The translations under genes and the position numbers were made by a program. A DNA stretch of 62,152 bases from a virus: IMG/VR virus record IMGVR_UViG_3300033153_008214, positions 1-62,152 of that record, one strand, 5' to 3'. Each line of letters begins with the position of its first letter. The first letter of the stretch is position 1. Below the pieces are notes generated by a model. The model was not told the DNA's origin. It saw only the letters and a program-made list of their open reading frames with translations, and ran no database searches. This document shows positions 1 through 62,152 of this stretch, piece by piece.

Positions 1-1
1 C

Positions 2-691
2 GGAGCTATTGTAGCCACAGGTATTGCCACAGGATATGACCCTGGGCCTGAATTGATCGGATTAATGAAAGAATTGCTCCCAAGTAAAAGGAATCTTATA
101 GATTACTCTTTGATCTCCCTGTTGTTCAGATGGGGTTTTGTAAAAGGTGATAAGATTACAGAGTTATTTAAAGAATATGCTCCAGAGTCTTTTTCAAAAA
201 CAATTATACCGTTACATGTAGTAACTACTAACTTGAACCGTAGAGCGGTTAGGGTTTTTAGTACTAAGGATACTCCAGATGCCTGCGTGGCATCTGCTGT
301 ACGTGCAAGTATGTCTATACCAGGCGTGTTTGCTCCATTGAAAATAGATGGCGAATTGTATGTAGATGGTGGAGTTACTGGTAACTACATGCTTGATATC
401 TTCGGAACTGGGGAGAATGTATTTGGTTTAAGGTTTGGTGAGAGTAATCGCTTTGCCAAATGGGAAGAGGCCCCGCATACTGAGATTAAAAGTGTGGCCA
501 AGTATATTGATGCTAATATTGATGCAATGATGAATGCTACGACCCGAGAGCATATTGATGATGCTATGTTTGCAAGAACTATAACTCTTGACACTAAACA
601 TAGTGGTCTTAACTTCAAAATGACTGAAAAAGATGTAGATGAGATGGTAGAGGATGGTTGGAATAGTGTAGACAGATGGCTTAAAAAGTAA
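2..691 (+). CDS. Patatin-like phospholipase, 5'-truncated by window edge
   Basis: The reading frame is open from base 2, so the N-terminus lies outside the window; 229 residues remain. The first residues, GAIVATG, match the stretch that follows the nucleophile serine in patatins (GxSxG, then A-I-V-A), so the catalytic Ser is probably only a few residues upstream. The second catalytic element is visible: Y-V-D-G-G (Asp codon 365-367), preceded by the typical RASMSIPGVFAP segment. Patatins are Ser/Asp-dyad lipid acyl hydrolases acting on membrane phospholipids. The fold assignment is good; the role in the phage (lysis, entry, membrane remodelling) is not visible. An HNH gene follows after 35 bases on the same strand. 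Confidence 0.85.
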   Translation, partial: GAIVATGIATGYDPGPELIGLMKELLPSKRNLIDYSLISLLFRWGFVKGDKITELFKEYAPESFSKTIIPLHVVTTNLNRRAVRVFSTKDTPDACVASAVRASMSIPGVFAPLKIDGELYVDGGVTGNYMLDIFGTGENVFGLRFGESNRFAKWEEAPHTEIKSVAKYIDANIDAMMNATTREHIDDAMFARTITLDTKHSGLNFKMTEKDVDEMVEDGWNSVDRWLKK

Positions 692-726
692 GAGCTTAAG
701 ATGAAGGATATTTCTAAGAGGTAGAT

Positions 727-1020
727 ATGGTTAGAAATAAAAATGAATGTGAGATTTGTGAATGCGACATAAGTAAGATAAGACATTCACACCATATTGT
801 TCCACGCGTAGACTCACGTTCTACCAATGGTACTTCAAACCTTGCTTATATTTGCCCCAGTTGTCATGCTAAAGTACACAAGCATCTAATCATTCTTGAA
901 GGAGTTTATAATACCAGTGCTGGTCAAAAGTTATTCTGGTATAAGGAAGGGGAATCTTGGACTATTCGTCCAGGAATATTTATACAACGTAATGGTACAG
1001 CGAAAATAGTAGAGGCGTAA
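727..1020 (+). CDS. Small HNH endonuclease
   Basis: A 97-residue protein with a compact zinc-finger HNH (beta-beta-alpha-metal) core. Residues C8-x2-C11 and C43-x2-C46 supply the structural zinc site. H22-H23 in the segment SHHIVPR supply the catalytic and metal-binding His, N38 the central Asn, and the final His follows in CHAKVH. It is about the usual minimum length of free-standing phage HNH nucleases. The start ATG follows AGAGG at a suitable distance, and the stop is one base from the next start, so the two genes are translationally linked. It may be a homing endonuclease or a DNA-processing nuclease; the sequence does not decide. Confidence 0.82.
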   Translation: MVRNKNECEICECDISKIRHSHHIVPRVDSRSTNGTSNLAYICPSCHAKVHKHLIILEGVYNTSAGQKLFWYKEGESWTIRPGIFIQRNGTAKIVEA

Positions 1021-1021
1021 G

Positions 1022-1276
1022 ATGGAAGAAGTTAAAAATATGGATGAAAAGCTTAATAGGATCATAGAGTTACTTGAGGAGCAAAATAAGTTATTGCGTA
1101 TGGGCTCTACTGTAGGGTCTGTCAAGTCTGAACCTGCAATTGGTTACCAGGGTGGTAATAGTGCCAAGTTCCCAGATATTAAGTCAATGATTGAACAGGC
1201 TAAACGGGATGCTAGATCAAAAGTTAGTACGGCAAAAGCGTCAGCAGATATGAATTTTAATGCATCTGCTGCATAG
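1022..1276 (+). CDS. Small coiled-coil protein
   Basis: An 84-residue protein whose start follows the HNH stop by one base. Residues about 6-27 form a heptad-type helix (LNRIIELLEEQNKLL), followed by a Gly/Ser-rich linker and a second Lys/Ala-rich helix. No family is recognised. Short coiled-coil proteins like this in phage structural regions often oligomerise or link larger virion parts, but that is inference. It lies ten bases before a beta-helix tail protein and could be its partner. Confidence 0.6.
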   Translation: MEEVKNMDEKLNRIIELLEEQNKLLRMGSTVGSVKSEPAIGYQGGNSAKFPDIKSMIEQAKRDARSKVSTAKASADMNFNASAA

Positions 1277-1286
1277 GGAGAACTAA

Positions 1287-3410
1287 ATGGGCATCAAGGC
1301 ATTTCAGGCAAATCTTACACCGGTAGGTCATTTTGATATATTGGATACAGACCTTGCAGGTTTGAAGGGAGGGGAAATCCTTGTCTTTGATCGTCTTGAT
1401 GAATCTGTAGGTGATACGGCAGCACCAGATGTTTTTAGAGGAGACGGGTATAATTCAGTATTGAGGCTTGCTAGCTCACTGGATAATGGTCCTTTCTTCC
1501 TCGCAGCTAATGAGGAAGAAGCCAGGTATAATACTCCAGGCTTTGAAGTAAGTAGCATGTATGCTCAGAACCAACCCTTTGGACAAATGCTTGATTCCTC
1601 TAATAAGGTCTCTATTTATGCTGAAGAAGGTTTTTACAGTATAAGTTCTGACGTAGTTGATGACACAACTGTAAATGCTAATACAGATGTATATGCTAGA
1701 CTGTATGCTGATCCGTCCGGACTGCTTACCACTACTCCGAGTGCAGGTGGATCTCTAGTAGGGTTCTTTATTGAACATAGAGATGGAGATGCATTGCGAG
1801 GGTATCCTAATAAATTTAGGTATCTTGGAACTCATCGGATTGGCGATTCAATCACATTTTATAAAACAGTTGGAGATGGCTATTTTAACCTTAATTTGGT
1901 ATCCGAGATGGTTGGCCAGATGGGACAGCTTGGTACTCCTACGGATGGATACTTTAGTGATGGACTATTAGCGTTAGCATCTACTACGACTATAGCAGAT
2001 GCTGTAGACTCTATAAATGAAAATCTGTTTGTTCTTTCAGTAGCGACTATTGTTGACAGGAATGCAATACTGTCTACGCATCGTTATGAAGGCATGTCGG
2101 TTTATGTAGAGCAAACAGAATGTAGATTTATATTGAAGGTTGGAATTGCAAACTCTAACTGGGTACTGGATGATGACTTTGTAGGTAAACAGGCTTACTT
2201 GGGGTTTGTCGATGAAGATGATTCAGCAACCATCTATGTATCTGCAACTGGTAGTGATATAGATGGTTATGGCAGTATAGATGTTCCTTATCGACAAATT
2301 CAGAGAGCTATGAAGGATATACCTCAGGGAGCTTCTGGAGATTTTTATATTCAGTTGGGGGCGGGTTCATTCAAGCCGTTTATATTCGACAGAACCATTA
2401 TTGGTAGAATTTATGTAATTGGAAATAGAAGCAATCCTTTAATCAGCTCTGGCATATCTTCAAATTCTTCACTTGCTTCTGGAAAGCATGCCCGAAGAGA
2501 GCTTTCTACAGGCGGTTGGGCTGGGGCAATTACAGATGGCAGTCATTGGATGATTAATGACAAGGGTGTTGCTGATATTTATGCAGTACCTTTGGAGGCA
2601 TCAACATCGCCAACACTGGAACTTGTTGGATATATAAGTTCCGGTACAGGAAAAGAAGTTCATCCCTTTGAAAGTGTAATCACAGAACCTGATGAATACT
2701 ATACAGGGGGTGTGATTACTGCACTAGAAAGAACTACACCAGATCAAGGAAAGTATGTGATTCTTGGCGTTGAGCTTCAGGATATAGTCAACCTTGAAAA
2801 TATATATACTTTGGCCTGCAAATTTACTATGAATAATCATTATTATATGAACCTTAGCGGGTCTGTGTGGTTGGGCGGAACAGTGATGGGCTCGTTAAGT
2901 TATATAGTTGCATTGAATGGATCTACTGTAAATACAGAAGTTGGATTATATCTTTTGGGCGGGGCAGATTTAAGAGTAGAAGGTGGTCATGTAACTTTCA
3001 ACTCAAGCATAATTAAAGACAGCAGTGTTATTAAGTTAACTGATAATAGCTCGCTAGCAATTGGCCAAGCAGATATTGAGACAAGCGGGCCTATAGCATT
3101 AACGGCTGAAAACCGAAGTACGATAAGGCAAGCCGGAGCTATATCTGTAAGCTCAACACTTACAACACTTGTAAGTTTAAATGACTCCTCATTTGTTAGG
3201 AACTCACTTATTGAAGGTAGCACTACAGGAACATGCATGATCTTATCGAATAGTTCAAATGTTTCATTTATGTCTGGGACCACCCTGACTAATTCTGTTA
3301 CAAGTGGGGAAGAGATTAAAGTAGGTGGAAACGCACCAGTTGCGTTCAGTGATTTGCCAAGAACAGATTTAGTCCTAGGTAATACATCGGAAATGTGCAA
3401 GGCAAGTTAA
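1287..3410 (+). CDS. Tail-appendage protein with C-terminal beta-helix
   Basis: A 707-residue protein. The first ~310 residues are an N-terminal part of unrecognised fold. Near residue 316 comes the entry motif of right-handed parallel beta-helix (pectate-lyase-like) proteins: YVSATGSD, a short Asp-Gly loop, then a YRQIQRAM helix resembling the usual PFxTIQxA. From there to the end the sequence is a ladder of short strands rich in Ser, Asn, Thr and Gly (runs such as TDNSSLAI, LNDSSFV), as in trimeric phage tailspikes. It contains four DGY tripeptides. A good ribosome site (AGGGAG) precedes the ATG. It may bind or degrade a surface polysaccharide; no catalytic residues can be assigned by eye. 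Confidence 0.7.
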   Translation: MGIKAFQANLTPVGHFDILDTDLAGLKGGEILVFDRLDESVGDTAAPDVFRGDGYNSVLRLASSLDNGPFFLAANEEEARYNTPGFEVSSMYAQNQPFGQMLDSSNKVSIYAEEGFYSISSDVVDDTTVNANTDVYARLYADPSGLLTTTPSAGGSLVGFFIEHRDGDALRGYPNKFRYLGTHRIGDSITFYKTVGDGYFNLNLVSEMVGQMGQLGTPTDGYFSDGLLALASTTTIADAVDSINENLFVLSVATIVDRNAILSTHRYEGMSVYVEQTECRFILKVGIANSNWVLDDDFVGKQAYLGFVDEDDSATIYVSATGSDIDGYGSIDVPYRQIQRAMKDIPQGASGDFYIQLGAGSFKPFIFDRTIIGRIYVIGNRSNPLISSGISSNSSLASGKHARRELSTGGWAGAITDGSHWMINDKGVADIYAVPLEASTSPTLELVGYISSGTGKEVHPFESVITEPDEYYTGGVITALERTTPDQGKYVILGVELQDIVNLENIYTLACKFTMNNHYYMNLSGSVWLGGTVMGSLSYIVALNGSTVNTEVGLYLLGGADLRVEGGHVTFNSSIIKDSSVIKLTDNSSLAIGQADIETSGPIALTAENRSTIRQAGAISVSSTLTTLVSLNDSSFVRNSLIEGSTTGTCMILSNSSNVSFMSGTTLTNSVTSGEEIKVGGNAPVAFSDLPRTDLVLGNTSEMCKAS

Positions 3411-3437
3411 TGCAAGAGTTTAAAATAGGAGAACATC

Positions 3438-3980
3438 ATGGCATTAGAAGTATCTAATTTTAGCAGTGCGTTCGGTCTTTCGGCCCAAAATTCGTATCAT
3501 AGAATCCGCAGCATTAGTGGGTCAGCAGACGGCGGAATATCATATATTATAGAAATCTATTATGATAAAGAAGCAAGAGATTCAGGAAAAGCCCCTCTAT
3601 CAATTCTTTCCAAAGTGGTTCCGGAAAGTCTCGCTTCACGCATAGGTGTAATTTACGAGCTTTACGGAATTCTGAAGCAAGAGTCTGAATATACCTCTGC
3701 GGTAGATGTAATTGATCCGGGTAACTTTGTAACACTTTCAGCAGAGGATGTATCGGGTTCTTACATACTTAGCGGTGCATTAGAGGATGGTTATTCTCTG
3801 AGTGGAGATACCGCGACTGACGTGATGTTTACTGGAAAGTTTGTACTTGCAGGTAATGTTGTAGCTGGCACTGTAGTTGGTGCTGACATGTCTGACGTGG
3901 TTGGTACAGCGGGTGCATTAACTCAGGGTTATATTACTGCGGGTGTTTGCACTGGTCTAATTATACAAAATTTAGTATAG
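3438..3980 (+). CDS. Hypothetical virion-associated protein
   Basis: A 180-residue protein with an AGGAGA ribosome site. The N-terminal half is mixed alpha/beta. From residue ~100 on it is Gly/Val/Thr-rich and strand-like (SGSYILSGALEDGYSL, then GKFVLAGNVVAGTVVG), as in phage fibre tips. It ends six bases before the first lectin-type fibre, so it may be an accessory or tip protein for one of its neighbours. It carries one DGY. No family is recognised. Confidence 0.55.
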   Translation: MALEVSNFSSAFGLSAQNSYHRIRSISGSADGGISYIIEIYYDKEARDSGKAPLSILSKVVPESLASRIGVIYELYGILKQESEYTSAVDVIDPGNFVTLSAEDVSGSYILSGALEDGYSLSGDTATDVMFTGKFVLAGNVVAGTVVGADMSDVVGTAGALTQGYITAGVCTGLIIQNLV

Positions 3981-3985
3981 CGTAG

Positions 3986-6598
3986 ATGAGTTATTATTCC
4001 TCAGTAGGGTTATCAAATCCTGTATCGGTACATAAGGCGCAGCACAGTGAAGACCCTGGGCTAACGTTTGATTTGCCTATGGATATGAGTGGCCCTAGCC
4101 AGTTACCTACTAACATGACGGTAGATGGCTATGAGGTGGCTCCTACTTTCAGGTATACATCTACGGGGGTAAGAGAGAATCTATTAAGCTATACTGAAGA
4201 TTTCGAAAATGCAGCATGGATTAAAGTAGCTGGTGTTACGGTAAGTGACGGCTACACAAGCCCTTTTGGTAGTGGTACAGCCACATTAATATCCAGTTCA
4301 GCATCAGGACATCAGGCGATTACTACAAATGGGATGGTAATACCTATCCATGCTGGTGAGATATACACTGTATCTATGTACTTAAAGGCAGAAAATATAG
4401 ACTGGGTATTCCTACATCTTGCTAATGGAATAAATGGAGGAGTATATTTTAACTTATCAGATGGATTAGTTGGAAGTACATCAGCGGCTGGAATAGTTAG
4501 TTCAAGAATTGAGGCTATTGGACCGGATTGGTTTCGTGTGTCCATGTCAGTGAACATTACGAGTGGGTATATTGGGTTCTCACTTTATCTCGCCGAGAGT
4601 GATGGCGATTACAATTTAGCTAGTGCTCCCGGTGATGCTATTTATATATATGCTCCTCAGATTAATAGTGGCCCGCTTATCCCATACTATGATGCGGGCA
4701 AAACGTCTGCTGGACCTAATAGAAAGTGGTTCTCTGATGTAGGCCCAGATTTAGATTATGCTGGAAGTGGCAATGATATTTTAATTAAGCCCAGCCCATT
4801 TACTGATGGGGCTCCGGTAATCAAATTTAATTCTGGAAAATGTTTCTCTGCTGTATTAGGTGCCGGTCCAGGAACTAATGATGTTGCAATCGAATATGTA
4901 GGTTTCAATGATTCTTCTGGAGGGGGAGTGTTGTTGGAGTGGTCAGAAGGTGCTGCTGGCACTCCTCGAATAGAGATAAATACCACTCGCAGCGCGACCC
5001 AAGTTTATATAAGAGGGTTCTTGGGTAGTCCTGGAGGAAGTGCATCGACATATGGGTGCAGAGGGAGTAATGGAGATAACCTGTATCACTTCATCGAGTT
5101 TTATGATAATAGTCAGCTTACATCTCAAACAACTGGCCTTATTCAATACGCCAATGGAGCGGCAGATAGCTATTCATTACCAGGAGCAACTAATGATATA
5201 GATGTCAACATGAACACTTCCTCCAGAATAACTATTAGCGGAAGATATAACTATACTTCTACAGATGATTCTGGGGTTGTAGCTATTGCAATACATTCAA
5301 GTGCTAACTGGTATCCTGGTGGCACGGATAATACAACTGTTTGGAAGGAAACTATAAAACGTCGTTCTGCTCAAGTCATGGGCGTATATCCTGCTACTGC
5401 AGTAGGAGATAAGACTCCACTTGTTGCAACCAGAACATCAAATAATTCATTCTTAGATATCCAAGATGATTCTGGTTATAGGACCTTGCATCAGGTGGCC
5501 AAAGGGTGGATGAGAATTTGTAAGAGGCCTGACAATAATGACAAACTTATAAGCGGCTTGCTATCTGAAAAATACGCAACACAGAAACTTCCCTATACAG
5601 ACGATATGATAAATGATTGGGGTGGTCACGCAACAATCTCAAAGCAAGATGGTTATGAAACATTTCAACCCCATCTTGAAGCTCAGGTATGCACCCTTAT
5701 TAGCACAGGTAACACCAATGCAGAGTGCGCCGTTTACTACCCAAACATCACCCCCTCTGGAGATGGATGGACAAGTTGCTGGGCGAAAAAAGGCAATGGA
5801 GAAGCAGATTGGTTTGCACTTAGATTATCTACTGTAACATCAGGGATTGTGGTTCAATATTTTGATCTAGTTAATGGTGTAATTGGTACAGGGACTACGG
5901 ATGTGCTTGATGCATTTATTGAAGATTGGGGAAGTGGCTGGTATAGATGCTGCATGAAACATGAGAATGCAAAAACTGGATATATATACTTGCACCCATG
6001 CGCAGCAGATAACTCTGTCTGGATTACGCCAAGCTCTATAGGGGTAGAGCTAATATCACTTGTTTTCCCCCAGGTTATAAATAATAGTGATGGGCCTACA
6101 AGCTTTATTTTAAACACGGGAACGGGAGGTGTAACGAGGGCGGTTGATATTTTAGAATACACCCCTATAGATAATTATGCTCCCATTACTGGGTACACCA
6201 TCGATGCAGACATACTTAAATATCCAGCAGCACACGCGAATAGCATTGCAGGACCATGGGGTTTAAGCAGGACGACCTCTTATCATGGTATACGGGTATA
6301 CTGTAACGGGCCAGATGGAGAATTAATATTCAGGGTCGAGAATGAATCGGATACTACACTTTGGGCAGCGCATACAAGTTCGGATGTATCAGATGGGTAT
6401 GTTCATAATATAAGAGGATCTTGGGAGGCGAATAGCCAAGAAATGTATATTGACGGTAATTTAGATGCTTCCAATACTTTGTCAGATGGGCCACACTCTG
6501 ATATTAATTACCTAAGTGTCGGTAAGGATCGATCGCCATCTGCTATTGAGTTTGACGGTCTGGTATCTAATTTTAAAATATATAACAAGGTGAAATAA
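3986..6598 (+). CDS. Lectin-like tail fibre, paralog A
   Basis: An 870-residue protein. The N-terminus (SHSEDPGLTFDLP, LPTNMTVDGYEVAP, GVRENLL) is nearly the same as that of the gene at 21204. Two copies of a carbohydrate-binding-like beta-sandwich common in phage fibres follow. The first begins YTEDFENAAW and ends PQINSGPLIPYY; the second contains SCWAKKGNG and WYRCCMKHEN and ends with another FPQ segment. The C-terminal ~130 residues look like a LamG/concanavalin-type domain ending in YNKVK, again shared with the paralog. Its last base overlaps the next start (TAATG). The role is probably receptor binding at the tail; binding specificity cannot be read from sequence. Confidence 0.75.
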   Translation: MSYYSSVGLSNPVSVHKAQHSEDPGLTFDLPMDMSGPSQLPTNMTVDGYEVAPTFRYTSTGVRENLLSYTEDFENAAWIKVAGVTVSDGYTSPFGSGTATLISSSASGHQAITTNGMVIPIHAGEIYTVSMYLKAENIDWVFLHLANGINGGVYFNLSDGLVGSTSAAGIVSSRIEAIGPDWFRVSMSVNITSGYIGFSLYLAESDGDYNLASAPGDAIYIYAPQINSGPLIPYYDAGKTSAGPNRKWFSDVGPDLDYAGSGNDILIKPSPFTDGAPVIKFNSGKCFSAVLGAGPGTNDVAIEYVGFNDSSGGGVLLEWSEGAAGTPRIEINTTRSATQVYIRGFLGSPGGSASTYGCRGSNGDNLYHFIEFYDNSQLTSQTTGLIQYANGAADSYSLPGATNDIDVNMNTSSRITISGRYNYTSTDDSGVVAIAIHSSANWYPGGTDNTTVWKETIKRRSAQVMGVYPATAVGDKTPLVATRTSNNSFLDIQDDSGYRTLHQVAKGWMRICKRPDNNDKLISGLLSEKYATQKLPYTDDMINDWGGHATISKQDGYETFQPHLEAQVCTLISTGNTNAECAVYYPNITPSGDGWTSCWAKKGNGEADWFALRLSTVTSGIVVQYFDLVNGVIGTGTTDVLDAFIEDWGSGWYRCCMKHENAKTGYIYLHPCAADNSVWITPSSIGVELISLVFPQVINNSDGPTSFILNTGTGGVTRAVDILEYTPIDNYAPITGYTIDADILKYPAAHANSIAGPWGLSRTTSYHGIRVYCNGPDGELIFRVENESDTTLWAAHTSSDVSDGYVHNIRGSWEANSQEMYIDGNLDASNTLSDGPHSDINYLSVGKDRSPSAIEFDGLVSNFKIYNKVK

Positions 6599-7092
6599 TG
6601 TCAAGAAAAAATTTAACAGCCAATGAGCATGCCAAGGTAGCAAGTGCTTTCGCTAATAAGCATGCGGCACCTTTGCAGATGGATGGATATCAGGCGGAGT
6701 CAGTTACGCTTATAATAGACCTGGCTATGGGGAATGAGGCGGAGATATTTGATATTTTGGATACACTAGCTCTGAAAGGATGGGTTGAAGGCTCAATTAT
6801 CATGGACAAGCTTGATGGATATGGTTTACCTATTAATCCAGGTGTAGATAGATACGTCTCTGTTTTAAGTAATGCCCGTAATATTAGAGATGCTGATGGA
6901 GTACACGGCATGTTATCAGCCAAGGTTTTCTCAGCATTCCATTGGAATGATTATCCATTATGGGCATCAATCGATGGATACCCTGCTCATCATTACTGCG
7001 GTGTTCCAGTAGCGGGGACAACTATTAGACCAATGCGGAGACGTAGTAAGCCTATTGAGGTCATCATCGAGCCGCCCGACCCACCTGAATAA
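6598..7092 (+). CDS. Hypothetical protein coupled to lectin fibre A
   Basis: A 164-residue protein whose ATG overlaps the stop of the 870-aa fibre, giving translational coupling. The N-terminus resembles a small helical segment (TANEHAKVASAFANKHAA). The middle is amphipathic helix and loop, and the C-terminus is basic, then Pro-rich (RPMRRRSKPIEV, PPDPPE). It holds three DGY tripeptides in 164 residues, the joint highest local density in the window. No family is recognised. Coupling suggests a partner or assembly factor for the fibre, but the sequence does not show which. Confidence 0.55.
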   Translation: MSRKNLTANEHAKVASAFANKHAAPLQMDGYQAESVTLIIDLAMGNEAEIFDILDTLALKGWVEGSIIMDKLDGYGLPINPGVDRYVSVLSNARNIRDADGVHGMLSAKVFSAFHWNDYPLWASIDGYPAHHYCGVPVAGTTIRPMRRRSKPIEVIIEPPDPPE

Positions 7093-7160
7093 AGATACAG
7101 AAATGCGACAAAACTCTACTAATATATTGGCATTTGGTAGCTATCCAAGGGCAGGACTGT

Positions 7161-8756
7161 ATGAATAAAGATGTATCAGAAGGGGTTATTTATAAGATCT
7201 TCAACACGGTAAATGAAAAATTTTACATCGGGCAAACTCGCAATTTTGAAAAACGAATTAATGAGCATGTATGGAGTCTTAAAAAGAATAAGCACTATAA
7301 TAAAAAATTGCAGCGAGCTTGGAATAAGCATGGACAAGAGAATTTCCGATTTAGTATAGTTGAGCAAGTTCCAGCAGATGACTTAAATAAAGTGGAGCAG
7401 AGCTATTTAGACATAGGGGCTCCATATAATATAGCAAAATCTGTTCTAAATCCTTTTATGGGAGTGAGGTATGAGCGCAAGCAGTCAGGTTGGAAAAAGC
7501 TTGCACTTGTATCAGTATGCTTTAATACTGGAGAGATTAAAGAATTTGGTTCTAAGGTAGAGGCATTAAAGGAAAACTCATTGGAGGGACGTAGGATACA
7601 TTTGATTTCAAATAAATTGCCTAACAAGACAGTCCTATTAGCACATGAGAGGGCGTGGTTTATTCGCTCAGATGTAGGTGAAGATTTTATTCAAGGACTG
7701 AAAAACTCAAAGGACCGTATTATTTTTTTACTTAAGGCTTTAAATGAAGAAAAAATAGTGTTAGAGAAACGTTTTGCCCTTAACTCACCTGTCAGGAGGA
7801 CCTGTGTAAAGACGGGAAAGGTCTGTATATTTAAAAAAATTACTGCAACTGGAAGCAAAAAATCAAATATTTGTGGAGTGAAAAGATCATGCCTGAACCC
7901 AGACATTAGTTATAAAGGATTTTTTTGGGAATATGTCTTCTCGCCATCACTCAGGTATGAAGCTCGTATTAGATTAAAGCAAGAAAGCTATAATAAGAAC
8001 CAGACTAGGCAGTCCATAGTGATGTCTAACCGAAAAGTCAAATTTACAGAAGTAGTCCGGACAGATATAGTAACAGGGGACCGGTATACGTATGATGGAT
8101 TACAGTCTGTTAAGAAAGATGGTTTCTGCTCGAAGTCAGTTTGGCAATTTTTAGATAGGGCGGTACCACACCGAGGATTTTTATGGAAGAGAGGGAAGAT
8201 GGCATGCTCAACTAAGTGTTCGGTGACACATGTTGTAATTGCAACTTGCGTAAAGACTGGGGAAGTGATCGAATATCCGAGTGCTACTATAGCATCAAAC
8301 AAATTTAATTGCAAGGTAGACGCTATTAGAGGGGCATGTATTTACAGCAGAATTAAATTTGGATGTACGTGGCATTATAGAAAGGGAAGTCTTAAGAGAA
8401 GTAAGCACATAAAGGGAAGAAGTGTGTTGAAGATTAATTTGGAAACAGGTCAGGCTCATAAGTATAAATCATTAAAGGATGCAAAAAAAGACGGGTTTCG
8501 AGCAGAGTATATAAAGCCATGTTGCTATGGGGAAGTTGAGTCATACAAAGGATTTGCGTGGAAATTTGGAGACCTAATTGAAAAGAAGGGGCACTCTAAA
8601 CCCATATTGGCAAAGTCACTGGAAGATGGTGCAGTCACAGAGTATGCTGGTTCAGCAGTGGTAGCTAAAGAGTTTGAATGCAATCGCAACTCAGTTAATT
8701 ATATGTGTCGCAATAAAAATGAGAAATTTGGATTTGCTTGGAGCTATAAGGATTAA
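7161..8756 (+). CDS. GIY-YIG homing endonuclease with six NUMOD-like modules
   Basis: I chose ATG 7161 (AGGA four bases upstream) over the earlier TTG, giving 531 residues. Residues 1-~95 are a GIY-YIG nuclease: VIYKIF near 9-14, YIG at 22-24, Arg32, His36, a candidate catalytic Glu79 and Asn90. The remaining ~430 residues hold six degenerate copies of a 45-70 residue module of the form TGE-x-xxY... then a KKDGF-like helix, then a KGFxWKY-like strand. These begin near residues 115, 210, 300, 360, 420 and 480. Such modules (NUMOD family) bind DNA in homing enzymes. The gene sits free-standing between a fibre-coupled gene and the giant fibre gene. It uses AAA-rich lysine codons and contains no DGY, unlike its neighbours. 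Confidence 0.85.
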   Translation: MNKDVSEGVIYKIFNTVNEKFYIGQTRNFEKRINEHVWSLKKNKHYNKKLQRAWNKHGQENFRFSIVEQVPADDLNKVEQSYLDIGAPYNIAKSVLNPFMGVRYERKQSGWKKLALVSVCFNTGEIKEFGSKVEALKENSLEGRRIHLISNKLPNKTVLLAHERAWFIRSDVGEDFIQGLKNSKDRIIFLLKALNEEKIVLEKRFALNSPVRRTCVKTGKVCIFKKITATGSKKSNICGVKRSCLNPDISYKGFFWEYVFSPSLRYEARIRLKQESYNKNQTRQSIVMSNRKVKFTEVVRTDIVTGDRYTYDGLQSVKKDGFCSKSVWQFLDRAVPHRGFLWKRGKMACSTKCSVTHVVIATCVKTGEVIEYPSATIASNKFNCKVDAIRGACIYSRIKFGCTWHYRKGSLKRSKHIKGRSVLKINLETGQAHKYKSLKDAKKDGFRAEYIKPCCYGEVESYKGFAWKFGDLIEKKGHSKPILAKSLEDGAVTEYAGSAVVAKEFECNRNSVNYMCRNKNEKFGFAWSYKD

Positions 8757-8758
8757 TT

Positions 8759-11700
8759 ATGACTTTTACTACTGATACACTATCCAAAGCTGCTTTCAAG
8801 ATTCTCAATGGGTTTACTCACAGTTCGAACTCAAAAGATCTGAGCAATGAGGCTGATAGCTCAAGCCCTGTAGTTGCATCATCAGAGATATTTGCAGATA
8901 AATTACTTTCAGTTTCTCAAATTTTAGCTGACGGGTATGGGGTATATGTCTCAGGGCTTACTCTCGTAGAAGATTTGAGTTCGGATGGAAAGTCATACGA
9001 ATTTACAATAGGGGCTGTTTCTGGTTCAGCCTTAGATGGATATATAAATCCTAAGACAGGGAGTTTATATGTAGACGATGACCGTGTTGGCTATTTGCTT
9101 CATCCAAAGTATGATCCAGATTTACGTGCAATCATTCTTGATAACGGAATTGAACGAGCACCCCTGGACTCGACAGATTTTTTCGTGGATTATTATAATG
9201 GTAGAGTAACCAGCGAAGATGATATGCTTCTTGGAGTTACCGGGACAGCAAATGCTTACGTATTTACTGGTAATTTCCTTTCGGATACACTAGACAACAT
9301 CATATCCTCTACACCTACGATTACTGGTGGCAAAGATGGCTATTTGGCTGTTTGGGATAGTGGAAGTACTTTAAATTACGACGAGTCTCTATATTTCGAT
9401 ACGACTAATGACCGATTAGGTATTGGTACTGCTGCACCGAGTTATGAGATTGATGTAGTTGGAGCGGCAAATGTTACTGACCGATATCGTATAGGCAGTG
9501 TTGATGCATTACGAGTTGAGAGTAATGATGTATTTGTTGGAAATACTGGAACGAATGCGAGTGGTGGAAATAATCTTCTTTTGGGTTATTTTGCAGGGCG
9601 CACACTTGGGGCTGGGGATAGAAATACATTTATAGGTTCATTGTCTGGCGAACTTGCTACAGGCTCATCTCAAGGTGTTGCGATAGGTTATGTGGCAGGA
9701 GCAAGAGCGACCGGTTCAGGTTATGTGGCGATAGGATCAAATGCAGGGGCTTTCCAGGATGGAGCAATAGGGCCCGTTTACATAGGCCAGGCCGCAGGTA
9801 AATATGCAGAGGGTAATTATAACACCGCGCTCGGGCATAATGCATTATCTGGTAGTGATGGATATACTACTGGAACATACAATGTCGCTATAGGTAAATC
9901 TGCTGGTTATAGCATCACTACGGCAAATGATAGTGTTCTTATAGGGCAAGAAGCCGGAGTAAATTTATCTACTGGCATCACAAATGTACTTATTGGTAAG
10001 AAGCCAGGTTCTGCAATAACTACGGCTCGTGGTACAGTAATTATTGGTGAAGAGGCTGGGCAGGAAACTAATGCAAGTTATGGAATATTTATAGGCGCGT
10101 TTGCTGGCCGTTACGCAACGGGTGTTGACAATATTGCAATTGGGCAGGTTGCAGGAGAAGGAGTTTCTGGGACAAATACTGGTACATCTAATATATTTAT
10201 TGGAGTGAAGGCTGGACAGAAAATTACATCTGGAGATTCAAATCTTGCTATTGGTAAAGAGGCCGGAGATGCCATAACCACTGGTGGTGGTAATATGTTG
10301 CTAGGTGCTGGTGCTGGCGGATCAATTATAGATGGTGGCAGCAATATCGGTATTGGATTTGGAAGTATTGCAGGCCTTACATCAAGTTATGGAGTGGTTG
10401 GGATCGGCCAAGCGGCGGGGCATATTGGCGGATCATATTCAGTCCACATAGGTTATACTGCAGGTAATACTGATTCAAGCGCATATAATGTTAATATTGG
10501 CTGGTCGGCAGGCAATAATGCTGGTGCATCGGCAACACATTCTGTACGGATAGGTTATCAGGCTGGTCGATATGGTACTGGGCCTGATAATACCATCATT
10601 GGGTATGGTGCAGGAGAGGGAGCGACAGGTCTCAGTACATTTAGCGCTACAACCCTGATTGGCGTCCACGCTGGTAACAATTTAACTACAGGTATACAGA
10701 ATACATTTATTGGTTTTTATTCCGGTCTGGGTGCAACAACAGCTAGTTATAATGTAGTGTCGGGAGTATATGCAGGTTATCGTCTTGACGGCTATAGCAA
10801 TAATGTGTTCTCCGGCTATCAGGCTGGTAGGTATTTGCGTTCGAATGACAATGTCGCTATCGGTTATAATGCTGGGTTAGGTGTAGATGGTATATCTACG
10901 GGCACAGATAATACATTTGTAGGATATGAGTCTGGCCTTGCGATAACTACAGGGTACTTAAATACTTTCGTTGGACATCAGTCAGGAACAAGTAATACCA
11001 CTGGATATGCATCCATATTCATAGGGCCGTATTCTGGTTTAAACTCTCTCGCAAGTGATTATGCTGTAGCCATTGGCTATGAGGCAATGAAGAACGTTGT
11101 TAACTCTGACAACAGTATCGCTATTGGTAGAGGCTCACTTCAGTCGACTACTGTAGGAAGTCAGGTTGCGATTGGGGCCTTTGCGGGAGAGAAAATTGTT
11201 TCCAATGTGGCATTAACTGCTATAGGATATAAGGCCGCACAATTTCTTACAGGAAGTTATAATCTTGCTGTAGGTTATGAGTCCGGCCTTGGCATAGATG
11301 GACAATCTACCGGTGAGTCAAATGTGCTTTTGGGTCACAACTCTGGTAAAAATCTCACTACTGGGAACTATAATGTAGCTATTGGAAAAAGTGCGGGAGA
11401 AAGCTTAGATGGATATAGCAATGTAGTCCATATTGGCTATGAGGCAGGTTTATATTCAAGAGTGAACAGTACCGTGGCAATCGGTTATCAGGCAGGTAGG
11501 GGAGTTGATGGGATTTCGACGGGGGCTTCAAATGTATTTGTGGGTTCAGTGTCTGGGGTTAGCATTACTACTGGCGAAAGAAATGTTGGATTAGGCGCGG
11601 GAGCAATTAATAGCCTAACAGACGGCGATAAGAATATAGGTATAGGTTATTCTGCTGGCGGAGCAGTAACTACCGGTGATGCAAATATCCTTATGGGGTC

Positions 11701-14700
11701 TCAAACTGGTCAAGGAATTACTACCGGATCATTTAACGTTGCTATAGGCAATGGATCATACTTAGAAGGTACTGGCGATTCAAATACTTTTGTTGGAGAT
11801 GATGCAGCCCATGGTGCAGTAGGGCTAGCTACAGGTTCTGGGAATGTGATGATGGGCAGGTTTGCCGGATATGTTATGAAGGGCACATCCTACTCTGTCG
11901 GCATTGGTTACAATGCACTGAAAGCTATTGAAGCAACTTACACTGTCGGGATTGGTACTAATACTTTAGGCAATTTAACAACGGGAGTTGCAAACACTGC
12001 AGTGGGATCTCTAGGACTTCGTGATTTAACAACTGAATCAAACAACACATCTTTAGGATTTCACTCTGGCGAGAATACTACTTCCGCAAATAATACACTT
12101 GTTGGAGCCTATTCTGGTGCTGGTGTAGATGGATACTCAACTGGCAGTGATAATACATTCTTGGGATATAATTCCGGTTTTTCTATAACATCCGGTGCTT
12201 ATAATACTCTACTCGGTGCGAATGCTGGAGATACGATCACTACTGGCAGTAACAATGTTGCTGTTGGTTACCAGGTCATGGATACGGCAGCGAATGGGTC
12301 AACCAATATTGGTATTGGGTATAACGTATTAAGATCAGCAACGGGCACAAATAATATCGCTATCGGTGGGGGCGCAGGTCAGTCAGTATCTACTGGTGGG
12401 TCTAACATATATATTGGAGAGTCTACTGGCACGTCGCTTACCACAACGGCAAATACTGTTGCAATCGGGCGCAGGGCACTTGTCGGCTCAGGTGGGGATA
12501 TGGATGAGTCCATATTTATGGGGCACCTCGCCGGAGAAAACTTTACTGGATCTGGAAACCATATAGCTATCGGCTCCCGTGCTATACGCAATAGTGGTGC
12601 AACTTCTACAATCATTGCAATTGGCAGGCAGGCAGGATATTATAATAGTGGAGCCAATATATTAATCGGCGGTGATGCAGGTTATGGAGTTAGTGGGTTA
12701 ACTACAGGGAGCGGAACTACCGCAATAGGAACTTCTGCTGCATTTAAGCTTACTACAGGGTATGAGAATGTACTTGTCGGAAATCGATCTGGATATAATC
12801 TATCAACTGGAGTATCAAATGTATCCATTGGTAATGATTCAGGGCATAGTTTGGATGGCTACAATTTCAATGTATTTGTTGGAAAATCAGCCGCTCAGTA
12901 TAATCGCACCAACAATAACGTAGCTATAGGTCATGAAGCCGGTATGGGTGCTGATGGAACTACAGTAGGAAATGGGGCGAATGTATTTATTGGATATCTG
13001 GCCGCTAAGTTAATTACGACTGGCTATTCAAATGTTACAATCGGAAGTACTGCTGGAACTGGATTTACGACTGCTCGAAATAATGTAGCAATAGGGTCAG
13101 GCTCATTAGCTAACAATGCTGGTGGTTTTGAGAATGTAGGGGTTGGTGACGCCGCAGGTATTAACTCTACCGGATATAATAATACATTTGTTGGTAGTAG
13201 AGCGGGATATACTGGTGGTGCAGGAACTGGCTCTACTATGATAGGAATGACTGCTGGATTTTATAGTACTGGTAGTAGCAATGTAGCTATCGGCCAAGCT
13301 GCAATGTATGGTCAGTCAGGATTAACTACGGGAGCTAGTAATGTACTTGTTGGTACAGCATCAGGATATAAAATAACTACTGGAGCGTCTAACGTATTGA
13401 TAGGCTATGGGACAGGTCATGAGCTTGAAAGTGGCAGTTCGAATACATTCCTTGGTAGAAATGCTGGATATTACTCTATCGCATCAGATAATACTCTTAT
13501 AGGTTCTTACTCTGGAGAGTCTGCAGATACTGGAACGTCTTTAACTTATGCTGGTTATGAATCAGGCCGCTATCTTGAAGGCAGTAGCAATACGGTATTC
13601 GGGTATCAGGCAGCTAAAGGAGTTGATGGATACTCTACTGGTATCAGTAATACATTCGTAGGTTATTATTCTGGTCAGGCAATTACAACAGGTAGTGGAA
13701 ATGTAAGCTCAGGCTATCAGACATTACTTGCCCTAGACACTGGATCATACAACCTTGCACAGGGTTGGTCTGCCGGTACAGCAATTACCTCTTCCAGTAA
13801 CAATGTTGCACTTGGTAGAGAAACATTAGAGACTCTTTCTACTGGCTCTGGCGCAAATGTTGCCATTGGTTACCAGGCTGGAAATACAAACATTTCTGGA
13901 AATAACAACCTTTATATAGGAGCATCTGCAGGATTCTTGAGTACTGGAAATGCAAATGTATTCCTTGGCACCTCTGCAGGTTATAATGAGACTGGCTCAA
14001 ACCTACTTTACATAGACAACTCTAATACTGCTGACCCACTTATTTACGGAAACTTCTCTGCTAATAGGCTCGGTATTAATACAGGTACGGTAGCCACAGC
14101 AACATTAACTCTTGATAACCTTGCAGCTACTGATGACATCTTCGTAGCCAGAGATAATGGTAGCGTAGTATTTACCATTGCAGACGGTGGCAATGTTACT
14201 ATAGAAAATGATTTAATTGTTAATGGTACAACCACTACAATTAATTCTGAAAATGTTCTTATAGCTGATAATCATCTATACTTAAACCATGGTTATACTG
14301 CAGGCACTGCTCAGTCAGGTGGTATCGTAGTTAACTATGATCCTACAGCTACCACTGATACGGTAAATGGAGTTTATGTTGCAGGTATTGCAGCCACTTC
14401 AAATCCAACCGTAGTAACTACGGGCTCAGCAACCTTTGCACAGTATGATTTAATTCAGATTGGTAGCAGTACTGAGAACAATGGACTATTTGAGGTAGAG
14501 AGCCACTCAGGTACAACTCTTACGGTTCGTGGTGTAGGTACTGCGTCAACCATTGAAAGCTTTACTGAGAACCAACTTGTTGCAGGGGCTTCGGATTCAG
14601 CATCAATCACCAAGATTGGTGTGGCTGTATTAAGAGCTGGTACAAATGGCTTATTTGAGATAACTAGAGGTGAAGTAACTTCAGCGACTGGAATGGTATT

Positions 14701-16072
14701 TAAGGATATTTTCCCGAATGAAGTTGAAACGATTACATATGCGGCCAGTATTGATTTGGACATGGACCCTTCAGTCTTGTCTATCAAGAGTGTAACGCTT
14801 ACTGGAAATATTACGTTTACCACATCTAATCGTGGAGCTGGCAGAGTAGCCAGTATACGCATTGTAGGGGATACTTCAGACAGGAACCTTACATTCCCGG
14901 CAGGCTGGAAATTCCTTGGCGGTCCGACACCTGCAGCTATTCCAGCCAATCAGGTGGGCATCCTTAGTATCACTGCATTTGGCGGAACGGATGCGGATAT
15001 CATTGCTGGATTTAGTTTTGATACCAGTGAGACTGGTTTGGGTGGGACAGGTACTGCGACTGAGCTTGCATATTTCACTGACTCAGATTCATTAGCTTCA
15101 ATGACAAGTATTACCTGGAATGGCTCTTCAAGATTTGACATTGGAATTGCAGGAACTACGACATTTCCAGCACTTACATTTACGGATTCTGGGCTAGGCT
15201 TCTTCAGAGTAGCGGCAAATACTTTAGGAATATGTGCCTCTGGTTCTGAAAAAATGAGGATTGTTGGAACGGGCGTCGTGTTCAATGAGCCTGGTGGTGG
15301 AAATGGTAATGTTAGAATTGAGGGTGCAGGTGATATAAACCTATTTAAAACAGATGCTACGACCAATTCTGTTGGAATTGGCATAGCTACTGCAACCTCT
15401 AAGTTAGATATAGGAGGGACATTTGACCCTCTAGCAGGGGCTATTGGTTCAGTTGTATCCATTGGAGGTACACTTACTGAAGCAGCTTCTGGTACACATG
15501 CATTACTCGCAGGCTTAGAAATCAATATCCCTGTTATTACAGGTGGTTCAGCAACTGTTACTAATACAGCTTCTCTTTATGTTGCTGGAGTAGCTTCTGC
15601 AACTGTGACTGGTGACAACTATGCGATGTGGGTTGATACAGGCACATCAAGATTTGATGGTGACTTGTTATTAGAAGAAATAGCAGCCCCATCTACTCCA
15701 GCGTCAGGTTTTGGAACAATTTACGCCAAAACAGACGGTCTCCCTTATTGGCAAGATTCTGATGGTTATGAATACAGTATGACTCCTGGAACTACTGCAA
15801 TAGGTTCAGTGTCAGGAACAACATATCTTGATGGTTCAGACCACGTAGTATTCGTAGATGCATCTTCAGGTGCAGTATCAGTAATACTTCCAACAGCTTC
15901 AGTATATTCAGGTCAAGAGTATAAGATTAAGAAAACTGATTCATCTGGCAATAATGTAATTGTTACCAGGTCTGGCTCAGATACGATAGATGGACAGACG
16001 ACATACATATTTGGCACTCAATATGATGCATTTGTATTTATAAGTGATGGCACAAATTGGTATGTATTCTAA
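8759..16072 (+). CDS. Giant tail fibre with YadA-like beta-roll repeats
   Basis: A 2437-residue protein starting two bases after the endonuclease stop. Residues 1-~260 form an N-terminal attachment region. Residues ~265-1750 are about 86 tandem copies of a ~17-residue repeat, x-x-N-V-A-I-G-x-x-A-G-x-x-x-T-T-G, the pattern of left-handed beta-roll head domains of trimeric adhesins (YadA type) and some phage fibres. Residues ~1765-2310 carry fibre-shaft modules shared with the gene at 17692. The last ~95 residues (SGAVSVILP, YKIKKTDSSGN, SDGTNWYVF) are a common phage fibre-tip domain. No C-terminal intramolecular chaperone-protease is seen. It is probably a trimeric receptor-binding fibre. Confidence 0.85.
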   Translation: MTFTTDTLSKAAFKILNGFTHSSNSKDLSNEADSSSPVVASSEIFADKLLSVSQILADGYGVYVSGLTLVEDLSSDGKSYEFTIGAVSGSALDGYINPKTGSLYVDDDRVGYLLHPKYDPDLRAIILDNGIERAPLDSTDFFVDYYNGRVTSEDDMLLGVTGTANAYVFTGNFLSDTLDNIISSTPTITGGKDGYLAVWDSGSTLNYDESLYFDTTNDRLGIGTAAPSYEIDVVGAANVTDRYRIGSVDALRVESNDVFVGNTGTNASGGNNLLLGYFAGRTLGAGDRNTFIGSLSGELATGSSQGVAIGYVAGARATGSGYVAIGSNAGAFQDGAIGPVYIGQAAGKYAEGNYNTALGHNALSGSDGYTTGTYNVAIGKSAGYSITTANDSVLIGQEAGVNLSTGITNVLIGKKPGSAITTARGTVIIGEEAGQETNASYGIFIGAFAGRYATGVDNIAIGQVAGEGVSGTNTGTSNIFIGVKAGQKITSGDSNLAIGKEAGDAITTGGGNMLLGAGAGGSIIDGGSNIGIGFGSIAGLTSSYGVVGIGQAAGHIGGSYSVHIGYTAGNTDSSAYNVNIGWSAGNNAGASATHSVRIGYQAGRYGTGPDNTIIGYGAGEGATGLSTFSATTLIGVHAGNNLTTGIQNTFIGFYSGLGATTASYNVVSGVYAGYRLDGYSNNVFSGYQAGRYLRSNDNVAIGYNAGLGVDGISTGTDNTFVGYESGLAITTGYLNTFVGHQSGTSNTTGYASIFIGPYSGLNSLASDYAVAIGYEAMKNVVNSDNSIAIGRGSLQSTTVGSQVAIGAFAGEKIVSNVALTAIGYKAAQFLTGSYNLAVGYESGLGIDGQSTGESNVLLGHNSGKNLTTGNYNVAIGKSAGESLDGYSNVVHIGYEAGLYSRVNSTVAIGYQAGRGVDGISTGASNVFVGSVSGVSITTGERNVGLGAGAINSLTDGDKNIGIGYSAGGAVTTGDANILMGSQTGQGITTGSFNVAIGNGSYLEGTGDSNTFVGDDAAHGAVGLATGSGNVMMGRFAGYVMKGTSYSVGIGYNALKAIEATYTVGIGTNTLGNLTTGVANTAVGSLGLRDLTTESNNTSLGFHSGENTTSANNTLVGAYSGAGVDGYSTGSDNTFLGYNSGFSITSGAYNTLLGANAGDTITTGSNNVAVGYQVMDTAANGSTNIGIGYNVLRSATGTNNIAIGGGAGQSVSTGGSNIYIGESTGTSLTTTANTVAIGRRALVGSGGDMDESIFMGHLAGENFTGSGNHIAIGSRAIRNSGATSTIIAIGRQAGYYNSGANILIGGDAGYGVSGLTTGSGTTAIGTSAAFKLTTGYENVLVGNRSGYNLSTGVSNVSIGNDSGHSLDGYNFNVFVGKSAAQYNRTNNNVAIGHEAGMGADGTTVGNGANVFIGYLAAKLITTGYSNVTIGSTAGTGFTTARNNVAIGSGSLANNAGGFENVGVGDAAGINSTGYNNTFVGSRAGYTGGAGTGSTMIGMTAGFYSTGSSNVAIGQAAMYGQSGLTTGASNVLVGTASGYKITTGASNVLIGYGTGHELESGSSNTFLGRNAGYYSIASDNTLIGSYSGESADTGTSLTYAGYESGRYLEGSSNTVFGYQAAKGVDGYSTGISNTFVGYYSGQAITTGSGNVSSGYQTLLALDTGSYNLAQGWSAGTAITSSSNNVALGRETLETLSTGSGANVAIGYQAGNTNISGNNNLYIGASAGFLSTGNANVFLGTSAGYNETGSNLLYIDNSNTADPLIYGNFSANRLGINTGTVATATLTLDNLAATDDIFVARDNGSVVFTIADGGNVTIENDLIVNGTTTTINSENVLIADNHLYLNHGYTAGTAQSGGIVVNYDPTATTDTVNGVYVAGIAATSNPTVVTTGSATFAQYDLIQIGSSTENNGLFEVESHSGTTLTVRGVGTASTIESFTENQLVAGASDSASITKIGVAVLRAGTNGLFEITRGEVTSATGMVFKDIFPNEVETITYAASIDLDMDPSVLSIKSVTLTGNITFTTSNRGAGRVASIRIVGDTSDRNLTFPAGWKFLGGPTPAAIPANQVGILSITAFGGTDADIIAGFSFDTSETGLGGTGTATELAYFTDSDSLASMTSITWNGSSRFDIGIAGTTTFPALTFTDSGLGFFRVAANTLGICASGSEKMRIVGTGVVFNEPGGGNGNVRIEGAGDINLFKTDATTNSVGIGIATATSKLDIGGTFDPLAGAIGSVVSIGGTLTEAASGTHALLAGLEINIPVITGGSATVTNTASLYVAGVASATVTGDNYAMWVDTGTSRFDGDLLLEEIAAPSTPASGFGTIYAKTDGLPYWQDSDGYEYSMTPGTTAIGSVSGTTYLDGSDHVVFVDASSGAVSVILPTASVYSGQEYKIKKTDSSGNNVIVTRSGSDTIDGQTTYIFGTQYDAFVFISDGTNWYVF
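9550..14010 (+). repeat. ~86-copy tandem 17-residue repeat within fibre gene
   Basis: Counting by eye gives about 86 units of 14-20 residues; the DNA copies have diverged, so the repeat shows in protein, not as identical DNA. The central (N)-V/T-A/F-I/V-G and following S/A-G are the most constant positions. About twelve units carry a longer loop of the type G-V-D-G-Y/I-S-T-G. A higher-order block of about four units (LDGYSN..GY.AGRY....NVAIG..AG.GVDG.STG) recurs near 10780, 11400, 12850 and, partly, 13570, suggesting growth by block duplication. Confidence 0.9.
14273..15125 (+). repeat. Fibre-shaft module, copy 1 (shared with 17768-18618)
   Basis: About 280 codons containing DTVNGVYVAG, NPTVVTTGSATF, FKDIFPN, DLDMDP, LTGNITFTT and RNLTFPAGWKFLGG are closely repeated in the gene at 17692. 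The two copies differ at many synonymous positions, so the duplication is not recent. This is a non-catalytic fibre module. Confidence 0.85.
15401..15661 (+). repeat. 87-residue fibre module, copy A
   Basis: This is the first of three copies (others at 19219-19479 and 20557-20817). It begins KLDIGGTF and ends GTSRFDG. Against the second copy, 64 consecutive residues (from AIGSVVS to NYAMW) are identical, yet I count 23 synonymous codon differences and no amino-acid change. Confidence 0.9.
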
Positions 16073-16107
16073 GAATTCTGATATTAATAATTAAGTAGAA
16101 GGTCACT

Positions 16108-17490
16108 ATGTCATATAAAAATATACACCCATTTCAGCCTGGATTAAGGACCATATATGTAAACCACACCACTGGTGGTGATGGGTATGCTGGTACGATT
16201 TCAGAGCCTTGTGCGACCATACAGCAAGCTGTGAATAGGTTCAAGCCACTTGATAGGGGGGCTCAGAACTGGGCATTAAATGATGATAGAACCATATTAG
16301 TTCAGGACCCTGGTGGAGATTCTATATTTGATGAAGAAATAGTTATCCCTCCACACGCAGGAGACGGGGCACTTATAATTAGAGCAGAATATCAGGTAGA
16401 ATTCTCTGGCTTGGTCGAGTCTGGGAGTCCATTTTCTACAATTGCTGGATTTGAAGTAAGGCAACGCCTTAGCTTTACAACGTCTCCTATGACTGCTTCA
16501 ACTTTAGGAGATGGGTATTTTGTAGTACCTCAGACGAATACTTTGGGAAATCCATTTGAGTTTGGATGGGAGATACTCCCAATAGTTGACAATGCAACTG
16601 GAACATGTGATGTTGTCGCTTATGATCCAGGTTCATATACAGCATTTACTCATCTTGCTGCAGTAGCAGTGGATATTGTAAAGCCTCAGGTTATTTGGCG
16701 TCCAGGATTGACAGATGCTTCTGGAGACTATCCGGTTCCATGCATTAGAAATATGGGAGGTTCCTTAATTGTAGAGGGTTTCAGATTCCAGAACTCTACA
16801 GCAGGCCAATCGAATGTAGTATTGATGAACACAGGACCCTCTGGCGACACTTGGTTTGGCGGCAGAGTATATATAAGAGGATGTGTTGTCGAAAATAATG
16901 GAAGTGGAACAGGTTTTAGAGGGGTCGTTCATGGTGATAGTTGCGCACTATCAGGTGTATTACTTCAGGGAAGAAATGGAATAACTATGAGTTCTTCAGA
17001 TCTTATAGGCGTAAATATTCGCCAGGCACTCTCTGCAGGTTTTACACCAGCTAATGGTTTATATGGAGTAGCTAACGCATATTTGTATGGAGTGGATACA
17101 GAACTATCAGCAAGCGATTCAAAGATCTTTAATATACATATGTCTTCGAATATTATGATTGCTATAGATCTTAGGGGCGGCGGTTTACATTTCTGGCAAG
17201 GCGCTGCACAGATTGACGCAATGTCATGTGAAGATAGTGCAAAGACATGTATAGTGCTCTCAACTGACTCTACAGCATTTATACTTTCGGCGTCAAGAGC
17301 AGTTGGATCTTCTGGAAATACAGATTACGGGGTAAGGATGTTCGGCTACAATGCTGTACTCGAAGGTTATAGCCCGCCATCATTAAGTGGCTCATTAGGA
17401 GATCTTAAGGTAGGGGATAACCCGATAACATCTTGGGGTGTCGGCGATTATATAGATATGACTAAATCATGCAAAGCTTATAATGTATAG
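16108..17490 (+). CDS. Beta-helix tail protein
   Basis: A 460-residue protein with a clear beta-helix entry near residues 16-40: IYVNHTTGGDGYAGTISEP followed by the helix ATIQQAVNRF, the standard opening of right-handed parallel beta-helix (pectate-lyase-like) domains. The body has strand-turn repeats such as SLIVEGFRFQNS and VYIRGCVVENNGSG, and reaches almost to the C-terminus. It lies between the giant fibre and a small basic/acidic helical protein. It may be a tailspike-like adhesin or depolymerase, but catalytic residues cannot be assigned. It contains two DGY tripeptides. Confidence 0.75.
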   Translation: MSYKNIHPFQPGLRTIYVNHTTGGDGYAGTISEPCATIQQAVNRFKPLDRGAQNWALNDDRTILVQDPGGDSIFDEEIVIPPHAGDGALIIRAEYQVEFSGLVESGSPFSTIAGFEVRQRLSFTTSPMTASTLGDGYFVVPQTNTLGNPFEFGWEILPIVDNATGTCDVVAYDPGSYTAFTHLAAVAVDIVKPQVIWRPGLTDASGDYPVPCIRNMGGSLIVEGFRFQNSTAGQSNVVLMNTGPSGDTWFGGRVYIRGCVVENNGSGTGFRGVVHGDSCALSGVLLQGRNGITMSSSDLIGVNIRQALSAGFTPANGLYGVANAYLYGVDTELSASDSKIFNIHMSSNIMIAIDLRGGGLHFWQGAAQIDAMSCEDSAKTCIVLSTDSTAFILSASRAVGSSGNTDYGVRMFGYNAVLEGYSPPSLSGSLGDLKVGDNPITSWGVGDYIDMTKSCKAYNV

Positions 17491-17499
17491 GAGTTATTA

Positions 17500-17688
17500 A
17501 TGCCATCAAGACGTAGAAAATATGCAAAAGAAGAGTCAGTAGTTACTGCTGGTGATGCGGCCTACGATGCCGTTAAAGATACATGGGCTAATAAAGCTAA
17601 TCCTACCCCTGAAGAAGAAGTGGCAGCTAAAAATGCAAGGCTTAAAGCTAAAATAGATGCAGCACAAGCCTTAGTGGATGCGGAGTAA
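17500..17688 (+). CDS. Small helical hypothetical protein
   Basis: A 62-residue protein preceded by AGGAG and followed four bases later by the next start. The N-terminus is strongly basic (SRRRKYAK). The rest is Ala/Glu/Lys-rich helix (EEEVAAKNARLKAKIDAAQALV) that could form a coiled coil. No family is recognised. Its place between two large fibre genes suggests a small linker or assembly factor. Confidence 0.6.
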   Translation: MPSRRRKYAKEESVVTAGDAAYDAVKDTWANKANPTPEEEVAAKNARLKAKIDAAQALVDAE

Positions 17689-17691
17689 TAA

Positions 17692-20600
17692 ATGACTTCT
17701 TATGTAAATGATGACCTGATTGTTACAGGTAATGTGGCAGTCCAGGGAAAGACTGAATTATCAAGTAACTACATATATATGAATAATGGGTACACGACTG
17801 CAGTTGCGCAAACTGGAGGTCTCTCATTTAATTATAGCCCTACGGGATTAACTGATACAGTTAACGGAGTCTATGTAGCTGGTGTTGCATCTACTTCAAA
17901 TCCTACTGTAGTTACAACTGGTTCTGCCACTTTTGCAGCAGGCGATTTTGTTCAATTTAACGGTGCTTCAAAAAACAATGGGCTTTTTGAAGTACTTACT
18001 CATACTACCACAACTTTAACTATTCGTGGAATTGGTACAACTGCAGCTATTGAAGATTTTACAGATACCCAATTTATTGCTGGTAGTTCTGATTCCGCAA
18101 CTATTGCTAAGGTTAATGTAGCTATAATTAGAACTGGAATAGATGGGGTATTTGAAACAGCTCGGGGAAGTTCCACTACTGGTTCAGGCTTGGTATTTAA
18201 AGATGTATTTCCAAATCAACTTGATACCCTTGCTTACAGCGCAACTGTTGACTTGGACATGGATCCTCTTGGCCTTTCTTATAAGACAGTGACACTTACG
18301 GGTAATATTACGTTTACGACATCTAGTCGTGGAGCTGGCAGAATAACTGTAATTAGGATAGTAGGTGACACTTCTGATAGGACACTTACATTTCCGGCTG
18401 GATGGAAATTCCTTGGTGGACCTACACCTGCATCAATACCTGCTAACCAGGTTGGCATCCTTAGTATCACTGGCTTTGGAACTGCAGATGCAGACATTGT
18501 AGCTGGATTTAGCTTTGACACTAGTGAGACTAGTTTAGGTGGCAGTGGTACGGTCAATGAACTCGCCTACTTTACTGATCCTGACTCGCTAACTTCAAGT
18601 TCAGCTTTAACTTGGGATGGCATAGATTTAGGTGTTGACGGATATATATCAATTACAGAGGAAGATTCACCACCAACCCCTACGTCTGGAACAGGGTATA
18701 TATTTGCAAAAACTGATGGTATTTTATATTGGAAAGATGATTCTGGTACAGAAACATCGGTAGTTGGTTTCGGGGATGTAGTTAAAGTCGGAACACCAGC
18801 AAATAATCAACTAGGCATTTGGACTGGCGATGGAACAATTGAAGGTGATTCTAACTTTACCTGGACCGGAACTGTTCTTGATATGAAAACTACCAGTAAT
18901 GCGGGTACATACTTTACTAATACTGCAGCTAGTGGGAGTACAGGCGGTTCTGGGATCATCTCGGGAAGTAATGATGGTGCAGCAATGGCCAACAATGATC
19001 GCCTTGGATATTTGGTATTTAGAGGCGCAAGAGATGCCTCATCAACCTTCACTAATTCTGCTGCCGTTGCAGCCTATGCTTCAGAGACATGGACAGGTTC
19101 CTCTTCACCTTCACGTCTAATATTTCAGACTACTCCAAGTGGCAGTAATTCTCGCGTTGAAGGAATGAGGCTAGATAAAAATGGTAACATTGGTGTTGGC
19201 CAATCGACGATTACTTCCAAGTTAGAAGTTGGCGGAACATTTGCTCCAGCAGTTTCTGCAATCGGTTCAGTTGTATCTATTGGGGGCACACTTACTGAAG
19301 CAGCTTCTGGCACACATGCGTTGCTTGCAGGTTTAGAAATTAACATACCTGTCATAACAGGTGGTTCAGCAACAGTTACGAATACAGCCTCTCTTTATGT
19401 AGCTGGTGTTGCTTCTGCAACTGTGACTGGTGATAACTATGCTATGTGGATTGACGCGGGTACATCAAGATTTGATGGCTCATTATTACTTGCTGAAGCA
19501 GCAGCACCTGGAACACCAGCAAGTGGGTTTGGTTCATTGTACGCTAAAACTGATGGCTACTTATATTGGAAGAATGATGCAGCCGAAGAATATAATGTAT
19601 CTACTTCAGCCGGTGGTGGTGGCGGGGGCAGCTTAACTGGCTCTGGTGCTACCAATCAGATTACTTACTGGAACGGTACAACCAGTTTAACTGGCAGTTC
19701 AAGTTTTACATTTGATGGTACAACATTTGCGGTAGATACAGCAGCGATATTCAATGAAACTGGAGCAGCAATAGATTTCAGGATAGAAGGTGATAATGAG
19801 CAAAATCTGTTCTTCGTCGATGGCTCTACTGATAGGATTGGCATAGGAACGAATACTCCGGCTGAGAGGCTTCATATTGAGGGAACTGTTGATGGAGGAG
19901 TTAAGCTACGAATTCATAATTTGAATGATGGAGGCACAAGTCATCAATCCAGATTAGATGTAGTTGCTGGGCCGACAATGTCTGTTGGAGGTTCAGGAGA
20001 CCCTTATTTTTCATTTATTGTTTTAGGTGATGGGCATGCTTCAGTTCCAAGTATTGTAAATTCAGTAGCGACGAATTGTAATGAGTATCGCATGTCCACA
20101 TCTTATAAGTCTGGTGGAAAGATAACATTCTATACTGACCCTGGGACGGCTGGTGCAACCATTGAACGAATTGCAATAACTGCAAGTACTGAAACTGTAT
20201 TCAATGATCCTGGTAGTGACTATGATTTCCGCGTCGAGGGTGATACAAGAGCAAACCTACTTTTCATTGACGCAGGTCAAGATCGAGTTGGTATAAATAG
20301 AACTACTGGAAATCTTGGAGCAACTCTTGATATAGATAATCTTGCAGTTGCTGAATCTGTATTCATCGCAAGGGATAATGGTACTGCCAAGTTTACTATT
20401 GCAAATGGTGGAGCGTTAACTCAAGAAGGTGGAGCTGTCTTCAATGAGACTGGAGCAGATGTTGATTTCCGTGTAGAAGGTTTAACCGATCCGAATCTTC
20501 TTACTGTTAATGCAGGTGTGAATGCTATAGGTATTGGGCAATCAACGCCAACCTCCAAGCTAGAAATTGGTGGGACGTTTGCCCCAGCAGCTTCCGCTAT

Positions 20601-21195
20601 TGGTTCTATGTTTTCTATTGGGGGAACTCTTACTGAAGCAGGCTCTGGAACACACGGATTACTTGCTGGATTGGAAGTAAATGCTCCTACCGTTACTGGA
20701 GCAGCAGCTACCGTAACAAATACAGCATCTCTCTATGTAGCTGGTGCAATGTCGGCTACGGTAGCTGGTGTTAATTACGGATTATGGGTAGATGGAGGAG
20801 AGACAAGACTTGATGGAAGCGTACTTCACTTAGGGGATAATGACTATCAGATAGAGACTACTGCAGTATCTACTACGAATGCAACCGTAACGACTATTAT
20901 GACACTTGGTACATCTTCAAATACCACTTATATGTTAAAGACTGAAATTGTTGGTAAGCGTACTGGTGGTGCATCAGGTGCCGCTAACGATGGAGCAGTT
21001 TACGTTAGATCGGCAAGGATTAAAAATAATGCTGGCACGGTAACTATTAATGACCTGCAAACCGACTTCACAAGTGAGGATCAGGATTGGGATGGAACCA
21101 TTACTTTTTCTGGAACGAATGTATTAGTAAGGGTGACTGGAGCTGCGAGTAATAATATTGATTGGGTAGCAACCACTACTGTGCAGGCTGTTTAG
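17692..21195 (+). CDS. Modular tail fibre sharing modules with the giant fibre
   Basis: A 1167-residue protein without a beta-roll. Residues ~25-310 repeat the shaft module of the 2437-aa fibre. A motif built on FNETGxxxDFRxEG...GIG occurs three times (about 19750, 20200, 20435), once as FNDPG, and is a familiar phage fibre unit. Two copies of the 87-residue module lie at 19219 and 20557. A short Gly run (SAGGGGGGS) at residues ~640-647 looks like a flexible hinge before GSGATNQITYW, another fibre motif. The C-terminal ~110 residues (LHLGDNDYQIETTA onward) form a separate tip domain. The protein is likely a trimeric fibre that uses the same building kit with a different tip. Confidence 0.78.
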   Translation: MTSYVNDDLIVTGNVAVQGKTELSSNYIYMNNGYTTAVAQTGGLSFNYSPTGLTDTVNGVYVAGVASTSNPTVVTTGSATFAAGDFVQFNGASKNNGLFEVLTHTTTTLTIRGIGTTAAIEDFTDTQFIAGSSDSATIAKVNVAIIRTGIDGVFETARGSSTTGSGLVFKDVFPNQLDTLAYSATVDLDMDPLGLSYKTVTLTGNITFTTSSRGAGRITVIRIVGDTSDRTLTFPAGWKFLGGPTPASIPANQVGILSITGFGTADADIVAGFSFDTSETSLGGSGTVNELAYFTDPDSLTSSSALTWDGIDLGVDGYISITEEDSPPTPTSGTGYIFAKTDGILYWKDDSGTETSVVGFGDVVKVGTPANNQLGIWTGDGTIEGDSNFTWTGTVLDMKTTSNAGTYFTNTAASGSTGGSGIISGSNDGAAMANNDRLGYLVFRGARDASSTFTNSAAVAAYASETWTGSSSPSRLIFQTTPSGSNSRVEGMRLDKNGNIGVGQSTITSKLEVGGTFAPAVSAIGSVVSIGGTLTEAASGTHALLAGLEINIPVITGGSATVTNTASLYVAGVASATVTGDNYAMWIDAGTSRFDGSLLLAEAAAPGTPASGFGSLYAKTDGYLYWKNDAAEEYNVSTSAGGGGGGSLTGSGATNQITYWNGTTSLTGSSSFTFDGTTFAVDTAAIFNETGAAIDFRIEGDNEQNLFFVDGSTDRIGIGTNTPAERLHIEGTVDGGVKLRIHNLNDGGTSHQSRLDVVAGPTMSVGGSGDPYFSFIVLGDGHASVPSIVNSVATNCNEYRMSTSYKSGGKITFYTDPGTAGATIERIAITASTETVFNDPGSDYDFRVEGDTRANLLFIDAGQDRVGINRTTGNLGATLDIDNLAVAESVFIARDNGTAKFTIANGGALTQEGGAVFNETGADVDFRVEGLTDPNLLTVNAGVNAIGIGQSTPTSKLEIGGTFAPAASAIGSMFSIGGTLTEAGSGTHGLLAGLEVNAPTVTGAAATVTNTASLYVAGAMSATVAGVNYGLWVDGGETRLDGSVLHLGDNDYQIETTAVSTTNATVTTIMTLGTSSNTTYMLKTEIVGKRTGGASGAANDGAVYVRSARIKNNAGTVTINDLQTDFTSEDQDWDGTITFSGTNVLVRVTGAASNNIDWVATTTVQAV
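19219..19479 (+). repeat. 87-residue fibre module, copy B
   Basis: This is nearly the same as copy A in protein (KLEVGGTF to GTSRFDG) with many silent codon differences. It lies upstream of the Gly-rich hinge. Confidence 0.9.
20557..20817 (+). repeat. 87-residue fibre module, copy C
   Basis: This is a more diverged copy (KLEIGGTF to ETRLDG) that keeps SIGGTLTEA, SGTH, LLAGLE and TVTNTASLYVAG. It is the most C-terminal module before the tip domain. Confidence 0.85.
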
Positions 21196-21203
21196 GAAGT
21201 AAT

Positions 21204-23786
21204 ATGAGTTATTATTCTACATTTGGACCTAATCTAATTGCTAAAGCTAGTCATAGTGAAGACCTTGGGTTGACGTTTGACTTACCTTTAAGTAAAGGTG
21301 GTCCAAGCCAACTACCTACAAATATGACGGTAGATGGATATGAAGTTGCTCCTACTTTTAGGTATAGTTCCTTAGGGGTTAGAGAAAATCTCTTAGGTTA
21401 TACTGAAGACTTTAGTAATGGAGCATGGAACAAGACGAATGTATCTGTTGATTCAAATGTTGTGATAGACCCTCTTGGTACTACACTTGGAGATGGTATT
21501 AGTGCCACTACTTCTGGGTTAAGGTATGTTAATGATGCAGGTGTTGGCGTAGTTGGGGAAGTTTATACTGCTTCAGTGCATTTAAAAGCTGGGGCGAGTG
21601 ATTGGGTATATCTGTATATAAGTTCAGGCCTTAGTATAGGATTGTCATTCAATCTTTCGAATGGCACAGTTGGTTCAACGGTGCCTCAGGAGATACTTGG
21701 CCATACTATGACCGAGGCAGGTAACGGTTGGTATAGATGTTCAGTTACATTTGTAACGAATAGTACGACTATCGATCCAAGATACTATGTAAGTGAGTTA
21801 GAGGATGATTATACCACTACAACCATATACAACACCCCTGGATTTTACATATGGGGGGCCCAGCTTAATAGCGGCCCACTAATTCCTTATTATGATGCAG
21901 GTAAAGCATCTACTGGACCTAATCGTATCTGGTTGGCAGATGTTGGCCCAGATTTAGATTATTCTGGTTCTGGTGATGATATGCTTATAAGGCCAGGACC
22001 TTTTACTGATGGGGCTCCGATAATAAAGCTAAATGGAGGGAAGCACTTTATTTCTCCAACTGGCGTTGCAGGTCCTGGAACAAAAGATACGGCAATAGAG
22101 ATCGTAATTATGAATGAGTTTTCTAATGCAGGAGTCCCATTTGAGTGGGCAGATTCAGCAGCTTCATCTCCTCGCGTAGAGTGCTATACTTATAGCCCTA
22201 GTTTTAATGCGCCACAATTCGGCGGACTTACAAGTACTGGGAACTCTCTTGGGGGAGTAAGAGGTTCTAATCGTGATGGGATGTTGCACCAGATCTCTTT
22301 TGCGGATAATTCTGAGCTTACAACTACTGGCACTCGTGCCGTTTCAAATGGAGCGGGAGACACCTATACGAGTATTGGGGGAGCTAATAATATAAACGTT
22401 AATATGACAAGCTCTGCAAAGATCTCGATCGGAGCACGAATAAGTGGTGCTGGCCCAGCAGATGAAGCTTACATATTAATATCTTTTTATAGTTCGGCAG
22501 ATTGGTTTCCTGGAGGTGCAAGTGCTGATGATGCAGCATATAAAGAAACTACTAAGCGCCGCTCAGCTCAAGTTATGGGAGTCTATCCATTTATGGCACT
22601 GGGGGATAAGACTCCTACTACAGCGACTCGCACATCAAATAATAGTTTTATGGATATTCAAGATGCTTCTGGCTATAGAACAATGCATCAAGTAGCTAAG
22701 GGCTGGATGCGGGTTTGTACTCGCCCAAATGCTGATGGGTCCGATACGATGACCGGATACCTTTCTGAAGAAGCAGCTACACAGCAAGTAGACTATACGG
22801 ATGACATTACTCTGTGGACTACCACAAGGTGCTCTGCCATAGACGGGTACGAGGTATTTACTCCGTATACTGATGCTGCCGCTTGGGGAATGATTCCAGA
22901 TGATACGACGACAGATGAAAGGTATTTTGGAAATGGAGCTGTACCATCTTCTGGTACAGGGTGGATGTCTGTTTGGGTAAAAGCAGGAGCTGTTGACTGG
23001 TGTGCATTACGCATTTCAACATCTGTGAGTCTTGCTATTAAATACTTTGATTTATCCGGCTCAGGAGCTGTAGGCTCAAGCGTTGGCACAGAAGTTTTAG
23101 ATGCTTTTATTGAGGACTGGGGGGCTGGGTGGTTCCGATGTTGCATGAAGTATACAAATGGAACTACAGGAACTTCAACCGTATATGCTGCCGAAGCAGA
23201 CCTTGATGCCCAAATATCACCTGCCAATATTACTGATCCTCTCATACACGTAGCTTTTCCGCAGATTGAAAATGGTTCTGAAATCCCATCCAGTTATATT
23301 AACAATCCTTCTACAGGAACTGTGACTAGGATAAAAGATTACTTGATGTTTGATGCAGCCGGAGATAATGTAGACATTTCTACCGCAGGTACAATGGAAA
23401 TAAGTGTAATGTATAATGATGCGTTGGAAGGTCATACATCATACAACATGACGCTATGTAAGGATGGTGCTTCGCCACAAATTCTATTATATGGACATGC
23501 GTCTAACTATGCTGGTTCAGAAGGTTACTCACCATCTATCCAATGGGTGCATGGCGCTGGAGGTTCTGATATCACTGATGGGTATAGACATGATAGTAAG
23601 GTTTCATTCACTACTAATGAGACCAAATTATATGTAGATAATTCTCAAGTAGGGGCTACGGATACTTCTGTAGATATGGGAACGTTTGATGAAGTAAATG
23701 AAATTAGAATAGGTGTAGCAACCAATGGTTTAGGTCAGTCAAATGCATTACTTTCTAGAGTTAAAGTTTACAATAAGGTAAAATAA
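21204..23786 (+). CDS. Lectin-like tail fibre, paralog B
   Basis: I chose ATG 21204 (AGGAAG upstream; the protein then begins MSYYS exactly as in paralog A) over an earlier in-frame start inside the previous gene, giving 860 residues. The architecture matches the gene at 3986: a shared N-terminus (QLPTNMTVDGYEVAPTFRY), first lectin-like domain YTEDFSNGAW to QLNSGPLIPYY, the conserved middle RRSAQVMGVYP and GYRTMHQVAKGWMR, second domain WMSVWVKAGAVDW to GWFRCCMKY, and a LamG-like C-terminus ending YNKVK. Segments between these blocks differ strongly from paralog A. The two probably occupy similar virion sites and bind different ligands. Confidence 0.78.
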   Translation: MSYYSTFGPNLIAKASHSEDLGLTFDLPLSKGGPSQLPTNMTVDGYEVAPTFRYSSLGVRENLLGYTEDFSNGAWNKTNVSVDSNVVIDPLGTTLGDGISATTSGLRYVNDAGVGVVGEVYTASVHLKAGASDWVYLYISSGLSIGLSFNLSNGTVGSTVPQEILGHTMTEAGNGWYRCSVTFVTNSTTIDPRYYVSELEDDYTTTTIYNTPGFYIWGAQLNSGPLIPYYDAGKASTGPNRIWLADVGPDLDYSGSGDDMLIRPGPFTDGAPIIKLNGGKHFISPTGVAGPGTKDTAIEIVIMNEFSNAGVPFEWADSAASSPRVECYTYSPSFNAPQFGGLTSTGNSLGGVRGSNRDGMLHQISFADNSELTTTGTRAVSNGAGDTYTSIGGANNINVNMTSSAKISIGARISGAGPADEAYILISFYSSADWFPGGASADDAAYKETTKRRSAQVMGVYPFMALGDKTPTTATRTSNNSFMDIQDASGYRTMHQVAKGWMRVCTRPNADGSDTMTGYLSEEAATQQVDYTDDITLWTTTRCSAIDGYEVFTPYTDAAAWGMIPDDTTTDERYFGNGAVPSSGTGWMSVWVKAGAVDWCALRISTSVSLAIKYFDLSGSGAVGSSVGTEVLDAFIEDWGAGWFRCCMKYTNGTTGTSTVYAAEADLDAQISPANITDPLIHVAFPQIENGSEIPSSYINNPSTGTVTRIKDYLMFDAAGDNVDISTAGTMEISVMYNDALEGHTSYNMTLCKDGASPQILLYGHASNYAGSEGYSPSIQWVHGAGGSDITDGYRHDSKVSFTTNETKLYVDNSQVGATDTSVDMGTFDEVNEIRIGVATNGLGQSNALLSRVKVYNKVK

Positions 23787-23816
23787 GATAATCTTGTACA
23801 AGTTAAGGTGTAAAAT

Positions 23817-26648
23817 ATGGCAGCAATAACAGGTAGACTTACAATTAATGGTTCTCACTACTTAGAAGTAGCAGCAAATCCTTCTGATGGTACAGTTGCG
23901 GCTGTAGGCTCACTGGCTACTGTAAGCGATGGCAGTGGATTGTATTTGAAAACAGGGGCAGGCGATACTGCCTGGACTGTTATGGCTTCAGGGAGTCTCT
24001 CAGGTAGTGGTGCCACGAATAAGGTAGCTTATTGGTCTGGTGCTAGTACGCTTACTTCTGATACTGATTTACACTGGGATAATACTAATAATCGGCTTGG
24101 AGTGGGAACATCACCTTCTTACGCAGTGCATGTTACTTCCCCGCCTACTTCTAATATTGGTATAGCTTATGAGCCAAGCTCTATTGCCGCCAATGATAGA
24201 CTATATTATGGTGCAGTAGCTGGCGGAGCTAATCAGGTTTATCCATTTTATTTTGATACTTCGTCAACCGGCGGCGCTCAAGGTCATATATTTAATAGTA
24301 CTGGTGCAGCTATACTTGGTTTGCAGACTTCAGAAGCAGCTTCCTATGTGTATACTTTGTATGACCAGAATTCTAACTACTGGACTACAGGGGTAGATGG
24401 GGGAGATAGTAATAAGTTTAAGATATCAGCGAGTAGTTATCCTGGTGCAAATGATTATTTCGTAGTAGGGTCTGACGGTTATTTCTTTTTAGGTACAACA
24501 GCTTCTATTTCTGACACAATTAGTCAAGTTACAATTGCAAACACTGATAATGATATTCCGACGCTAAACTTAACAAGCAACACTGCTGTTACAGGCAACT
24601 CAAGTTTATGGCTAACTACTGGTACAACAAACCCTGGGTCAAAGTTTGGATTCTTTTTAAAGAATGATGGTACAGATGATGAACTATCAATTGGTAGAAA
24701 TAATGATGGTGCTACTGATATTGAAGTTTTCAAAATAAAGAGAAGTAATAGCAAGATTGTAATGGGCACATCTCAAGATGCAGGAACAGGAGATATAGAG
24801 ACAGACTCAACTTATAATTTTAGAATTGGGTATAGTGATACATATGCTGCAAATACGACTTTAGGAGTCATGCAAAGTACTTCTTCTGTAAATGATCCAC
24901 ACTCTTTATTAGCTTTACAGTTAGATCGAGATGGGACTACTTTTGGAAATCCAGGTTGGGGCCCAAGATTGGATTTCAGAGTGTCAAATGATACTGTTGG
25001 GAGACCAGGATACAGAATTGCAAGTATTGATGCAGTTATTCCATATTCCCACTCAGGACAACAATGGGGAAGGTTAAATTTTTACACTGCTGATGAAGCT
25101 GAGCCGACATTAAAAATGTCAATAAATCCAGACGGTTATGTTGGCATAGGTGTAGAGGATGCGACTAGAAAACTTTTAGAGATTAGCACTCCAAATACGC
25201 AAGGGGCTGGAATCGCCTTAGTGAATAGTTCCACCTCAATAGTAGCAAATGATATAGTTGGGTCAGTAGATTTTTACAGTGATGACCTAGCTTTAAGTGG
25301 AGATGGTCAGAATCGAGCATCAATATGGGCTGAGTCTACGGATGCTGCTGCAACGACATTGCTAAAGTTGGAGGTAAATTCATCTGTCTCTATAGATACC
25401 AAGAGAGGGGTCTCTATAAATGAAAATGGGTATTTCGGAATTGGAACGATAGAAGATCCCCAGGAACATCTACATATTCAAGGTAGAACTGGACTAGCTT
25501 CAAATATTCTCTTAGAAGCAACCACCATTAGTCAGTTCGCACAAGTAGGAGATATTAAGTTTACTGCTTCATCAGGGACAAATAGCCCGGCCAATATAAC
25601 AGGCTTTTATAGAGATGTCTCAGGTAATATCGATTTAAGATTTTCATCTGGTACTGGCGGGACTGCGGACAGCACTTTGGTAGTAGGGCCTAATAAGGTT
25701 TTTGCAGGAGATGTAACGTATTCCACAGCATCTACTGGTACAGAGATGAATGTTGTAAAGGTTGATGCGCCACCTATCTTAACTATTATGCGAGATGATA
25801 GTTCTATATCTGCTGGAAATGACTTAGGAGGTATAAAAGTCGGTACGGATACAGATATAGGTGGGTTAATTGCCTTTGGAGCACAAAATGATTGGAGTAC
25901 GGGCAACTTACAATCGACATTCATGTATATAAACCTTCAAGACAATACATCTACAGACACTCTTCTAGAATACTCTTTAACTTTATCTAAGGATAAAATC
26001 GCTACAGGGACTGTAACTACGACAGGTGACACTTATTTGCATTTACATGCAGATGGGTACGTTGGCCTTATACTTGATGCTGATACAGTTAATAACAGTC
26101 CTACTGGTGAGCCAAGTCCCTTTATAGAAATGCTATCTGACGGAGGAGCTGTTAGCTATTATCTTGGTGGCGTTAGTGGTGGTGGAGATACTGCCGTTGG
26201 TGGCGTTACAAGTGCGACTCAAAATGCATTATTAGTTGGAACCACAAGCGCCTATAAAACACAGCTTTTTACGGACTCTGTAGTTAGAATGGACATTGAT
26301 GCTAATGGTAGAGTAACGTGGCCTAATGCTGGGGGCCAAGTACCAGTTGCCTGGGCCATGTTAAGCATAAGCAGTGGTTCTGTAACAGTAAGTGAGGATA
26401 TTTATATTGGAAGTGTCTCAACCAGTGGTGTTGATATGACAGTTAACTTCTCAGTAACTAGAGCAAATTCGAATTATGTTGTATTAAGTGGTACAGACAA
26501 TAATACAAACTCTATTGCTCAAACAATGACTTCTACTGAAGGCACTGGAAGTTTTTTACTACATTGGTATAATTTTTCAGGAACTATACAGAACTGGTCA
26601 AGTTACTCTGGCAGAATTTATATAACTGTGTTTGACATGGAGCCATAG
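23817..26648 (+). CDS. Tail fibre with shaft motifs and distinct tip
   Basis: A 943-residue protein. Near residue 60 it carries SGSGATNKVAYWSG and DNTNNRLGVG, fibre motifs also present in the genes at 8759 and 17692. The body is a series of strand units with the phage-fibre signature of the type GYVGIG (here DGYVGIG, NGYFGIG). The C-terminal ~100 residues (from VPVAWAMLSISSG to ITVFDMEP) form a beta-sandwich-like tip ending in an aromatic/acidic tail. It is probably a further receptor-binding fibre. It has three DGY; one sits where fibres usually have a Gly-Asn turn before VGIG. The next gene starts nine bases downstream. Confidence 0.75.
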   Translation: MAAITGRLTINGSHYLEVAANPSDGTVAAVGSLATVSDGSGLYLKTGAGDTAWTVMASGSLSGSGATNKVAYWSGASTLTSDTDLHWDNTNNRLGVGTSPSYAVHVTSPPTSNIGIAYEPSSIAANDRLYYGAVAGGANQVYPFYFDTSSTGGAQGHIFNSTGAAILGLQTSEAASYVYTLYDQNSNYWTTGVDGGDSNKFKISASSYPGANDYFVVGSDGYFFLGTTASISDTISQVTIANTDNDIPTLNLTSNTAVTGNSSLWLTTGTTNPGSKFGFFLKNDGTDDELSIGRNNDGATDIEVFKIKRSNSKIVMGTSQDAGTGDIETDSTYNFRIGYSDTYAANTTLGVMQSTSSVNDPHSLLALQLDRDGTTFGNPGWGPRLDFRVSNDTVGRPGYRIASIDAVIPYSHSGQQWGRLNFYTADEAEPTLKMSINPDGYVGIGVEDATRKLLEISTPNTQGAGIALVNSSTSIVANDIVGSVDFYSDDLALSGDGQNRASIWAESTDAAATTLLKLEVNSSVSIDTKRGVSINENGYFGIGTIEDPQEHLHIQGRTGLASNILLEATTISQFAQVGDIKFTASSGTNSPANITGFYRDVSGNIDLRFSSGTGGTADSTLVVGPNKVFAGDVTYSTASTGTEMNVVKVDAPPILTIMRDDSSISAGNDLGGIKVGTDTDIGGLIAFGAQNDWSTGNLQSTFMYINLQDNTSTDTLLEYSLTLSKDKIATGTVTTTGDTYLHLHADGYVGLILDADTVNNSPTGEPSPFIEMLSDGGAVSYYLGGVSGGGDTAVGGVTSATQNALLVGTTSAYKTQLFTDSVVRMDIDANGRVTWPNAGGQVPVAWAMLSISSGSVTVSEDIYIGSVSTSGVDMTVNFSVTRANSNYVVLSGTDNNTNSIAQTMTSTEGTGSFLLHWYNFSGTIQNWSSYSGRIYITVFDMEP

Positions 26649-26656
26649 GAGATATT

Positions 26657-27304
26657 ATGAATAGAATCCTTTTTTTCTTAAGCGGGTCTGATTATAGTTC
26701 CTACCATACATCTGACCAAAATTATGAAAAGTTTTTCTCAGCTTACTTCTCTAAAAACGGTGTAGTTCCGGACGGATATTGCTTTGCTGATGTGGCAAAT
26801 TTGCCATCCATTTGGGACATTAATCGGGACTTTACTTTCTTGACAGATGGTTACGAAGGATATTACAGATTTGGAGAGTTTACAGGTCATAATTTCTACG
26901 CATCTGTGAACCTATTAAGCTCTGAGAAAAATATAGTTCGATTGGACGTAGAGAGAACAGTTGGGGAAAAAATTGGTACTGGTTTTGCATTTGCAGGACA
27001 ACAATTCAGCCTCAGTCAAAACGCACAATTAAAGTGGAGTGGTTTATTTGCATCAAAGGATTTTCTAACTTATCCTATAAACGTATCTAATATCGATGAT
27101 ACTGATGGATATGATATTCTAGATGCAAGTGCTGTGACTGCTATGTATCTGGCTGGAGTTACGGTGGTTCGTCAAGCTTTAGATAATGGAAATTCTGTAA
27201 AAGTTCAGATTAGGAACTGTGACAGCTTGCAAAATCTGGATGATATAATTGACGCAAATTTTAATAGTAGTGATGCCATTAGGTTAAAGTACCGGATTTC
27301 TTAA
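26657..27304 (+). CDS. Hypothetical protein following a fibre gene
   Basis: A 215-residue protein with an AGGAG ribosome site. It is mostly mixed alpha/beta with aromatic-rich segments (SDYSSYHTSDQNYEKFF, EGYYRFGEF). The C-terminal half has helix-strand units (DASAVTAMYLAGVTVVRQAL). No family is recognised. It has three DGY in 215 residues. Its position right after a fibre gene suggests an accessory, chaperone or tip protein. Confidence 0.55.
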   Translation: MNRILFFLSGSDYSSYHTSDQNYEKFFSAYFSKNGVVPDGYCFADVANLPSIWDINRDFTFLTDGYEGYYRFGEFTGHNFYASVNLLSSEKNIVRLDVERTVGEKIGTGFAFAGQQFSLSQNAQLKWSGLFASKDFLTYPINVSNIDDTDGYDILDASAVTAMYLAGVTVVRQALDNGNSVKVQIRNCDSLQNLDDIIDANFNSSDAIRLKYRIS

Positions 27305-27343
27305 TTAGTCAGAGAAGAATCTGAAAAAATGTATATATCAACT

Positions 27344-27368
27344 GGGGAAACATTCCCCTTCATGAAGG
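27344..27368 (+). promoter_or_regulatory. Hairpin and palindrome in leader of the 89-aa gene
   Basis: The 74-base gap before the 27379 gene contains GGGGAA-ACA-TTCCCC (27344-27358, six-base-pair stem) overlapping the 12-base palindrome CCTTCATGAAGG (27357-27368), whose end merges with the AAGGAG ribosome site. This could be an mRNA processing or stability element, or a translational control site. No clear promoter is visible. Confidence 0.45.
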
Positions 27369-27378
27369 AGAATTTAAA

Positions 27379-27648
27379 ATGGAAGAGTTAAACGTAGAAG
27401 CAATCAATGAATTTTTACAGGCTGAGCATGATGACCAGTTTAAGACGGCCTTGAAGACCAAGTGTCTTGCGGCAGATGCAGCCCTTAAGGAGGCCGTAGC
27501 GTCTCGTGAGGAGGCCGTAGAGGAGGCTAACAAGCTGCAGGAGAAGCTCAATACCCTCGGGTCTGAGATTGTACGCCTTAATGGTGTAATGCAGGGCCAG
27601 GTTGAGCTTATCGATGAGCTGGTAGGAACAGCCACCTCAGAGGGCTAA
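27379..27648 (+). CDS. Acidic coiled-coil protein with atypical codon usage
   Basis: An 89-residue protein with a strong ribosome site (AAGGAG). It is almost entirely helical and acidic, with heptad-like runs (ASREEAVEEANKLQEKLNTL) and a twice-occurring EAV element. Its codons (GCC, AAG, CTG, GAG, GTA) are visibly more GC-rich than those of the fibre genes around it, which favour AAA, GAA and TTA. It is bounded by a structured leader and a perfect intrinsic terminator, so it looks like a separately and perhaps strongly expressed unit. Candidates are a scaffold-like, decoration or regulatory protein; nothing decides between them. Confidence 0.7.
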   Translation: MEELNVEAINEFLQAEHDDQFKTALKTKCLAADAALKEAVASREEAVEEANKLQEKLNTLGSEIVRLNGVMQGQVELIDELVGTATSEG

Positions 27649-27668
27649 TATAAAAGTTTAAAATTTAC

Positions 27669-27712
27669 GGCCCCTCTATTAAAAATTATGGATTAATAGA
27701 GGGGCCTTTTTT
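27669..27712 (+). terminator. Strong intrinsic terminator
   Basis: A perfect 13-base-pair stem (GGCCCCTCTATTA at 27669-27681 pairing with 27694-27706), a 12-base loop and six T at 27707-27712. The 3' arm contains AGAGGGG, which lies eight bases before the ATG at 27713 and probably serves as the next gene's ribosome site, so terminator and ribosome site share bases. Confidence 0.92.
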
Positions 27713-28255
27713 ATGAGTACAGTTTATCCAAATGCTATCGATGGCAATACACAGCTGCCATTAATCGTAGATAATGTTAATGCATTGCAGGCAAATGACG
27801 TTAATCGCATCCGAAATGCTGTAATTGCTGTAGAGGCTGAACTTGGGATTAACCCAAGTAGTACAAGTGGTACTGTCAAAGATAGAATGGATGTATTAGA
27901 AGGTCTGGTAGAAGGGCTTACGGGAGTCAGTGTAGTAGATATTACGGTTGATTTCATTTCAGGCATGATTGAAACCCCTGTAGATAAAACGTATTACATA
28001 GTTAGTAATATACCATATGCGGGGTATATAGATTCTATAGTGACTCAGTCTACTTCTGGAACATGTACGCTGACCGTAGAATTAAATGGTACTCCGCTTG
28101 GTGGAACTGCAAATTCAGTAAGTAGCACGGAAGAGATCCAGGTACACACCAGTGCGAATACATTTTCATCTGGTGACTCAGTAACTCTGGTCATTTCTGC
28201 AAATAATTCTACAGAGGACATGCGGTTCACAGCTAATATAATTAGGACTTCTTAG
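27713..28255 (+). CDS. Short appendage protein with shared N-terminal anchor
   Basis: A 180-residue protein. Residues 1-~65 (YPNAIDGNTQLPLIVDNV, then VNRIRNAVIAVEAELGINP) match the N-termini of the much larger proteins at 36162, 40004 and 44640. The remaining ~110 residues are a beta-rich domain (DKTYYIVSNIPYAGYID, TCTLTVELNGTPLG) resembling a small fibre-tip or carbohydrate-binding fold. It is the minimal version of the anchor-plus-payload design. Its ATG directly follows the T-run of the terminator, with the probable ribosome site inside the terminator stem. The anchor is well supported by comparison; the function is inferred. Confidence 0.7.
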   Translation: MSTVYPNAIDGNTQLPLIVDNVNALQANDVNRIRNAVIAVEAELGINPSSTSGTVKDRMDVLEGLVEGLTGVSVVDITVDFISGMIETPVDKTYYIVSNIPYAGYIDSIVTQSTSGTCTLTVELNGTPLGGTANSVSSTEEIQVHTSANTFSSGDSVTLVISANNSTEDMRFTANIIRTS

Positions 28256-28307
28256 CACTAGTTATGAGTAAGGTCTCTTAAAATAATCAATGAGAGCGAG
28301 TTAAAAT

Positions 28308-28469
28308 ATGCCAACATGGTTCTTCTTCACTAATCCACCACCAGCTCCAGCAGATTATGATGAAACATTCGATGTAGATTGGGATGACGCCATTCCAGTA
28401 CCAACACCATCATTTGCGACACCTGATTATAATGAAACATTTGACACTAGTTGGGATGGAACCCCTTAA
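28308..28469 (+). CDS. 53-residue protein with duplicated DYxETFDxxWD motif
   Basis: A short frame that reads without interruption from ATG 28308 to TAA and encodes 53 residues. It starts PTWFFFTNPPPAPA and then carries two copies of an acidic aromatic motif, DYDETFDVDWDD and DYNETFDTSWDG, separated by a Pro/Thr linker. The next gene starts 11 bases after its stop behind AAGGAG. The upstream ribosome site is weaker (GAGAGCGAG). The internal repeat, the lack of stops and the tight spacing argue that it is real. The function is unknown; aromatic/acidic repeats could be short docking peptides. Confidence 0.6.
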   Translation: MPTWFFFTNPPPAPADYDETFDVDWDDAIPVPTPSFATPDYNETFDTSWDGTP

Positions 28470-28480
28470 GGAGACTAATT

Positions 28481-29197
28481 ATGGCACAAGCAGATTTTGA
28501 TTTTGAGTCTGGCGGCTTGGCTGGCGGCGCTTGGGTTGGTGGCGATGATGGCACTGCAAGATTACATGCTGGGTTATCAAGTCCGTTAACCGGAGAAGGG
28601 GACTATTGTAGAGATTTTTCAACCGTTAACACAACTCTGTATATTACAAAAGCGTCTATTAAGGCATCTGTAAGCGCAGGATTATTTGACGAAATCCCTT
28701 CAACTCAAGCCATTTCGGTTCGAGCATGGATAAGAGCGGAAGGATATACTAATGGCATTTCTATAGGAATTATTGCTAAATTGCATCCTACGTCTAATGG
28801 AAATGGTAGAGAAAATCCAGTGGGATATAACTTATTTGTCGGCGGAGCAGCTGATACGGCAAATAACAGTAATCTAAAACTTCATTTGCGAAAAGATAAC
28901 TCAACATATAAAAATGTATATTTAAACGCACTAACTATAAATACATGGTATAAAATACGACTAGATGTTATTCCAGTAGGCTCTTCTCAGGATATAGTAA
29001 AAGTCTACACTGGAGTAGGCGCAACTGGTTCTGAGACTTGGACCCTAGAACATACTGAAGTTATATTAAATACAGATCCTCATTATGTTCCATGGGCGCA
29101 GTCTGGCGGCGGCAAAATTGGATTTACTGCCAGGAATGAAGCTTCTACAGATTCAGTATATATTGACCGTTTTCAGGCTTTTGTTGAGACAGTATAA
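28481..29197 (+). CDS. Concanavalin/LamG-like lectin protein
   Basis: I chose ATG 28481, seven bases after AAGGAG, giving 239 residues; an earlier TTG lacks a ribosome site. The sequence has a single jelly-roll layout: FDFESGG at the start, AISVRAWIRAEGY in the middle (typical of the LamG second strand), NTWYKIRLDVIPV before the penultimate strands, and GKIGFTARNE..VYIDRFQAFV at the end. It resembles stand-alone carbohydrate-binding head or tail decoration proteins of phages. Ligand residues cannot be assigned. A 94-base gap with no gene follows; I see only a weak inverted repeat there (AGCTA-TC-TAGCT). Confidence 0.65.
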   Translation: MAQADFDFESGGLAGGAWVGGDDGTARLHAGLSSPLTGEGDYCRDFSTVNTTLYITKASIKASVSAGLFDEIPSTQAISVRAWIRAEGYTNGISIGIIAKLHPTSNGNGRENPVGYNLFVGGAADTANNSNLKLHLRKDNSTYKNVYLNALTINTWYKIRLDVIPVGSSQDIVKVYTGVGATGSETWTLEHTEVILNTDPHYVPWAQSGGGKIGFTARNEASTDSVYIDRFQAFVETV

Positions 29198-29291
29198 CTC
29201 TATATGCCAATAAATAAAACTAAAGTAAACTTAGCTATCTAGCTGTAATTATACAGGTAGGTAGGATAACACAGTCTAGCAAGGAGTAAGA

Positions 29292-29591
29292 ATGACTGAA
29301 CAGGAAAGATTAGAAAACATTAGAAACTTTCTAAATAGAGAAGACCTTGAGGGTACAAACCTTAAGCTTAAAACCAAAGTAATCGATTTAGATAAGGAGC
29401 TGGCCCAAGCAAGACTTGATAATGAACAGCTTAAACAGAATCTTAAAGAAGCTCAATCTGCTATAAATAACAAAGGTATGCAGATAATGGGCCTCGCAGA
29501 ACGACTAGATGGACTATGTGAACTCATTGTAGATATAGAAAGTACCTTTCCAGTTGAAGAGTTAGAAGATACAGAGGATGATGATGAATGA
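29292..29591 (+). CDS. Coiled-coil protein
   Basis: A 99-residue, mostly helical protein with an AAGGAG ribosome site. Heptad pattern runs from about residue 25 to 70 (LKTKVIDLDKELAQARLDNEQL), and the C-terminus is very acidic (EELEDTEDDDE). It overlaps the start of the cold-shock-like gene by a few bases and begins a three-gene coupled set (29292-30329). It is probably an oligomeric small structural or regulatory protein; no family is recognised. Confidence 0.65.
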   Translation: MTEQERLENIRNFLNREDLEGTNLKLKTKVIDLDKELAQARLDNEQLKQNLKEAQSAINNKGMQIMGLAERLDGLCELIVDIESTFPVEELEDTEDDDE

Positions 29592-29835
29592 AAGAAAGCA
29601 AGGCACCGTTAGCGGTTGGAAGAAAACTTATGGATTTATCCGGGTTGATGGCAGTAATGAGCAAGATAAAGAGCTATTCGTTTATCATGAATGTATCAAG
29701 ATGACTGGATTTCGTGTTCTAAATCCTGGAGATAGAGTGTCCTTCCTACTTGGTGAAAATCATATGGGGCCTATGGCCATTGATGTAGAACTAGAACCAG
29801 ACGGACTGTCAGATGCAACTGGGCAGAATGATTAA
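29584..29835 (+). CDS. Cold-shock-domain-like nucleic-acid-binding protein
   Basis: Three in-frame ATGs lie in a row; 29584 has the best spacing (six bases) from GAGG and is preferred, giving 83 residues. The sequence shows the cold-shock/OB fold: KQGTVSGWKKTYGFIRVDG contains the RNP1-like element (KTYGFI), LFVYHECI is RNP2-like, and GDRVSFLLGEN is the following strand. These domains bind single-stranded RNA or DNA. It overlaps both neighbours, so expression is tied to a coiled-coil protein and a small structural-type protein. Its presence among virion genes is unusual; it might act on late mRNA or phage DNA. Confidence 0.75.
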   Translation: MNERKQGTVSGWKKTYGFIRVDGSNEQDKELFVYHECIKMTGFRVLNPGDRVSFLLGENHMGPMAIDVELEPDGLSDATGQND

Positions 29836-30329
29836 TGAAGTTAAAGAAAGCTAGTGCTTGGTATTATAACAAAGGTACTACCAATGTTGTTATAGATGAA
29901 CTAGGCATTATGCTTCACAAAGGTAAGGTAGTTGACTTATTCAAGATTAAGCCTGATTTAACTTGGGCCGCTTATCAAAAATCTGTAACTCTTGGTGTGT
30001 TAGCTCAAAAGCAAGATAAACTAATACACCTCCCAGGCCCTCCAGTTCCAAATCCAACCATTGCTACTACTGAATCTCAAGTAGTAATGGTTCCTATGCA
30101 GTCAAGAGCAAGAACAGCTCTAGTTATAGGTAACGATGAAGATGATTATATGGCCACTATTGAAGCTGAATTCCCAGCAAGTGACCAGCCAGTGCCACAA
30201 GAAGAGCTTTGGAATTCAGAAAGAGATAAGTATCTTAAAACATTGGATGCGTCAGAACAAGGAGAGGATGGAGAAGTCTTCTCAGATAACTTGTTCGATG
30301 AAGAATATCTAGCAGACCTTTCCGACTAA
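29835..30329 (+). CDS. Hypothetical protein with acidic C-terminus
   Basis: A 164-residue protein whose ATG overlaps the previous stop (TAATG). Residues 1-~70 look like a compact beta-rich domain (ASAWYYNKGTTNVVIDELGI). A Pro-rich linker (HLPGPPVPNPT) and a long acidic tail (EDDYMATIEAEF, NLFDEEYLADLSD) follow. The build suggests a head, neck or tail accessory protein with a docking tail, but I recognise no family. It is the third gene of the coupled trio. Confidence 0.55.
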   Translation: MKLKKASAWYYNKGTTNVVIDELGIMLHKGKVVDLFKIKPDLTWAAYQKSVTLGVLAQKQDKLIHLPGPPVPNPTIATTESQVVMVPMQSRARTALVIGNDEDDYMATIEAEFPASDQPVPQEELWNSERDKYLKTLDASEQGEDGEVFSDNLFDEEYLADLSD

Positions 30330-30396
30330 ACTCCCTACTAATAATTATCATTTAAACTGCAACCTAATAGACGATAGTAACTTGCAGAGGACAGTT

Positions 30397-31287
30397 GTGG
30401 CTATTCCATATGATCGTAGTGCTGTTCCAGTAGGCTCTTCTGTACGCCTTGAAGTCCAGTTTAAAGACTCCGCAGGGAACTCTAAGGATGCTCAAGCTAC
30501 ACCCACGTTTGAGGTACAGGATGCCTCTAACGCAGTTGTACTTGCCGCATCAGCTACTGGAGTAACCCGTACTGCTAAAGGGCGGTATCGTTACGAATAT
30601 ACTATACCCACCGGTTATGTCTCAGGTATATGGAATGATATCTGGGTAGGTACCGTAGATGGATATCAACTCACTGAAGTATTTAATTTCACAGTAAATA
30701 GTGTAGGAAGTATAGAATCTACCGGCTCTAGTATTCCAGAAGATGATTATACTCTAGATGATGATGATCTGGAGTATGATTACACTCAGGAAGAAATCCA
30801 AGGTATTTTGCTACTTAGGGGAATGTTGAAAAAACGTTTGAGAAGTACCATCTATAATACCGAAGGATCCTCTTGCCCCATCTTCTCTAATGATTTGCTA
30901 TTAAGCTTCCTATGTGCCTCTCTATCTGAACTAAATGCAACTCCCGCATTTACAACTTACTCCTTTGCTGATAATGTCATTCAAACTCTAGCTGTAGACC
31001 TTATGACACAGGGTGCCTTGCTAGTTGCCTGGTCAAGCCAAGCTATCATAGAAGCCGGATTCGAACTAACTGTGAATGACAATGGAGTTACTGTTAACCC
31101 TCCACCCGTCAGCACTACGATGACAGGATTATATACTACGCAACTCACGGAGTATAGGGCTAAGTTGAAGGAATTTAAGAGGAATCATCGCGCCTCAGCT
31201 CGTGGCCTAAGTGCAGGTAACCTACTTAACGGTAGGAATTTCAGAGTTCGAAGATTACGACACCGAAAAGAATTAAGATTGATCTGA
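30397..31287 (+). CDS. Structural protein with N-terminal Ig-like domain
   Basis: I chose GTG 30397 because GAGGA stands five bases upstream; the earlier in-frame TTG at 30382 has no such site. The product is 296 residues. Residues ~1-105 are an Ig-like beta-sandwich (GSSVRLEVQFKDSAGN, GRYRYEYTIPTGYVSGIW). Residues ~115-140 are an acidic linker (EDDYTLDDDDLEYDY), and the rest is helical with a basic C-terminus (NFRVRRLRHRKEL). An acidic linker and basic tail suggest assembly contacts with other virion proteins or DNA. It could be a neck or connector component; this is not certain. Confidence 0.55.
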   Translation: MAIPYDRSAVPVGSSVRLEVQFKDSAGNSKDAQATPTFEVQDASNAVVLAASATGVTRTAKGRYRYEYTIPTGYVSGIWNDIWVGTVDGYQLTEVFNFTVNSVGSIESTGSSIPEDDYTLDDDDLEYDYTQEEIQGILLLRGMLKKRLRSTIYNTEGSSCPIFSNDLLLSFLCASLSELNATPAFTTYSFADNVIQTLAVDLMTQGALLVAWSSQAIIEAGFELTVNDNGVTVNPPPVSTTMTGLYTTQLTEYRAKLKEFKRNHRASARGLSAGNLLNGRNFRVRRLRHRKELRLI

Positions 31288-31441
31288 ATTTCTAGGGACT
31301 TGTAAGCATTGTGCAAATTGCTAAATAGTAGCGAATTAGGTTAAGATAGGATAGACTCAAAGCCGGACTTTCTTTAAAAGATACGATCTTTAATTAGGGC
31401 TCGCGACGATTAAGATGTATTTATGTCTTAAGGAGGGTCTT
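31288..31441 (+). other. 154-base non-coding leader of the LAGLIDADG gene
   Basis: This is the longest non-coding stretch in the window. It holds a small perfect hairpin, AAAGAT-ACG-ATCTTT, at about 31376-31390, and a weaker inverted pair, AAAG..CTTT, just before it. The ribosome site AAGGAGG ends it. I looked for group I intron core pairings and could not make a convincing set. It may be a regulatory leader or the remains of an intron. Confidence 0.4.
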
Positions 31442-32647
31442 ATGAAGGAAATTATCGAATTAACCAAGAGTGATATTGAGGATCTAGTATCCAGATATGG
31501 TTCTTTATACCGAATACAGAAAGAACTCGGTTATCGTCAAAGCTCTATGATTCGAAAATGTAAGAGGCTTGGGGTCCAATTTGGTTCGATCAGGTTGAGA
31601 AAGATGAATAGTGCATCACAAAGTGAAGTGGTCTCAAAGATTAGAGAGCTAAAGAATCTTAATAAGGTGGCAGACTTCTATGGTATTGAGCATAAAGCTA
31701 TACGTGTTCGTATAGAAAGAATGCCTGAGGTTTTGCGGACTGAGATGCGTGATATATTGAAAAAAGATGCAAGAGTTCACCCAGTTGATGAAAGGTTCTT
31801 TGGAAGAGGTTATAATCAAGATAACATGTATTTGGCCGGGTTTATAGCTGCAGACGGATGTATTCTTGAAGAGGGTGCAGCAGCTTATTCATTATTTATA
31901 GGACTTGCTATAAAAGATTTGGAATTTCTTAAATCCATATCTTCTGTAATGAGATATGACAATGTCGTAGAATTTAAAACTAATCGTGAGTTCTCGGCAT
32001 GTAAGGCTCACATAAGATGTACAGAGCTGTGTCACGATCTTATGAATAATTTCGGATTATATCCTCGCAAGACCTACGATATTACAATTCCTGACATTCT
32101 ACTGAATTCAGATTTAATACGACATTATATACGTGGTGTATTTGATGGTGATGGCACGGTTGGATTATATCATAAGAAATTAAATAGTTATGACGCTTCC
32201 TTTGGAATTTGCTCTGCCTCAAGACGTTTCCTAGAACAAATTAAAAGTGTGCTAGATAAGGAGCTAGATAAAGATGTTGGAATAATTCGACAAGACTTAA
32301 GAGATATATATTCTTGTGACTTTTATAATTATAGCGTATCAAGTAAAAAGGATCTTGTGAGAATTCGTGATTTCTTTTACGCTGATGCGAGTTTGTATCT
32401 GAAACGAAAGAAGGATATCTTTTTCGACCCTCACATGACTTATGCTCGTGACATTCCTGTCATAGCAACTTCTCCTGACGGCCAAGAAACCTATTATGAG
32501 AACTATTCTGCAGGAACTGTTGATGGTTTTACAATTGAAGGGATTGGAAAGTGTGTAAGGGGTGTTCAGAAGCATCACAGGAATTATACTTTCAGAAGGG
32601 CTATTTCGCCACCAAGGCCACTTCTTAAAATTTCTCCTATAAACTGA
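31442..32647 (+). CDS. LAGLIDADG homing endonuclease
   Basis: I chose ATG 31442, which directly follows AAGGAGG, rather than ATG 31415; the product has 401 residues. Residues ~1-95 contain two helix-turn-helix-like segments (YRIQKELGYRQSSMIRKCKRLG and KVADFYGIEHKAIRVRI). The two LAGLIDADG helices are LAGFIAADG at 131-139 and IRGVFDGDG at 230-238, with the catalytic acidic residue at the end of each, about 99 residues apart as in monomeric two-motif enzymes. The C-terminal ~55 residues look like a NUMOD-type DNA-binding module (GIGKCVRGVQKHHRNYTF). It is free-standing between two structural-type genes. This enzyme class is much less common in phages than HNH or GIY-YIG. Confidence 0.88.
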   Translation: MKEIIELTKSDIEDLVSRYGSLYRIQKELGYRQSSMIRKCKRLGVQFGSIRLRKMNSASQSEVVSKIRELKNLNKVADFYGIEHKAIRVRIERMPEVLRTEMRDILKKDARVHPVDERFFGRGYNQDNMYLAGFIAADGCILEEGAAAYSLFIGLAIKDLEFLKSISSVMRYDNVVEFKTNREFSACKAHIRCTELCHDLMNNFGLYPRKTYDITIPDILLNSDLIRHYIRGVFDGDGTVGLYHKKLNSYDASFGICSASRRFLEQIKSVLDKELDKDVGIIRQDLRDIYSCDFYNYSVSSKKDLVRIRDFFYADASLYLKRKKDIFFDPHMTYARDIPVIATSPDGQETYYENYSAGTVDGFTIEGIGKCVRGVQKHHRNYTFRRAISPPRPLLKISPIN

Positions 32648-32722
32648 CTCGACCAGCTAATAAATCCCCTACATGGTAGAACTACCTGGGTGTATTACTT
32701 TGTGTAAGGAGAGGGTTTATAT

Positions 32723-32977
32723 ATGACTATAAAATTAGAGCCATTAGCTTACCAGCATTTTTCAGGCAGTGGCACTGATGATGTCCATTTTGGTGGTACT
32801 GATCTGGTAGGCAGAAGTATTCGATATTTGATACTTGATACTACTGGTAATGTATCTATGAGCTTTAATGGCACAGACTTTATGACTCTTTCAAATGCAA
32901 CTCATACCTTCCAGGTTCCTTTAAAGCAAGTGTGGTTCCAAGGTGGTACTTGGTCTGGCATTGGCGTAAGTGTTTAA
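32723..32977 (+). CDS. Small beta-rich hypothetical protein
   Basis: An 84-residue protein preceded by AAGGAGAGG. It is composed almost only of short strands and turns (GRSIRYLILDTTGNVSMSFNG, QVPLKQVWFQGGTW), similar in feel to small phage head-decoration or fibre-tip domains. No family is recognised. The 75-base gap before it, after the LAGLIDADG gene, holds only a short inverted repeat (GGTAG-AA-CTACC). Confidence 0.55.
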   Translation: MTIKLEPLAYQHFSGSGTDDVHFGGTDLVGRSIRYLILDTTGNVSMSFNGTDFMTLSNATHTFQVPLKQVWFQGGTWSGIGVSV

Positions 32978-33003
32978 AACTAGTAAGCATTTAGGGGGCC
33001 GAG

Positions 33004-33351
33004 GTGGACAAAGTATTTATGTCAGTGGCTAAGATAATTGAGTTATATGGCTCTACTCTTGTTGAGTATGGAGCTTTTGGCCTACTTACGCTTGCAGGTT
33101 GGGGCCTTACTGGTTGGTTCCTGTACAGAGATTACAAGAAGAAGATTGAAGAGAATTCAATAATTCTTGCGAAAGATCTTGAGCTTAAGGAAGCAAATAT
33201 TAAGCTTGTTGATGTTACTAAAGAGATTTCCGAGGCTCGTATCAAAGATTTGAAGGAGACCACTGATGAATATAACGAAGCAATTACCAATGTTAACCAT
33301 ACTTTGGACAAGCTAACTGTTGCGCTTAAAGTTAAATCAAGCGTAGAATAA
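33004..33351 (+). CDS. Membrane-anchored coiled-coil protein, possible lysis factor
   Basis: A 115-residue protein starting at GTG, six bases after AGGGGG. One hydrophobic segment at residues ~22-41 (EYGAFGLLTLAGWGLTGWFL) is followed by the basic RDYKKKIEE and a long heptad-type helix to ~110. This layout fits an inner-membrane spanin (Rz-like), a holin accessory or a tail/membrane protein. The basic residues after the membrane segment would by the positive-inside rule put the coiled coil in the cytoplasm, which argues against an Rz-like topology. It is followed by a second small coiled-coil gene and a metallopeptidase. Confidence 0.55.
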   Translation: MDKVFMSVAKIIELYGSTLVEYGAFGLLTLAGWGLTGWFLYRDYKKKIEENSIILAKDLELKEANIKLVDVTKEISEARIKDLKETTDEYNEAITNVNHTLDKLTVALKVKSSVE

Positions 33352-33364
33352 GCAGGAGTATAAT

Positions 33365-33565
33365 ATGGACTCAGTAGATGATATTAAGCAATCCCGACGT
33401 ACTAAAACAGCAGCTCTTCGCAGAAAAGCCAAAGAGGCTCAAGATAAAATAGAGCAGCTTAAAGAAGAGCATAGATTTGTATATGTTAATGGCGAAGCTA
33501 AAGAGATTCGAGAACACTGCGAAGTTACTAAGAAAAAACTAAAGATGAAAGGGCCGCATGAGTGA
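33365..33565 (+). CDS. Small basic coiled-coil protein
   Basis: A 66-residue, Lys/Arg/Glu-rich, almost fully helical protein (RKAKEAQDKIEQLKEEHRFVY). Its stop lies within the ATGAGTGA overlap with the metallopeptidase start, so the two are translated as a pair. It could be a partner or inhibitor of the peptidase, or a small DNA-binding protein. No family is recognised. Confidence 0.6.
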   Translation: MDSVDDIKQSRRTKTAALRRKAKEAQDKIEQLKEEHRFVYVNGEAKEIREHCEVTKKKLKMKGPHE

Positions 33566-34034
33566 AGATCAATCTAAAAAAGTTCTGGTAGATGCTATAA
33601 CAACATTATTGAAAGATAATAAGACTGTTAAGCTAATGTTTGAGAACTTTAAGGTTGATATCAATGAGCTAGATAATATGCCCATTGACTTTGCTCCACT
33701 GGAAGTTTCGGCAAAAACTCGTAATGGTAAGGTCTACCTGAATGATAAGTTGTTAGAGGATGATGATTTCAAGGATGATATCCATTATATAGTTCATGAA
33801 GCGGTGCACTGGTTGCAACAAACTTATGGAGATGCTCGAAATTATAAGAAAGGTCCGGATGATGAATACTTGGATCTTCCTTCAGAGATAGAGGCTTTTA
33901 GGTATCAGGTTCAATTTATGAAGGATTTTCAAAGTCCTGAACGAGCTGAGCAATATGTAGATGATTTGATTGATTTTCATGATCTTGAGGATGATGAGCG
34001 TCATAGTAAGAAGGAAGAATTGATGGGGCGTTAA
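33558..34034 (+). CDS. HExxH zinc metallopeptidase
   Basis: A 158-residue protein. Residues 75-90 (IHYIVHEAVHWLQQTY) contain the zinc-binding helix H80-E-A-V-H84. A likely third ligand is Glu110 or Glu112 in DLPSEIEAFRYQ, 26-28 residues later, as in gluzincins and SprT/ImmA-like peptidases. A hydrophobic strand (GKVYLNDKLL) precedes the helix as usual. There is no signal peptide. It lies in a coupled pair with a small coiled-coil gene and four bases before a large structural gene. It may mature a virion protein or cleave a host protein; its target is unknown. Confidence 0.78.
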   Translation: MSEDQSKKVLVDAITTLLKDNKTVKLMFENFKVDINELDNMPIDFAPLEVSAKTRNGKVYLNDKLLEDDDFKDDIHYIVHEAVHWLQQTYGDARNYKKGPDDEYLDLPSEIEAFRYQVQFMKDFQSPERAEQYVDDLIDFHDLEDDERHSKKEELMGR

Positions 34035-34037
34035 TGC

Positions 34038-36158
34038 ATGGTTTGTCAATTACAAACACCACTGTGGACTGGCAGACAAGTAGGATTAAAGTCAGCCGTT
34101 GAGAATGTAACTGATGGTTACATTGTATTAAATATTGCAGATGCAATCCCTACAATTGGTGATACAAACTATTATAACATTTACTACTCTCTAAATGTTG
34201 ATACTCTGTTTGATTTTCCTCAACTAGTTACTTTAGAGAACCAGGTATCTATACCGGCTACTCTACTCAGTCTAAATTATTATATCGCTGTACGTACTGC
34301 TCAACTGGGCATCTCTGATGATATAAGCTCTACAAATATGACCAGTGCTGGAGCAGACCTGGTTGTATATCCATCTAGTACAGAGCTTACAGAAGACTTG
34401 GATCCAGCTGATGGCTACATAGTAGTTGAAGATGCAACTGGTTATCCTAAGCAAGATGGGTATGTACTGGTTGGTAACGAGGTTATCCTTTATTCTGACC
34501 GAGTAGATGATTACACGGGTGACGGATATGACGGACTTCTAATTTCAAATAGAGATCCGTATAGTTGCAACGATGTTGTTAGTCATACAGATGGTTACTC
34601 AGTAGAGTTGTTTAAAGGGTTTGAGGATGACAACTCTACTCGCTTTAAAGCATCTCCTTCTTGCATGCTCACTAAGCCAGATTGGCCTGGTAATATAGGT
34701 CTGGAAAGAGTTTCTGACCTTGGCATTGGAACGAGTGTTAAGCTGGAGTGGAAGGATGCAAGATTCCCTGCAGGCTTCAGCATACCCTATTATAATATTT
34801 ATAGGACTGATACTCTGTCCAGACTATTAAAGTTTGGTACAATGCCTGTAGCCATTAGTACTGGTACAGAGGGAATTATACCAGGGCTGGTTCCTGGAAG
34901 TACAAACTATTTTGCTGTTAAAGCTTCCTACCAATTGCAAAATTTAAGTCTTAGTGGATTTGATCTACTTAGTGCGAACACTTATGCGTTCCCTCCAGTA
35001 ACTACAGTCCAAGAGGGAGATGGGTATTGGACTACAGGTGAGACTGGTACACTTACAGTGGCAAGTACGGAGGGTTACCCATTACGTGGTTTCTTGCATA
35101 TAGGTTCTGAGATAATGGAGTACAACTCTATTACCAGCGTTAGTTTTAATATTGTAGAGCGTGATGTATTTGCGATGGAGCTAATTAGTAATCATCCTAA
35201 TGATACTCAAATATATTTCTTCAGAGGTATTGAGGATACTAATCGAAATTATTATAGGACTTCTCCAACTTGGGATGCAGGGCAAGATATACCTTTGATG
35301 CCATTACCTGATGGATATAATTATCCTGCAGATGGTTATGGAGGAGCAGCTTATAACCAGGACCTGGATGGTTATCGGGCAAATATAGATAATGACCTTA
35401 CAGAGGATCATTCTGCCTTTGAAGCTGATAAGATAGATGATATTCTTACAGGTTCTTGTGGATATCATAGAGAGAACTGGGACAAGTTTTATACTCGTAG
35501 TCAGTGTGGCACCTATAGTGGTGGCAGACGCTACCAGGTTATACCTGGGGTAAATGGTGGTCAGCCGGTACCTGTAGGTGGTGGCCATGATGTATGGGAG
35601 CATGCTACTCGAACTGAGGAAGACCTGCTTGGAAAAGTTGGAAATTACTTTGTACTTCTTCGTCGAAAATGGACAGGGAAAAGATGTGCGGTATTATCTT
35701 CCAGAACTGAGCATCCTGGAGCTAGGTGTCTTAGTTGCTTTGGGACTACGTTCCAGGGTGGTTATGACAGATACGTTAACTCTAGAGATGTTATATATGG
35801 TCAAACAAATCCCAATGGCTTCATTATGGCTCACTTGGATCCATATGATGATGATTTGGAACTGAGCCAATATGAGGGTCTTAAGCAGAGCAATATCATG
35901 AATGGTTGGACTATTTCCATTCCTACTTTGAAAGACAGAGACATACTAATTAAGTACATATTTGATATAGGGACTGGAATGTTCCTGGAAGAATTCAGAT
36001 ATGAAGTTTTAAAGGTTAATCGAAATAAGCTATTATATCAAAAGAATGGTAAACAGACGCTAACTATTAAACGTCTAGATAGAACTAAGGAGATTTATAA
36101 ATTTTCTAACCCCGCTTCAGGCCCTCTACTTGGGGTGCCGGTACCACCAGGATCATAA
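34038..36158 (+). CDS. Multidomain structural protein with Cys cluster
   Basis: A 706-residue protein. The first ~430 residues alternate fibronectin-III-like segments (NYYNIYYSLNVD, PYYNIYRTDTL, GSTNYFAVKASY) with a repeated small module of the form GYP..GYVLVGNEVILYS and GYPLRGFLHIGSEIMEYNS. This second module looks like the surface-exposed insert found in some phage baseplate proteins. Residues ~450-590 contain several Cys (SCGYH, QCGTY, KRCAVLSS, RCLSCFG) that may form a zinc site. The last ~100 residues are alpha/beta (DRDILIKYIFDIGTG). Nine DGY occur, most in the first 460 residues. It is probably a baseplate or neck protein; the exact role is unclear. Confidence 0.6.
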   Translation: MVCQLQTPLWTGRQVGLKSAVENVTDGYIVLNIADAIPTIGDTNYYNIYYSLNVDTLFDFPQLVTLENQVSIPATLLSLNYYIAVRTAQLGISDDISSTNMTSAGADLVVYPSSTELTEDLDPADGYIVVEDATGYPKQDGYVLVGNEVILYSDRVDDYTGDGYDGLLISNRDPYSCNDVVSHTDGYSVELFKGFEDDNSTRFKASPSCMLTKPDWPGNIGLERVSDLGIGTSVKLEWKDARFPAGFSIPYYNIYRTDTLSRLLKFGTMPVAISTGTEGIIPGLVPGSTNYFAVKASYQLQNLSLSGFDLLSANTYAFPPVTTVQEGDGYWTTGETGTLTVASTEGYPLRGFLHIGSEIMEYNSITSVSFNIVERDVFAMELISNHPNDTQIYFFRGIEDTNRNYYRTSPTWDAGQDIPLMPLPDGYNYPADGYGGAAYNQDLDGYRANIDNDLTEDHSAFEADKIDDILTGSCGYHRENWDKFYTRSQCGTYSGGRRYQVIPGVNGGQPVPVGGGHDVWEHATRTEEDLLGKVGNYFVLLRRKWTGKRCAVLSSRTEHPGARCLSCFGTTFQGGYDRYVNSRDVIYGQTNPNGFIMAHLDPYDDDLELSQYEGLKQSNIMNGWTISIPTLKDRDILIKYIFDIGTGMFLEEFRYEVLKVNRNKLLYQKNGKQTLTIKRLDRTKEIYKFSNPASGPLLGVPVPPGS

Positions 36159-36161
36159 ACT

Positions 36162-38219
36162 ATGTCTACACTTTATCCAAATAATATAGATTCGAATCTA
36201 AGCCTTCCCAAGGTAATTGATAATGTTAGCCCTATTATAGCTAGGGATGTTAATCAGTTGCAGGAAGCAATTATTGCTATTGAGACTGAGCTTGGAATTA
36301 ACCCTAAGGGCACTTATAGTACGGTAGATGATAGGCTTGATAATATACTGGATGTTATCGGAGGCCCTGGCTTTATCAATGCTGCAAGTGTAAGTCTAGC
36401 AGACGCTGATGGATATTATGACTCCGCCAATGTAGAAGGTGCTTTACAAGAGATTGGCGCTGAGTTGGCAGATGGAGTTGGGCTTATAGGTGAGGCAGAG
36501 GATGGCACTTATACGGATGGACTCTTTATAGACTTCGTAGCCACTACTGAGATTGGTGTAGCTGTGGATAGATTTAATGAAATCCTTGGTGAATTGGCCC
36601 CTCCCCCAGCTCCAGCCTTAAGTGACATGAGTTTTACTAGTACGCTTGGAACTGCTTCTAAAGTATCCTTTGGGACATCTAATGCGATTGCGGGTTACTC
36701 TGATGTAGGTACTGCAGGTGGTGGTTCAGCCCTTGATATCAATGGTAGCTTTACAAGTGGTAGCGGTGCAGCATTACGCAAGGGAACTTATGCAGCATCC
36801 TCTACGCATACTGGTATAGTAGCTGATGCAGTAATTGCTGACAATGGAGTGCCTACAGCATCTTATCCAGCGAATTCTTTCGGAGATGGGTATAATGGTG
36901 CGTTAGAGCTAGAGGTAAATGGTGCTGTAGTGCACACCCTTGATCTTACAAGCTTTGTATCTGGGACAAGTGTGAATGGTAATGGTTCTGGGTTTACAAG
37001 TGTTAGTGAAGGGACTCCTGTGAAATTCCCTAATGGTACTGATTTAAATCTATTCCATTATCGTACTGCAAACTGGACTGTAGATCCTTCAGACCAAAGA
37101 AATGGTTGGAATTACATGAGAGTCATTCATGATGATGCCCCAACATTTACCAGGGTAACGAATTATTATGAATGGGTTGTTGATGCTAATGCAACTGCGA
37201 CTACGTTTGCATCTGAAAGCCTTGCTGCCCCCTCTATGACAGGTTCGAAGCATATCTCTGGTGTAGAGTATCATACTGGTGGTACTGCAAACTATGGGGT
37301 AACTGTAAGTAATCTACATCGAAACACTTATAGTAGTAGTGGTTCGGCAGTAAGCCATCCCGGTGTTTCAAATGTTAGTATATCTTCCGCTTCACTTGGA
37401 ACTATTTCTGCAGAATCTGATACTGAAGTGATTGCAAGTAAAACTGCAACGATAAATGCAAGCCGAGTTTTGGATGGTTCGTTAACTGTGGACACTCGAA
37501 TTGATCGAACTGTTCAGAGTGACTTAACTTCTACAGGAGTTAGTCAGACAGGTATACTTGTTGATAATGTAACTGATAGCTCTGCAGATACCAATGAACC
37601 TTTGAATGGTGAGAAGTATCGTACTCCCAGCAATAGGTCTTTAACTGATACGACAGGTTTGAATACTGGTGGCAATGGTGCTCTTTGGGATGAAACAATT
37701 TCTTTAGTTGCAGCTACCGCTGGATATACGGATGGGTTGCAGTTATATAACGATACTTTGATTTACCCAGTAACTAATTTTAGCACAGTATCTCAGGGTC
37801 CTGCAGGCAATGTAGATTATAGCAGTGCTGCTGGCACGAGAACATATTGGAGATACTTTTATGTTGGCGGAAGTGCTCAAAACTTTAACATCAATGTTTC
37901 TCAAAGTGGTGTAAGTTTCATAACAGTTGCGACTAGCCTTGGTACTGGAAATGGTAATGCGCATATGGAACTACTCGCAAGCAATACTACGGTAAATGGT
38001 GGTGCAACTGTAGAATTTAAAGATTGCGTGGTATCCTATACTTCAGATACGGCAATAGGTTGCTTCGCCTCCACTTACGGTGCGACGATACCAGGAAATT
38101 GGGGGACGACGCTCGGCACAAAGTCCTCGGCAACTTCAGGCTCATCAATTATACTAAGAGTTACCGTAGGTCAGGGATGGACAGGATCAATTTCAAACAT
38201 ATCTCTTTCTGTAGTTTAG
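36162..38219 (+). CDS. Tail fibre with shared N-terminal anchor
   Basis: A 685-residue protein. Residues 1-~65 (STLYPNNIDSNLSLPKVIDNV, VNQLQEAIIAIETELGINP) form the anchor shared with the genes at 27713, 40004 and 44640. A short helix follows (SANVEGALQEIGAEL), a linker type repeated in the larger relatives. The body from ~160 is Ser/Thr/Gly-rich beta structure, and the C-terminal ~130 residues (TYWRYFYVGGSAQNFNI to ISLSVV) form a probable tip domain. It is likely a receptor-binding fibre. It starts four bases after the previous stop. Confidence 0.72.
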   Translation: MSTLYPNNIDSNLSLPKVIDNVSPIIARDVNQLQEAIIAIETELGINPKGTYSTVDDRLDNILDVIGGPGFINAASVSLADADGYYDSANVEGALQEIGAELADGVGLIGEAEDGTYTDGLFIDFVATTEIGVAVDRFNEILGELAPPPAPALSDMSFTSTLGTASKVSFGTSNAIAGYSDVGTAGGGSALDINGSFTSGSGAALRKGTYAASSTHTGIVADAVIADNGVPTASYPANSFGDGYNGALELEVNGAVVHTLDLTSFVSGTSVNGNGSGFTSVSEGTPVKFPNGTDLNLFHYRTANWTVDPSDQRNGWNYMRVIHDDAPTFTRVTNYYEWVVDANATATTFASESLAAPSMTGSKHISGVEYHTGGTANYGVTVSNLHRNTYSSSGSAVSHPGVSNVSISSASLGTISAESDTEVIASKTATINASRVLDGSLTVDTRIDRTVQSDLTSTGVSQTGILVDNVTDSSADTNEPLNGEKYRTPSNRSLTDTTGLNTGGNGALWDETISLVAATAGYTDGLQLYNDTLIYPVTNFSTVSQGPAGNVDYSSAAGTRTYWRYFYVGGSAQNFNINVSQSGVSFITVATSLGTGNGNAHMELLASNTTVNGGATVEFKDCVVSYTSDTAIGCFASTYGATIPGNWGTTLGTKSSATSGSSIILRVTVGQGWTGSISNISLSVV

Positions 38220-38276
38220 AGAAACAATTAGATTTATCATGGTTGTAGAGGTATATTAAAGAAAGTGGAGAGAACA

Positions 38277-38867
38277 ATGAAGACTATAATGGAAAAGATT
38301 GCAAAGCTGTCAACATACTTGGATAAGCGGGGATATCGTAAGGAGTCTCATAAGCTTGATCATGCTATGTATTCTCTGGCACAAGGTGAACAGCCTGGCT
38401 GGACTAGTCCGATTGAACGTATAAGATGGGAAATTGAAAACTCTGGTGGAAGAAGTCGAGATACTCTTTCTCAGGAAGGTCAGAAAATGTTTGACCAGTT
38501 AAACGAAGAGGATAAGAAGGAGCTTGGGCTACCAGAGCATGACGTAGCTGTCACTCATAAAGAGCCTCAGCCTCACACTGGTGAGGATGCCTCAGGTTAT
38601 GAAGAAGGAGAGGCAGCAAGTGCTAATTTCGTAGTTATTGAGATGCAAGGATATGAGCCAATTAAAGTCAATCTTGTCAGCCAGATTGCTAAGCTTGTTG
38701 AGCATCCTAATGTGTCAGAGGCAGCACTTATTAAATCTATCTATGACTCAGTTTATCAAGATAGTGGTGAGATACAACTAGGTAGGGGAGCTACATTGCA
38801 AGATGCCATAAAGATGGGCATTCAGGCTAAGGTATTGGTAGATGACAGACATTTCTGGCAAAAATAA
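38277..38867 (+). CDS. Hypothetical helical protein
   Basis: I chose ATG 38277 (GGAGAG upstream) instead of the earlier GTG, giving 196 residues. The N-terminus is amphipathic (KIAKLSTYLDKRGYRKESHKLDHAM), a type of opening often seen in large phages. The centre is charged and loop-rich, and the C-terminus is a mixed alpha/beta domain (VVIEMQGYEPIKVNL, ASLIKS-like helix, KVLVDDRHFW). No family is recognised. It lies directly before the envelope-spanning candidate. Confidence 0.55.
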   Translation: MKTIMEKIAKLSTYLDKRGYRKESHKLDHAMYSLAQGEQPGWTSPIERIRWEIENSGGRSRDTLSQEGQKMFDQLNEEDKKELGLPEHDVAVTHKEPQPHTGEDASGYEEGEAASANFVVIEMQGYEPIKVNLVSQIAKLVEHPNVSEAALIKSIYDSVYQDSGEIQLGRGATLQDAIKMGIQAKVLVDDRHFWQK

Positions 38868-38881
38868 GATAGGGTAGGAAG

Positions 38882-39994
38882 ATGACAATCAAGAAAGTAC
38901 TTTCTCATATAATTGATAATTGGAAGTCCTATGGTGTAGGACTTCTCATAGTATTGAATGTTGTGTTTGCAGGCACTGCATTTCAGATGTTCAATGCTTA
39001 TAGCTCAACTAAGTTTGAATTGAGCCAGGCAAACACGGTTATCAATTCTAGGATTGCCGAGATTCAAGAATTCAGTTCTAAGCTTGGAAGAGCAGAGTCG
39101 GATCTTGTTCGTCAAACAGACTTATCTGAGCAGTATGAAGGTGAGATTAAAAGTTTTCGTAAAGAGATTGCAAAGCAGACTGATAAGATTCGTGTAAAGG
39201 ATCTTAAGATTAGAAGCCGGGATGAGACTATCGCTGGACTTCAAGGTCAGATCAGTGGTGGTAACTCAAGCGTAATTATAGTTGATGTAAGTACTGGGGA
39301 ATCAGGAAGTACCTTTGAGACAGTCGTAGATGTTAATGAGGTCTGTGGTTCAGACAAGGTCTTGGCTTATAGATGGTCTGACAAACACCAGAGATTTGAA
39401 TTATTTGACCCAGATATATCTAAGTCTGGAGATGAGCAGTTTAAGTATAGTCAGTTGATTAGAATAAAGGGAATTGTTCTTACTGATAGCTCTGGCAATG
39501 TTCAAGTTAAACGGGTTAGTGCTGAGGAAGTAATTGAGGTTGAGCAAGAAGGAAAGGTATCTTACGAAGCTATAGAGGGTGGTAAAGTAGTTCTAGTAGA
39601 TAGTAAATTTGAATATACTAACGAGCCTGATAAGCCGGAAGGATTTAATTGGCTCGACCCTTTGACATTACGCCCTATGGTAGGCTTTGACTTTCCTTAT
39701 ATGACACCTAGTATTGGATTAGAGATTGTAAATTTTGGAAGATGGGTACCATATTTAAATATAGGACTCGGTCCAAAATTATCATTTGATGTATCTGGTT
39801 TACCTGATGGTGATTTTAGTAGCTTAGAGAATAGCCGAGTAGGCGTTGCTGCAATATATCATATAGCGCCCCCATGGCTTGATACAAATTTTGGGCTGGG
39901 AGTGTCACTCTCAACTCCTATGAATGACTTGGATCAGTTGATGCTATCTGTAGATCTTACCTTTTACCTTACCCAGGATCTTTTCCCCTTCTAG
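38882..39994 (+). CDS. Envelope-spanning candidate: TM helix, coiled coil, beta C-terminus
   Basis: A 370-residue protein with three parts. A hydrophobic segment at ~17-36 (YGVGLLIVLNVVFAGTAFQM) is a signal anchor. A long heptad-type helix runs ~43-125 (SSKLGRAESDLVRQ, IRSRDETIAGLQGQI). A beta-rich domain follows from ~135, whose last ~110 residues alternate hydrophobic and polar residues in strands (VPYLNIGLGPKLSFDV, DTNFGLGVSLSTP, LMLSVDLTFYL) and end in Phe, the usual C-terminal mark of outer-membrane barrels. Known unimolecular spanins are short lipoproteins with a C-terminal TM, so this layout differs. It may be a lysis, envelope-spanning or exclusion protein; proof is lacking. Confidence 0.55.
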   Translation: MTIKKVLSHIIDNWKSYGVGLLIVLNVVFAGTAFQMFNAYSSTKFELSQANTVINSRIAEIQEFSSKLGRAESDLVRQTDLSEQYEGEIKSFRKEIAKQTDKIRVKDLKIRSRDETIAGLQGQISGGNSSVIIVDVSTGESGSTFETVVDVNEVCGSDKVLAYRWSDKHQRFELFDPDISKSGDEQFKYSQLIRIKGIVLTDSSGNVQVKRVSAEEVIEVEQEGKVSYEAIEGGKVVLVDSKFEYTNEPDKPEGFNWLDPLTLRPMVGFDFPYMTPSIGLEIVNFGRWVPYLNIGLGPKLSFDVSGLPDGDFSSLENSRVGVAAIYHIAPPWLDTNFGLGVSLSTPMNDLDQLMLSVDLTFYLTQDLFPF

Positions 39995-40003
39995 AGAGAC
40001 GAT

Positions 40004-43000
40004 ATGACAAACTATCCTTCTAAGTTAGATACTGATGCTGAGCTTCCTGGAATTATCGATGGAGTTACTGAGAACTCTGCAGAGATAATTAACTCTATAC
40101 GTGAAGCTGTTGTTGCTATTGAAACTGCACTGGGTGCAGACCCTCAAGGCTCAGCTACTGATCTAACTACTAGGATAGCTAATGCGTTAAATACTGATGG
40201 AACGATCAAGTCATCAGCGCTTCCTTCCACACTTGTAGACTTACCTCTGACTAACTCTCAAATTGGTGCTAGTGCTTCCATTCAAGAATCTAAGCTAGAC
40301 TTAGACTTTACCACTCAAGTATTGCAGGATCAAATCACTAGTAATGATACTGATATCGCTAGCCTTCAAGATACTTTGGCCGAACTATTGAGCAGGTATT
40401 TGAGACACATTAGCGGATTGGGTGATAGGCATGAGTCTAATCATATTGATCATAGTTTGACAGATGGATATTCATTTGGAATTGGTGCAAATGTTGAGAC
40501 GGCATTAGATTATCTGTCTGGGCAGATGGATGCTCATAGAACTGCTACGGTTATTCGAGAACACCATGCTTCTGCAATTGAATATGATCCAGGAGTTACA
40601 GTTCCAGGAGAAATTGATTTCACTACTTCTACAAATGTACAAGGTGCGATTGATGAAGTCGCAGTAGCCATTCTTGAGCAGGTTAGACAGCATAATGATC
40701 AGTCACACAACAACTGTGTAACTAATGATGGGTACAGCATACTGTTAGGTCAGGGTGCAGTTAATGATTCAAGTCTGAAGCTTGCTAGATATCAACCTAA
40801 CTCAGGCAACGATGTTATTAAAGTGGGGATGTGTAATGCTCCAGTAGTAAAAACAAAGGGCTTTAGAGCATCTGCAATCTCATCTTCTGCAGCAGAGTTT
40901 GACATTCAGATCACTATTGGTTCTATTAGTCGGACGATTAGTATTACTGGCTTACATAACTCTGAATACCCTGTCAGTAATGGTCGCGTAACTCTATTAG
41001 GAGTCGTAGATTATTTGAACGCAGCTTTTGCAAATACTTCTACACCTGCACATTTCCCAGTCACAGCATTTGATTCAGAGGATGGAGAACTTGTTCTTCA
41101 GATGAATGTGGCTAGAGATGATGCAAGTATTACGATTAAAGATCCTGGTGGTAGCACGGCGATTACAGCTTTGGGATTTACTGATATTGTAGATGTGCCG
41201 GTTGGCCATATTGAGAATTACGAATTTGTAATTGATGGCACCAGATATACTGAGCTTGAAACAGTAGCAGATGGGTATTCAATTCAAGCATCTCTAAGTA
41301 GTATTGTTGAGCTTGGAATGACTGTAGACTCTGGAGGATTAGATCTTCAGGCCAATAGCTTCATACATGTTTATAATCACGATACTGGTAGCTCTGTAGG
41401 AACTTACAAGGTTATAGGAGTTCCTTCTTCTACATCAGTCCAGCTATCTGAGAATTTAGTATCAGGTGGATTTAGTTTCATAATTTACAAAGATTCGATG
41501 AACACTAATGCAATTACATCTAATCGCAGAGTGGTTGATTTTTACATGGATGGTAGGGAACCGGTTGTATCTGAAAGAGCTACAATCGTATATGGTGGTG
41601 TACAGGGAGTGAGGATTATAACAGTGTCTCAAAACTTTGAGGCTTTTACAGGAACCTTTGAGCTTGCAGACTCTGGTGCTCGTAAAGGGTTGACGGTTAT
41701 AAATGGAGATGGTTATAGTGGTACCCAGGTAGTATTTGACCCTGGGTTTATAGGATACTTGGATGTTTATAGTCCAGATGATGATTCGTTTTTAACATGC
41801 TTTGTTTTTGATACAGCTCCATCTAATGGAACAGATACTTTAACTATTATTGATACGGAATCTACGGACAATCGTTTATTGCTTGGCTCTTCACATCATA
41901 ATGGGTTATCAGTAATTGAGATGCCTGTAGATGCAAGAAATCTTGGCTCTGTTGGAACTACTTCAGTTGGAAGTGAGTTTAAGCGAGATACAATAGAACA
42001 GGATATCAGCAACCTGCATCTTACTGGTATATCACGAGGGTATGACCTAGTAGGGATTACTTCCTCAGAAGTCCGTTTACGGGGTGGGATCGCATACATA
42101 TCTGGTCGTAAGGTGCAGCGTCCAAGCCAAACGATTGAGGTCACAAATGTTGCAACCTCAGATGGAGTATGGAACCTTGTCTTAAATCGCAGTGGCGGAG
42201 TAGACTTATTTAAGGATGGTGACTCGCCAGTAACTACTGAGTATTCTGTTGCTGATATTCTTCGACATGATGAGGTAGCATTACTTTCCCAGATTACTAT
42301 TTCTGGTGGAAATATAACTGGTACGGTTGATGCCAGATTCTTTATAAATGATATTGAATCAAGGTTACAGCTTACAGTTGATGATAGGGATCTGGGTGCG
42401 GGACAATTTAGGTCATTAGAGGCTGCAGTATTGTATTCTCAGAATGCTCCTAATGATACTAAGCCTGAGATTACGATATTATCTGATTTGACATTTTCTA
42501 CTGCTCAATCAATTAGTTCAGGGTCTAGAATTATATCATTTGGCGATCTTGTATATGATAGCAGCTTAGCTCTTTCTAACAATTCTGAATTAGTGGTTTA
42601 TGGCTCTCTTACTGTAACTGGGGCAATTACAGTTGATAGCGGAGCTAAGATAAAGATACTTGGTGGCGGGGCATTTAGTAGCACTACAACTTTGGGTGAT
42701 AGTGTGTTATTTGAAGTTGATGGCTATCTAACCCTTCCAAGCCTCTCTCTTACCAACTCAGACAATACTACTGTTACAGGTGTTAACTATTCAGAGATGT
42801 CTACTCTGCAATTTACAGGGACCGGGATGTCTCTAACAAATTGCACCAACTCTCTTGTAAAAGAATTGGATCTTCGAATTGATGGGTTAAATAGTGTATT
42901 TACTACTACTGGAGTGACAGACCTTACAGTAGAAGGATGCAGGTTCTCACAATCAACTACATTAAGCGTAGCACAAATAACTCAGAATGCTCGTAAGGGT

Positions 43001-44632
43001 ATCCATCTAAATGGGATTGAGACAAATGTTCAGATTAGAGATTGCGTATTTAACAATCTTTCCAGAGGAATAGATGTTGAGAATGAATGCTATAACCTAC
43101 TTGTAGATGATTGCAAGATGATTAGCATAGATGTAGGGATATATTCAGATATACTTGAGGACTTTATTATTAGAGGCTGTACTCTATCATCTGTTCACAC
43201 TAATGGAATTTATCTTGGAGGCTCTACACTCAGAGGGATTGTATCCTACTGTAACTTTAGTGATAACTTTGATGTGACTTCTACCCCAATAGTTCTTAGA
43301 AGTAGTGGTAAAAAAGTAACTCTCTCAGACAACTTGTTTGATAACCTGACAGGTGTTAACATGTTGCTTGTAAGTAGTGTGAGTAAGGAATCTGTAATAC
43401 ATGGAAATGTAATTGAGAGCTGTACTACTACAGGGTTTGCAATTGATATCACTGGTTCTTTTGAGAAAGGTGTAGCTTCAGATAATATTGTCACAGAGCA
43501 CTCTGGCCCATGTTTTAGAGGTATAGGTAATTTATCAGTAGTTGGTAATACTTTACTTAGTAATGCAGGAGGAGTTGGTACCAGATGGGACTTTACATCA
43601 TGTCAGGTATCTAATAATTTAATATCTAACTTGGAAACTACTGACGGGGATTTGGAAATTACAGACACTATCTTTACCGCAAATAAGGTAATTGTAGCTA
43701 CTGCAACTATTGATGCTGGTACCAATCAAGTCTCAGACAATTCTTTTGACTTTAGAAATACTTCAGCGGTAGATTCTCTTGTAGTAGGAAGTACTTGGTA
43801 TCATACCTTGCTGTCAGGTAATTATTTTGGTCTCAGAGGCTCTACTAACGGGGTGAAAATTCCTGCAGGAAATATTACTGTCAAAGGTAATGTATTTGTA
43901 GATGCTGGGGGAAGCTTCCTTCAATCTTTGAGGGTGGACCCGATTGCGTCATCCGAGTATGTACTTATAGCTGACAATTTTATTGAGAATGGCTCTAACT
44001 TTGGAATCTATGTCAATAGTGATAATGTTTCATTAACTGGAAATTCTATTCATGGAGCTACTTCCTCTGGCGATATAGTTGTTGCGACAACTAGGCAAAA
44101 TGTACTAGTTTCAAATAATCATGCGAATGGTACTGGTGGAGATTCAAGGAGAGTGTTTCATAATGATTCTACTCAAACGAATGTATTTATGCATTCTAAT
44201 AAGGGTGCCGTTGAATATAAGACGTTCTCTCCATACTCTGGAGTGATTCAAGATAATTGGGCGACTGAGCTATCTGGTATAGCGAATGAGGTTGCATCGG
44301 GCTCAACTCAAAGGTTGATGATTCCTATGTACCTTGATCAGGGTATTGAGCTTGAAAGTATCAATATTCAGATTAGCAATAGTAGTGCCTCGGGCTCAGC
44401 TACAGTTACCCTCTATAGGCGGGATACTAATACGGTAGCTGCATCTGCTATATCTACCATTACTTCTGCAACTAATACGGCAGCGGGTGTATTTGCTAGT
44501 TTAAATGTACCAGTGAGTAGTACAGAATATGTTCAAAGAGGATATGAATATTTCACAGTGGTTAACATTCCCTCCAGCTTAGCTGATGGAACGATTATTG
44601 TTGGACAGGTTAGAGCTAATATAAGAATTTGA
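40004..44632 (+). CDS. Giant beta-helix tail fibre 1 with shared anchor
   Basis: A 1542-residue protein. Anchor at 1-~65 (YPSKLDTDAELPGIIDGV, REAVVAIETALGADP); coiled coil with the phrase LDFTTQVLQDQITSND near 100-130; His-rich helical linkers ~135-240 ending in NVQGAIDEVAVAIL; mixed beta domains ~240-790; then a beta-helix from ~800 (QFRSLEAAVLYSQ opening) to ~1440, with rung phrases such as VTDLTVEGCRFSQS and NNISNL-like turns. The last ~100 residues (ELESINIQISNSSASGSATVTLY) form a beta-sandwich tip. It is paralogous to the next gene over the first ~900 residues. It has five DGY. It is probably a trimeric host-recognition fibre or spike. Confidence 0.8.
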   Translation: MTNYPSKLDTDAELPGIIDGVTENSAEIINSIREAVVAIETALGADPQGSATDLTTRIANALNTDGTIKSSALPSTLVDLPLTNSQIGASASIQESKLDLDFTTQVLQDQITSNDTDIASLQDTLAELLSRYLRHISGLGDRHESNHIDHSLTDGYSFGIGANVETALDYLSGQMDAHRTATVIREHHASAIEYDPGVTVPGEIDFTTSTNVQGAIDEVAVAILEQVRQHNDQSHNNCVTNDGYSILLGQGAVNDSSLKLARYQPNSGNDVIKVGMCNAPVVKTKGFRASAISSSAAEFDIQITIGSISRTISITGLHNSEYPVSNGRVTLLGVVDYLNAAFANTSTPAHFPVTAFDSEDGELVLQMNVARDDASITIKDPGGSTAITALGFTDIVDVPVGHIENYEFVIDGTRYTELETVADGYSIQASLSSIVELGMTVDSGGLDLQANSFIHVYNHDTGSSVGTYKVIGVPSSTSVQLSENLVSGGFSFIIYKDSMNTNAITSNRRVVDFYMDGREPVVSERATIVYGGVQGVRIITVSQNFEAFTGTFELADSGARKGLTVINGDGYSGTQVVFDPGFIGYLDVYSPDDDSFLTCFVFDTAPSNGTDTLTIIDTESTDNRLLLGSSHHNGLSVIEMPVDARNLGSVGTTSVGSEFKRDTIEQDISNLHLTGISRGYDLVGITSSEVRLRGGIAYISGRKVQRPSQTIEVTNVATSDGVWNLVLNRSGGVDLFKDGDSPVTTEYSVADILRHDEVALLSQITISGGNITGTVDARFFINDIESRLQLTVDDRDLGAGQFRSLEAAVLYSQNAPNDTKPEITILSDLTFSTAQSISSGSRIISFGDLVYDSSLALSNNSELVVYGSLTVTGAITVDSGAKIKILGGGAFSSTTTLGDSVLFEVDGYLTLPSLSLTNSDNTTVTGVNYSEMSTLQFTGTGMSLTNCTNSLVKELDLRIDGLNSVFTTTGVTDLTVEGCRFSQSTTLSVAQITQNARKGIHLNGIETNVQIRDCVFNNLSRGIDVENECYNLLVDDCKMISIDVGIYSDILEDFIIRGCTLSSVHTNGIYLGGSTLRGIVSYCNFSDNFDVTSTPIVLRSSGKKVTLSDNLFDNLTGVNMLLVSSVSKESVIHGNVIESCTTTGFAIDITGSFEKGVASDNIVTEHSGPCFRGIGNLSVVGNTLLSNAGGVGTRWDFTSCQVSNNLISNLETTDGDLEITDTIFTANKVIVATATIDAGTNQVSDNSFDFRNTSAVDSLVVGSTWYHTLLSGNYFGLRGSTNGVKIPAGNITVKGNVFVDAGGSFLQSLRVDPIASSEYVLIADNFIENGSNFGIYVNSDNVSLTGNSIHGATSSGDIVVATTRQNVLVSNNHANGTGGDSRRVFHNDSTQTNVFMHSNKGAVEYKTFSPYSGVIQDNWATELSGIANEVASGSTQRLMIPMYLDQGIELESINIQISNSSASGSATVTLYRRDTNTVAASAISTITSATNTAAGVFASLNVPVSSTEYVQRGYEYFTVVNIPSSLADGTIIVGQVRANIRI

Positions 44633-44639
44633 GGATAAA

Positions 44640-47600
44640 ATGAGTAATTACCCAGCAAAAATAGATACTGATGTTGAGCTTCCTCGTGTTGATGACAATG
44701 TTAGTGAGATAGCCTCAGAAGTTATAAACTCATTAAGGGAAGCGGTAGTTGCCGTTCAAACAACCCTAGGTAAAGATCCTCAGGGTTCTGCAGTTGATCT
44801 TGTCACTAGACTTTCTCAGTCAATTAATGATGATGGTACGTTAAAGCTTGCTGCTTTGACTATTGGCTCAATTACTAATGCTCAGATTGCTTCTGGCGCA
44901 GCAATACTAGAGTCTAAGCTTGACTTAGATTTCACTACTCAAAATCTTCAAGACCAGATTACCAGCAATGATATAGATATTGCTGCATTACAAAAAGCGA
45001 TTGCAAAGGTGATTAGCGATCTTGCTATGCATGTTGCAGGTACAGGATTGCGACATGATACATTTGACATTGATCTGAATACTGCTTACGTTGGAACTAC
45101 TCCTCCGGAGTTTGCTGGACTTACTAGCTCAGAATTGCATGGTGTCTTAGTCGAGATGAATGATCGTTATCTGGATCATACAAGTGACTCCAAGGTAGAA
45201 GCTCATAAGGCTTCAACAGTTTCAGTAGATGGGGCAAACTTTAAGGTTATTCCTGTGGAAGTGGATGATGTTCAGGAAGCCTTGGAAAGCCTTGATGTGG
45301 CCAGAGCTGAGGAATTCATTAAGCATAGGGACCATCTTCATGCAAACGGGTTTGATAACTGGGCGAATAACATTCAAGGTTACAATGAAAATCTTCAATT
45401 AGTTCCAGCTATATTTGGTCAAACTGTCGTAGCTACCATAATTTCAGGAACTAGAAACCAGATTAGATTTCCAACTATTGATCTTGCTGCTCAGGGAGTT
45501 GAGCAGGGTAGTGTAATCGTAATAGCTGATGGTTATGCTGCAGGAAGTTATGTTGTAGATGATGTAGGGCCGCGTACAGCCATGGGTGGGAAATCCTTAC
45601 TTGATTCGACTGACGTAGAGATACAAAGTGTATTCCCAGACTCTCTTATCACTGATGGTTATGTAGATGCTTCAGTATTTGGAGAAAGCAGCCTGTTTAC
45701 ATTCAAGGGTAATGTTGCAAGTGTAATTCGTACAAGTTCTTCAACGCTTGACAGTGTTCAACTTGCTCGGCCAAATGCAGCAAAAGTATTAACACTGGGG
45801 ATTAAGCCAAATCTAATCTCTGGTGGAGAGACTCTGAATCTTGAAGTAGGTTTGGATGATAACAATATTCGAACTACTAGTATTGCGCTAAGCGGTTCTG
45901 CAACTATTGACTCACTGGTAGCAGAGATCAATACTTCTCTGCATGGTTCTGATGCATTCCCTGCGGCAGCATATAGGGTTGGAGATGAGTTGCTACTCTC
46001 TCATAACTGGGATGGCTATGTTGGCAATTATATAAAGGTTCTTACAACTGGTACTGCCAATACCATTCTAGGGTTTGATGGATATGGTGCAGATGTAGTG
46101 AGTCTTGAAGTGCCCCCTACCAAGCATTCCAAGTATTATGTGAATGGTAGTATGCTAACAGATTTCAAGCTGATTAGTTCCACTACGGCTGACATATCTG
46201 GTACAACGATCACGTTCACTGATTTCAATCCTGAGGATTCTGAGTTAAAGCCTGGCAATATGATCCATGTTAAAGATCATGCCACTGTTGCTGAACGTGG
46301 AAGTTATGAGATAACGGCTATTTCTCCAACGACTGTAACTGTACACACTTCTATTGTTGTAGGAACAGATGTTGCCGTAGAGATGTACCATGACGTAATC
46401 CCTCTTGCTGAGCTTGCCTCGAATGGTGATGCTCAGATTATAGAGGTGTTCCTTGATAGTGTGGGTCGATCAAAGTATAACCCCCGACTTGAGTTTGACA
46501 AGACTATTTCGAACCTTAATGTAGTTGATATAAGTGACAACTTTATTCCTGGAAGCTATATCCTTAATTCCGTTATAGATGCTGGTGGATATAATCTCAA
46601 CTTTGGCACAACTGGTATAAATACGTTTGTACCTACTGGTTTCATTGGAAAGAAACGAGTCTATTCTGAGTCCAATATCGAATTCTTAGATGTTGAAGTA
46701 ATAGGTATTTTAAGTGCTGGTGCTGCAGCGATTGTTATCAATGAACATATTAATGAGGAGGAAGTTCTTGAGATTGCTACGATTCGAAGCAATGGGCTGG
46801 AATCTTTAAGTGATGTTAAAGATAAGAGGTTGTTTGGAACCATAGGGCTTGATGAAATTCGAGAAGACGTTATTCAGTCCTATATTGAAGGGCCTCTAAC
46901 TGATCTCAGATCAAATGGTATTGTTAGAGGATTTGACGTAATTACTGCTAATTACGCTGATTTCGTATATCCAACTTATAAGGCAGTGCTGGTACGTGGT
47001 GGGAGTTTGTACGTAAATGGAGTTGGCTGCAGTGTGAGAACTCAAACAGTAGTATTTCCAAATGCTGCAGGGACTTACTTCATTGTATTGAATCAGATTG
47101 GCGTGTATGAAATTATCAACATAACTACTTGGACCATGGAAGAGATTCTCGATGGAAGTGCGGGTGAGTATGCACTAATCGCAAAAGTTGTACATGATGG
47201 TGCAAATGTAACTAACACTGAAGATCTCAGGTATTTCATAAGTAATTTGGATTCTAGGGTTGATCTGGTAGTTGATGAGACTAACAATTTCACTGGAAGC
47301 TTTGCTACCTTTGAAGCAGCTATGAACTATGCAAATAGCTATCCCTCTAGTGAAAAACCTCTGATTCGAGTAGTCTCTAATGAAGCTACTGACATTACAG
47401 TTCCTGCGGGAAGTCGAGAAGTTACTATACAGGTAGATGGTTATGTGAATGATGTTACCATTCATGCTCCTTGCAGACTTGAAAGTGGTGGTTTGAACGA
47501 AAGAGCTTCTGCTCATATCTGGGGAGATATAACGGTTTCAAACACCTGTACAAGGTTAGAGTTAGATGGGGTAAAAGTATCGGGAGCTGTCTCTATAACT

Positions 47601-50600
47601 GAAACTCTATCAGTTGATATTCAAAATAGCTCCTTTGCAAGTACGTTTACCAATACTGGTACCGGGTCTAGGGAAACATTTGCAGATAATTGTGAGTTTA
47701 GTGGAAACGTATCCTTTACTAGCTCTGAGGCCAGGATTGACAACTCTATATTGAGTGGTTCAGGAACGATTTTATCAAACAGCTCTCAGACCTTCGTAAG
47801 AAGTACTATCTTTGATCAGGCTCGCATACAGACTACATTTGACGCATTCTTAACGGGTTGTACATTTGAGAATCACAGTTCGGTAAATACTATCGCTACC
47901 TCAAGTGGTGGACCGATGATGATAGATAACTGCGTATTCCAGAATATGACAAGCTCTCTTACTGGAACCATGATTTTGATCTCTGCGTCAAGTGGTACCA
48001 TAAGCAATAGTTTCTTCAAGTCTGTTACTATGACAGGTACCGCAGCATTGATTTCTGCCACTAGTGTGGTAGATAGTTTCTTCAAATCAAACACTTATAC
48101 TACCACTCAGGCTATTACGGTTCAAACTTTTTCTGATAACTTGGCTGAAAGTAATACTGGTGATATGCTGGTAGGTGCTCGCATATTTAATGGTAATGAT
48201 GGGATACCTTCTGTAGGTGGAGCTGATGTAAGATCAGTATCAGGAAATAGTTTTCCTTCTGCGAGCACTCTTGGTTACAATGTTGATATAGGAAGTGATG
48301 GGTATGCAGTAATTATTGGTAATCAGTTTACTGATATTGTAGCTAGTGCAATAGGTATAACTTGTACCTCAGTATCTACTGGCATTAACATATCTAACAA
48401 CTATTTTGCTGGGGCGGGGGCAACAAGTACTGGCATAGCTCTAACTAATGCTACAGATTTGATAGTATCTACGAACACTTTTGACAATTGTGAATCTTTA
48501 TCTACCAGTGTTGAAGCGACTAGCTTATTCATTAGTGGGAATCGATTTGGTGAGCTGGATGAATCCTTCCTAGCTGGAGATAACCTACAGTTTGTAAATA
48601 ATAAGAAAGTAAATGGTACTTTCACTATTAACACTTCTACAGCAGATGAATGGAGGGTGATTAATAATCAGATGAGTGGTGGTTTACACTTGATTGGTAC
48701 TACTTTGACGAATACCTTGATTTGTGAGAATACTTTTAGCTTGCTTACATTTGAACTTGGTTTGAATGAAGCTATTATGGCTAATAATGTAGGCCTGATG
48801 AGCACTGTTGGAACGGTAGATTTTGAACAGGTTATTTGTTCTCAGAATGACGGCCTGTTTACCGGAGCAAGTTCTGCAAATGTGGTTTGGAGTAAGAGTA
48901 CTATAAGTGAAAATATCTGGAATACTGGAGATACTTACACAACTCTGACCATGAAGAGTGATGGGTCTAATACTCCGGCGTTGGTAAACATTACTCAGAA
49001 CTTGTTCTATGAGACTGATATAGAGATTGGTGCAGCGAATCAGATTGACCAGGTGTCTTTCTCAGATAATCTGTCTGTTGGTGAAACGCTTGCCCGGTCT
49101 TTAAATATAGCAGCTCACATGAATAACAGCTATATTTCAAGGAATTTGAACTTTGATATTGGTATGATTGGTTCAAACAATATGACTATTTCGCTTAATA
49201 GTTTAAGTAGTCAGACGATTAGCTTAACCGGTCAAATTAACTCTACACTGGTTACCGGCAACTTTGTAAATAACTTGCTGGTGAGTGGTGATAGTGCTAC
49301 TGGCCTTATTATCAACAGCAACGTTGTGTTTAACAACATTGATGTCAACCGTACCTTAGCCGCTACTGCGAGTATCACCGGAGCCATGATCTCTGACAAC
49401 TTTGTAGTTGCAAATATTAGAATATCTGACACTATTTTCTCAGGCTCTCCTGCAGTAGGCAGAGATTTCAGATTTATTGATTGCACTATATCTGGAAATA
49501 GAATTGGTGGAAGTTTATTATTTGCAGATTCTGGAACACTGACATCTACCTCTGTTCAGTATCTAATAACTGGTAATACAGTAAAGGATAATGTCACTAC
49601 ATCTGACATACGATTAATTGCATTTACAGGTGTAATGTCTGATACAATAGTTATGTTTAAAGATAATATGGTTTCTGGGAATAGTGTCGGAGGGAGCTTA
49701 ACTATTGGCAGCAATGGGGACCACTCGTATATCTCAGGGTCAGAGTTTTCTGGAAATATTATTTCTGGGAATAACATTATGTCACTTTTGTCTCTACAAA
49801 CAGAGGGCATTTCTGTAATTACAGCTTCGAATAACTATGTCAATTCCAATAAAATTGGAGGCTCGTTCTCGTTCGAAGGATTTAATTTAGATACATTTAC
49901 TTTCAATGATAACTTGGTCGGTTCTTCAACAGTTGTAAGTTTTAATAATCCTAGTTCGGCGGTTCTTGACTCTGACACTTACTTTCATTCTATATACAGC
50001 AATATATCTTTCAAAGGCAATGTTTTTGAAGGAGATATAGATATGGTATTAGGTTTTACTGGTCCGGCAGATGGTTATGGTGTGGACTTGAATGGATTTA
50101 CGTTTTCTGGAAATACTGCGCCATTAAATAATTTTACAATTCGCTCAAGCAATTTATCCTTTTTTATGCTTAATCGGTGTGAGTTTAACGACAATGAGAT
50201 TCGAGGTATAAGTATTGGAGCTGATATATGGAGAGGTGGTGTAACGGGGGTTGGTATAATCAATAATACATCTGTCATAGGGAATGTTTTCCCTGGACAA
50301 TATGACAGCTCTGTTGGCATAGATTTAGCTTGGCCCGGCTTTGAAATTACCGATAAGTCAGGAAATCAGGAAGCTCGGATATATACAACTAATTTTATAT
50401 TTAATTCTAATTCTGCTGGTCACTTATACGACCCATCTGTACTTGGACTAGTTGACTTTGATACATTTTCGGATGGATTTCCTCGTGCAAAATTTGTATT
50501 TCGTCAAAAAGTGGACGGGTCCTCTTATCAATTGAATGGAATGTATTGGTCAAACTTCATTGGCAACTCTAGCATAAGTTTTGAATTCTCGAATCAAGCT

Positions 50601-51197
50601 ACAAATACAACAGTTGCCAACAGCTTGATAATGCTATATGAATGTACTTGGTCTGGCAATGTAGCAATGTCTCTACTATTAGAATCTACGACTCCTTCTC
50701 TTGGAAGCCTAAGGGGAGTTTATCTGTACAGCAGCATACTTTCTGGAAATAGTTGGGATGTCAAGAGTACAGCAAGTGGCTCAGTATCTTTGTCCGTACC
50801 TAAAGAAACAACGTTTTACTCTAGCGAGGTGGTAGCTGGAGATAATAGTATCAATGATGTTACTATTACTGGTAACTATAAATGTGAGATGTATTTTCTT
50901 GATAGCTCAGTCTCGGGCTTGAACAACATTTCCAATAATTGTGATGCGTTGTTGAATTTTGATGATGGTAATTGGAACAATGCTTATCAGACAAAAATTA
51001 TGGGGAATGCTTTTACGGATATAACTTATAATGGTGCTGGAACTTATGATCCAAAGGATGATGCTAATGAGAAAACATATTGGTGGGGAAATACAGCTCA
51101 AACTAACTCTAATTTTACAATTACTAGTACTTTGTCAGGAAATATGTCTGCCTCAAATAGCCTTAGCTCCAATAAAATACCAACTTATATTCCCTGA
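44640..51197 (+). CDS. Giant beta-helix tail fibre 2 with shared anchor
   Basis: A 2185-residue protein with GAGGA before the ATG. It has the same order as its neighbour: anchor (YPAKIDTDVELPRVDDNV), coiled coil (LDFTTQNLQDQITSND), His-rich helical linkers (HRDHLHANG), beta domains, and the opening GSFATFEAAMNYAN near residue 885. After that come ~1,280 residues of parallel beta-helix with recurring I-S-N-N and S-G-N turns. It ends without an obvious separate tip domain (SLSSNKIPTYIP), unlike its paralog. The helix part is about twice as long as in the paralog and varied in sequence. It contains seven DGY. It is a probable receptor-binding or depolymerising fibre. Confidence 0.8.
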   Translation: MSNYPAKIDTDVELPRVDDNVSEIASEVINSLREAVVAVQTTLGKDPQGSAVDLVTRLSQSINDDGTLKLAALTIGSITNAQIASGAAILESKLDLDFTTQNLQDQITSNDIDIAALQKAIAKVISDLAMHVAGTGLRHDTFDIDLNTAYVGTTPPEFAGLTSSELHGVLVEMNDRYLDHTSDSKVEAHKASTVSVDGANFKVIPVEVDDVQEALESLDVARAEEFIKHRDHLHANGFDNWANNIQGYNENLQLVPAIFGQTVVATIISGTRNQIRFPTIDLAAQGVEQGSVIVIADGYAAGSYVVDDVGPRTAMGGKSLLDSTDVEIQSVFPDSLITDGYVDASVFGESSLFTFKGNVASVIRTSSSTLDSVQLARPNAAKVLTLGIKPNLISGGETLNLEVGLDDNNIRTTSIALSGSATIDSLVAEINTSLHGSDAFPAAAYRVGDELLLSHNWDGYVGNYIKVLTTGTANTILGFDGYGADVVSLEVPPTKHSKYYVNGSMLTDFKLISSTTADISGTTITFTDFNPEDSELKPGNMIHVKDHATVAERGSYEITAISPTTVTVHTSIVVGTDVAVEMYHDVIPLAELASNGDAQIIEVFLDSVGRSKYNPRLEFDKTISNLNVVDISDNFIPGSYILNSVIDAGGYNLNFGTTGINTFVPTGFIGKKRVYSESNIEFLDVEVIGILSAGAAAIVINEHINEEEVLEIATIRSNGLESLSDVKDKRLFGTIGLDEIREDVIQSYIEGPLTDLRSNGIVRGFDVITANYADFVYPTYKAVLVRGGSLYVNGVGCSVRTQTVVFPNAAGTYFIVLNQIGVYEIINITTWTMEEILDGSAGEYALIAKVVHDGANVTNTEDLRYFISNLDSRVDLVVDETNNFTGSFATFEAAMNYANSYPSSEKPLIRVVSNEATDITVPAGSREVTIQVDGYVNDVTIHAPCRLESGGLNERASAHIWGDITVSNTCTRLELDGVKVSGAVSITETLSVDIQNSSFASTFTNTGTGSRETFADNCEFSGNVSFTSSEARIDNSILSGSGTILSNSSQTFVRSTIFDQARIQTTFDAFLTGCTFENHSSVNTIATSSGGPMMIDNCVFQNMTSSLTGTMILISASSGTISNSFFKSVTMTGTAALISATSVVDSFFKSNTYTTTQAITVQTFSDNLAESNTGDMLVGARIFNGNDGIPSVGGADVRSVSGNSFPSASTLGYNVDIGSDGYAVIIGNQFTDIVASAIGITCTSVSTGINISNNYFAGAGATSTGIALTNATDLIVSTNTFDNCESLSTSVEATSLFISGNRFGELDESFLAGDNLQFVNNKKVNGTFTINTSTADEWRVINNQMSGGLHLIGTTLTNTLICENTFSLLTFELGLNEAIMANNVGLMSTVGTVDFEQVICSQNDGLFTGASSANVVWSKSTISENIWNTGDTYTTLTMKSDGSNTPALVNITQNLFYETDIEIGAANQIDQVSFSDNLSVGETLARSLNIAAHMNNSYISRNLNFDIGMIGSNNMTISLNSLSSQTISLTGQINSTLVTGNFVNNLLVSGDSATGLIINSNVVFNNIDVNRTLAATASITGAMISDNFVVANIRISDTIFSGSPAVGRDFRFIDCTISGNRIGGSLLFADSGTLTSTSVQYLITGNTVKDNVTTSDIRLIAFTGVMSDTIVMFKDNMVSGNSVGGSLTIGSNGDHSYISGSEFSGNIISGNNIMSLLSLQTEGISVITASNNYVNSNKIGGSFSFEGFNLDTFTFNDNLVGSSTVVSFNNPSSAVLDSDTYFHSIYSNISFKGNVFEGDIDMVLGFTGPADGYGVDLNGFTFSGNTAPLNNFTIRSSNLSFFMLNRCEFNDNEIRGISIGADIWRGGVTGVGIINNTSVIGNVFPGQYDSSVGIDLAWPGFEITDKSGNQEARIYTTNFIFNSNSAGHLYDPSVLGLVDFDTFSDGFPRAKFVFRQKVDGSSYQLNGMYWSNFIGNSSISFEFSNQATNTTVANSLIMLYECTWSGNVAMSLLLESTTPSLGSLRGVYLYSSILSGNSWDVKSTASGSVSLSVPKETTFYSSEVVAGDNSINDVTITGNYKCEMYFLDSSVSGLNNISNNCDALLNFDDGNWNNAYQTKIMGNAFTDITYNGAGTYDPKDDANEKTYWWGNTAQTNSNFTITSTLSGNMSASNSLSSNKIPTYIP

Positions 51198-51209
51198 TAG
51201 GATCAAGAT

Positions 51210-51722
51210 ATGAATAAAGAAGAGAGCGCCTTAGATGTAATTTTTGAAATCCGTGAGCAGTTAAACCAGCAACAGAGGCAGATAGCTATGTTGCAGGCTA
51301 GCCTTAATACGATTGGAGCAAAAGTCAACAATACACTTTATGCTGACTTTACTAGCCCTAAAGCTATAGCTTCCGATGTACCATTAGTTCAAGAGCCTGC
51401 TATTGCTGAAGAGCCTGTATCAAAACCTGAGCTTGAACCAGCTGAGGAGCTACCTGCCCCTGTAGTCCCCAAACAAGTCAGGAATGTAAGAGTCTTTGGA
51501 CATTTTGACGATGAGGTAGGAAAAGCACTATCTGGCGTAGTTGTTCGCATCTCAGATACTAATAACAACGTAGTAAAGCAGACGAAGAGTAATCGAGCAG
51601 GACTATGGATGTCCTTTTTACCTCCAGGAAACTATATAGCTGAGTTTATCATGGATGGAATGCAATCTGAAGCAAGAGAATTCACATTGCTTGAGGGTAA
51701 AAAGGAGTTAGAAATTGGCTAA
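51210..51722 (+). CDS. Coiled-coil protein with carboxypeptidase-regulatory-like domain
   Basis: A 170-residue protein. A helix at ~8-45 (EIREQLNQQQRQIAMLQASL) can form a coiled coil; a Pro/Glu/Ala-rich linker runs ~60-90. The C-terminal ~80 residues are a small beta-sandwich with the signature of carboxypeptidase-regulatory-like (transthyretin-like) domains: V-x-G...G-x-A-L-S-G-V-V-V-R-I...T-K-S-N-R-A-G-L-W...L-P-P-G-N-Y. In phages such domains decorate baseplates and fibres. It sits between the giant fibres and the tail-shaft genes. Confidence 0.65.
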   Translation: MNKEESALDVIFEIREQLNQQQRQIAMLQASLNTIGAKVNNTLYADFTSPKAIASDVPLVQEPAIAEEPVSKPELEPAEELPAPVVPKQVRNVRVFGHFDDEVGKALSGVVVRISDTNNNVVKQTKSNRAGLWMSFLPPGNYIAEFIMDGMQSEAREFTLLEGKKELEIG

Positions 51723-51732
51723 TAGGTGAAAC

Positions 51733-52506
51733 ATGGTACTTGGCACAGGATTATTTGTCAGAAGTGATATATACGATCTTGACAATATTGTAAGACATGT
51801 TGGAATCGTCCATGGACGCAACCTATTGATCGACACCCTCAGAGAAATCTTTGCAAGGGACCGGGAATTTGGCTATAGAGCTGATATCTTTGGGTTTCCT
51901 AAGACTCCTGACCATACAGGTCTGGATATAGATGCTGGTATAGATGATGATGTTACCACTAGACTCTTTATAGGGTCTACTTTCAGGTATGATATCCAAT
52001 TCCTGCCCGCTATTACTGTAAGGCAGACCAGCTCACAGTACAAACCTATCTCGTTTAATCAAAATATGCTTAGCCTTCAGTACCAGAAACAGCGTACTGA
52101 GGATGGCTATGGAAATGTTGACTTTGTAAGAGTTCCTAGCCATTACACTTACGCTGGTTCCTGGGAACAATCGTTTGAAGTTAAGGTTACTAGCAATAGT
52201 CAGGAAGATACTGCTTCTATCGCAGATGTAGTCATGATTAGCTTGCAGAGTACATATAGACGCATCCTAGAGAGGAATGGACTATTTGTAAAGCAAGTCT
52301 CAGCAGGTGGTGAGTCATCTGAACAAGTAGGCAGTAATGACCCACTTTTCTCAGTAGTAATTACGGTAAACACTCTTAGTGAATTTAGAAGAGAGATTCC
52401 AGTAAGTAATCTTTTAGAGAGAATTCAGCTCTGTTTCCATGTAGATCTTGGTAGTGATAAAGACCCACCTGCAAATGGGCTGACAATTAAGCATACTTTC
52501 GAATAA
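51733..52506 (+). CDS. Putative tail-completion or neck protein
   Basis: A 257-residue protein directly upstream of the sheath gene, a usual place for tail terminator or neck proteins in contractile-tailed phages. Helical N-terminus (NLLIDTLREIFARDREFGY), then beta-rich (TTRLFIGSTFRYDIQFLPAITV), a central helix (TASIADVVMISLQSTYRRILERNGLFV), and a final beta hairpin (RIQLCFHVDLG). The role is inferred mainly from position; sequence family is not recognised. Confidence 0.45.
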   Translation: MVLGTGLFVRSDIYDLDNIVRHVGIVHGRNLLIDTLREIFARDREFGYRADIFGFPKTPDHTGLDIDAGIDDDVTTRLFIGSTFRYDIQFLPAITVRQTSSQYKPISFNQNMLSLQYQKQRTEDGYGNVDFVRVPSHYTYAGSWEQSFEVKVTSNSQEDTASIADVVMISLQSTYRRILERNGLFVKQVSAGGESSEQVGSNDPLFSVVITVNTLSEFRREIPVSNLLERIQLCFHVDLGSDKDPPANGLTIKHTFE

Positions 52507-52530
52507 TTATGCTAATATTTCTTAATCTTT

Positions 52531-52567
52531 GCAGACCTATAGTTATAGGTTAAATTTGCAGGTAATA
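52531..52567 (+). promoter_or_regulatory. Inverted repeat flanked by direct repeats before sheath gene
   Basis: The 78-base gap before the sheath gene contains ACCTATA-GT-TATAGGT (52535-52550), a perfect seven-base-pair inverted repeat. A TTTGCAG stands on each side (about 52528-52534 and 52555-52561). There is no T-run, so a terminator is unlikely. It could be an operator, an mRNA processing hairpin or part of a late promoter for the highly expressed sheath. Confidence 0.4.
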
Positions 52568-52584
52568 GCTGTTGGAGGATTTTA

Positions 52585-55149
52585 ATGGGCGCAGTAATTC
52601 CAAACGTTTTTGACCCGGTACAACCAGATATCTTTACCAGGGTCAGAACTCGCGAAAGAGTAAATGCTATTTCCGGCGGTTCACGTGTTCTTGCCATAGT
52701 TGGTGAGGGTGAGACTGAGGAAACCTTAGTTATTTCTGCCACTGGTGGCGGAGCTGATGGGTGGAATTCAGATTATTCTGGGACTGCTAATCCAGATGGA
52801 CGACATTTCCAAATCTCTAAGATAGGCCTGGTCAACAGTCGGAGTACTATCTTTAAGAATGGTGTTCCTCTTGCAACTCTTGAAGAGCAGATTACTTCTA
52901 AGGCATTCGATAATCGCTATGATGCCCGAGTAGATCCGCTTACTGGTAGGGTTGAGCTACAACGAGCCCATGTAGTAGACTTTGGTACCGATGTAAATGG
53001 TATTACCCTGTATTACTCCGTTAATTCAAGCAATGTTGGTACTGGCGTACCTGTTATTACTCAATCTTCCCTAGTTGATACGAACGCTCCTGCGGAAACT
53101 TGGACTGCCCGAGTTGTTGGAGTTATTAAGAACTCTGGTGGAGATATTATATCTGGAGAAGCTAGTATCTCAGTAACTGGTACTGAGTCTGGTCAGCTTC
53201 TGGATGTTAATGGTAACCCTTATGTTTGGAAATCTGGTGGGGTTGCAGTAAGCAATGGTGTTTTGAATCTTGCATTTACTGAGAGTGGAACTCCATTCAA
53301 TGTAGGTGACCGATTTACTATGCAGGTAGATAGTGGAGTTCTTTCAGTTAATGATAGCCTCTCTGCTCGCTACATTGCTAGCGAAGACCTTAATAACCCT
53401 GAGACTTTCTCTTCACCTCAAGATGCTTTCGCTATCTACGGTGACCCAAGTGTCACTAATACGCTTTCCCTTGGAATGCAGATGGCATTTGAAAATGGAG
53501 CCCCGGTGGTTACTGCTGTTATGGCCAAACCTCCAGTTCCCAGGAAAACTACTGAGTATCCTATTCTTGCAGATAATCCTCTTACCGATGCGGTAGAAGG
53601 TGCAACTGGTGGATCAGATCTTAAAGACACTGTATTCCCGCTTGCCGTAGGTGCGTTGCCTGATATTGACAGTAATGTCAATGTCTTTGTAGTCAGCTCA
53701 GATGGTACCGAGGAACAACTTCTTCTTAATAAAGATGATTTCTATGACACTGCCTTTACTACTACGGCTCTTGCTTATGCAAACTTTGTACAGGGTCCGC
53801 TTAGTGAGTCATATACTGTATTTACCTCTCCTCAAGTTGAGCAAGATGGTGATGATGGGTATGTTGAAATCCTTAGTGGTACTGAGATTTACTTCTCTGA
53901 CCCACTTGTACAGTTCTCAGCTGACCGCTTAGAGACTGGTGAGGGAGATGTTGGAAAGCAGATTGAAATCCTCTCTCCCGCCGAGGTTATTGGCACCTAT
54001 ACGATTACTAGTGTAGGCGATGGGTATGGCAATCTTAATGTAGCAACTGCTACAGGCACCCCTCCGGGCGCTACAGGAACCATTATAGATGGTTATGTTG
54101 CTTGGCAGATTGTAGATCCTAATGATACGGGTCATGCTTACTTTGCAATTACTGATGATGTTGCGGCAAATAGTCTGACTGCAGGTAAAGGGCTTCGAGT
54201 ATCTTATGTAGATACAGATGATGCAGACCATTTTGATACTAACTGGGGAGAGGCAATTCAAGCTCTTGAACTGGTAGATGTTCAGATGGTTGTTCCGCTG
54301 CCTATGCAGACAATTAGTAGCATCCAACAGGTATTTAAACGACATGTGGAAGTTGAGAGTAATATTCTCAACCAGCATGAGCGGATTCTTATTACGGGTG
54401 CTATTCCAGGGCTTGTCCCAGACAACCTTACTGGTCTAACTAGTGCGGCTGTGGAAGATATTGGTATCTTGGAAGGTATTCAGGGTGATGATCCTGAAGA
54501 AGTGCTTGCTGGTAATATCGAAGATATTACCAATTACTCAATCCCTGATGGGTTTGGAGATAGCTTCCGGGTTGTCTACATGTATCCTGATGAGATTGTA
54601 AGGAATATTGCAGGTCAAAACACTATACTTCCTGGTTATTTCTTAGCTGCTGCTCTTGGTGGGTATCTTGGCGGACAATTGAACATTGCTCTTCCTGCTA
54701 CCTTTAAGACTCTTGCTGGATTCAACATCCTTAATGACAAGCGTCTTAGGAAACGAACTAAGAATCAACTTGCTGGAGCAGGTGTGCTAGTTGTTGAGCC
54801 GATTGCTGGTGGTGGTAAAATGCTCTGGGGTAAAACGACTGTTCAGTCTGGAGCACCAGAGGAAGAAGAGATTAGCATTGTAGCTATTAGGGATCAGGTT
54901 GCTCGTACTATTCGTGCAAGCTTAAGACCCTTCATTGGTAGGATTAATAGTCCGACCATTGTTGCAGAGCTAAATGCCGGAATTGGAAAACTTCTCAGGT
55001 CACTAGTTGGGCAGGGGCTTCTAGCTGGATTCGGTTCTATTACCGTGCAGAGGAATCCGATTGAGCCTCGACAAGTTGACATTGGTGTAACCATTCATCC
55101 TGTAGGCGTGTTGGATTGGGCGTTTGTGGATGTGATCGCCGAGCTCTAG
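52585..55149 (+). CDS. Contractile tail sheath protein
   Basis: An 854-residue protein with a strong GGAGG ribosome site. The last ~200 residues carry the sheath C-terminal fold: PGYFLAAALGGYLGG, TLAGFNILNDKRLRKR, a helix with AIRDQVARTIRASLRPFIGR, and the final strand pair ending VGVLDWAFVDVIAEL. The N-terminal ~100 residues (PDIFTRVRTRERVNAISGG) resemble the arm that links neighbouring subunits. The middle contains extra beta domains (two fibre-like inserts near residues 420-520), making it longer than simple sheaths of ~350-650 aa. It polymerises around the tube and contracts on infection. Three DGY occur in the inserted domains. Confidence 0.88.
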   Translation: MGAVIPNVFDPVQPDIFTRVRTRERVNAISGGSRVLAIVGEGETEETLVISATGGGADGWNSDYSGTANPDGRHFQISKIGLVNSRSTIFKNGVPLATLEEQITSKAFDNRYDARVDPLTGRVELQRAHVVDFGTDVNGITLYYSVNSSNVGTGVPVITQSSLVDTNAPAETWTARVVGVIKNSGGDIISGEASISVTGTESGQLLDVNGNPYVWKSGGVAVSNGVLNLAFTESGTPFNVGDRFTMQVDSGVLSVNDSLSARYIASEDLNNPETFSSPQDAFAIYGDPSVTNTLSLGMQMAFENGAPVVTAVMAKPPVPRKTTEYPILADNPLTDAVEGATGGSDLKDTVFPLAVGALPDIDSNVNVFVVSSDGTEEQLLLNKDDFYDTAFTTTALAYANFVQGPLSESYTVFTSPQVEQDGDDGYVEILSGTEIYFSDPLVQFSADRLETGEGDVGKQIEILSPAEVIGTYTITSVGDGYGNLNVATATGTPPGATGTIIDGYVAWQIVDPNDTGHAYFAITDDVAANSLTAGKGLRVSYVDTDDADHFDTNWGEAIQALELVDVQMVVPLPMQTISSIQQVFKRHVEVESNILNQHERILITGAIPGLVPDNLTGLTSAAVEDIGILEGIQGDDPEEVLAGNIEDITNYSIPDGFGDSFRVVYMYPDEIVRNIAGQNTILPGYFLAAALGGYLGGQLNIALPATFKTLAGFNILNDKRLRKRTKNQLAGAGVLVVEPIAGGGKMLWGKTTVQSGAPEEEEISIVAIRDQVARTIRASLRPFIGRINSPTIVAELNAGIGKLLRSLVGQGLLAGFGSITVQRNPIEPRQVDIGVTIHPVGVLDWAFVDVIAEL

Positions 55150-55177
55150 ATCAATGTTTTCAAGGGGTTAGAAGATT

Positions 55178-55945
55178 ATGAGTATTAAAATTGGAATTTA
55201 TAGAATATTGTGCACTGTAACAGGTAACTGTTATGTTGGAAGCTCTGCGAATATAAATAAAAGATTTGGCTCACATATGACAAACCTTAGGTGCAATCGG
55301 CATAATGCCAGATATATGCAGCGTTCCTGGAATAAGTATGGTGAAGAGAGCTTCAGGTTTGAAATACTTGAAGAGGGAATTCAAAAGGATTGCCTAATCT
55401 CTAAAGAGAAAGAGTATTGTAGAAAATTTGCTATAGAAGGTAAGTTTCTTCCAGCTTTTAATACTATCGAGCCTGGAGATGTGAGTTATGGAAAACGCCA
55501 CACTCTGGAATTTAGAAAGAAGCTTTCAAAGCTTTACACTGGGCGTAAACTCACAGAGCAACATAAGGCTAACGTAAGTGCAGGCCTACTGCGAGCAGGA
55601 AGAACGATTTCTAAAGAAAATATCGCAAAGATGCAGAACGGGCGTTTGGAGAAACCTCTATCTGCAGAGTCAAGAAAGAAGATGAGCGATGCTCATAAAG
55701 GGGTCAAGCTTTCACAATCTCATAAGGATTCAATTAAAAGATCTCAGATTAATAACCCTTCTCGCAAGTGGAGACCTGTAATAGGTAAAAGTGTTAAGAC
55801 TGGAGAGATTAAAAAGTATGCAAGTATAAAAGCTGTTAAGGAAGATGGGTTTCATGCCGGTCACGTAGGCGGTGTATGTAGAGGGGTTAATAGGACTCAC
55901 AAGGGTTTCTATTGGAAGTATGCGGAAGACGTTCAAGGCAAGTAA
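55178..55945 (+). CDS. GIY-YIG homing endonuclease between sheath and tube
   Basis: A 255-residue protein. Residues 1-~100 are a GIY-YIG domain (GIY at 6-8, YVG at 19-21, Arg29, Glu77 or Glu79 and Asn95 as candidate catalytic residues). Residues ~105-190 hold NUMOD3-like DNA-binding repeats (RHTLEFRKKLSKLYTG, LSAESRKKMSDAHKG, SQSHKDSIKRSQ). The C-terminus is one TGEIKKY...KEDGF...HKGFYWKY module like those in the gene at 7161. It lies free-standing between two of the most conserved tail genes, a typical homing position. It has no DGY. Confidence 0.9.
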   Translation: MSIKIGIYRILCTVTGNCYVGSSANINKRFGSHMTNLRCNRHNARYMQRSWNKYGEESFRFEILEEGIQKDCLISKEKEYCRKFAIEGKFLPAFNTIEPGDVSYGKRHTLEFRKKLSKLYTGRKLTEQHKANVSAGLLRAGRTISKENIAKMQNGRLEKPLSAESRKKMSDAHKGVKLSQSHKDSIKRSQINNPSRKWRPVIGKSVKTGEIKKYASIKAVKEDGFHAGHVGGVCRGVNRTHKGFYWKYAEDVQGK

Positions 55946-55980
55946 ACTTTTGGCAAATAGATAGAATTGGGAGTTAATAA

Positions 55981-56661
55981 ATGGTTGGATATCTTTATAC
56001 AGACACAAGTCAAGGTGCAGCTACTGCGACTGGTCTATCTACCCAAATACTTATTCAGGTGGATGGTCAGGGCGTTGGCGCTATTCAAAAGTTTGGTTCT
56101 AATCAGAATCGTGCTACTAAGCGTATTACAGAAGTGGGTACTGATGGTACAATTGAAATTGTACCAAATTCAGCTACTGAGGTTACACTTGAGGTTACAA
56201 GAATCGTCTTTGATAAAAAGAGGATGACTGAATCATTCCAGCGAGGATTCCTAAATATTCATGCTCAGCGTATACCATTTGATATACTCGTGTATGACTT
56301 CAGTGATGTTCCAAGTGATACTGCTCTGAATGCTGATCCAGCAAATTTAGATGTAGCGAGTGCATTTGATGCTCCTATTGATGCAGAAGGTGTAATTACT
56401 ACTGTGTATGAGAATTGTTGGTTTAAAAAACTTAGTACAAGCTATAATTCTGGAGACTATATAATTAGTGAGGATGCAACTATTGATGTTGAATTTGTTC
56501 ACAGCTTCAAGGATGGCAAGTCTAACATCTCTGCCAGCCGTGGCGAGCCTGCGTTTGCTGATGCTCTTGAGCGTCTTGCTGACTTGGGTCGAAGAGGCAG
56601 CTTGGATGCACGTGGTCTTGGAAGGATTGGAGATACGTTCTCTGGGTTACTTTCCCCGTAA
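55981..56661 (+). CDS. Tail tube protein
   Basis: A 226-residue protein, GGGAG ribosome site, placed after the sheath (with the endonuclease between). Strand-rich with the tube-like order: ILIQVDGQGVGAIQKFG, TIEIVPNSATEVTLEVTRIVFDK, a short helix SFQRGFLNIHAQ, RIPFDILVYDFSD, and the C-terminal strands NCWFKKLSTSYNSGDYI and ATIDVEFVHSF. Subunits of this type form the inner tube through which DNA passes. A strong terminator follows, as expected for a highly expressed gene. Confidence 0.78.
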   Translation: MVGYLYTDTSQGAATATGLSTQILIQVDGQGVGAIQKFGSNQNRATKRITEVGTDGTIEIVPNSATEVTLEVTRIVFDKKRMTESFQRGFLNIHAQRIPFDILVYDFSDVPSDTALNADPANLDVASAFDAPIDAEGVITTVYENCWFKKLSTSYNSGDYIISEDATIDVEFVHSFKDGKSNISASRGEPAFADALERLADLGRRGSLDARGLGRIGDTFSGLLSP

Positions 56662-56740
56662 CATTCAGTAAGAAGCCATACTGAATTCTAACTTGATATT
56701 AGTTTTATCAGCTTAGAAGTTGTATGAGTTAATGAATTCT

Positions 56741-56771
56741 AAAAGCCTTGCCGTTCCTGGCAGGGCTTTTT
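56741..56771 (+). terminator. Intrinsic terminator after tail tube gene
   Basis: A 12-base-pair stem with one G-U pair (AAAAGCCTTGCC at 56741-56752 with 56759-56770), a six-base loop and a run of T. It would end transcripts of the sheath/tube unit and reduce expression of the downstream assembly genes. Confidence 0.9.
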
Positions 56772-56793
56772 ACTTATAAGTGAGGTAAGAAGT

Positions 56794-57624
56794 ATGGCAA
56801 GTATAGAGCACCCGATGACCAGTCATGTTAATCAAAAAGAGCAGAATGTTGTTCCTCAGCAAATGAATGAAGCTATCATTATGTCTCCAGAAGATGAAGA
56901 GTTTGTCCGAAGGCATATGGAAGAGTTAGAAGCTGAGGTAGCTGGAGAAGCTCTGTCTCAAATGGAGACTGTAGATCCTGTAATTGAGGCAGAAGTTAAA
57001 AAGAAGAATATCTTGGAAAAGTTAGTGCTATTTAGCAAACCACATCTTAAGGATGTCAAGTGTGGGGATAATATATTTCAATTGAAGATCCTGACCTCGA
57101 ATGAGAATGATGCAGTCTTTAGCGAGATTAGGAAATTTACTGCATCTGAGCAGTTTGTAAAGACTTCTATAATGCTTTTGTCTGCAAGTCTATTGGAGGC
57201 TGATGGAGTTCCGATAGAGAGCATTTATAGTGGCCCGGAAGAAATAACTAACCCTATGCTGCAAAGGTATTATGAGTTATGCAAGTGGCCATCCCCTCTT
57301 ATTAATCAGTTGCATAAGCCTGTTAACGACGAGTCATTCAATTCTTTTACTGCTTTGGATTGGAGCTATTATGCTGCCCAGATTAGAATGGACCAAGAAG
57401 AAGAATTAGAGCAGAAAAGAGATCTGGCTGAGTATCAGGCAATGTTTTCTAATCCGGAAGGGGTTAAGAAGGTTAAGAGTTTAAGGGCTCAGGAAGATGA
57501 TAATGAATTTGAAGAACTGCGTGGGTTTGCAGAGAATGGCAAGGTAGTATCTACTGAAAATGATGAGGAATTTGCTAGGTTTATTGGTAAGGGTGGAAGC
57601 GTTCCTAAGTTTAGGAAGGGGTGA
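56794..57624 (+). CDS. Putative tail assembly chaperone
   Basis: A 276-residue protein between tube and tape-measure genes, the usual place of tail assembly chaperones. N-terminal ~65 residues acidic and disordered; a compact domain at ~75-205 (FQLKILTSNENDAVFSEIRKF, PLINQLHKP, FTALDWSYYAAQIRM); C-terminal acidic/charged tail. No slippery site near its end was found by eye, so the two-product frameshift of many chaperones cannot be claimed. The next gene's GTG/ATG overlaps its stop. Confidence 0.5.
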   Translation: MASIEHPMTSHVNQKEQNVVPQQMNEAIIMSPEDEEFVRRHMEELEAEVAGEALSQMETVDPVIEAEVKKKNILEKLVLFSKPHLKDVKCGDNIFQLKILTSNENDAVFSEIRKFTASEQFVKTSIMLLSASLLEADGVPIESIYSGPEEITNPMLQRYYELCKWPSPLINQLHKPVNDESFNSFTALDWSYYAAQIRMDQEEELEQKRDLAEYQAMFSNPEGVKKVKSLRAQEDDNEFEELRGFAENGKVVSTENDEEFARFIGKGGSVPKFRKG

Positions 57625-57626
57625 TT

Positions 57627-59852
57627 ATGGTTGCTGAGCTAGATATATCGTTATCCGATGAAGCACTATTGAAAGCTGGTGGCACGATATCTAAAGGTGT
57701 CGCTGCCACTATTGAGAAAGAACTCAATAATTCTGACTTTAGCGCTGTTCAGGACAAGATCTATGGTAAAGGTCGAATGGATTCTGCTCGTGAAGAGATT
57801 AAGGATACAGGGGACCGGGCTCAGGATGTTTTAAAGAAGATAAAGGACTTGTCAACAAAAGTTAAAGCAGCTTTCTCAGAAAAGTTTTCAACAAACTCTC
57901 TTGAAGGATACATGAAGAGTTTGAAGGAAATGACAGAAGATGTTAATATAGAACAACTTATGATGCATGTTGGTTTAGATGAAAAAGAAATTGCTGGTAT
58001 AGAGTCTAAGGCTAAAGCTGCGGGAATTAAAGTTGGAGATTACCTGGATGCTACATTTGACATTGATACTAAGGAGGCTTTGAAAAATCTGAAAGATTTG
58101 AAGGGTGCTGCAACTGCAGCGATGAGCATTCTAGAACCTTTTATGACAGGAGCTATTGGAAAAGAGCTTGGGCTGAATATAGCTCTCACTCAAACTCAAA
58201 AGCAATTTGAAAGGGCTACTAAGTTTGCTGCAGATTTTGAGACTACAGTTACAGATGTTAGTAAAACTGCATTAGATCTGGCTTTACCATTTATGAGCCT
58301 TGAAGATAAGTCTGGGCAGGCTTTTGCTGGAGTCAGTAAAGCTCTAGGGGATTACCGAGACCAAACTGCTAGCATTGTAAAATCTACAGGATTGAGTACT
58401 CAAGAAATTGATAAGATGACTCTTGCTTTTAAAGAGGCTGGGATTGGTGTAGATAGGCTTAATTCTACGGGGCCAACATTCAGAAGTATGGCTACTGATA
58501 TAACAGGTGCCGAGTCTGCTACCCTGGGGGCTTCTGTAGCTCTAAGGTTATTCGCAGGAGCTGGTATAGACTCAGCGGTGGGTGCTGAGCTAATAGGGTT
58601 CAGTGCTCGTAATCTTGGACTCAGTATGGAAGATTCTGAGAGAAGGATTGGATTATTCTCTGAAGTGGTTGGTGCTACTGGTGAGCCAATGAGCATTGTT
58701 TCAGGAGTAATTGACAAAAGTGCTAGAGAACTCAAATACTTTGGAGATACCACTCAGGGAGTTGCAGAAATATATACTAGGTTTGTAGGAGTGCTTGGGG
58801 AGGGCAGGACTGGCCTCGCAGTAGACTTTGTCAACAGTATCGTCAAGGGCATAGGTGGTATGGATGAAGGTCTTAAAGCGTTTATAGGGATGGCTAGTGG
58901 CCTAGGAGGCGGTGGAGCTATAGGTGGCATGCTTGGTATGGAAGAGAAGCTTGCAAGTGGTGATATAGAGGGTGTTCTGAATACAGTTGTAGAACAGATT
59001 GAGTCGATTACTGGTGGTCCTATGATGGGTCGTAAAGAAGCAATCGATTCGGGTAATGAAGAACAATTCTTTATGCAACGTAAACTTTTCCAAGATTTTA
59101 TGAAAGTTGATAGTTCTGAGCAGGCCACCAGGATGATGGAAGCCATAGCTGGTGGGCAAGGAGTTGCTGGTGCAGACTTGGATGCTGCTAGAGGAATGGC
59201 AGGTGTAGTATCAAGAGGTAAAGACGTACAGGATTCTACAATCGGTACTCTTGAAAGAACTCGAAATATGATGGCTGCTACGAGAAATCTTACTCTTACA
59301 AGAGAATCATCCTTAGCTCTGAAGGACAGCTCTTCTAACTTCTTAGACGCAAGCCAAAATTTATTCCAACTGGTAGATGGTCTGGACAATTACCTTACAC
59401 GTGATACTGCTGCAGAGTATAAACCGGAGATGGTTTCAGATGTAGGTAAGTCAGTTGTAAAGTTTGAAACAGATTTCACTCAACTTAGTGACCGAATGGT
59501 TCAAAGGTCTGGGACTGAGGGAGACTATATGGGTGCTATAGCTGATGCTAACAAGTCCCAAGGTTTTTCATCTATAGCTGCTGATGCTTTAACTTCTGAA
59601 AAAAGCATGGATGCGGTAGTGGCTGCAAAAGAGAAGGAGACTCCAGACATTGAGAAAATGTTCAATGGGATTGTCACTCATGTTAGAGAAACAAATCAGG
59701 TACCTTCATTTGAATCTCCTATGATGCCTGAAGAAATTACATTAGTTGTAAACCTTGATACTAGCAAGGAGACACAGCGAGTAAAAGCGATGGTTCAAGA
59801 GAATCAGAATCGTGGTGCTGGATGGCATAATAGGACTAGGTCAGGTCGTTAG
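57627..59852 (+). CDS. Putative tail tape-measure protein
   Basis: I chose ATG 57627, just after AAGGGG and the previous stop, giving 741 residues. It is largely helical: a charged N-terminal helix region (~30-110), then long Ala/Gly-rich amphipathic helices (TKEALKNLKDLKGAATAAMSIL-type), a Gly-rich hydrophobic patch near residues 420-445 (MASGLGGGGAIGGMLG), and a helical C-terminal part. Both the position after the chaperone candidate and the helix/hydrophobic make-up fit a tape measure, which sets tail length. At roughly 0.15 nm per residue the helix would imply a tail near 110 nm. Confidence 0.68.
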   Translation: MVAELDISLSDEALLKAGGTISKGVAATIEKELNNSDFSAVQDKIYGKGRMDSAREEIKDTGDRAQDVLKKIKDLSTKVKAAFSEKFSTNSLEGYMKSLKEMTEDVNIEQLMMHVGLDEKEIAGIESKAKAAGIKVGDYLDATFDIDTKEALKNLKDLKGAATAAMSILEPFMTGAIGKELGLNIALTQTQKQFERATKFAADFETTVTDVSKTALDLALPFMSLEDKSGQAFAGVSKALGDYRDQTASIVKSTGLSTQEIDKMTLAFKEAGIGVDRLNSTGPTFRSMATDITGAESATLGASVALRLFAGAGIDSAVGAELIGFSARNLGLSMEDSERRIGLFSEVVGATGEPMSIVSGVIDKSARELKYFGDTTQGVAEIYTRFVGVLGEGRTGLAVDFVNSIVKGIGGMDEGLKAFIGMASGLGGGGAIGGMLGMEEKLASGDIEGVLNTVVEQIESITGGPMMGRKEAIDSGNEEQFFMQRKLFQDFMKVDSSEQATRMMEAIAGGQGVAGADLDAARGMAGVVSRGKDVQDSTIGTLERTRNMMAATRNLTLTRESSLALKDSSSNFLDASQNLFQLVDGLDNYLTRDTAAEYKPEMVSDVGKSVVKFETDFTQLSDRMVQRSGTEGDYMGAIADANKSQGFSSIAADALTSEKSMDAVVAAKEKETPDIEKMFNGIVTHVRETNQVPSFESPMMPEEITLVVNLDTSKETQRVKAMVQENQNRGAGWHNRTRSGR

Positions 59853-59875
59853 AACAGATAGCTTGGAGAAAATAT

Positions 59876-60808
59876 ATGGCTTTTATCGATCCGTCACCAG
59901 GATATAATAATGGAGGAGTTGCACTCCCTCCATCAGTTGTATATTCATCTGTAATTAATTCTACGAGTAACGTATCTCACATTATAGAGCGTCCATTATC
60001 AGCCGAATATACTAGGCAAATGATGAAGTGGAGAGTTCCAGGATATGGTTGGGTAACTATGTTTTTAAACCCTGACAATTTAAAAATTGTTGAAGGTAAA
60101 GATATTAAACCTACTCGTACTAAGGCTGGTTTCATTTTACAATATGCTGGGGAAAAGTTAACAAATATTACTCTTAGTGGGACTACTGGTTCTGCTGGAA
60201 TAGAAGGGATCAATATACTTCGGTCTATTTACAGAGCAGAGCAGTTAGCATTTGATAATATAGCTGATGAGTTAGAGCGTACTGGACCACTATCTGAATT
60301 CCTTCAGCTGGCTCGTGGTTCTACAGGAACTATTACAAACACTCCTGATTTTGGTTCAATTACTGAACGTACTGCAGACATAGCTTTAAATATCCTAAAT
60401 CAGCCATTCCCAACTCTATCAAGTCTAGCAGCGAATATTGAATTATACTTTCAGGGAGAACTATTTAGGGGCTACTTTACTGATTTCTCCGTAGAGGAGT
60501 CTGGTAAAGAACAGGGTCTTATTAATTATACGTTAAATTACACAGCATATGCTAGGCAGGGAGTCCGAAGGAACTTTATGCCTTGGCATCGACAACCTTT
60601 CAATCCTATTGGTGCATCGGCGGGAAAAGCTAATCCTCTTTCATATTATTCTGCTGCTGAAGTTGATAGCCAGGTGTCTACAGGTTCTATTGAGCGACGT
60701 GATGAGACTGTAGAACCTAATGCTGATGCTAGATTTGGTTCACGTAGTGTAAACAGTGCATCAGATAGAGATGGAAGTAGTTTAGCTGGATTAGATTTCA
60801 GGTTATAG
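59876..60808 (+). CDS. Putative baseplate or tail-tip protein
   Basis: A 310-residue protein with GGAG before the ATG, following the tape measure where baseplate hub genes begin. It has a beta-rich core (WRVPGYGWVTMFLNPDNLKI, KAGFILQYAGEKLTNITLSG), a helical segment (GINILRSIYRAEQLAFDNIADELERTG-type, ~115-140) and a second beta part (NIELYFQGELFRGYFTDFSVEE). The C-terminal ~80 residues are loop-rich. This resembles XkdP/gp53-type baseplate proteins in position and size. I could not confirm a LysM motif. Confidence 0.5.
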   Translation: MAFIDPSPGYNNGGVALPPSVVYSSVINSTSNVSHIIERPLSAEYTRQMMKWRVPGYGWVTMFLNPDNLKIVEGKDIKPTRTKAGFILQYAGEKLTNITLSGTTGSAGIEGINILRSIYRAEQLAFDNIADELERTGPLSEFLQLARGSTGTITNTPDFGSITERTADIALNILNQPFPTLSSLAANIELYFQGELFRGYFTDFSVEESGKEQGLINYTLNYTAYARQGVRRNFMPWHRQPFNPIGASAGKANPLSYYSAAEVDSQVSTGSIERRDETVEPNADARFGSRSVNSASDRDGSSLAGLDFRL

Positions 60809-60820
60809 TAAGGAGTTAGT

Positions 60821-61591
60821 ATGGCAATATTAAGAGGAACGTCTCAATCAAGGTTTCCACCATTTGATGATCCGAATACTGGGGCTGGTATGCTTATTGA
60901 GCAGGGCCAGAAGACTGTATTAAATTTCCTAGATGGTATTAATGATGGTAAGTTTGAGAGCAAGTTTGTTGAAGATGGCGTACAGAATGTCCCAGGGTTT
61001 TCTACTATTGATCGCAGCTTTTCTCAGGTAAAGCAACCCTCCCGCAGGCAGATTATTACACAGAGGAATCAAGCAACAATTTTTCTTAAGAAGCGTATGT
61101 TCTCTACATTGAGATCAAATTATGATATCAAATTTCTTGGAAATGATGAGAAAACATTCCTAAGAGCTTCCAAATTATTATTTGAGCGTAAAGCTCAGGA
61201 ATTAAGCTTCTATGAAAGCCTGATAGCTGTAGATAATCTGTTTGATAGTAGCGGATTCATGAATATCGATAAAGTCGTAGATGGAACCGTAGCTAGTCTA
61301 TTGCAAATATTAACGGTTGCCTTTGACGGTTTCAGCATTACGGCGGGCAGGCAGTTCTCTGTTTCCGAAATTATAAACATGAGCACTTCTCTGTCACCAT
61401 ATGCAAAGGTCTTGAATGATCTTTTAAAGATTCAAGATGCTAATCTTCGTTCCAAGGGAAACAATCTGACGACTTGGATAGTTGATCCTAAGAACCCAGA
61501 TGTGTCTGGCATTGGTTCTGGTGTAGGCGTCCTAGAGCTTAATGTAGTAAGCAGTATTAATACAACTGTCTCAGTTAATCCTGGTAATTGA
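60821..61591 (+). CDS. Hypothetical tail/baseplate protein
   Basis: A 256-residue protein with AAGGAG before the ATG, 12 bases after the previous stop. It is helix-rich in the centre (QATIFLKKRMFSTLRSNYDI, LRASKLLFERKAQEL, VVDGTVASLLQILTVAF), with a beta-rich C-terminus (GVGVLELNVVSSINTTVSV). No family is recognised; position suggests a baseplate component. The next frame opens within its last codons. Confidence 0.5.
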   Translation: MAILRGTSQSRFPPFDDPNTGAGMLIEQGQKTVLNFLDGINDGKFESKFVEDGVQNVPGFSTIDRSFSQVKQPSRRQIITQRNQATIFLKKRMFSTLRSNYDIKFLGNDEKTFLRASKLLFERKAQELSFYESLIAVDNLFDSSGFMNIDKVVDGTVASLLQILTVAFDGFSITAGRQFSVSEIINMSTSLSPYAKVLNDLLKIQDANLRSKGNNLTTWIVDPKNPDVSGIGSGVGVLELNVVSSINTTVSVNPGN

Positions 61592-62152
61592 GGACCCTTA
61601 CAAGATATCAGTAATAACTGATAGTGATATTGAGATTGCTCTTGGTGAGGCTATTGCTCAGCATGATGTGGTAGGTGGTAGCATCAGAACTGTTGGTAAT
61701 TACTTGATGAAGCAAGCTGAAGCTTTAGACATCCAGTTGAATAATCTGAGAGCTGATAGAGGAGTTAGTCAGATTAACTTCGAGTATTCTCTTGGTGATG
61801 GGAAGGTGCTTGGAACAGTAATTATTACTAGTGAGTCTTTTGAGATTTATTCAATTGGAGCTATTTCTTCTGCTCAGGCGTTTAATGATTATGAACTAGC
61901 ATTAGCTAAAGAGATTATGGCACTTATGGCCGCCTTTCATCTTGCAGATCAAAGTAATCTTGATTTGTTCAAAATTATGAATGAAGATTATAACGAGGTA
62001 AGACAAAAGCTTCGAAATGAATTTGTTGGACATTCTATAGTACAGCAAATGGATATGATTCATGTTTTCATGAATAGTAATACTCGCAATGATACTCCTG
62101 GCAGTGAGCAGAATTTTACTGAAGGCACTATGCTCGGCAATCTTAATCTTCA
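61587..62152 (+). CDS. Tail/baseplate protein, 3'-truncated, start uncertain
   Basis: An open frame runs from 61551 to the window end with no stop and reads as a credible protein from about 61587 (IEDPYKISVITDSDIEIALGEA onward, helical, acidic). No ATG, GTG or TTG stands before codon 61698; the first ATG (61701 region) would drop a well-formed N-terminus. The coordinate given uses ATT 61587, which overlaps the previous TGA. Possible explanations are an ATT or CTG start, or a +1 frameshift from the 256-aa gene. A sequencing error cannot be excluded. Confidence 0.55.
   Translation, partial: MEDPYKISVITDSDIEIALGEAIAQHDVVGGSIRTVGNYLMKQAEALDIQLNNLRADRGVSQINFEYSLGDGKVLGTVIITSESFEIYSIGAISSAQAFNDYELALAKEIMALMAAFHLADQSNLDLFKIMNEDYNEVRQKLRNEFVGHSIVQQMDMIHVFMNSNTRNDTPGSEQNFTEGTMLGNLNL

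Follow-up and report, generated by a model that had tools for sequence, protein, structure and literature searches.

An exact Asp-Gly-Tyr tripeptide in the tail proteins of an uncultured jumbo phage clade, a candidate acceptor motif for a linked glycosyltransferase

Introduction

General O-glycosylation in the Bacteroidetes uses a D-S/T-x motif, in which the serine (S) or threonine (T) acceptor stands right after an aspartate (D) and the targets are periplasmic proteins. In bacterial S-layer proteins, sugars are O-linked to tyrosine (Y); transfer via an oligosaccharyltransferase has been proposed, and few sites and no consensus are given (PMC2943079). Among phages, mycobacteriophages are reported to carry virion glycans, which are C-terminal on capsid and tail tube subunits (Freeman et al. 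2023, via an excerpt of PMC12619734). The same excerpt describes the Moraphages, aquatic jumbo phages with four core groups of glycosyltransferases whose target is unknown. Virion glycosylation by phage enzymes and Tyr O-glycosylation of S-layers are already known (PMC12619734; PMC2943079). In some uncultured jumbo phages, the core genes include glycosyltransferases, and DNA is a frequent guess for what these enzymes modify.

The locus described here, in which Asp-Gly-Tyr (DGY) is dispersed over virion proteins, can be compared with each of these systems. As in the Bacteroidetes, the putative sequon is short and requires Asp, whereas the acceptor there is Ser/Thr and the targets are periplasmic. 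As in S-layers, the sugar is proposed to sit on Tyr of an exterior protein lattice, but here through a presumed direct action of a family GT4 glycosyltransferase on a strict D-[G/A]-Y word. The mycobacteriophages are similar in that phage glycosyltransferases are thought to decorate their virion proteins; their glycans are C-terminal in the excerpted account, whereas DGY is found throughout exterior tail, sheath, and fiber proteins and is absent from the major head protein. The Moraphages are likewise uncultured jumbo phages with core glycosyltransferases, and the excerpt describes no peptide motif for them (PMC12619734). Among the papers that we searched, none described a virus tail with a strict tripeptide code spread over it or a glycosyltransferase known to use DGY as its sequon, and none was relevant to Asp-Gly-Tyr in phages.

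A strict peptide word confined to the tail and linked to an enzyme would turn the question of target into a testable protein modification code. If true, it would provide a direct-acting tyrosine sequon that is useful for glycan engineering and a sequence marker for sugar-coated phages. Whatever the mechanism, a tripeptide that is 12- to 20-fold over composition in nonhomologous virion proteins of a clade is unexpected and needs a reader.

Results and Discussion

The stretch of DNA analyzed (hereafter, the window) is a 62,152-nt IMG/VR virus record, IMGVR_UViG_3300033153_008214. The original prediction for it, counted by eye, was that about 63 DGY occur in 17 proteins where four to six would be expected. 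Calling 42 genes in the window, we counted exactly 63 in 17 proteins (14,547 aa; Table 1), and the individual counts that had been given (10, 9, 7, 5, 3, 3, and 3) were also accurate. Each protein's own composition predicts 4.9 in total, a 12.8-fold excess, and 300 shuffles within 20-residue blocks gave 5.1 ± 2.2; the shuffles reached at most 12 DGY within blocks and 13 over whole proteins, and a first-order Markov model predicted 14.5. DGY was by far the most over-represented tripeptide in these proteins (Poisson p ~1e-45 versus composition), while the remaining orders of the letters D, G, and Y occurred 1 to 8 times each. The second-ranked tripeptide, AIG (35 versus 11 expected; p ~1e-8), derives from a YadA-like repeat. 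Inflation by this repeat was ruled out as the source of the DGY excess, since 44 DGY remained, versus 3.6 expected, once the two richest proteins were removed.

Table 1 DGY-bearing proteins of the window
Protein	Position (nt)	Strand	No. of DGY	DGY residues	Remark
707-aa tail protein	1287..3410	+	4	53, 197, 220, 326	Weak PHROG tail match
180-aa protein	3438..3980	+	1	117	
870-aa tail protein	3986..6598	+	4	47, 88, 555, 803	C-terminal Laminin_G_3/ConA-like domain
164-aa protein	6598..7092	+	3	29, 73, 126	
2437-aa fiber	8759..16072	+	10	58, 93, 193, 367, 677, 884, 1124, 1366, 1623, 2335	YadA-like repeats
460-aa protein	16108..17490	+	2	25, 135	
1167-aa protein	17692..21195	+	2	316, 621	Probable fiber
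874-aa protein	21162..23786	+	3	58, 561, 806	Like 870-aa tail protein at first DGY region
943-aa protein	23817..26648	+	3	220, 439, 746	
215-aa protein	26657..27304	+	3	39, 64, 150	
301-aa protein	30382..31287	+	1	93	Conserved, virion cluster
706-aa protein	34038..36158	+	9	26, 125, 140, 162, 185, 328, 425, 432, 444	Conserved, tail cluster
685-aa protein	36162..38219	+	2	83, 242	Shared fiber N-terminal domain
1542-aa fiber	40004..44632	+	5	154, 242, 423, 569, 906	
2185-aa fiber	44640..51197	+	7	297, 339, 458, 480, 933, 1220, 1811	
257-aa protein	51733..52506	+	1	124	Conserved, adjoins sheath gene
854-aa contractile tail sheath	52585..55149	+	3	424, 479, 502	

Codon choice in DGY sites, originally described as varying freely, was close to background use, and the 9-mer GAYGGNTAY occurred 65 times on the plus strand of the window and twice on the minus strand. 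These counts indicate selection on the protein and not on the DNA, ruling out a DNA-level motif, a repeated DNA element, or a codon effect. The absence of DGY from certain other window genes, also claimed, was seen in 14 genes, although with only 0.5 expected this zero carries no information alone.

A patatin-like phospholipase gene lies at the left edge of the tail gene cluster (window positions 2 to 691), and a homolog adjoins the tail genes in the relative G022. A domain of ~60 N-terminal residues is common to four window proteins (starts at 27713, 36162, 40004, and 44640), and further G001 and G002 proteins have it too; it resembles a general domain for fiber docking. At 60821 to 62150, two consecutive open reading frames (256 aa and 161+ aa) match a single 1556-aa protein in G002, indicating that the window gene is interrupted at ~61592 to 61667 by an intron, a frameshift, or a disruption.

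As background, we counted DGY in ordinary phages. The numbers observed and expected from composition were 10 versus 2.7 in T4, 8 versus 2.3 in phiKZ, 4 versus 2.6 in phage G, and 2 versus 3.0 in Streptomyces phage Annadreamy (24 versus 10.6 pooled); a RaK2 region considered as a control proved to be nonstructural. Ordinary phages are thus mildly above composition, so that a fair value for the window excess is ~3- to 6-fold over generic phage proteins rather than 13-fold, which is still extreme. Homologs of equal DGY density were found only within the clade described below and not in T4, phiKZ, phage G, or the Streptomyces phage.

Scans with the window sheath and its neighbor returned ~150 loci from uncultured phages, on contigs of up to 473 kb. 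For part of its length, the window sheath aligns with the sheath of Bacillus phage G at 31% identity, and the major head protein of one relative, G007, is 52% identical to that of phage G. Genes for a PhuZ-like tubulin and a phrog_675 terminase are also present in G007, and every other whole contig covering the respective regions has homologs of them. The members of the DGY-rich clade are uncultured jumbo phages with a distant relationship to Bacillus phage G. The contigs L312 and L319, which come from the metagenome of a near-identical fragment, are different phages.

In many clade loci, no tripeptide is more enriched than DGY. It also ranks first in whole contigs, occurring 105 times versus 14.7 expected in G007 (340 kb; GC, 0.557), 79 versus 10.9 in G009, and 69 versus 5.6 and 95 versus 7.9 in G033 and G022, which are syntenic with the window; the contigs of DGY-topped relatives range in GC from 0.42 to 0.56. 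The excess in whole contigs lies in tail, baseplate, and fiber genes: by subtraction, nonvirion genes are at background (~8 versus 9 in G007 and 4 versus 5 in G009), and the major head protein, terminase, and head protease of G007 contain no DGY. DGY enrichment is a property of the clade and is confined to virion genes. In a sheath tree rooted on phage G, the DGY-rich state extends across the clade, and a low-DGY group (G012 and G013), with only ~15 DGY per virion gene set, is nested inside it. The sheaths of L030, L032, L028, and L119 lack DGY, and three of these four loci are still 9- to 11-fold enriched. To look beyond the clade, we scanned DNA with a pattern for three DGYs close together. 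No clear second clade emerged among the matches listed, most of which were GDGYG repeats of low complexity, KDGYD repeats, or members of the clade itself. Other hyper-enriched tripeptides, HRE/WYL in G001 and TGP/CPQ/QCG in G008, probably come from repeat proteins.

The motif is exact. In the same window proteins, DGF (2), DGW (2), NGY (2), EGY (4), and DAY (0) were near or below expectation, and DGN and DGK were not enriched. Among relatives, DAY was also enriched (20 versus 4.8 in G007 and 22 versus 6.2 in G022), DGF and EGY were not, and NGY was raised only in the baseplate proteins of one subgroup (18 versus 4.3). D, G, and Y are all required, with A also tolerated at the middle position in some lineages; D and Y stay fixed around a small middle residue. 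Across 225 DGY sites, flank preferences were weak to almost absent, which rules out a longer sequon. The sites can be clustered, e.g., DGYGPDGYRDGYDGYAPADGY.

Alignment of homologs showed both conservation and turnover of the sites. Compared with G002, whose sheath is 77% identical, 12 of 16 DGY were kept in full. Of the other DGx, 13 of 35 were kept, and of all triplets, 28%; the flanks of DGY, at 55%, did not exceed the average (60%). For G033, the corresponding numbers were 13 of 26 DGY, 9 of 50 other DGx, and 9% of all triplets. In the 1542-aa fiber, four of five DGY are kept in a 53%-identical homolog, and the single DGY of the 257-aa protein (residue 124) is kept in a 38%-identical relative. 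Relatives at 37 to 45% identity have DGY at different positions, and the 287 DGY of the baseplate family are spread over 46 alignment columns. On the question raised originally of whether sites are inserted or substituted, the alignments show both, with sites gained as loop insertions or by substitution. Low-DGY homologs in the 706-aa family lack several of the DGY segments, which are insertions in loops (e.g., CADGYxGVG and GDGYGPDGYRDGYDGYAPADGY). All three sheath sites (424, 479, and 502) fall within a region that is variable or missing among relatives. Where a sheath column retains D and Y, the position between them is occupied by G, A, S, or E, and some columns exchange DGY with DGT or NGT. 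Kept sites amid unkept flanks, turnover, constancy of D and Y, and weak flank preference together represent sequon-like behavior.

In the predicted structure of a baseplate protein (mean pLDDT, 84), all 10 DGY sites lie in loops or at loop edges, and 26 of the 30 DGY residues are coil, versus 52% coil overall. In the predicted window sheath (pLDDT, 82), two of the three sites lie in or beside strands and not in loops. None of the 63 window sites has the dockerin/EF-hand calcium loop DxNxDG(x) around it, ruling out such loops as the cause of DGY in the window; in the baseplate set, 20 of 287 do. The DGY-rich baseplate protein (L276:7029-9953 and homologs) has a dockerin-like calcium loop pair (GDVNxDG...RADVNGDG), and a Foldseek search gave matches to cellulosome dockerins with probability 1.00.

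Clade genomes carry glycan genes 3' of the last baseplate gene, and the constant member of this cassette is a GT4 glycosyltransferase. The linked gene has the Pfam domains Glycos_transf_1 and Glyco_transf_4 above the cut-off, placing it in GT4 (GT-B), and the clade enzymes have no close relatives among cultured-phage proteins (best, 25 to 26% identity). A GT4 scan combined with neighborhood analysis placed the gene 0 to 4.5 kb downstream of a baseplate protein that bears DGY; every one of the 58 distinct baseplate proteins encoded upstream of GT4 contains the motif (287 versus 14.9 expected). When large contigs were selected solely by their tail genes, 25 of 28 had GT4, and the three without it (132 to 221 kb) may be fragments. 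The 62-kb window ends short of this region, which we observed in its syntenic relatives G033 and G022. Distant GT4s in unrelated contigs were accompanied by no DGY excess (4 versus 6.1), and phage G has neither a GT4 match nor a DGY excess. In the low-DGY group, most DGY are in two baseplate proteins adjoining GT4. This near-constant placement of the enzyme gene just after the tail base genes suggests that DGY marks sugar attachment on the virus itself; all of it lies within one syntenic clade, however, so common descent confounds the linkage.

Our conclusion is that DGY acts as a recognition motif on display, and we infer that GT4 is its most economical reader, with Tyr as the acceptor. That DGY is the acceptor motif for tail glycosylation by the phage-encoded GT4, most likely on Tyr, is the explanation we favor, as a serious possibility if not quite a probable one. 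Under this model, the sequon would be displayed on exterior tail, baseplate, and fiber proteins of a single jumbo phage clade; the GT4, made beside the baseplate proteins, would add the first sugar to DGY, most likely at the Tyr hydroxyl; and additional glycosyltransferases and enzymes of nucleotide-sugar metabolism, encoded in a cassette that varies, would extend the glycan, yielding a sugar-coated tail. We propose more tentatively that the clade uses D-[G/A]-Y as a tyrosine sequon, with its own GT4, for a lineage-variable glycan coat on tail, baseplate, and fibers, which would amount to general tyrosine O-glycosylation under a strict tripeptide code. Several observations count against glycosylation. 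The low-DGY subclade keeps GT4, although this group could use another acceptor; the exposed major head protein has no DGY; and the predicted strand locations of two window sheath sites fit poorly. The GT4 could also act on something else, and it may be DNA or the host that the glycans decorate.

The exactness, exposure, clustering, and turnover of DGY suit an unmodified short linear binding motif as well, recognized by a phage protein (decoration, chaperone, or fiber docking) or by a host surface molecule, and non-covalent binding fits the sequence facts almost equally well. Being a tripeptide without flanks, DGY would then make a weak affinity motif, and the glycosyltransferase linkage would be a coincidence; we consider this explanation unlikely. 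We identified no binding domain shared by all. Seeking a gene present in all high-DGY and no low-DGY genomes, we obtained weak candidates, an epimerase and a membrane-anchored family, neither universal near GT4. In the initial genome comparison, the latter (G007_32584, G001_55259, G008_14169, and G009_201050) was present in all four high-DGY genomes and absent from both low-DGY genomes, but it was not seen near GT4 in many high-DGY contigs.

It is improbable that DGY is simply a tight turn favored in tail proteins rich in beta structure and multiplied through common ancestry and repeats. DG tends to form turns, the sites are predicted to lie mostly in loops, T4 and phiKZ are mildly enriched, and the exchanges with DGT or NGT would be expected of a turn; against this, the window proteins show no enrichment of DGF, DGW, DGN, DGK, or NGY, other columns retain D and Y while the middle residue varies, DGY occurs in unrelated folds, new sites keep arising, and the cultured relative phage G lacks the excess. 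Asp and Tyr are metal ligands and modifiable groups, and they are the most constant positions of the motif, as would suit metal (e.g., iron) binding, Tyr-Tyr or Asp-linked cross-links, or another Tyr modification, e.g., phosphorylation or nucleotidylation. We found no dedicated enzyme and no conserved site pairing for such chemistry, and spacings vary widely, making it quite improbable. The original prediction had offered a binding, modification, or cross-linking site or a turn; relatives, substitutions, and neighborhood favor a recognized motif over a simple turn, and the neighborhood points to glycosylation, while modification and binding both still stand.

Beyond GT4, the cassettes contain GT2, GT47-like, GNAT, epimerase, GDP-mannose dehydratase, NTP-transferase, and DegT genes. 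The smallest in high-DGY phages (G008 and L270 types) consist of GT4, an epimerase, and one membrane-anchored protein, and others comprise tens of genes. GT2 genes are common in high-DGY cassettes and not required; GT2 was rejected as the DGY reader, with none detected in the high-DGY G008- and L270-type cassettes. A membrane-anchored protein with a beta-rich-looking C-terminus (L013:15259-16272; homologs in G007, G008, and G009, the G007 member without a Pfam match) often lies between the glycosyltransferases and the epimerase. In the low-DGY subclade, the glycan islands are very large: 30 to 45 kb of glycan synthesis genes lie between GT4 and the tubulin gene in G012 (44000 to 94000) and G013 (233000 to 277000), at loci L199-L201 and L225-L227, and inspection by eye revealed NeuA/NeuB-, KdsA/KdsB-, and DegT-like genes among them.
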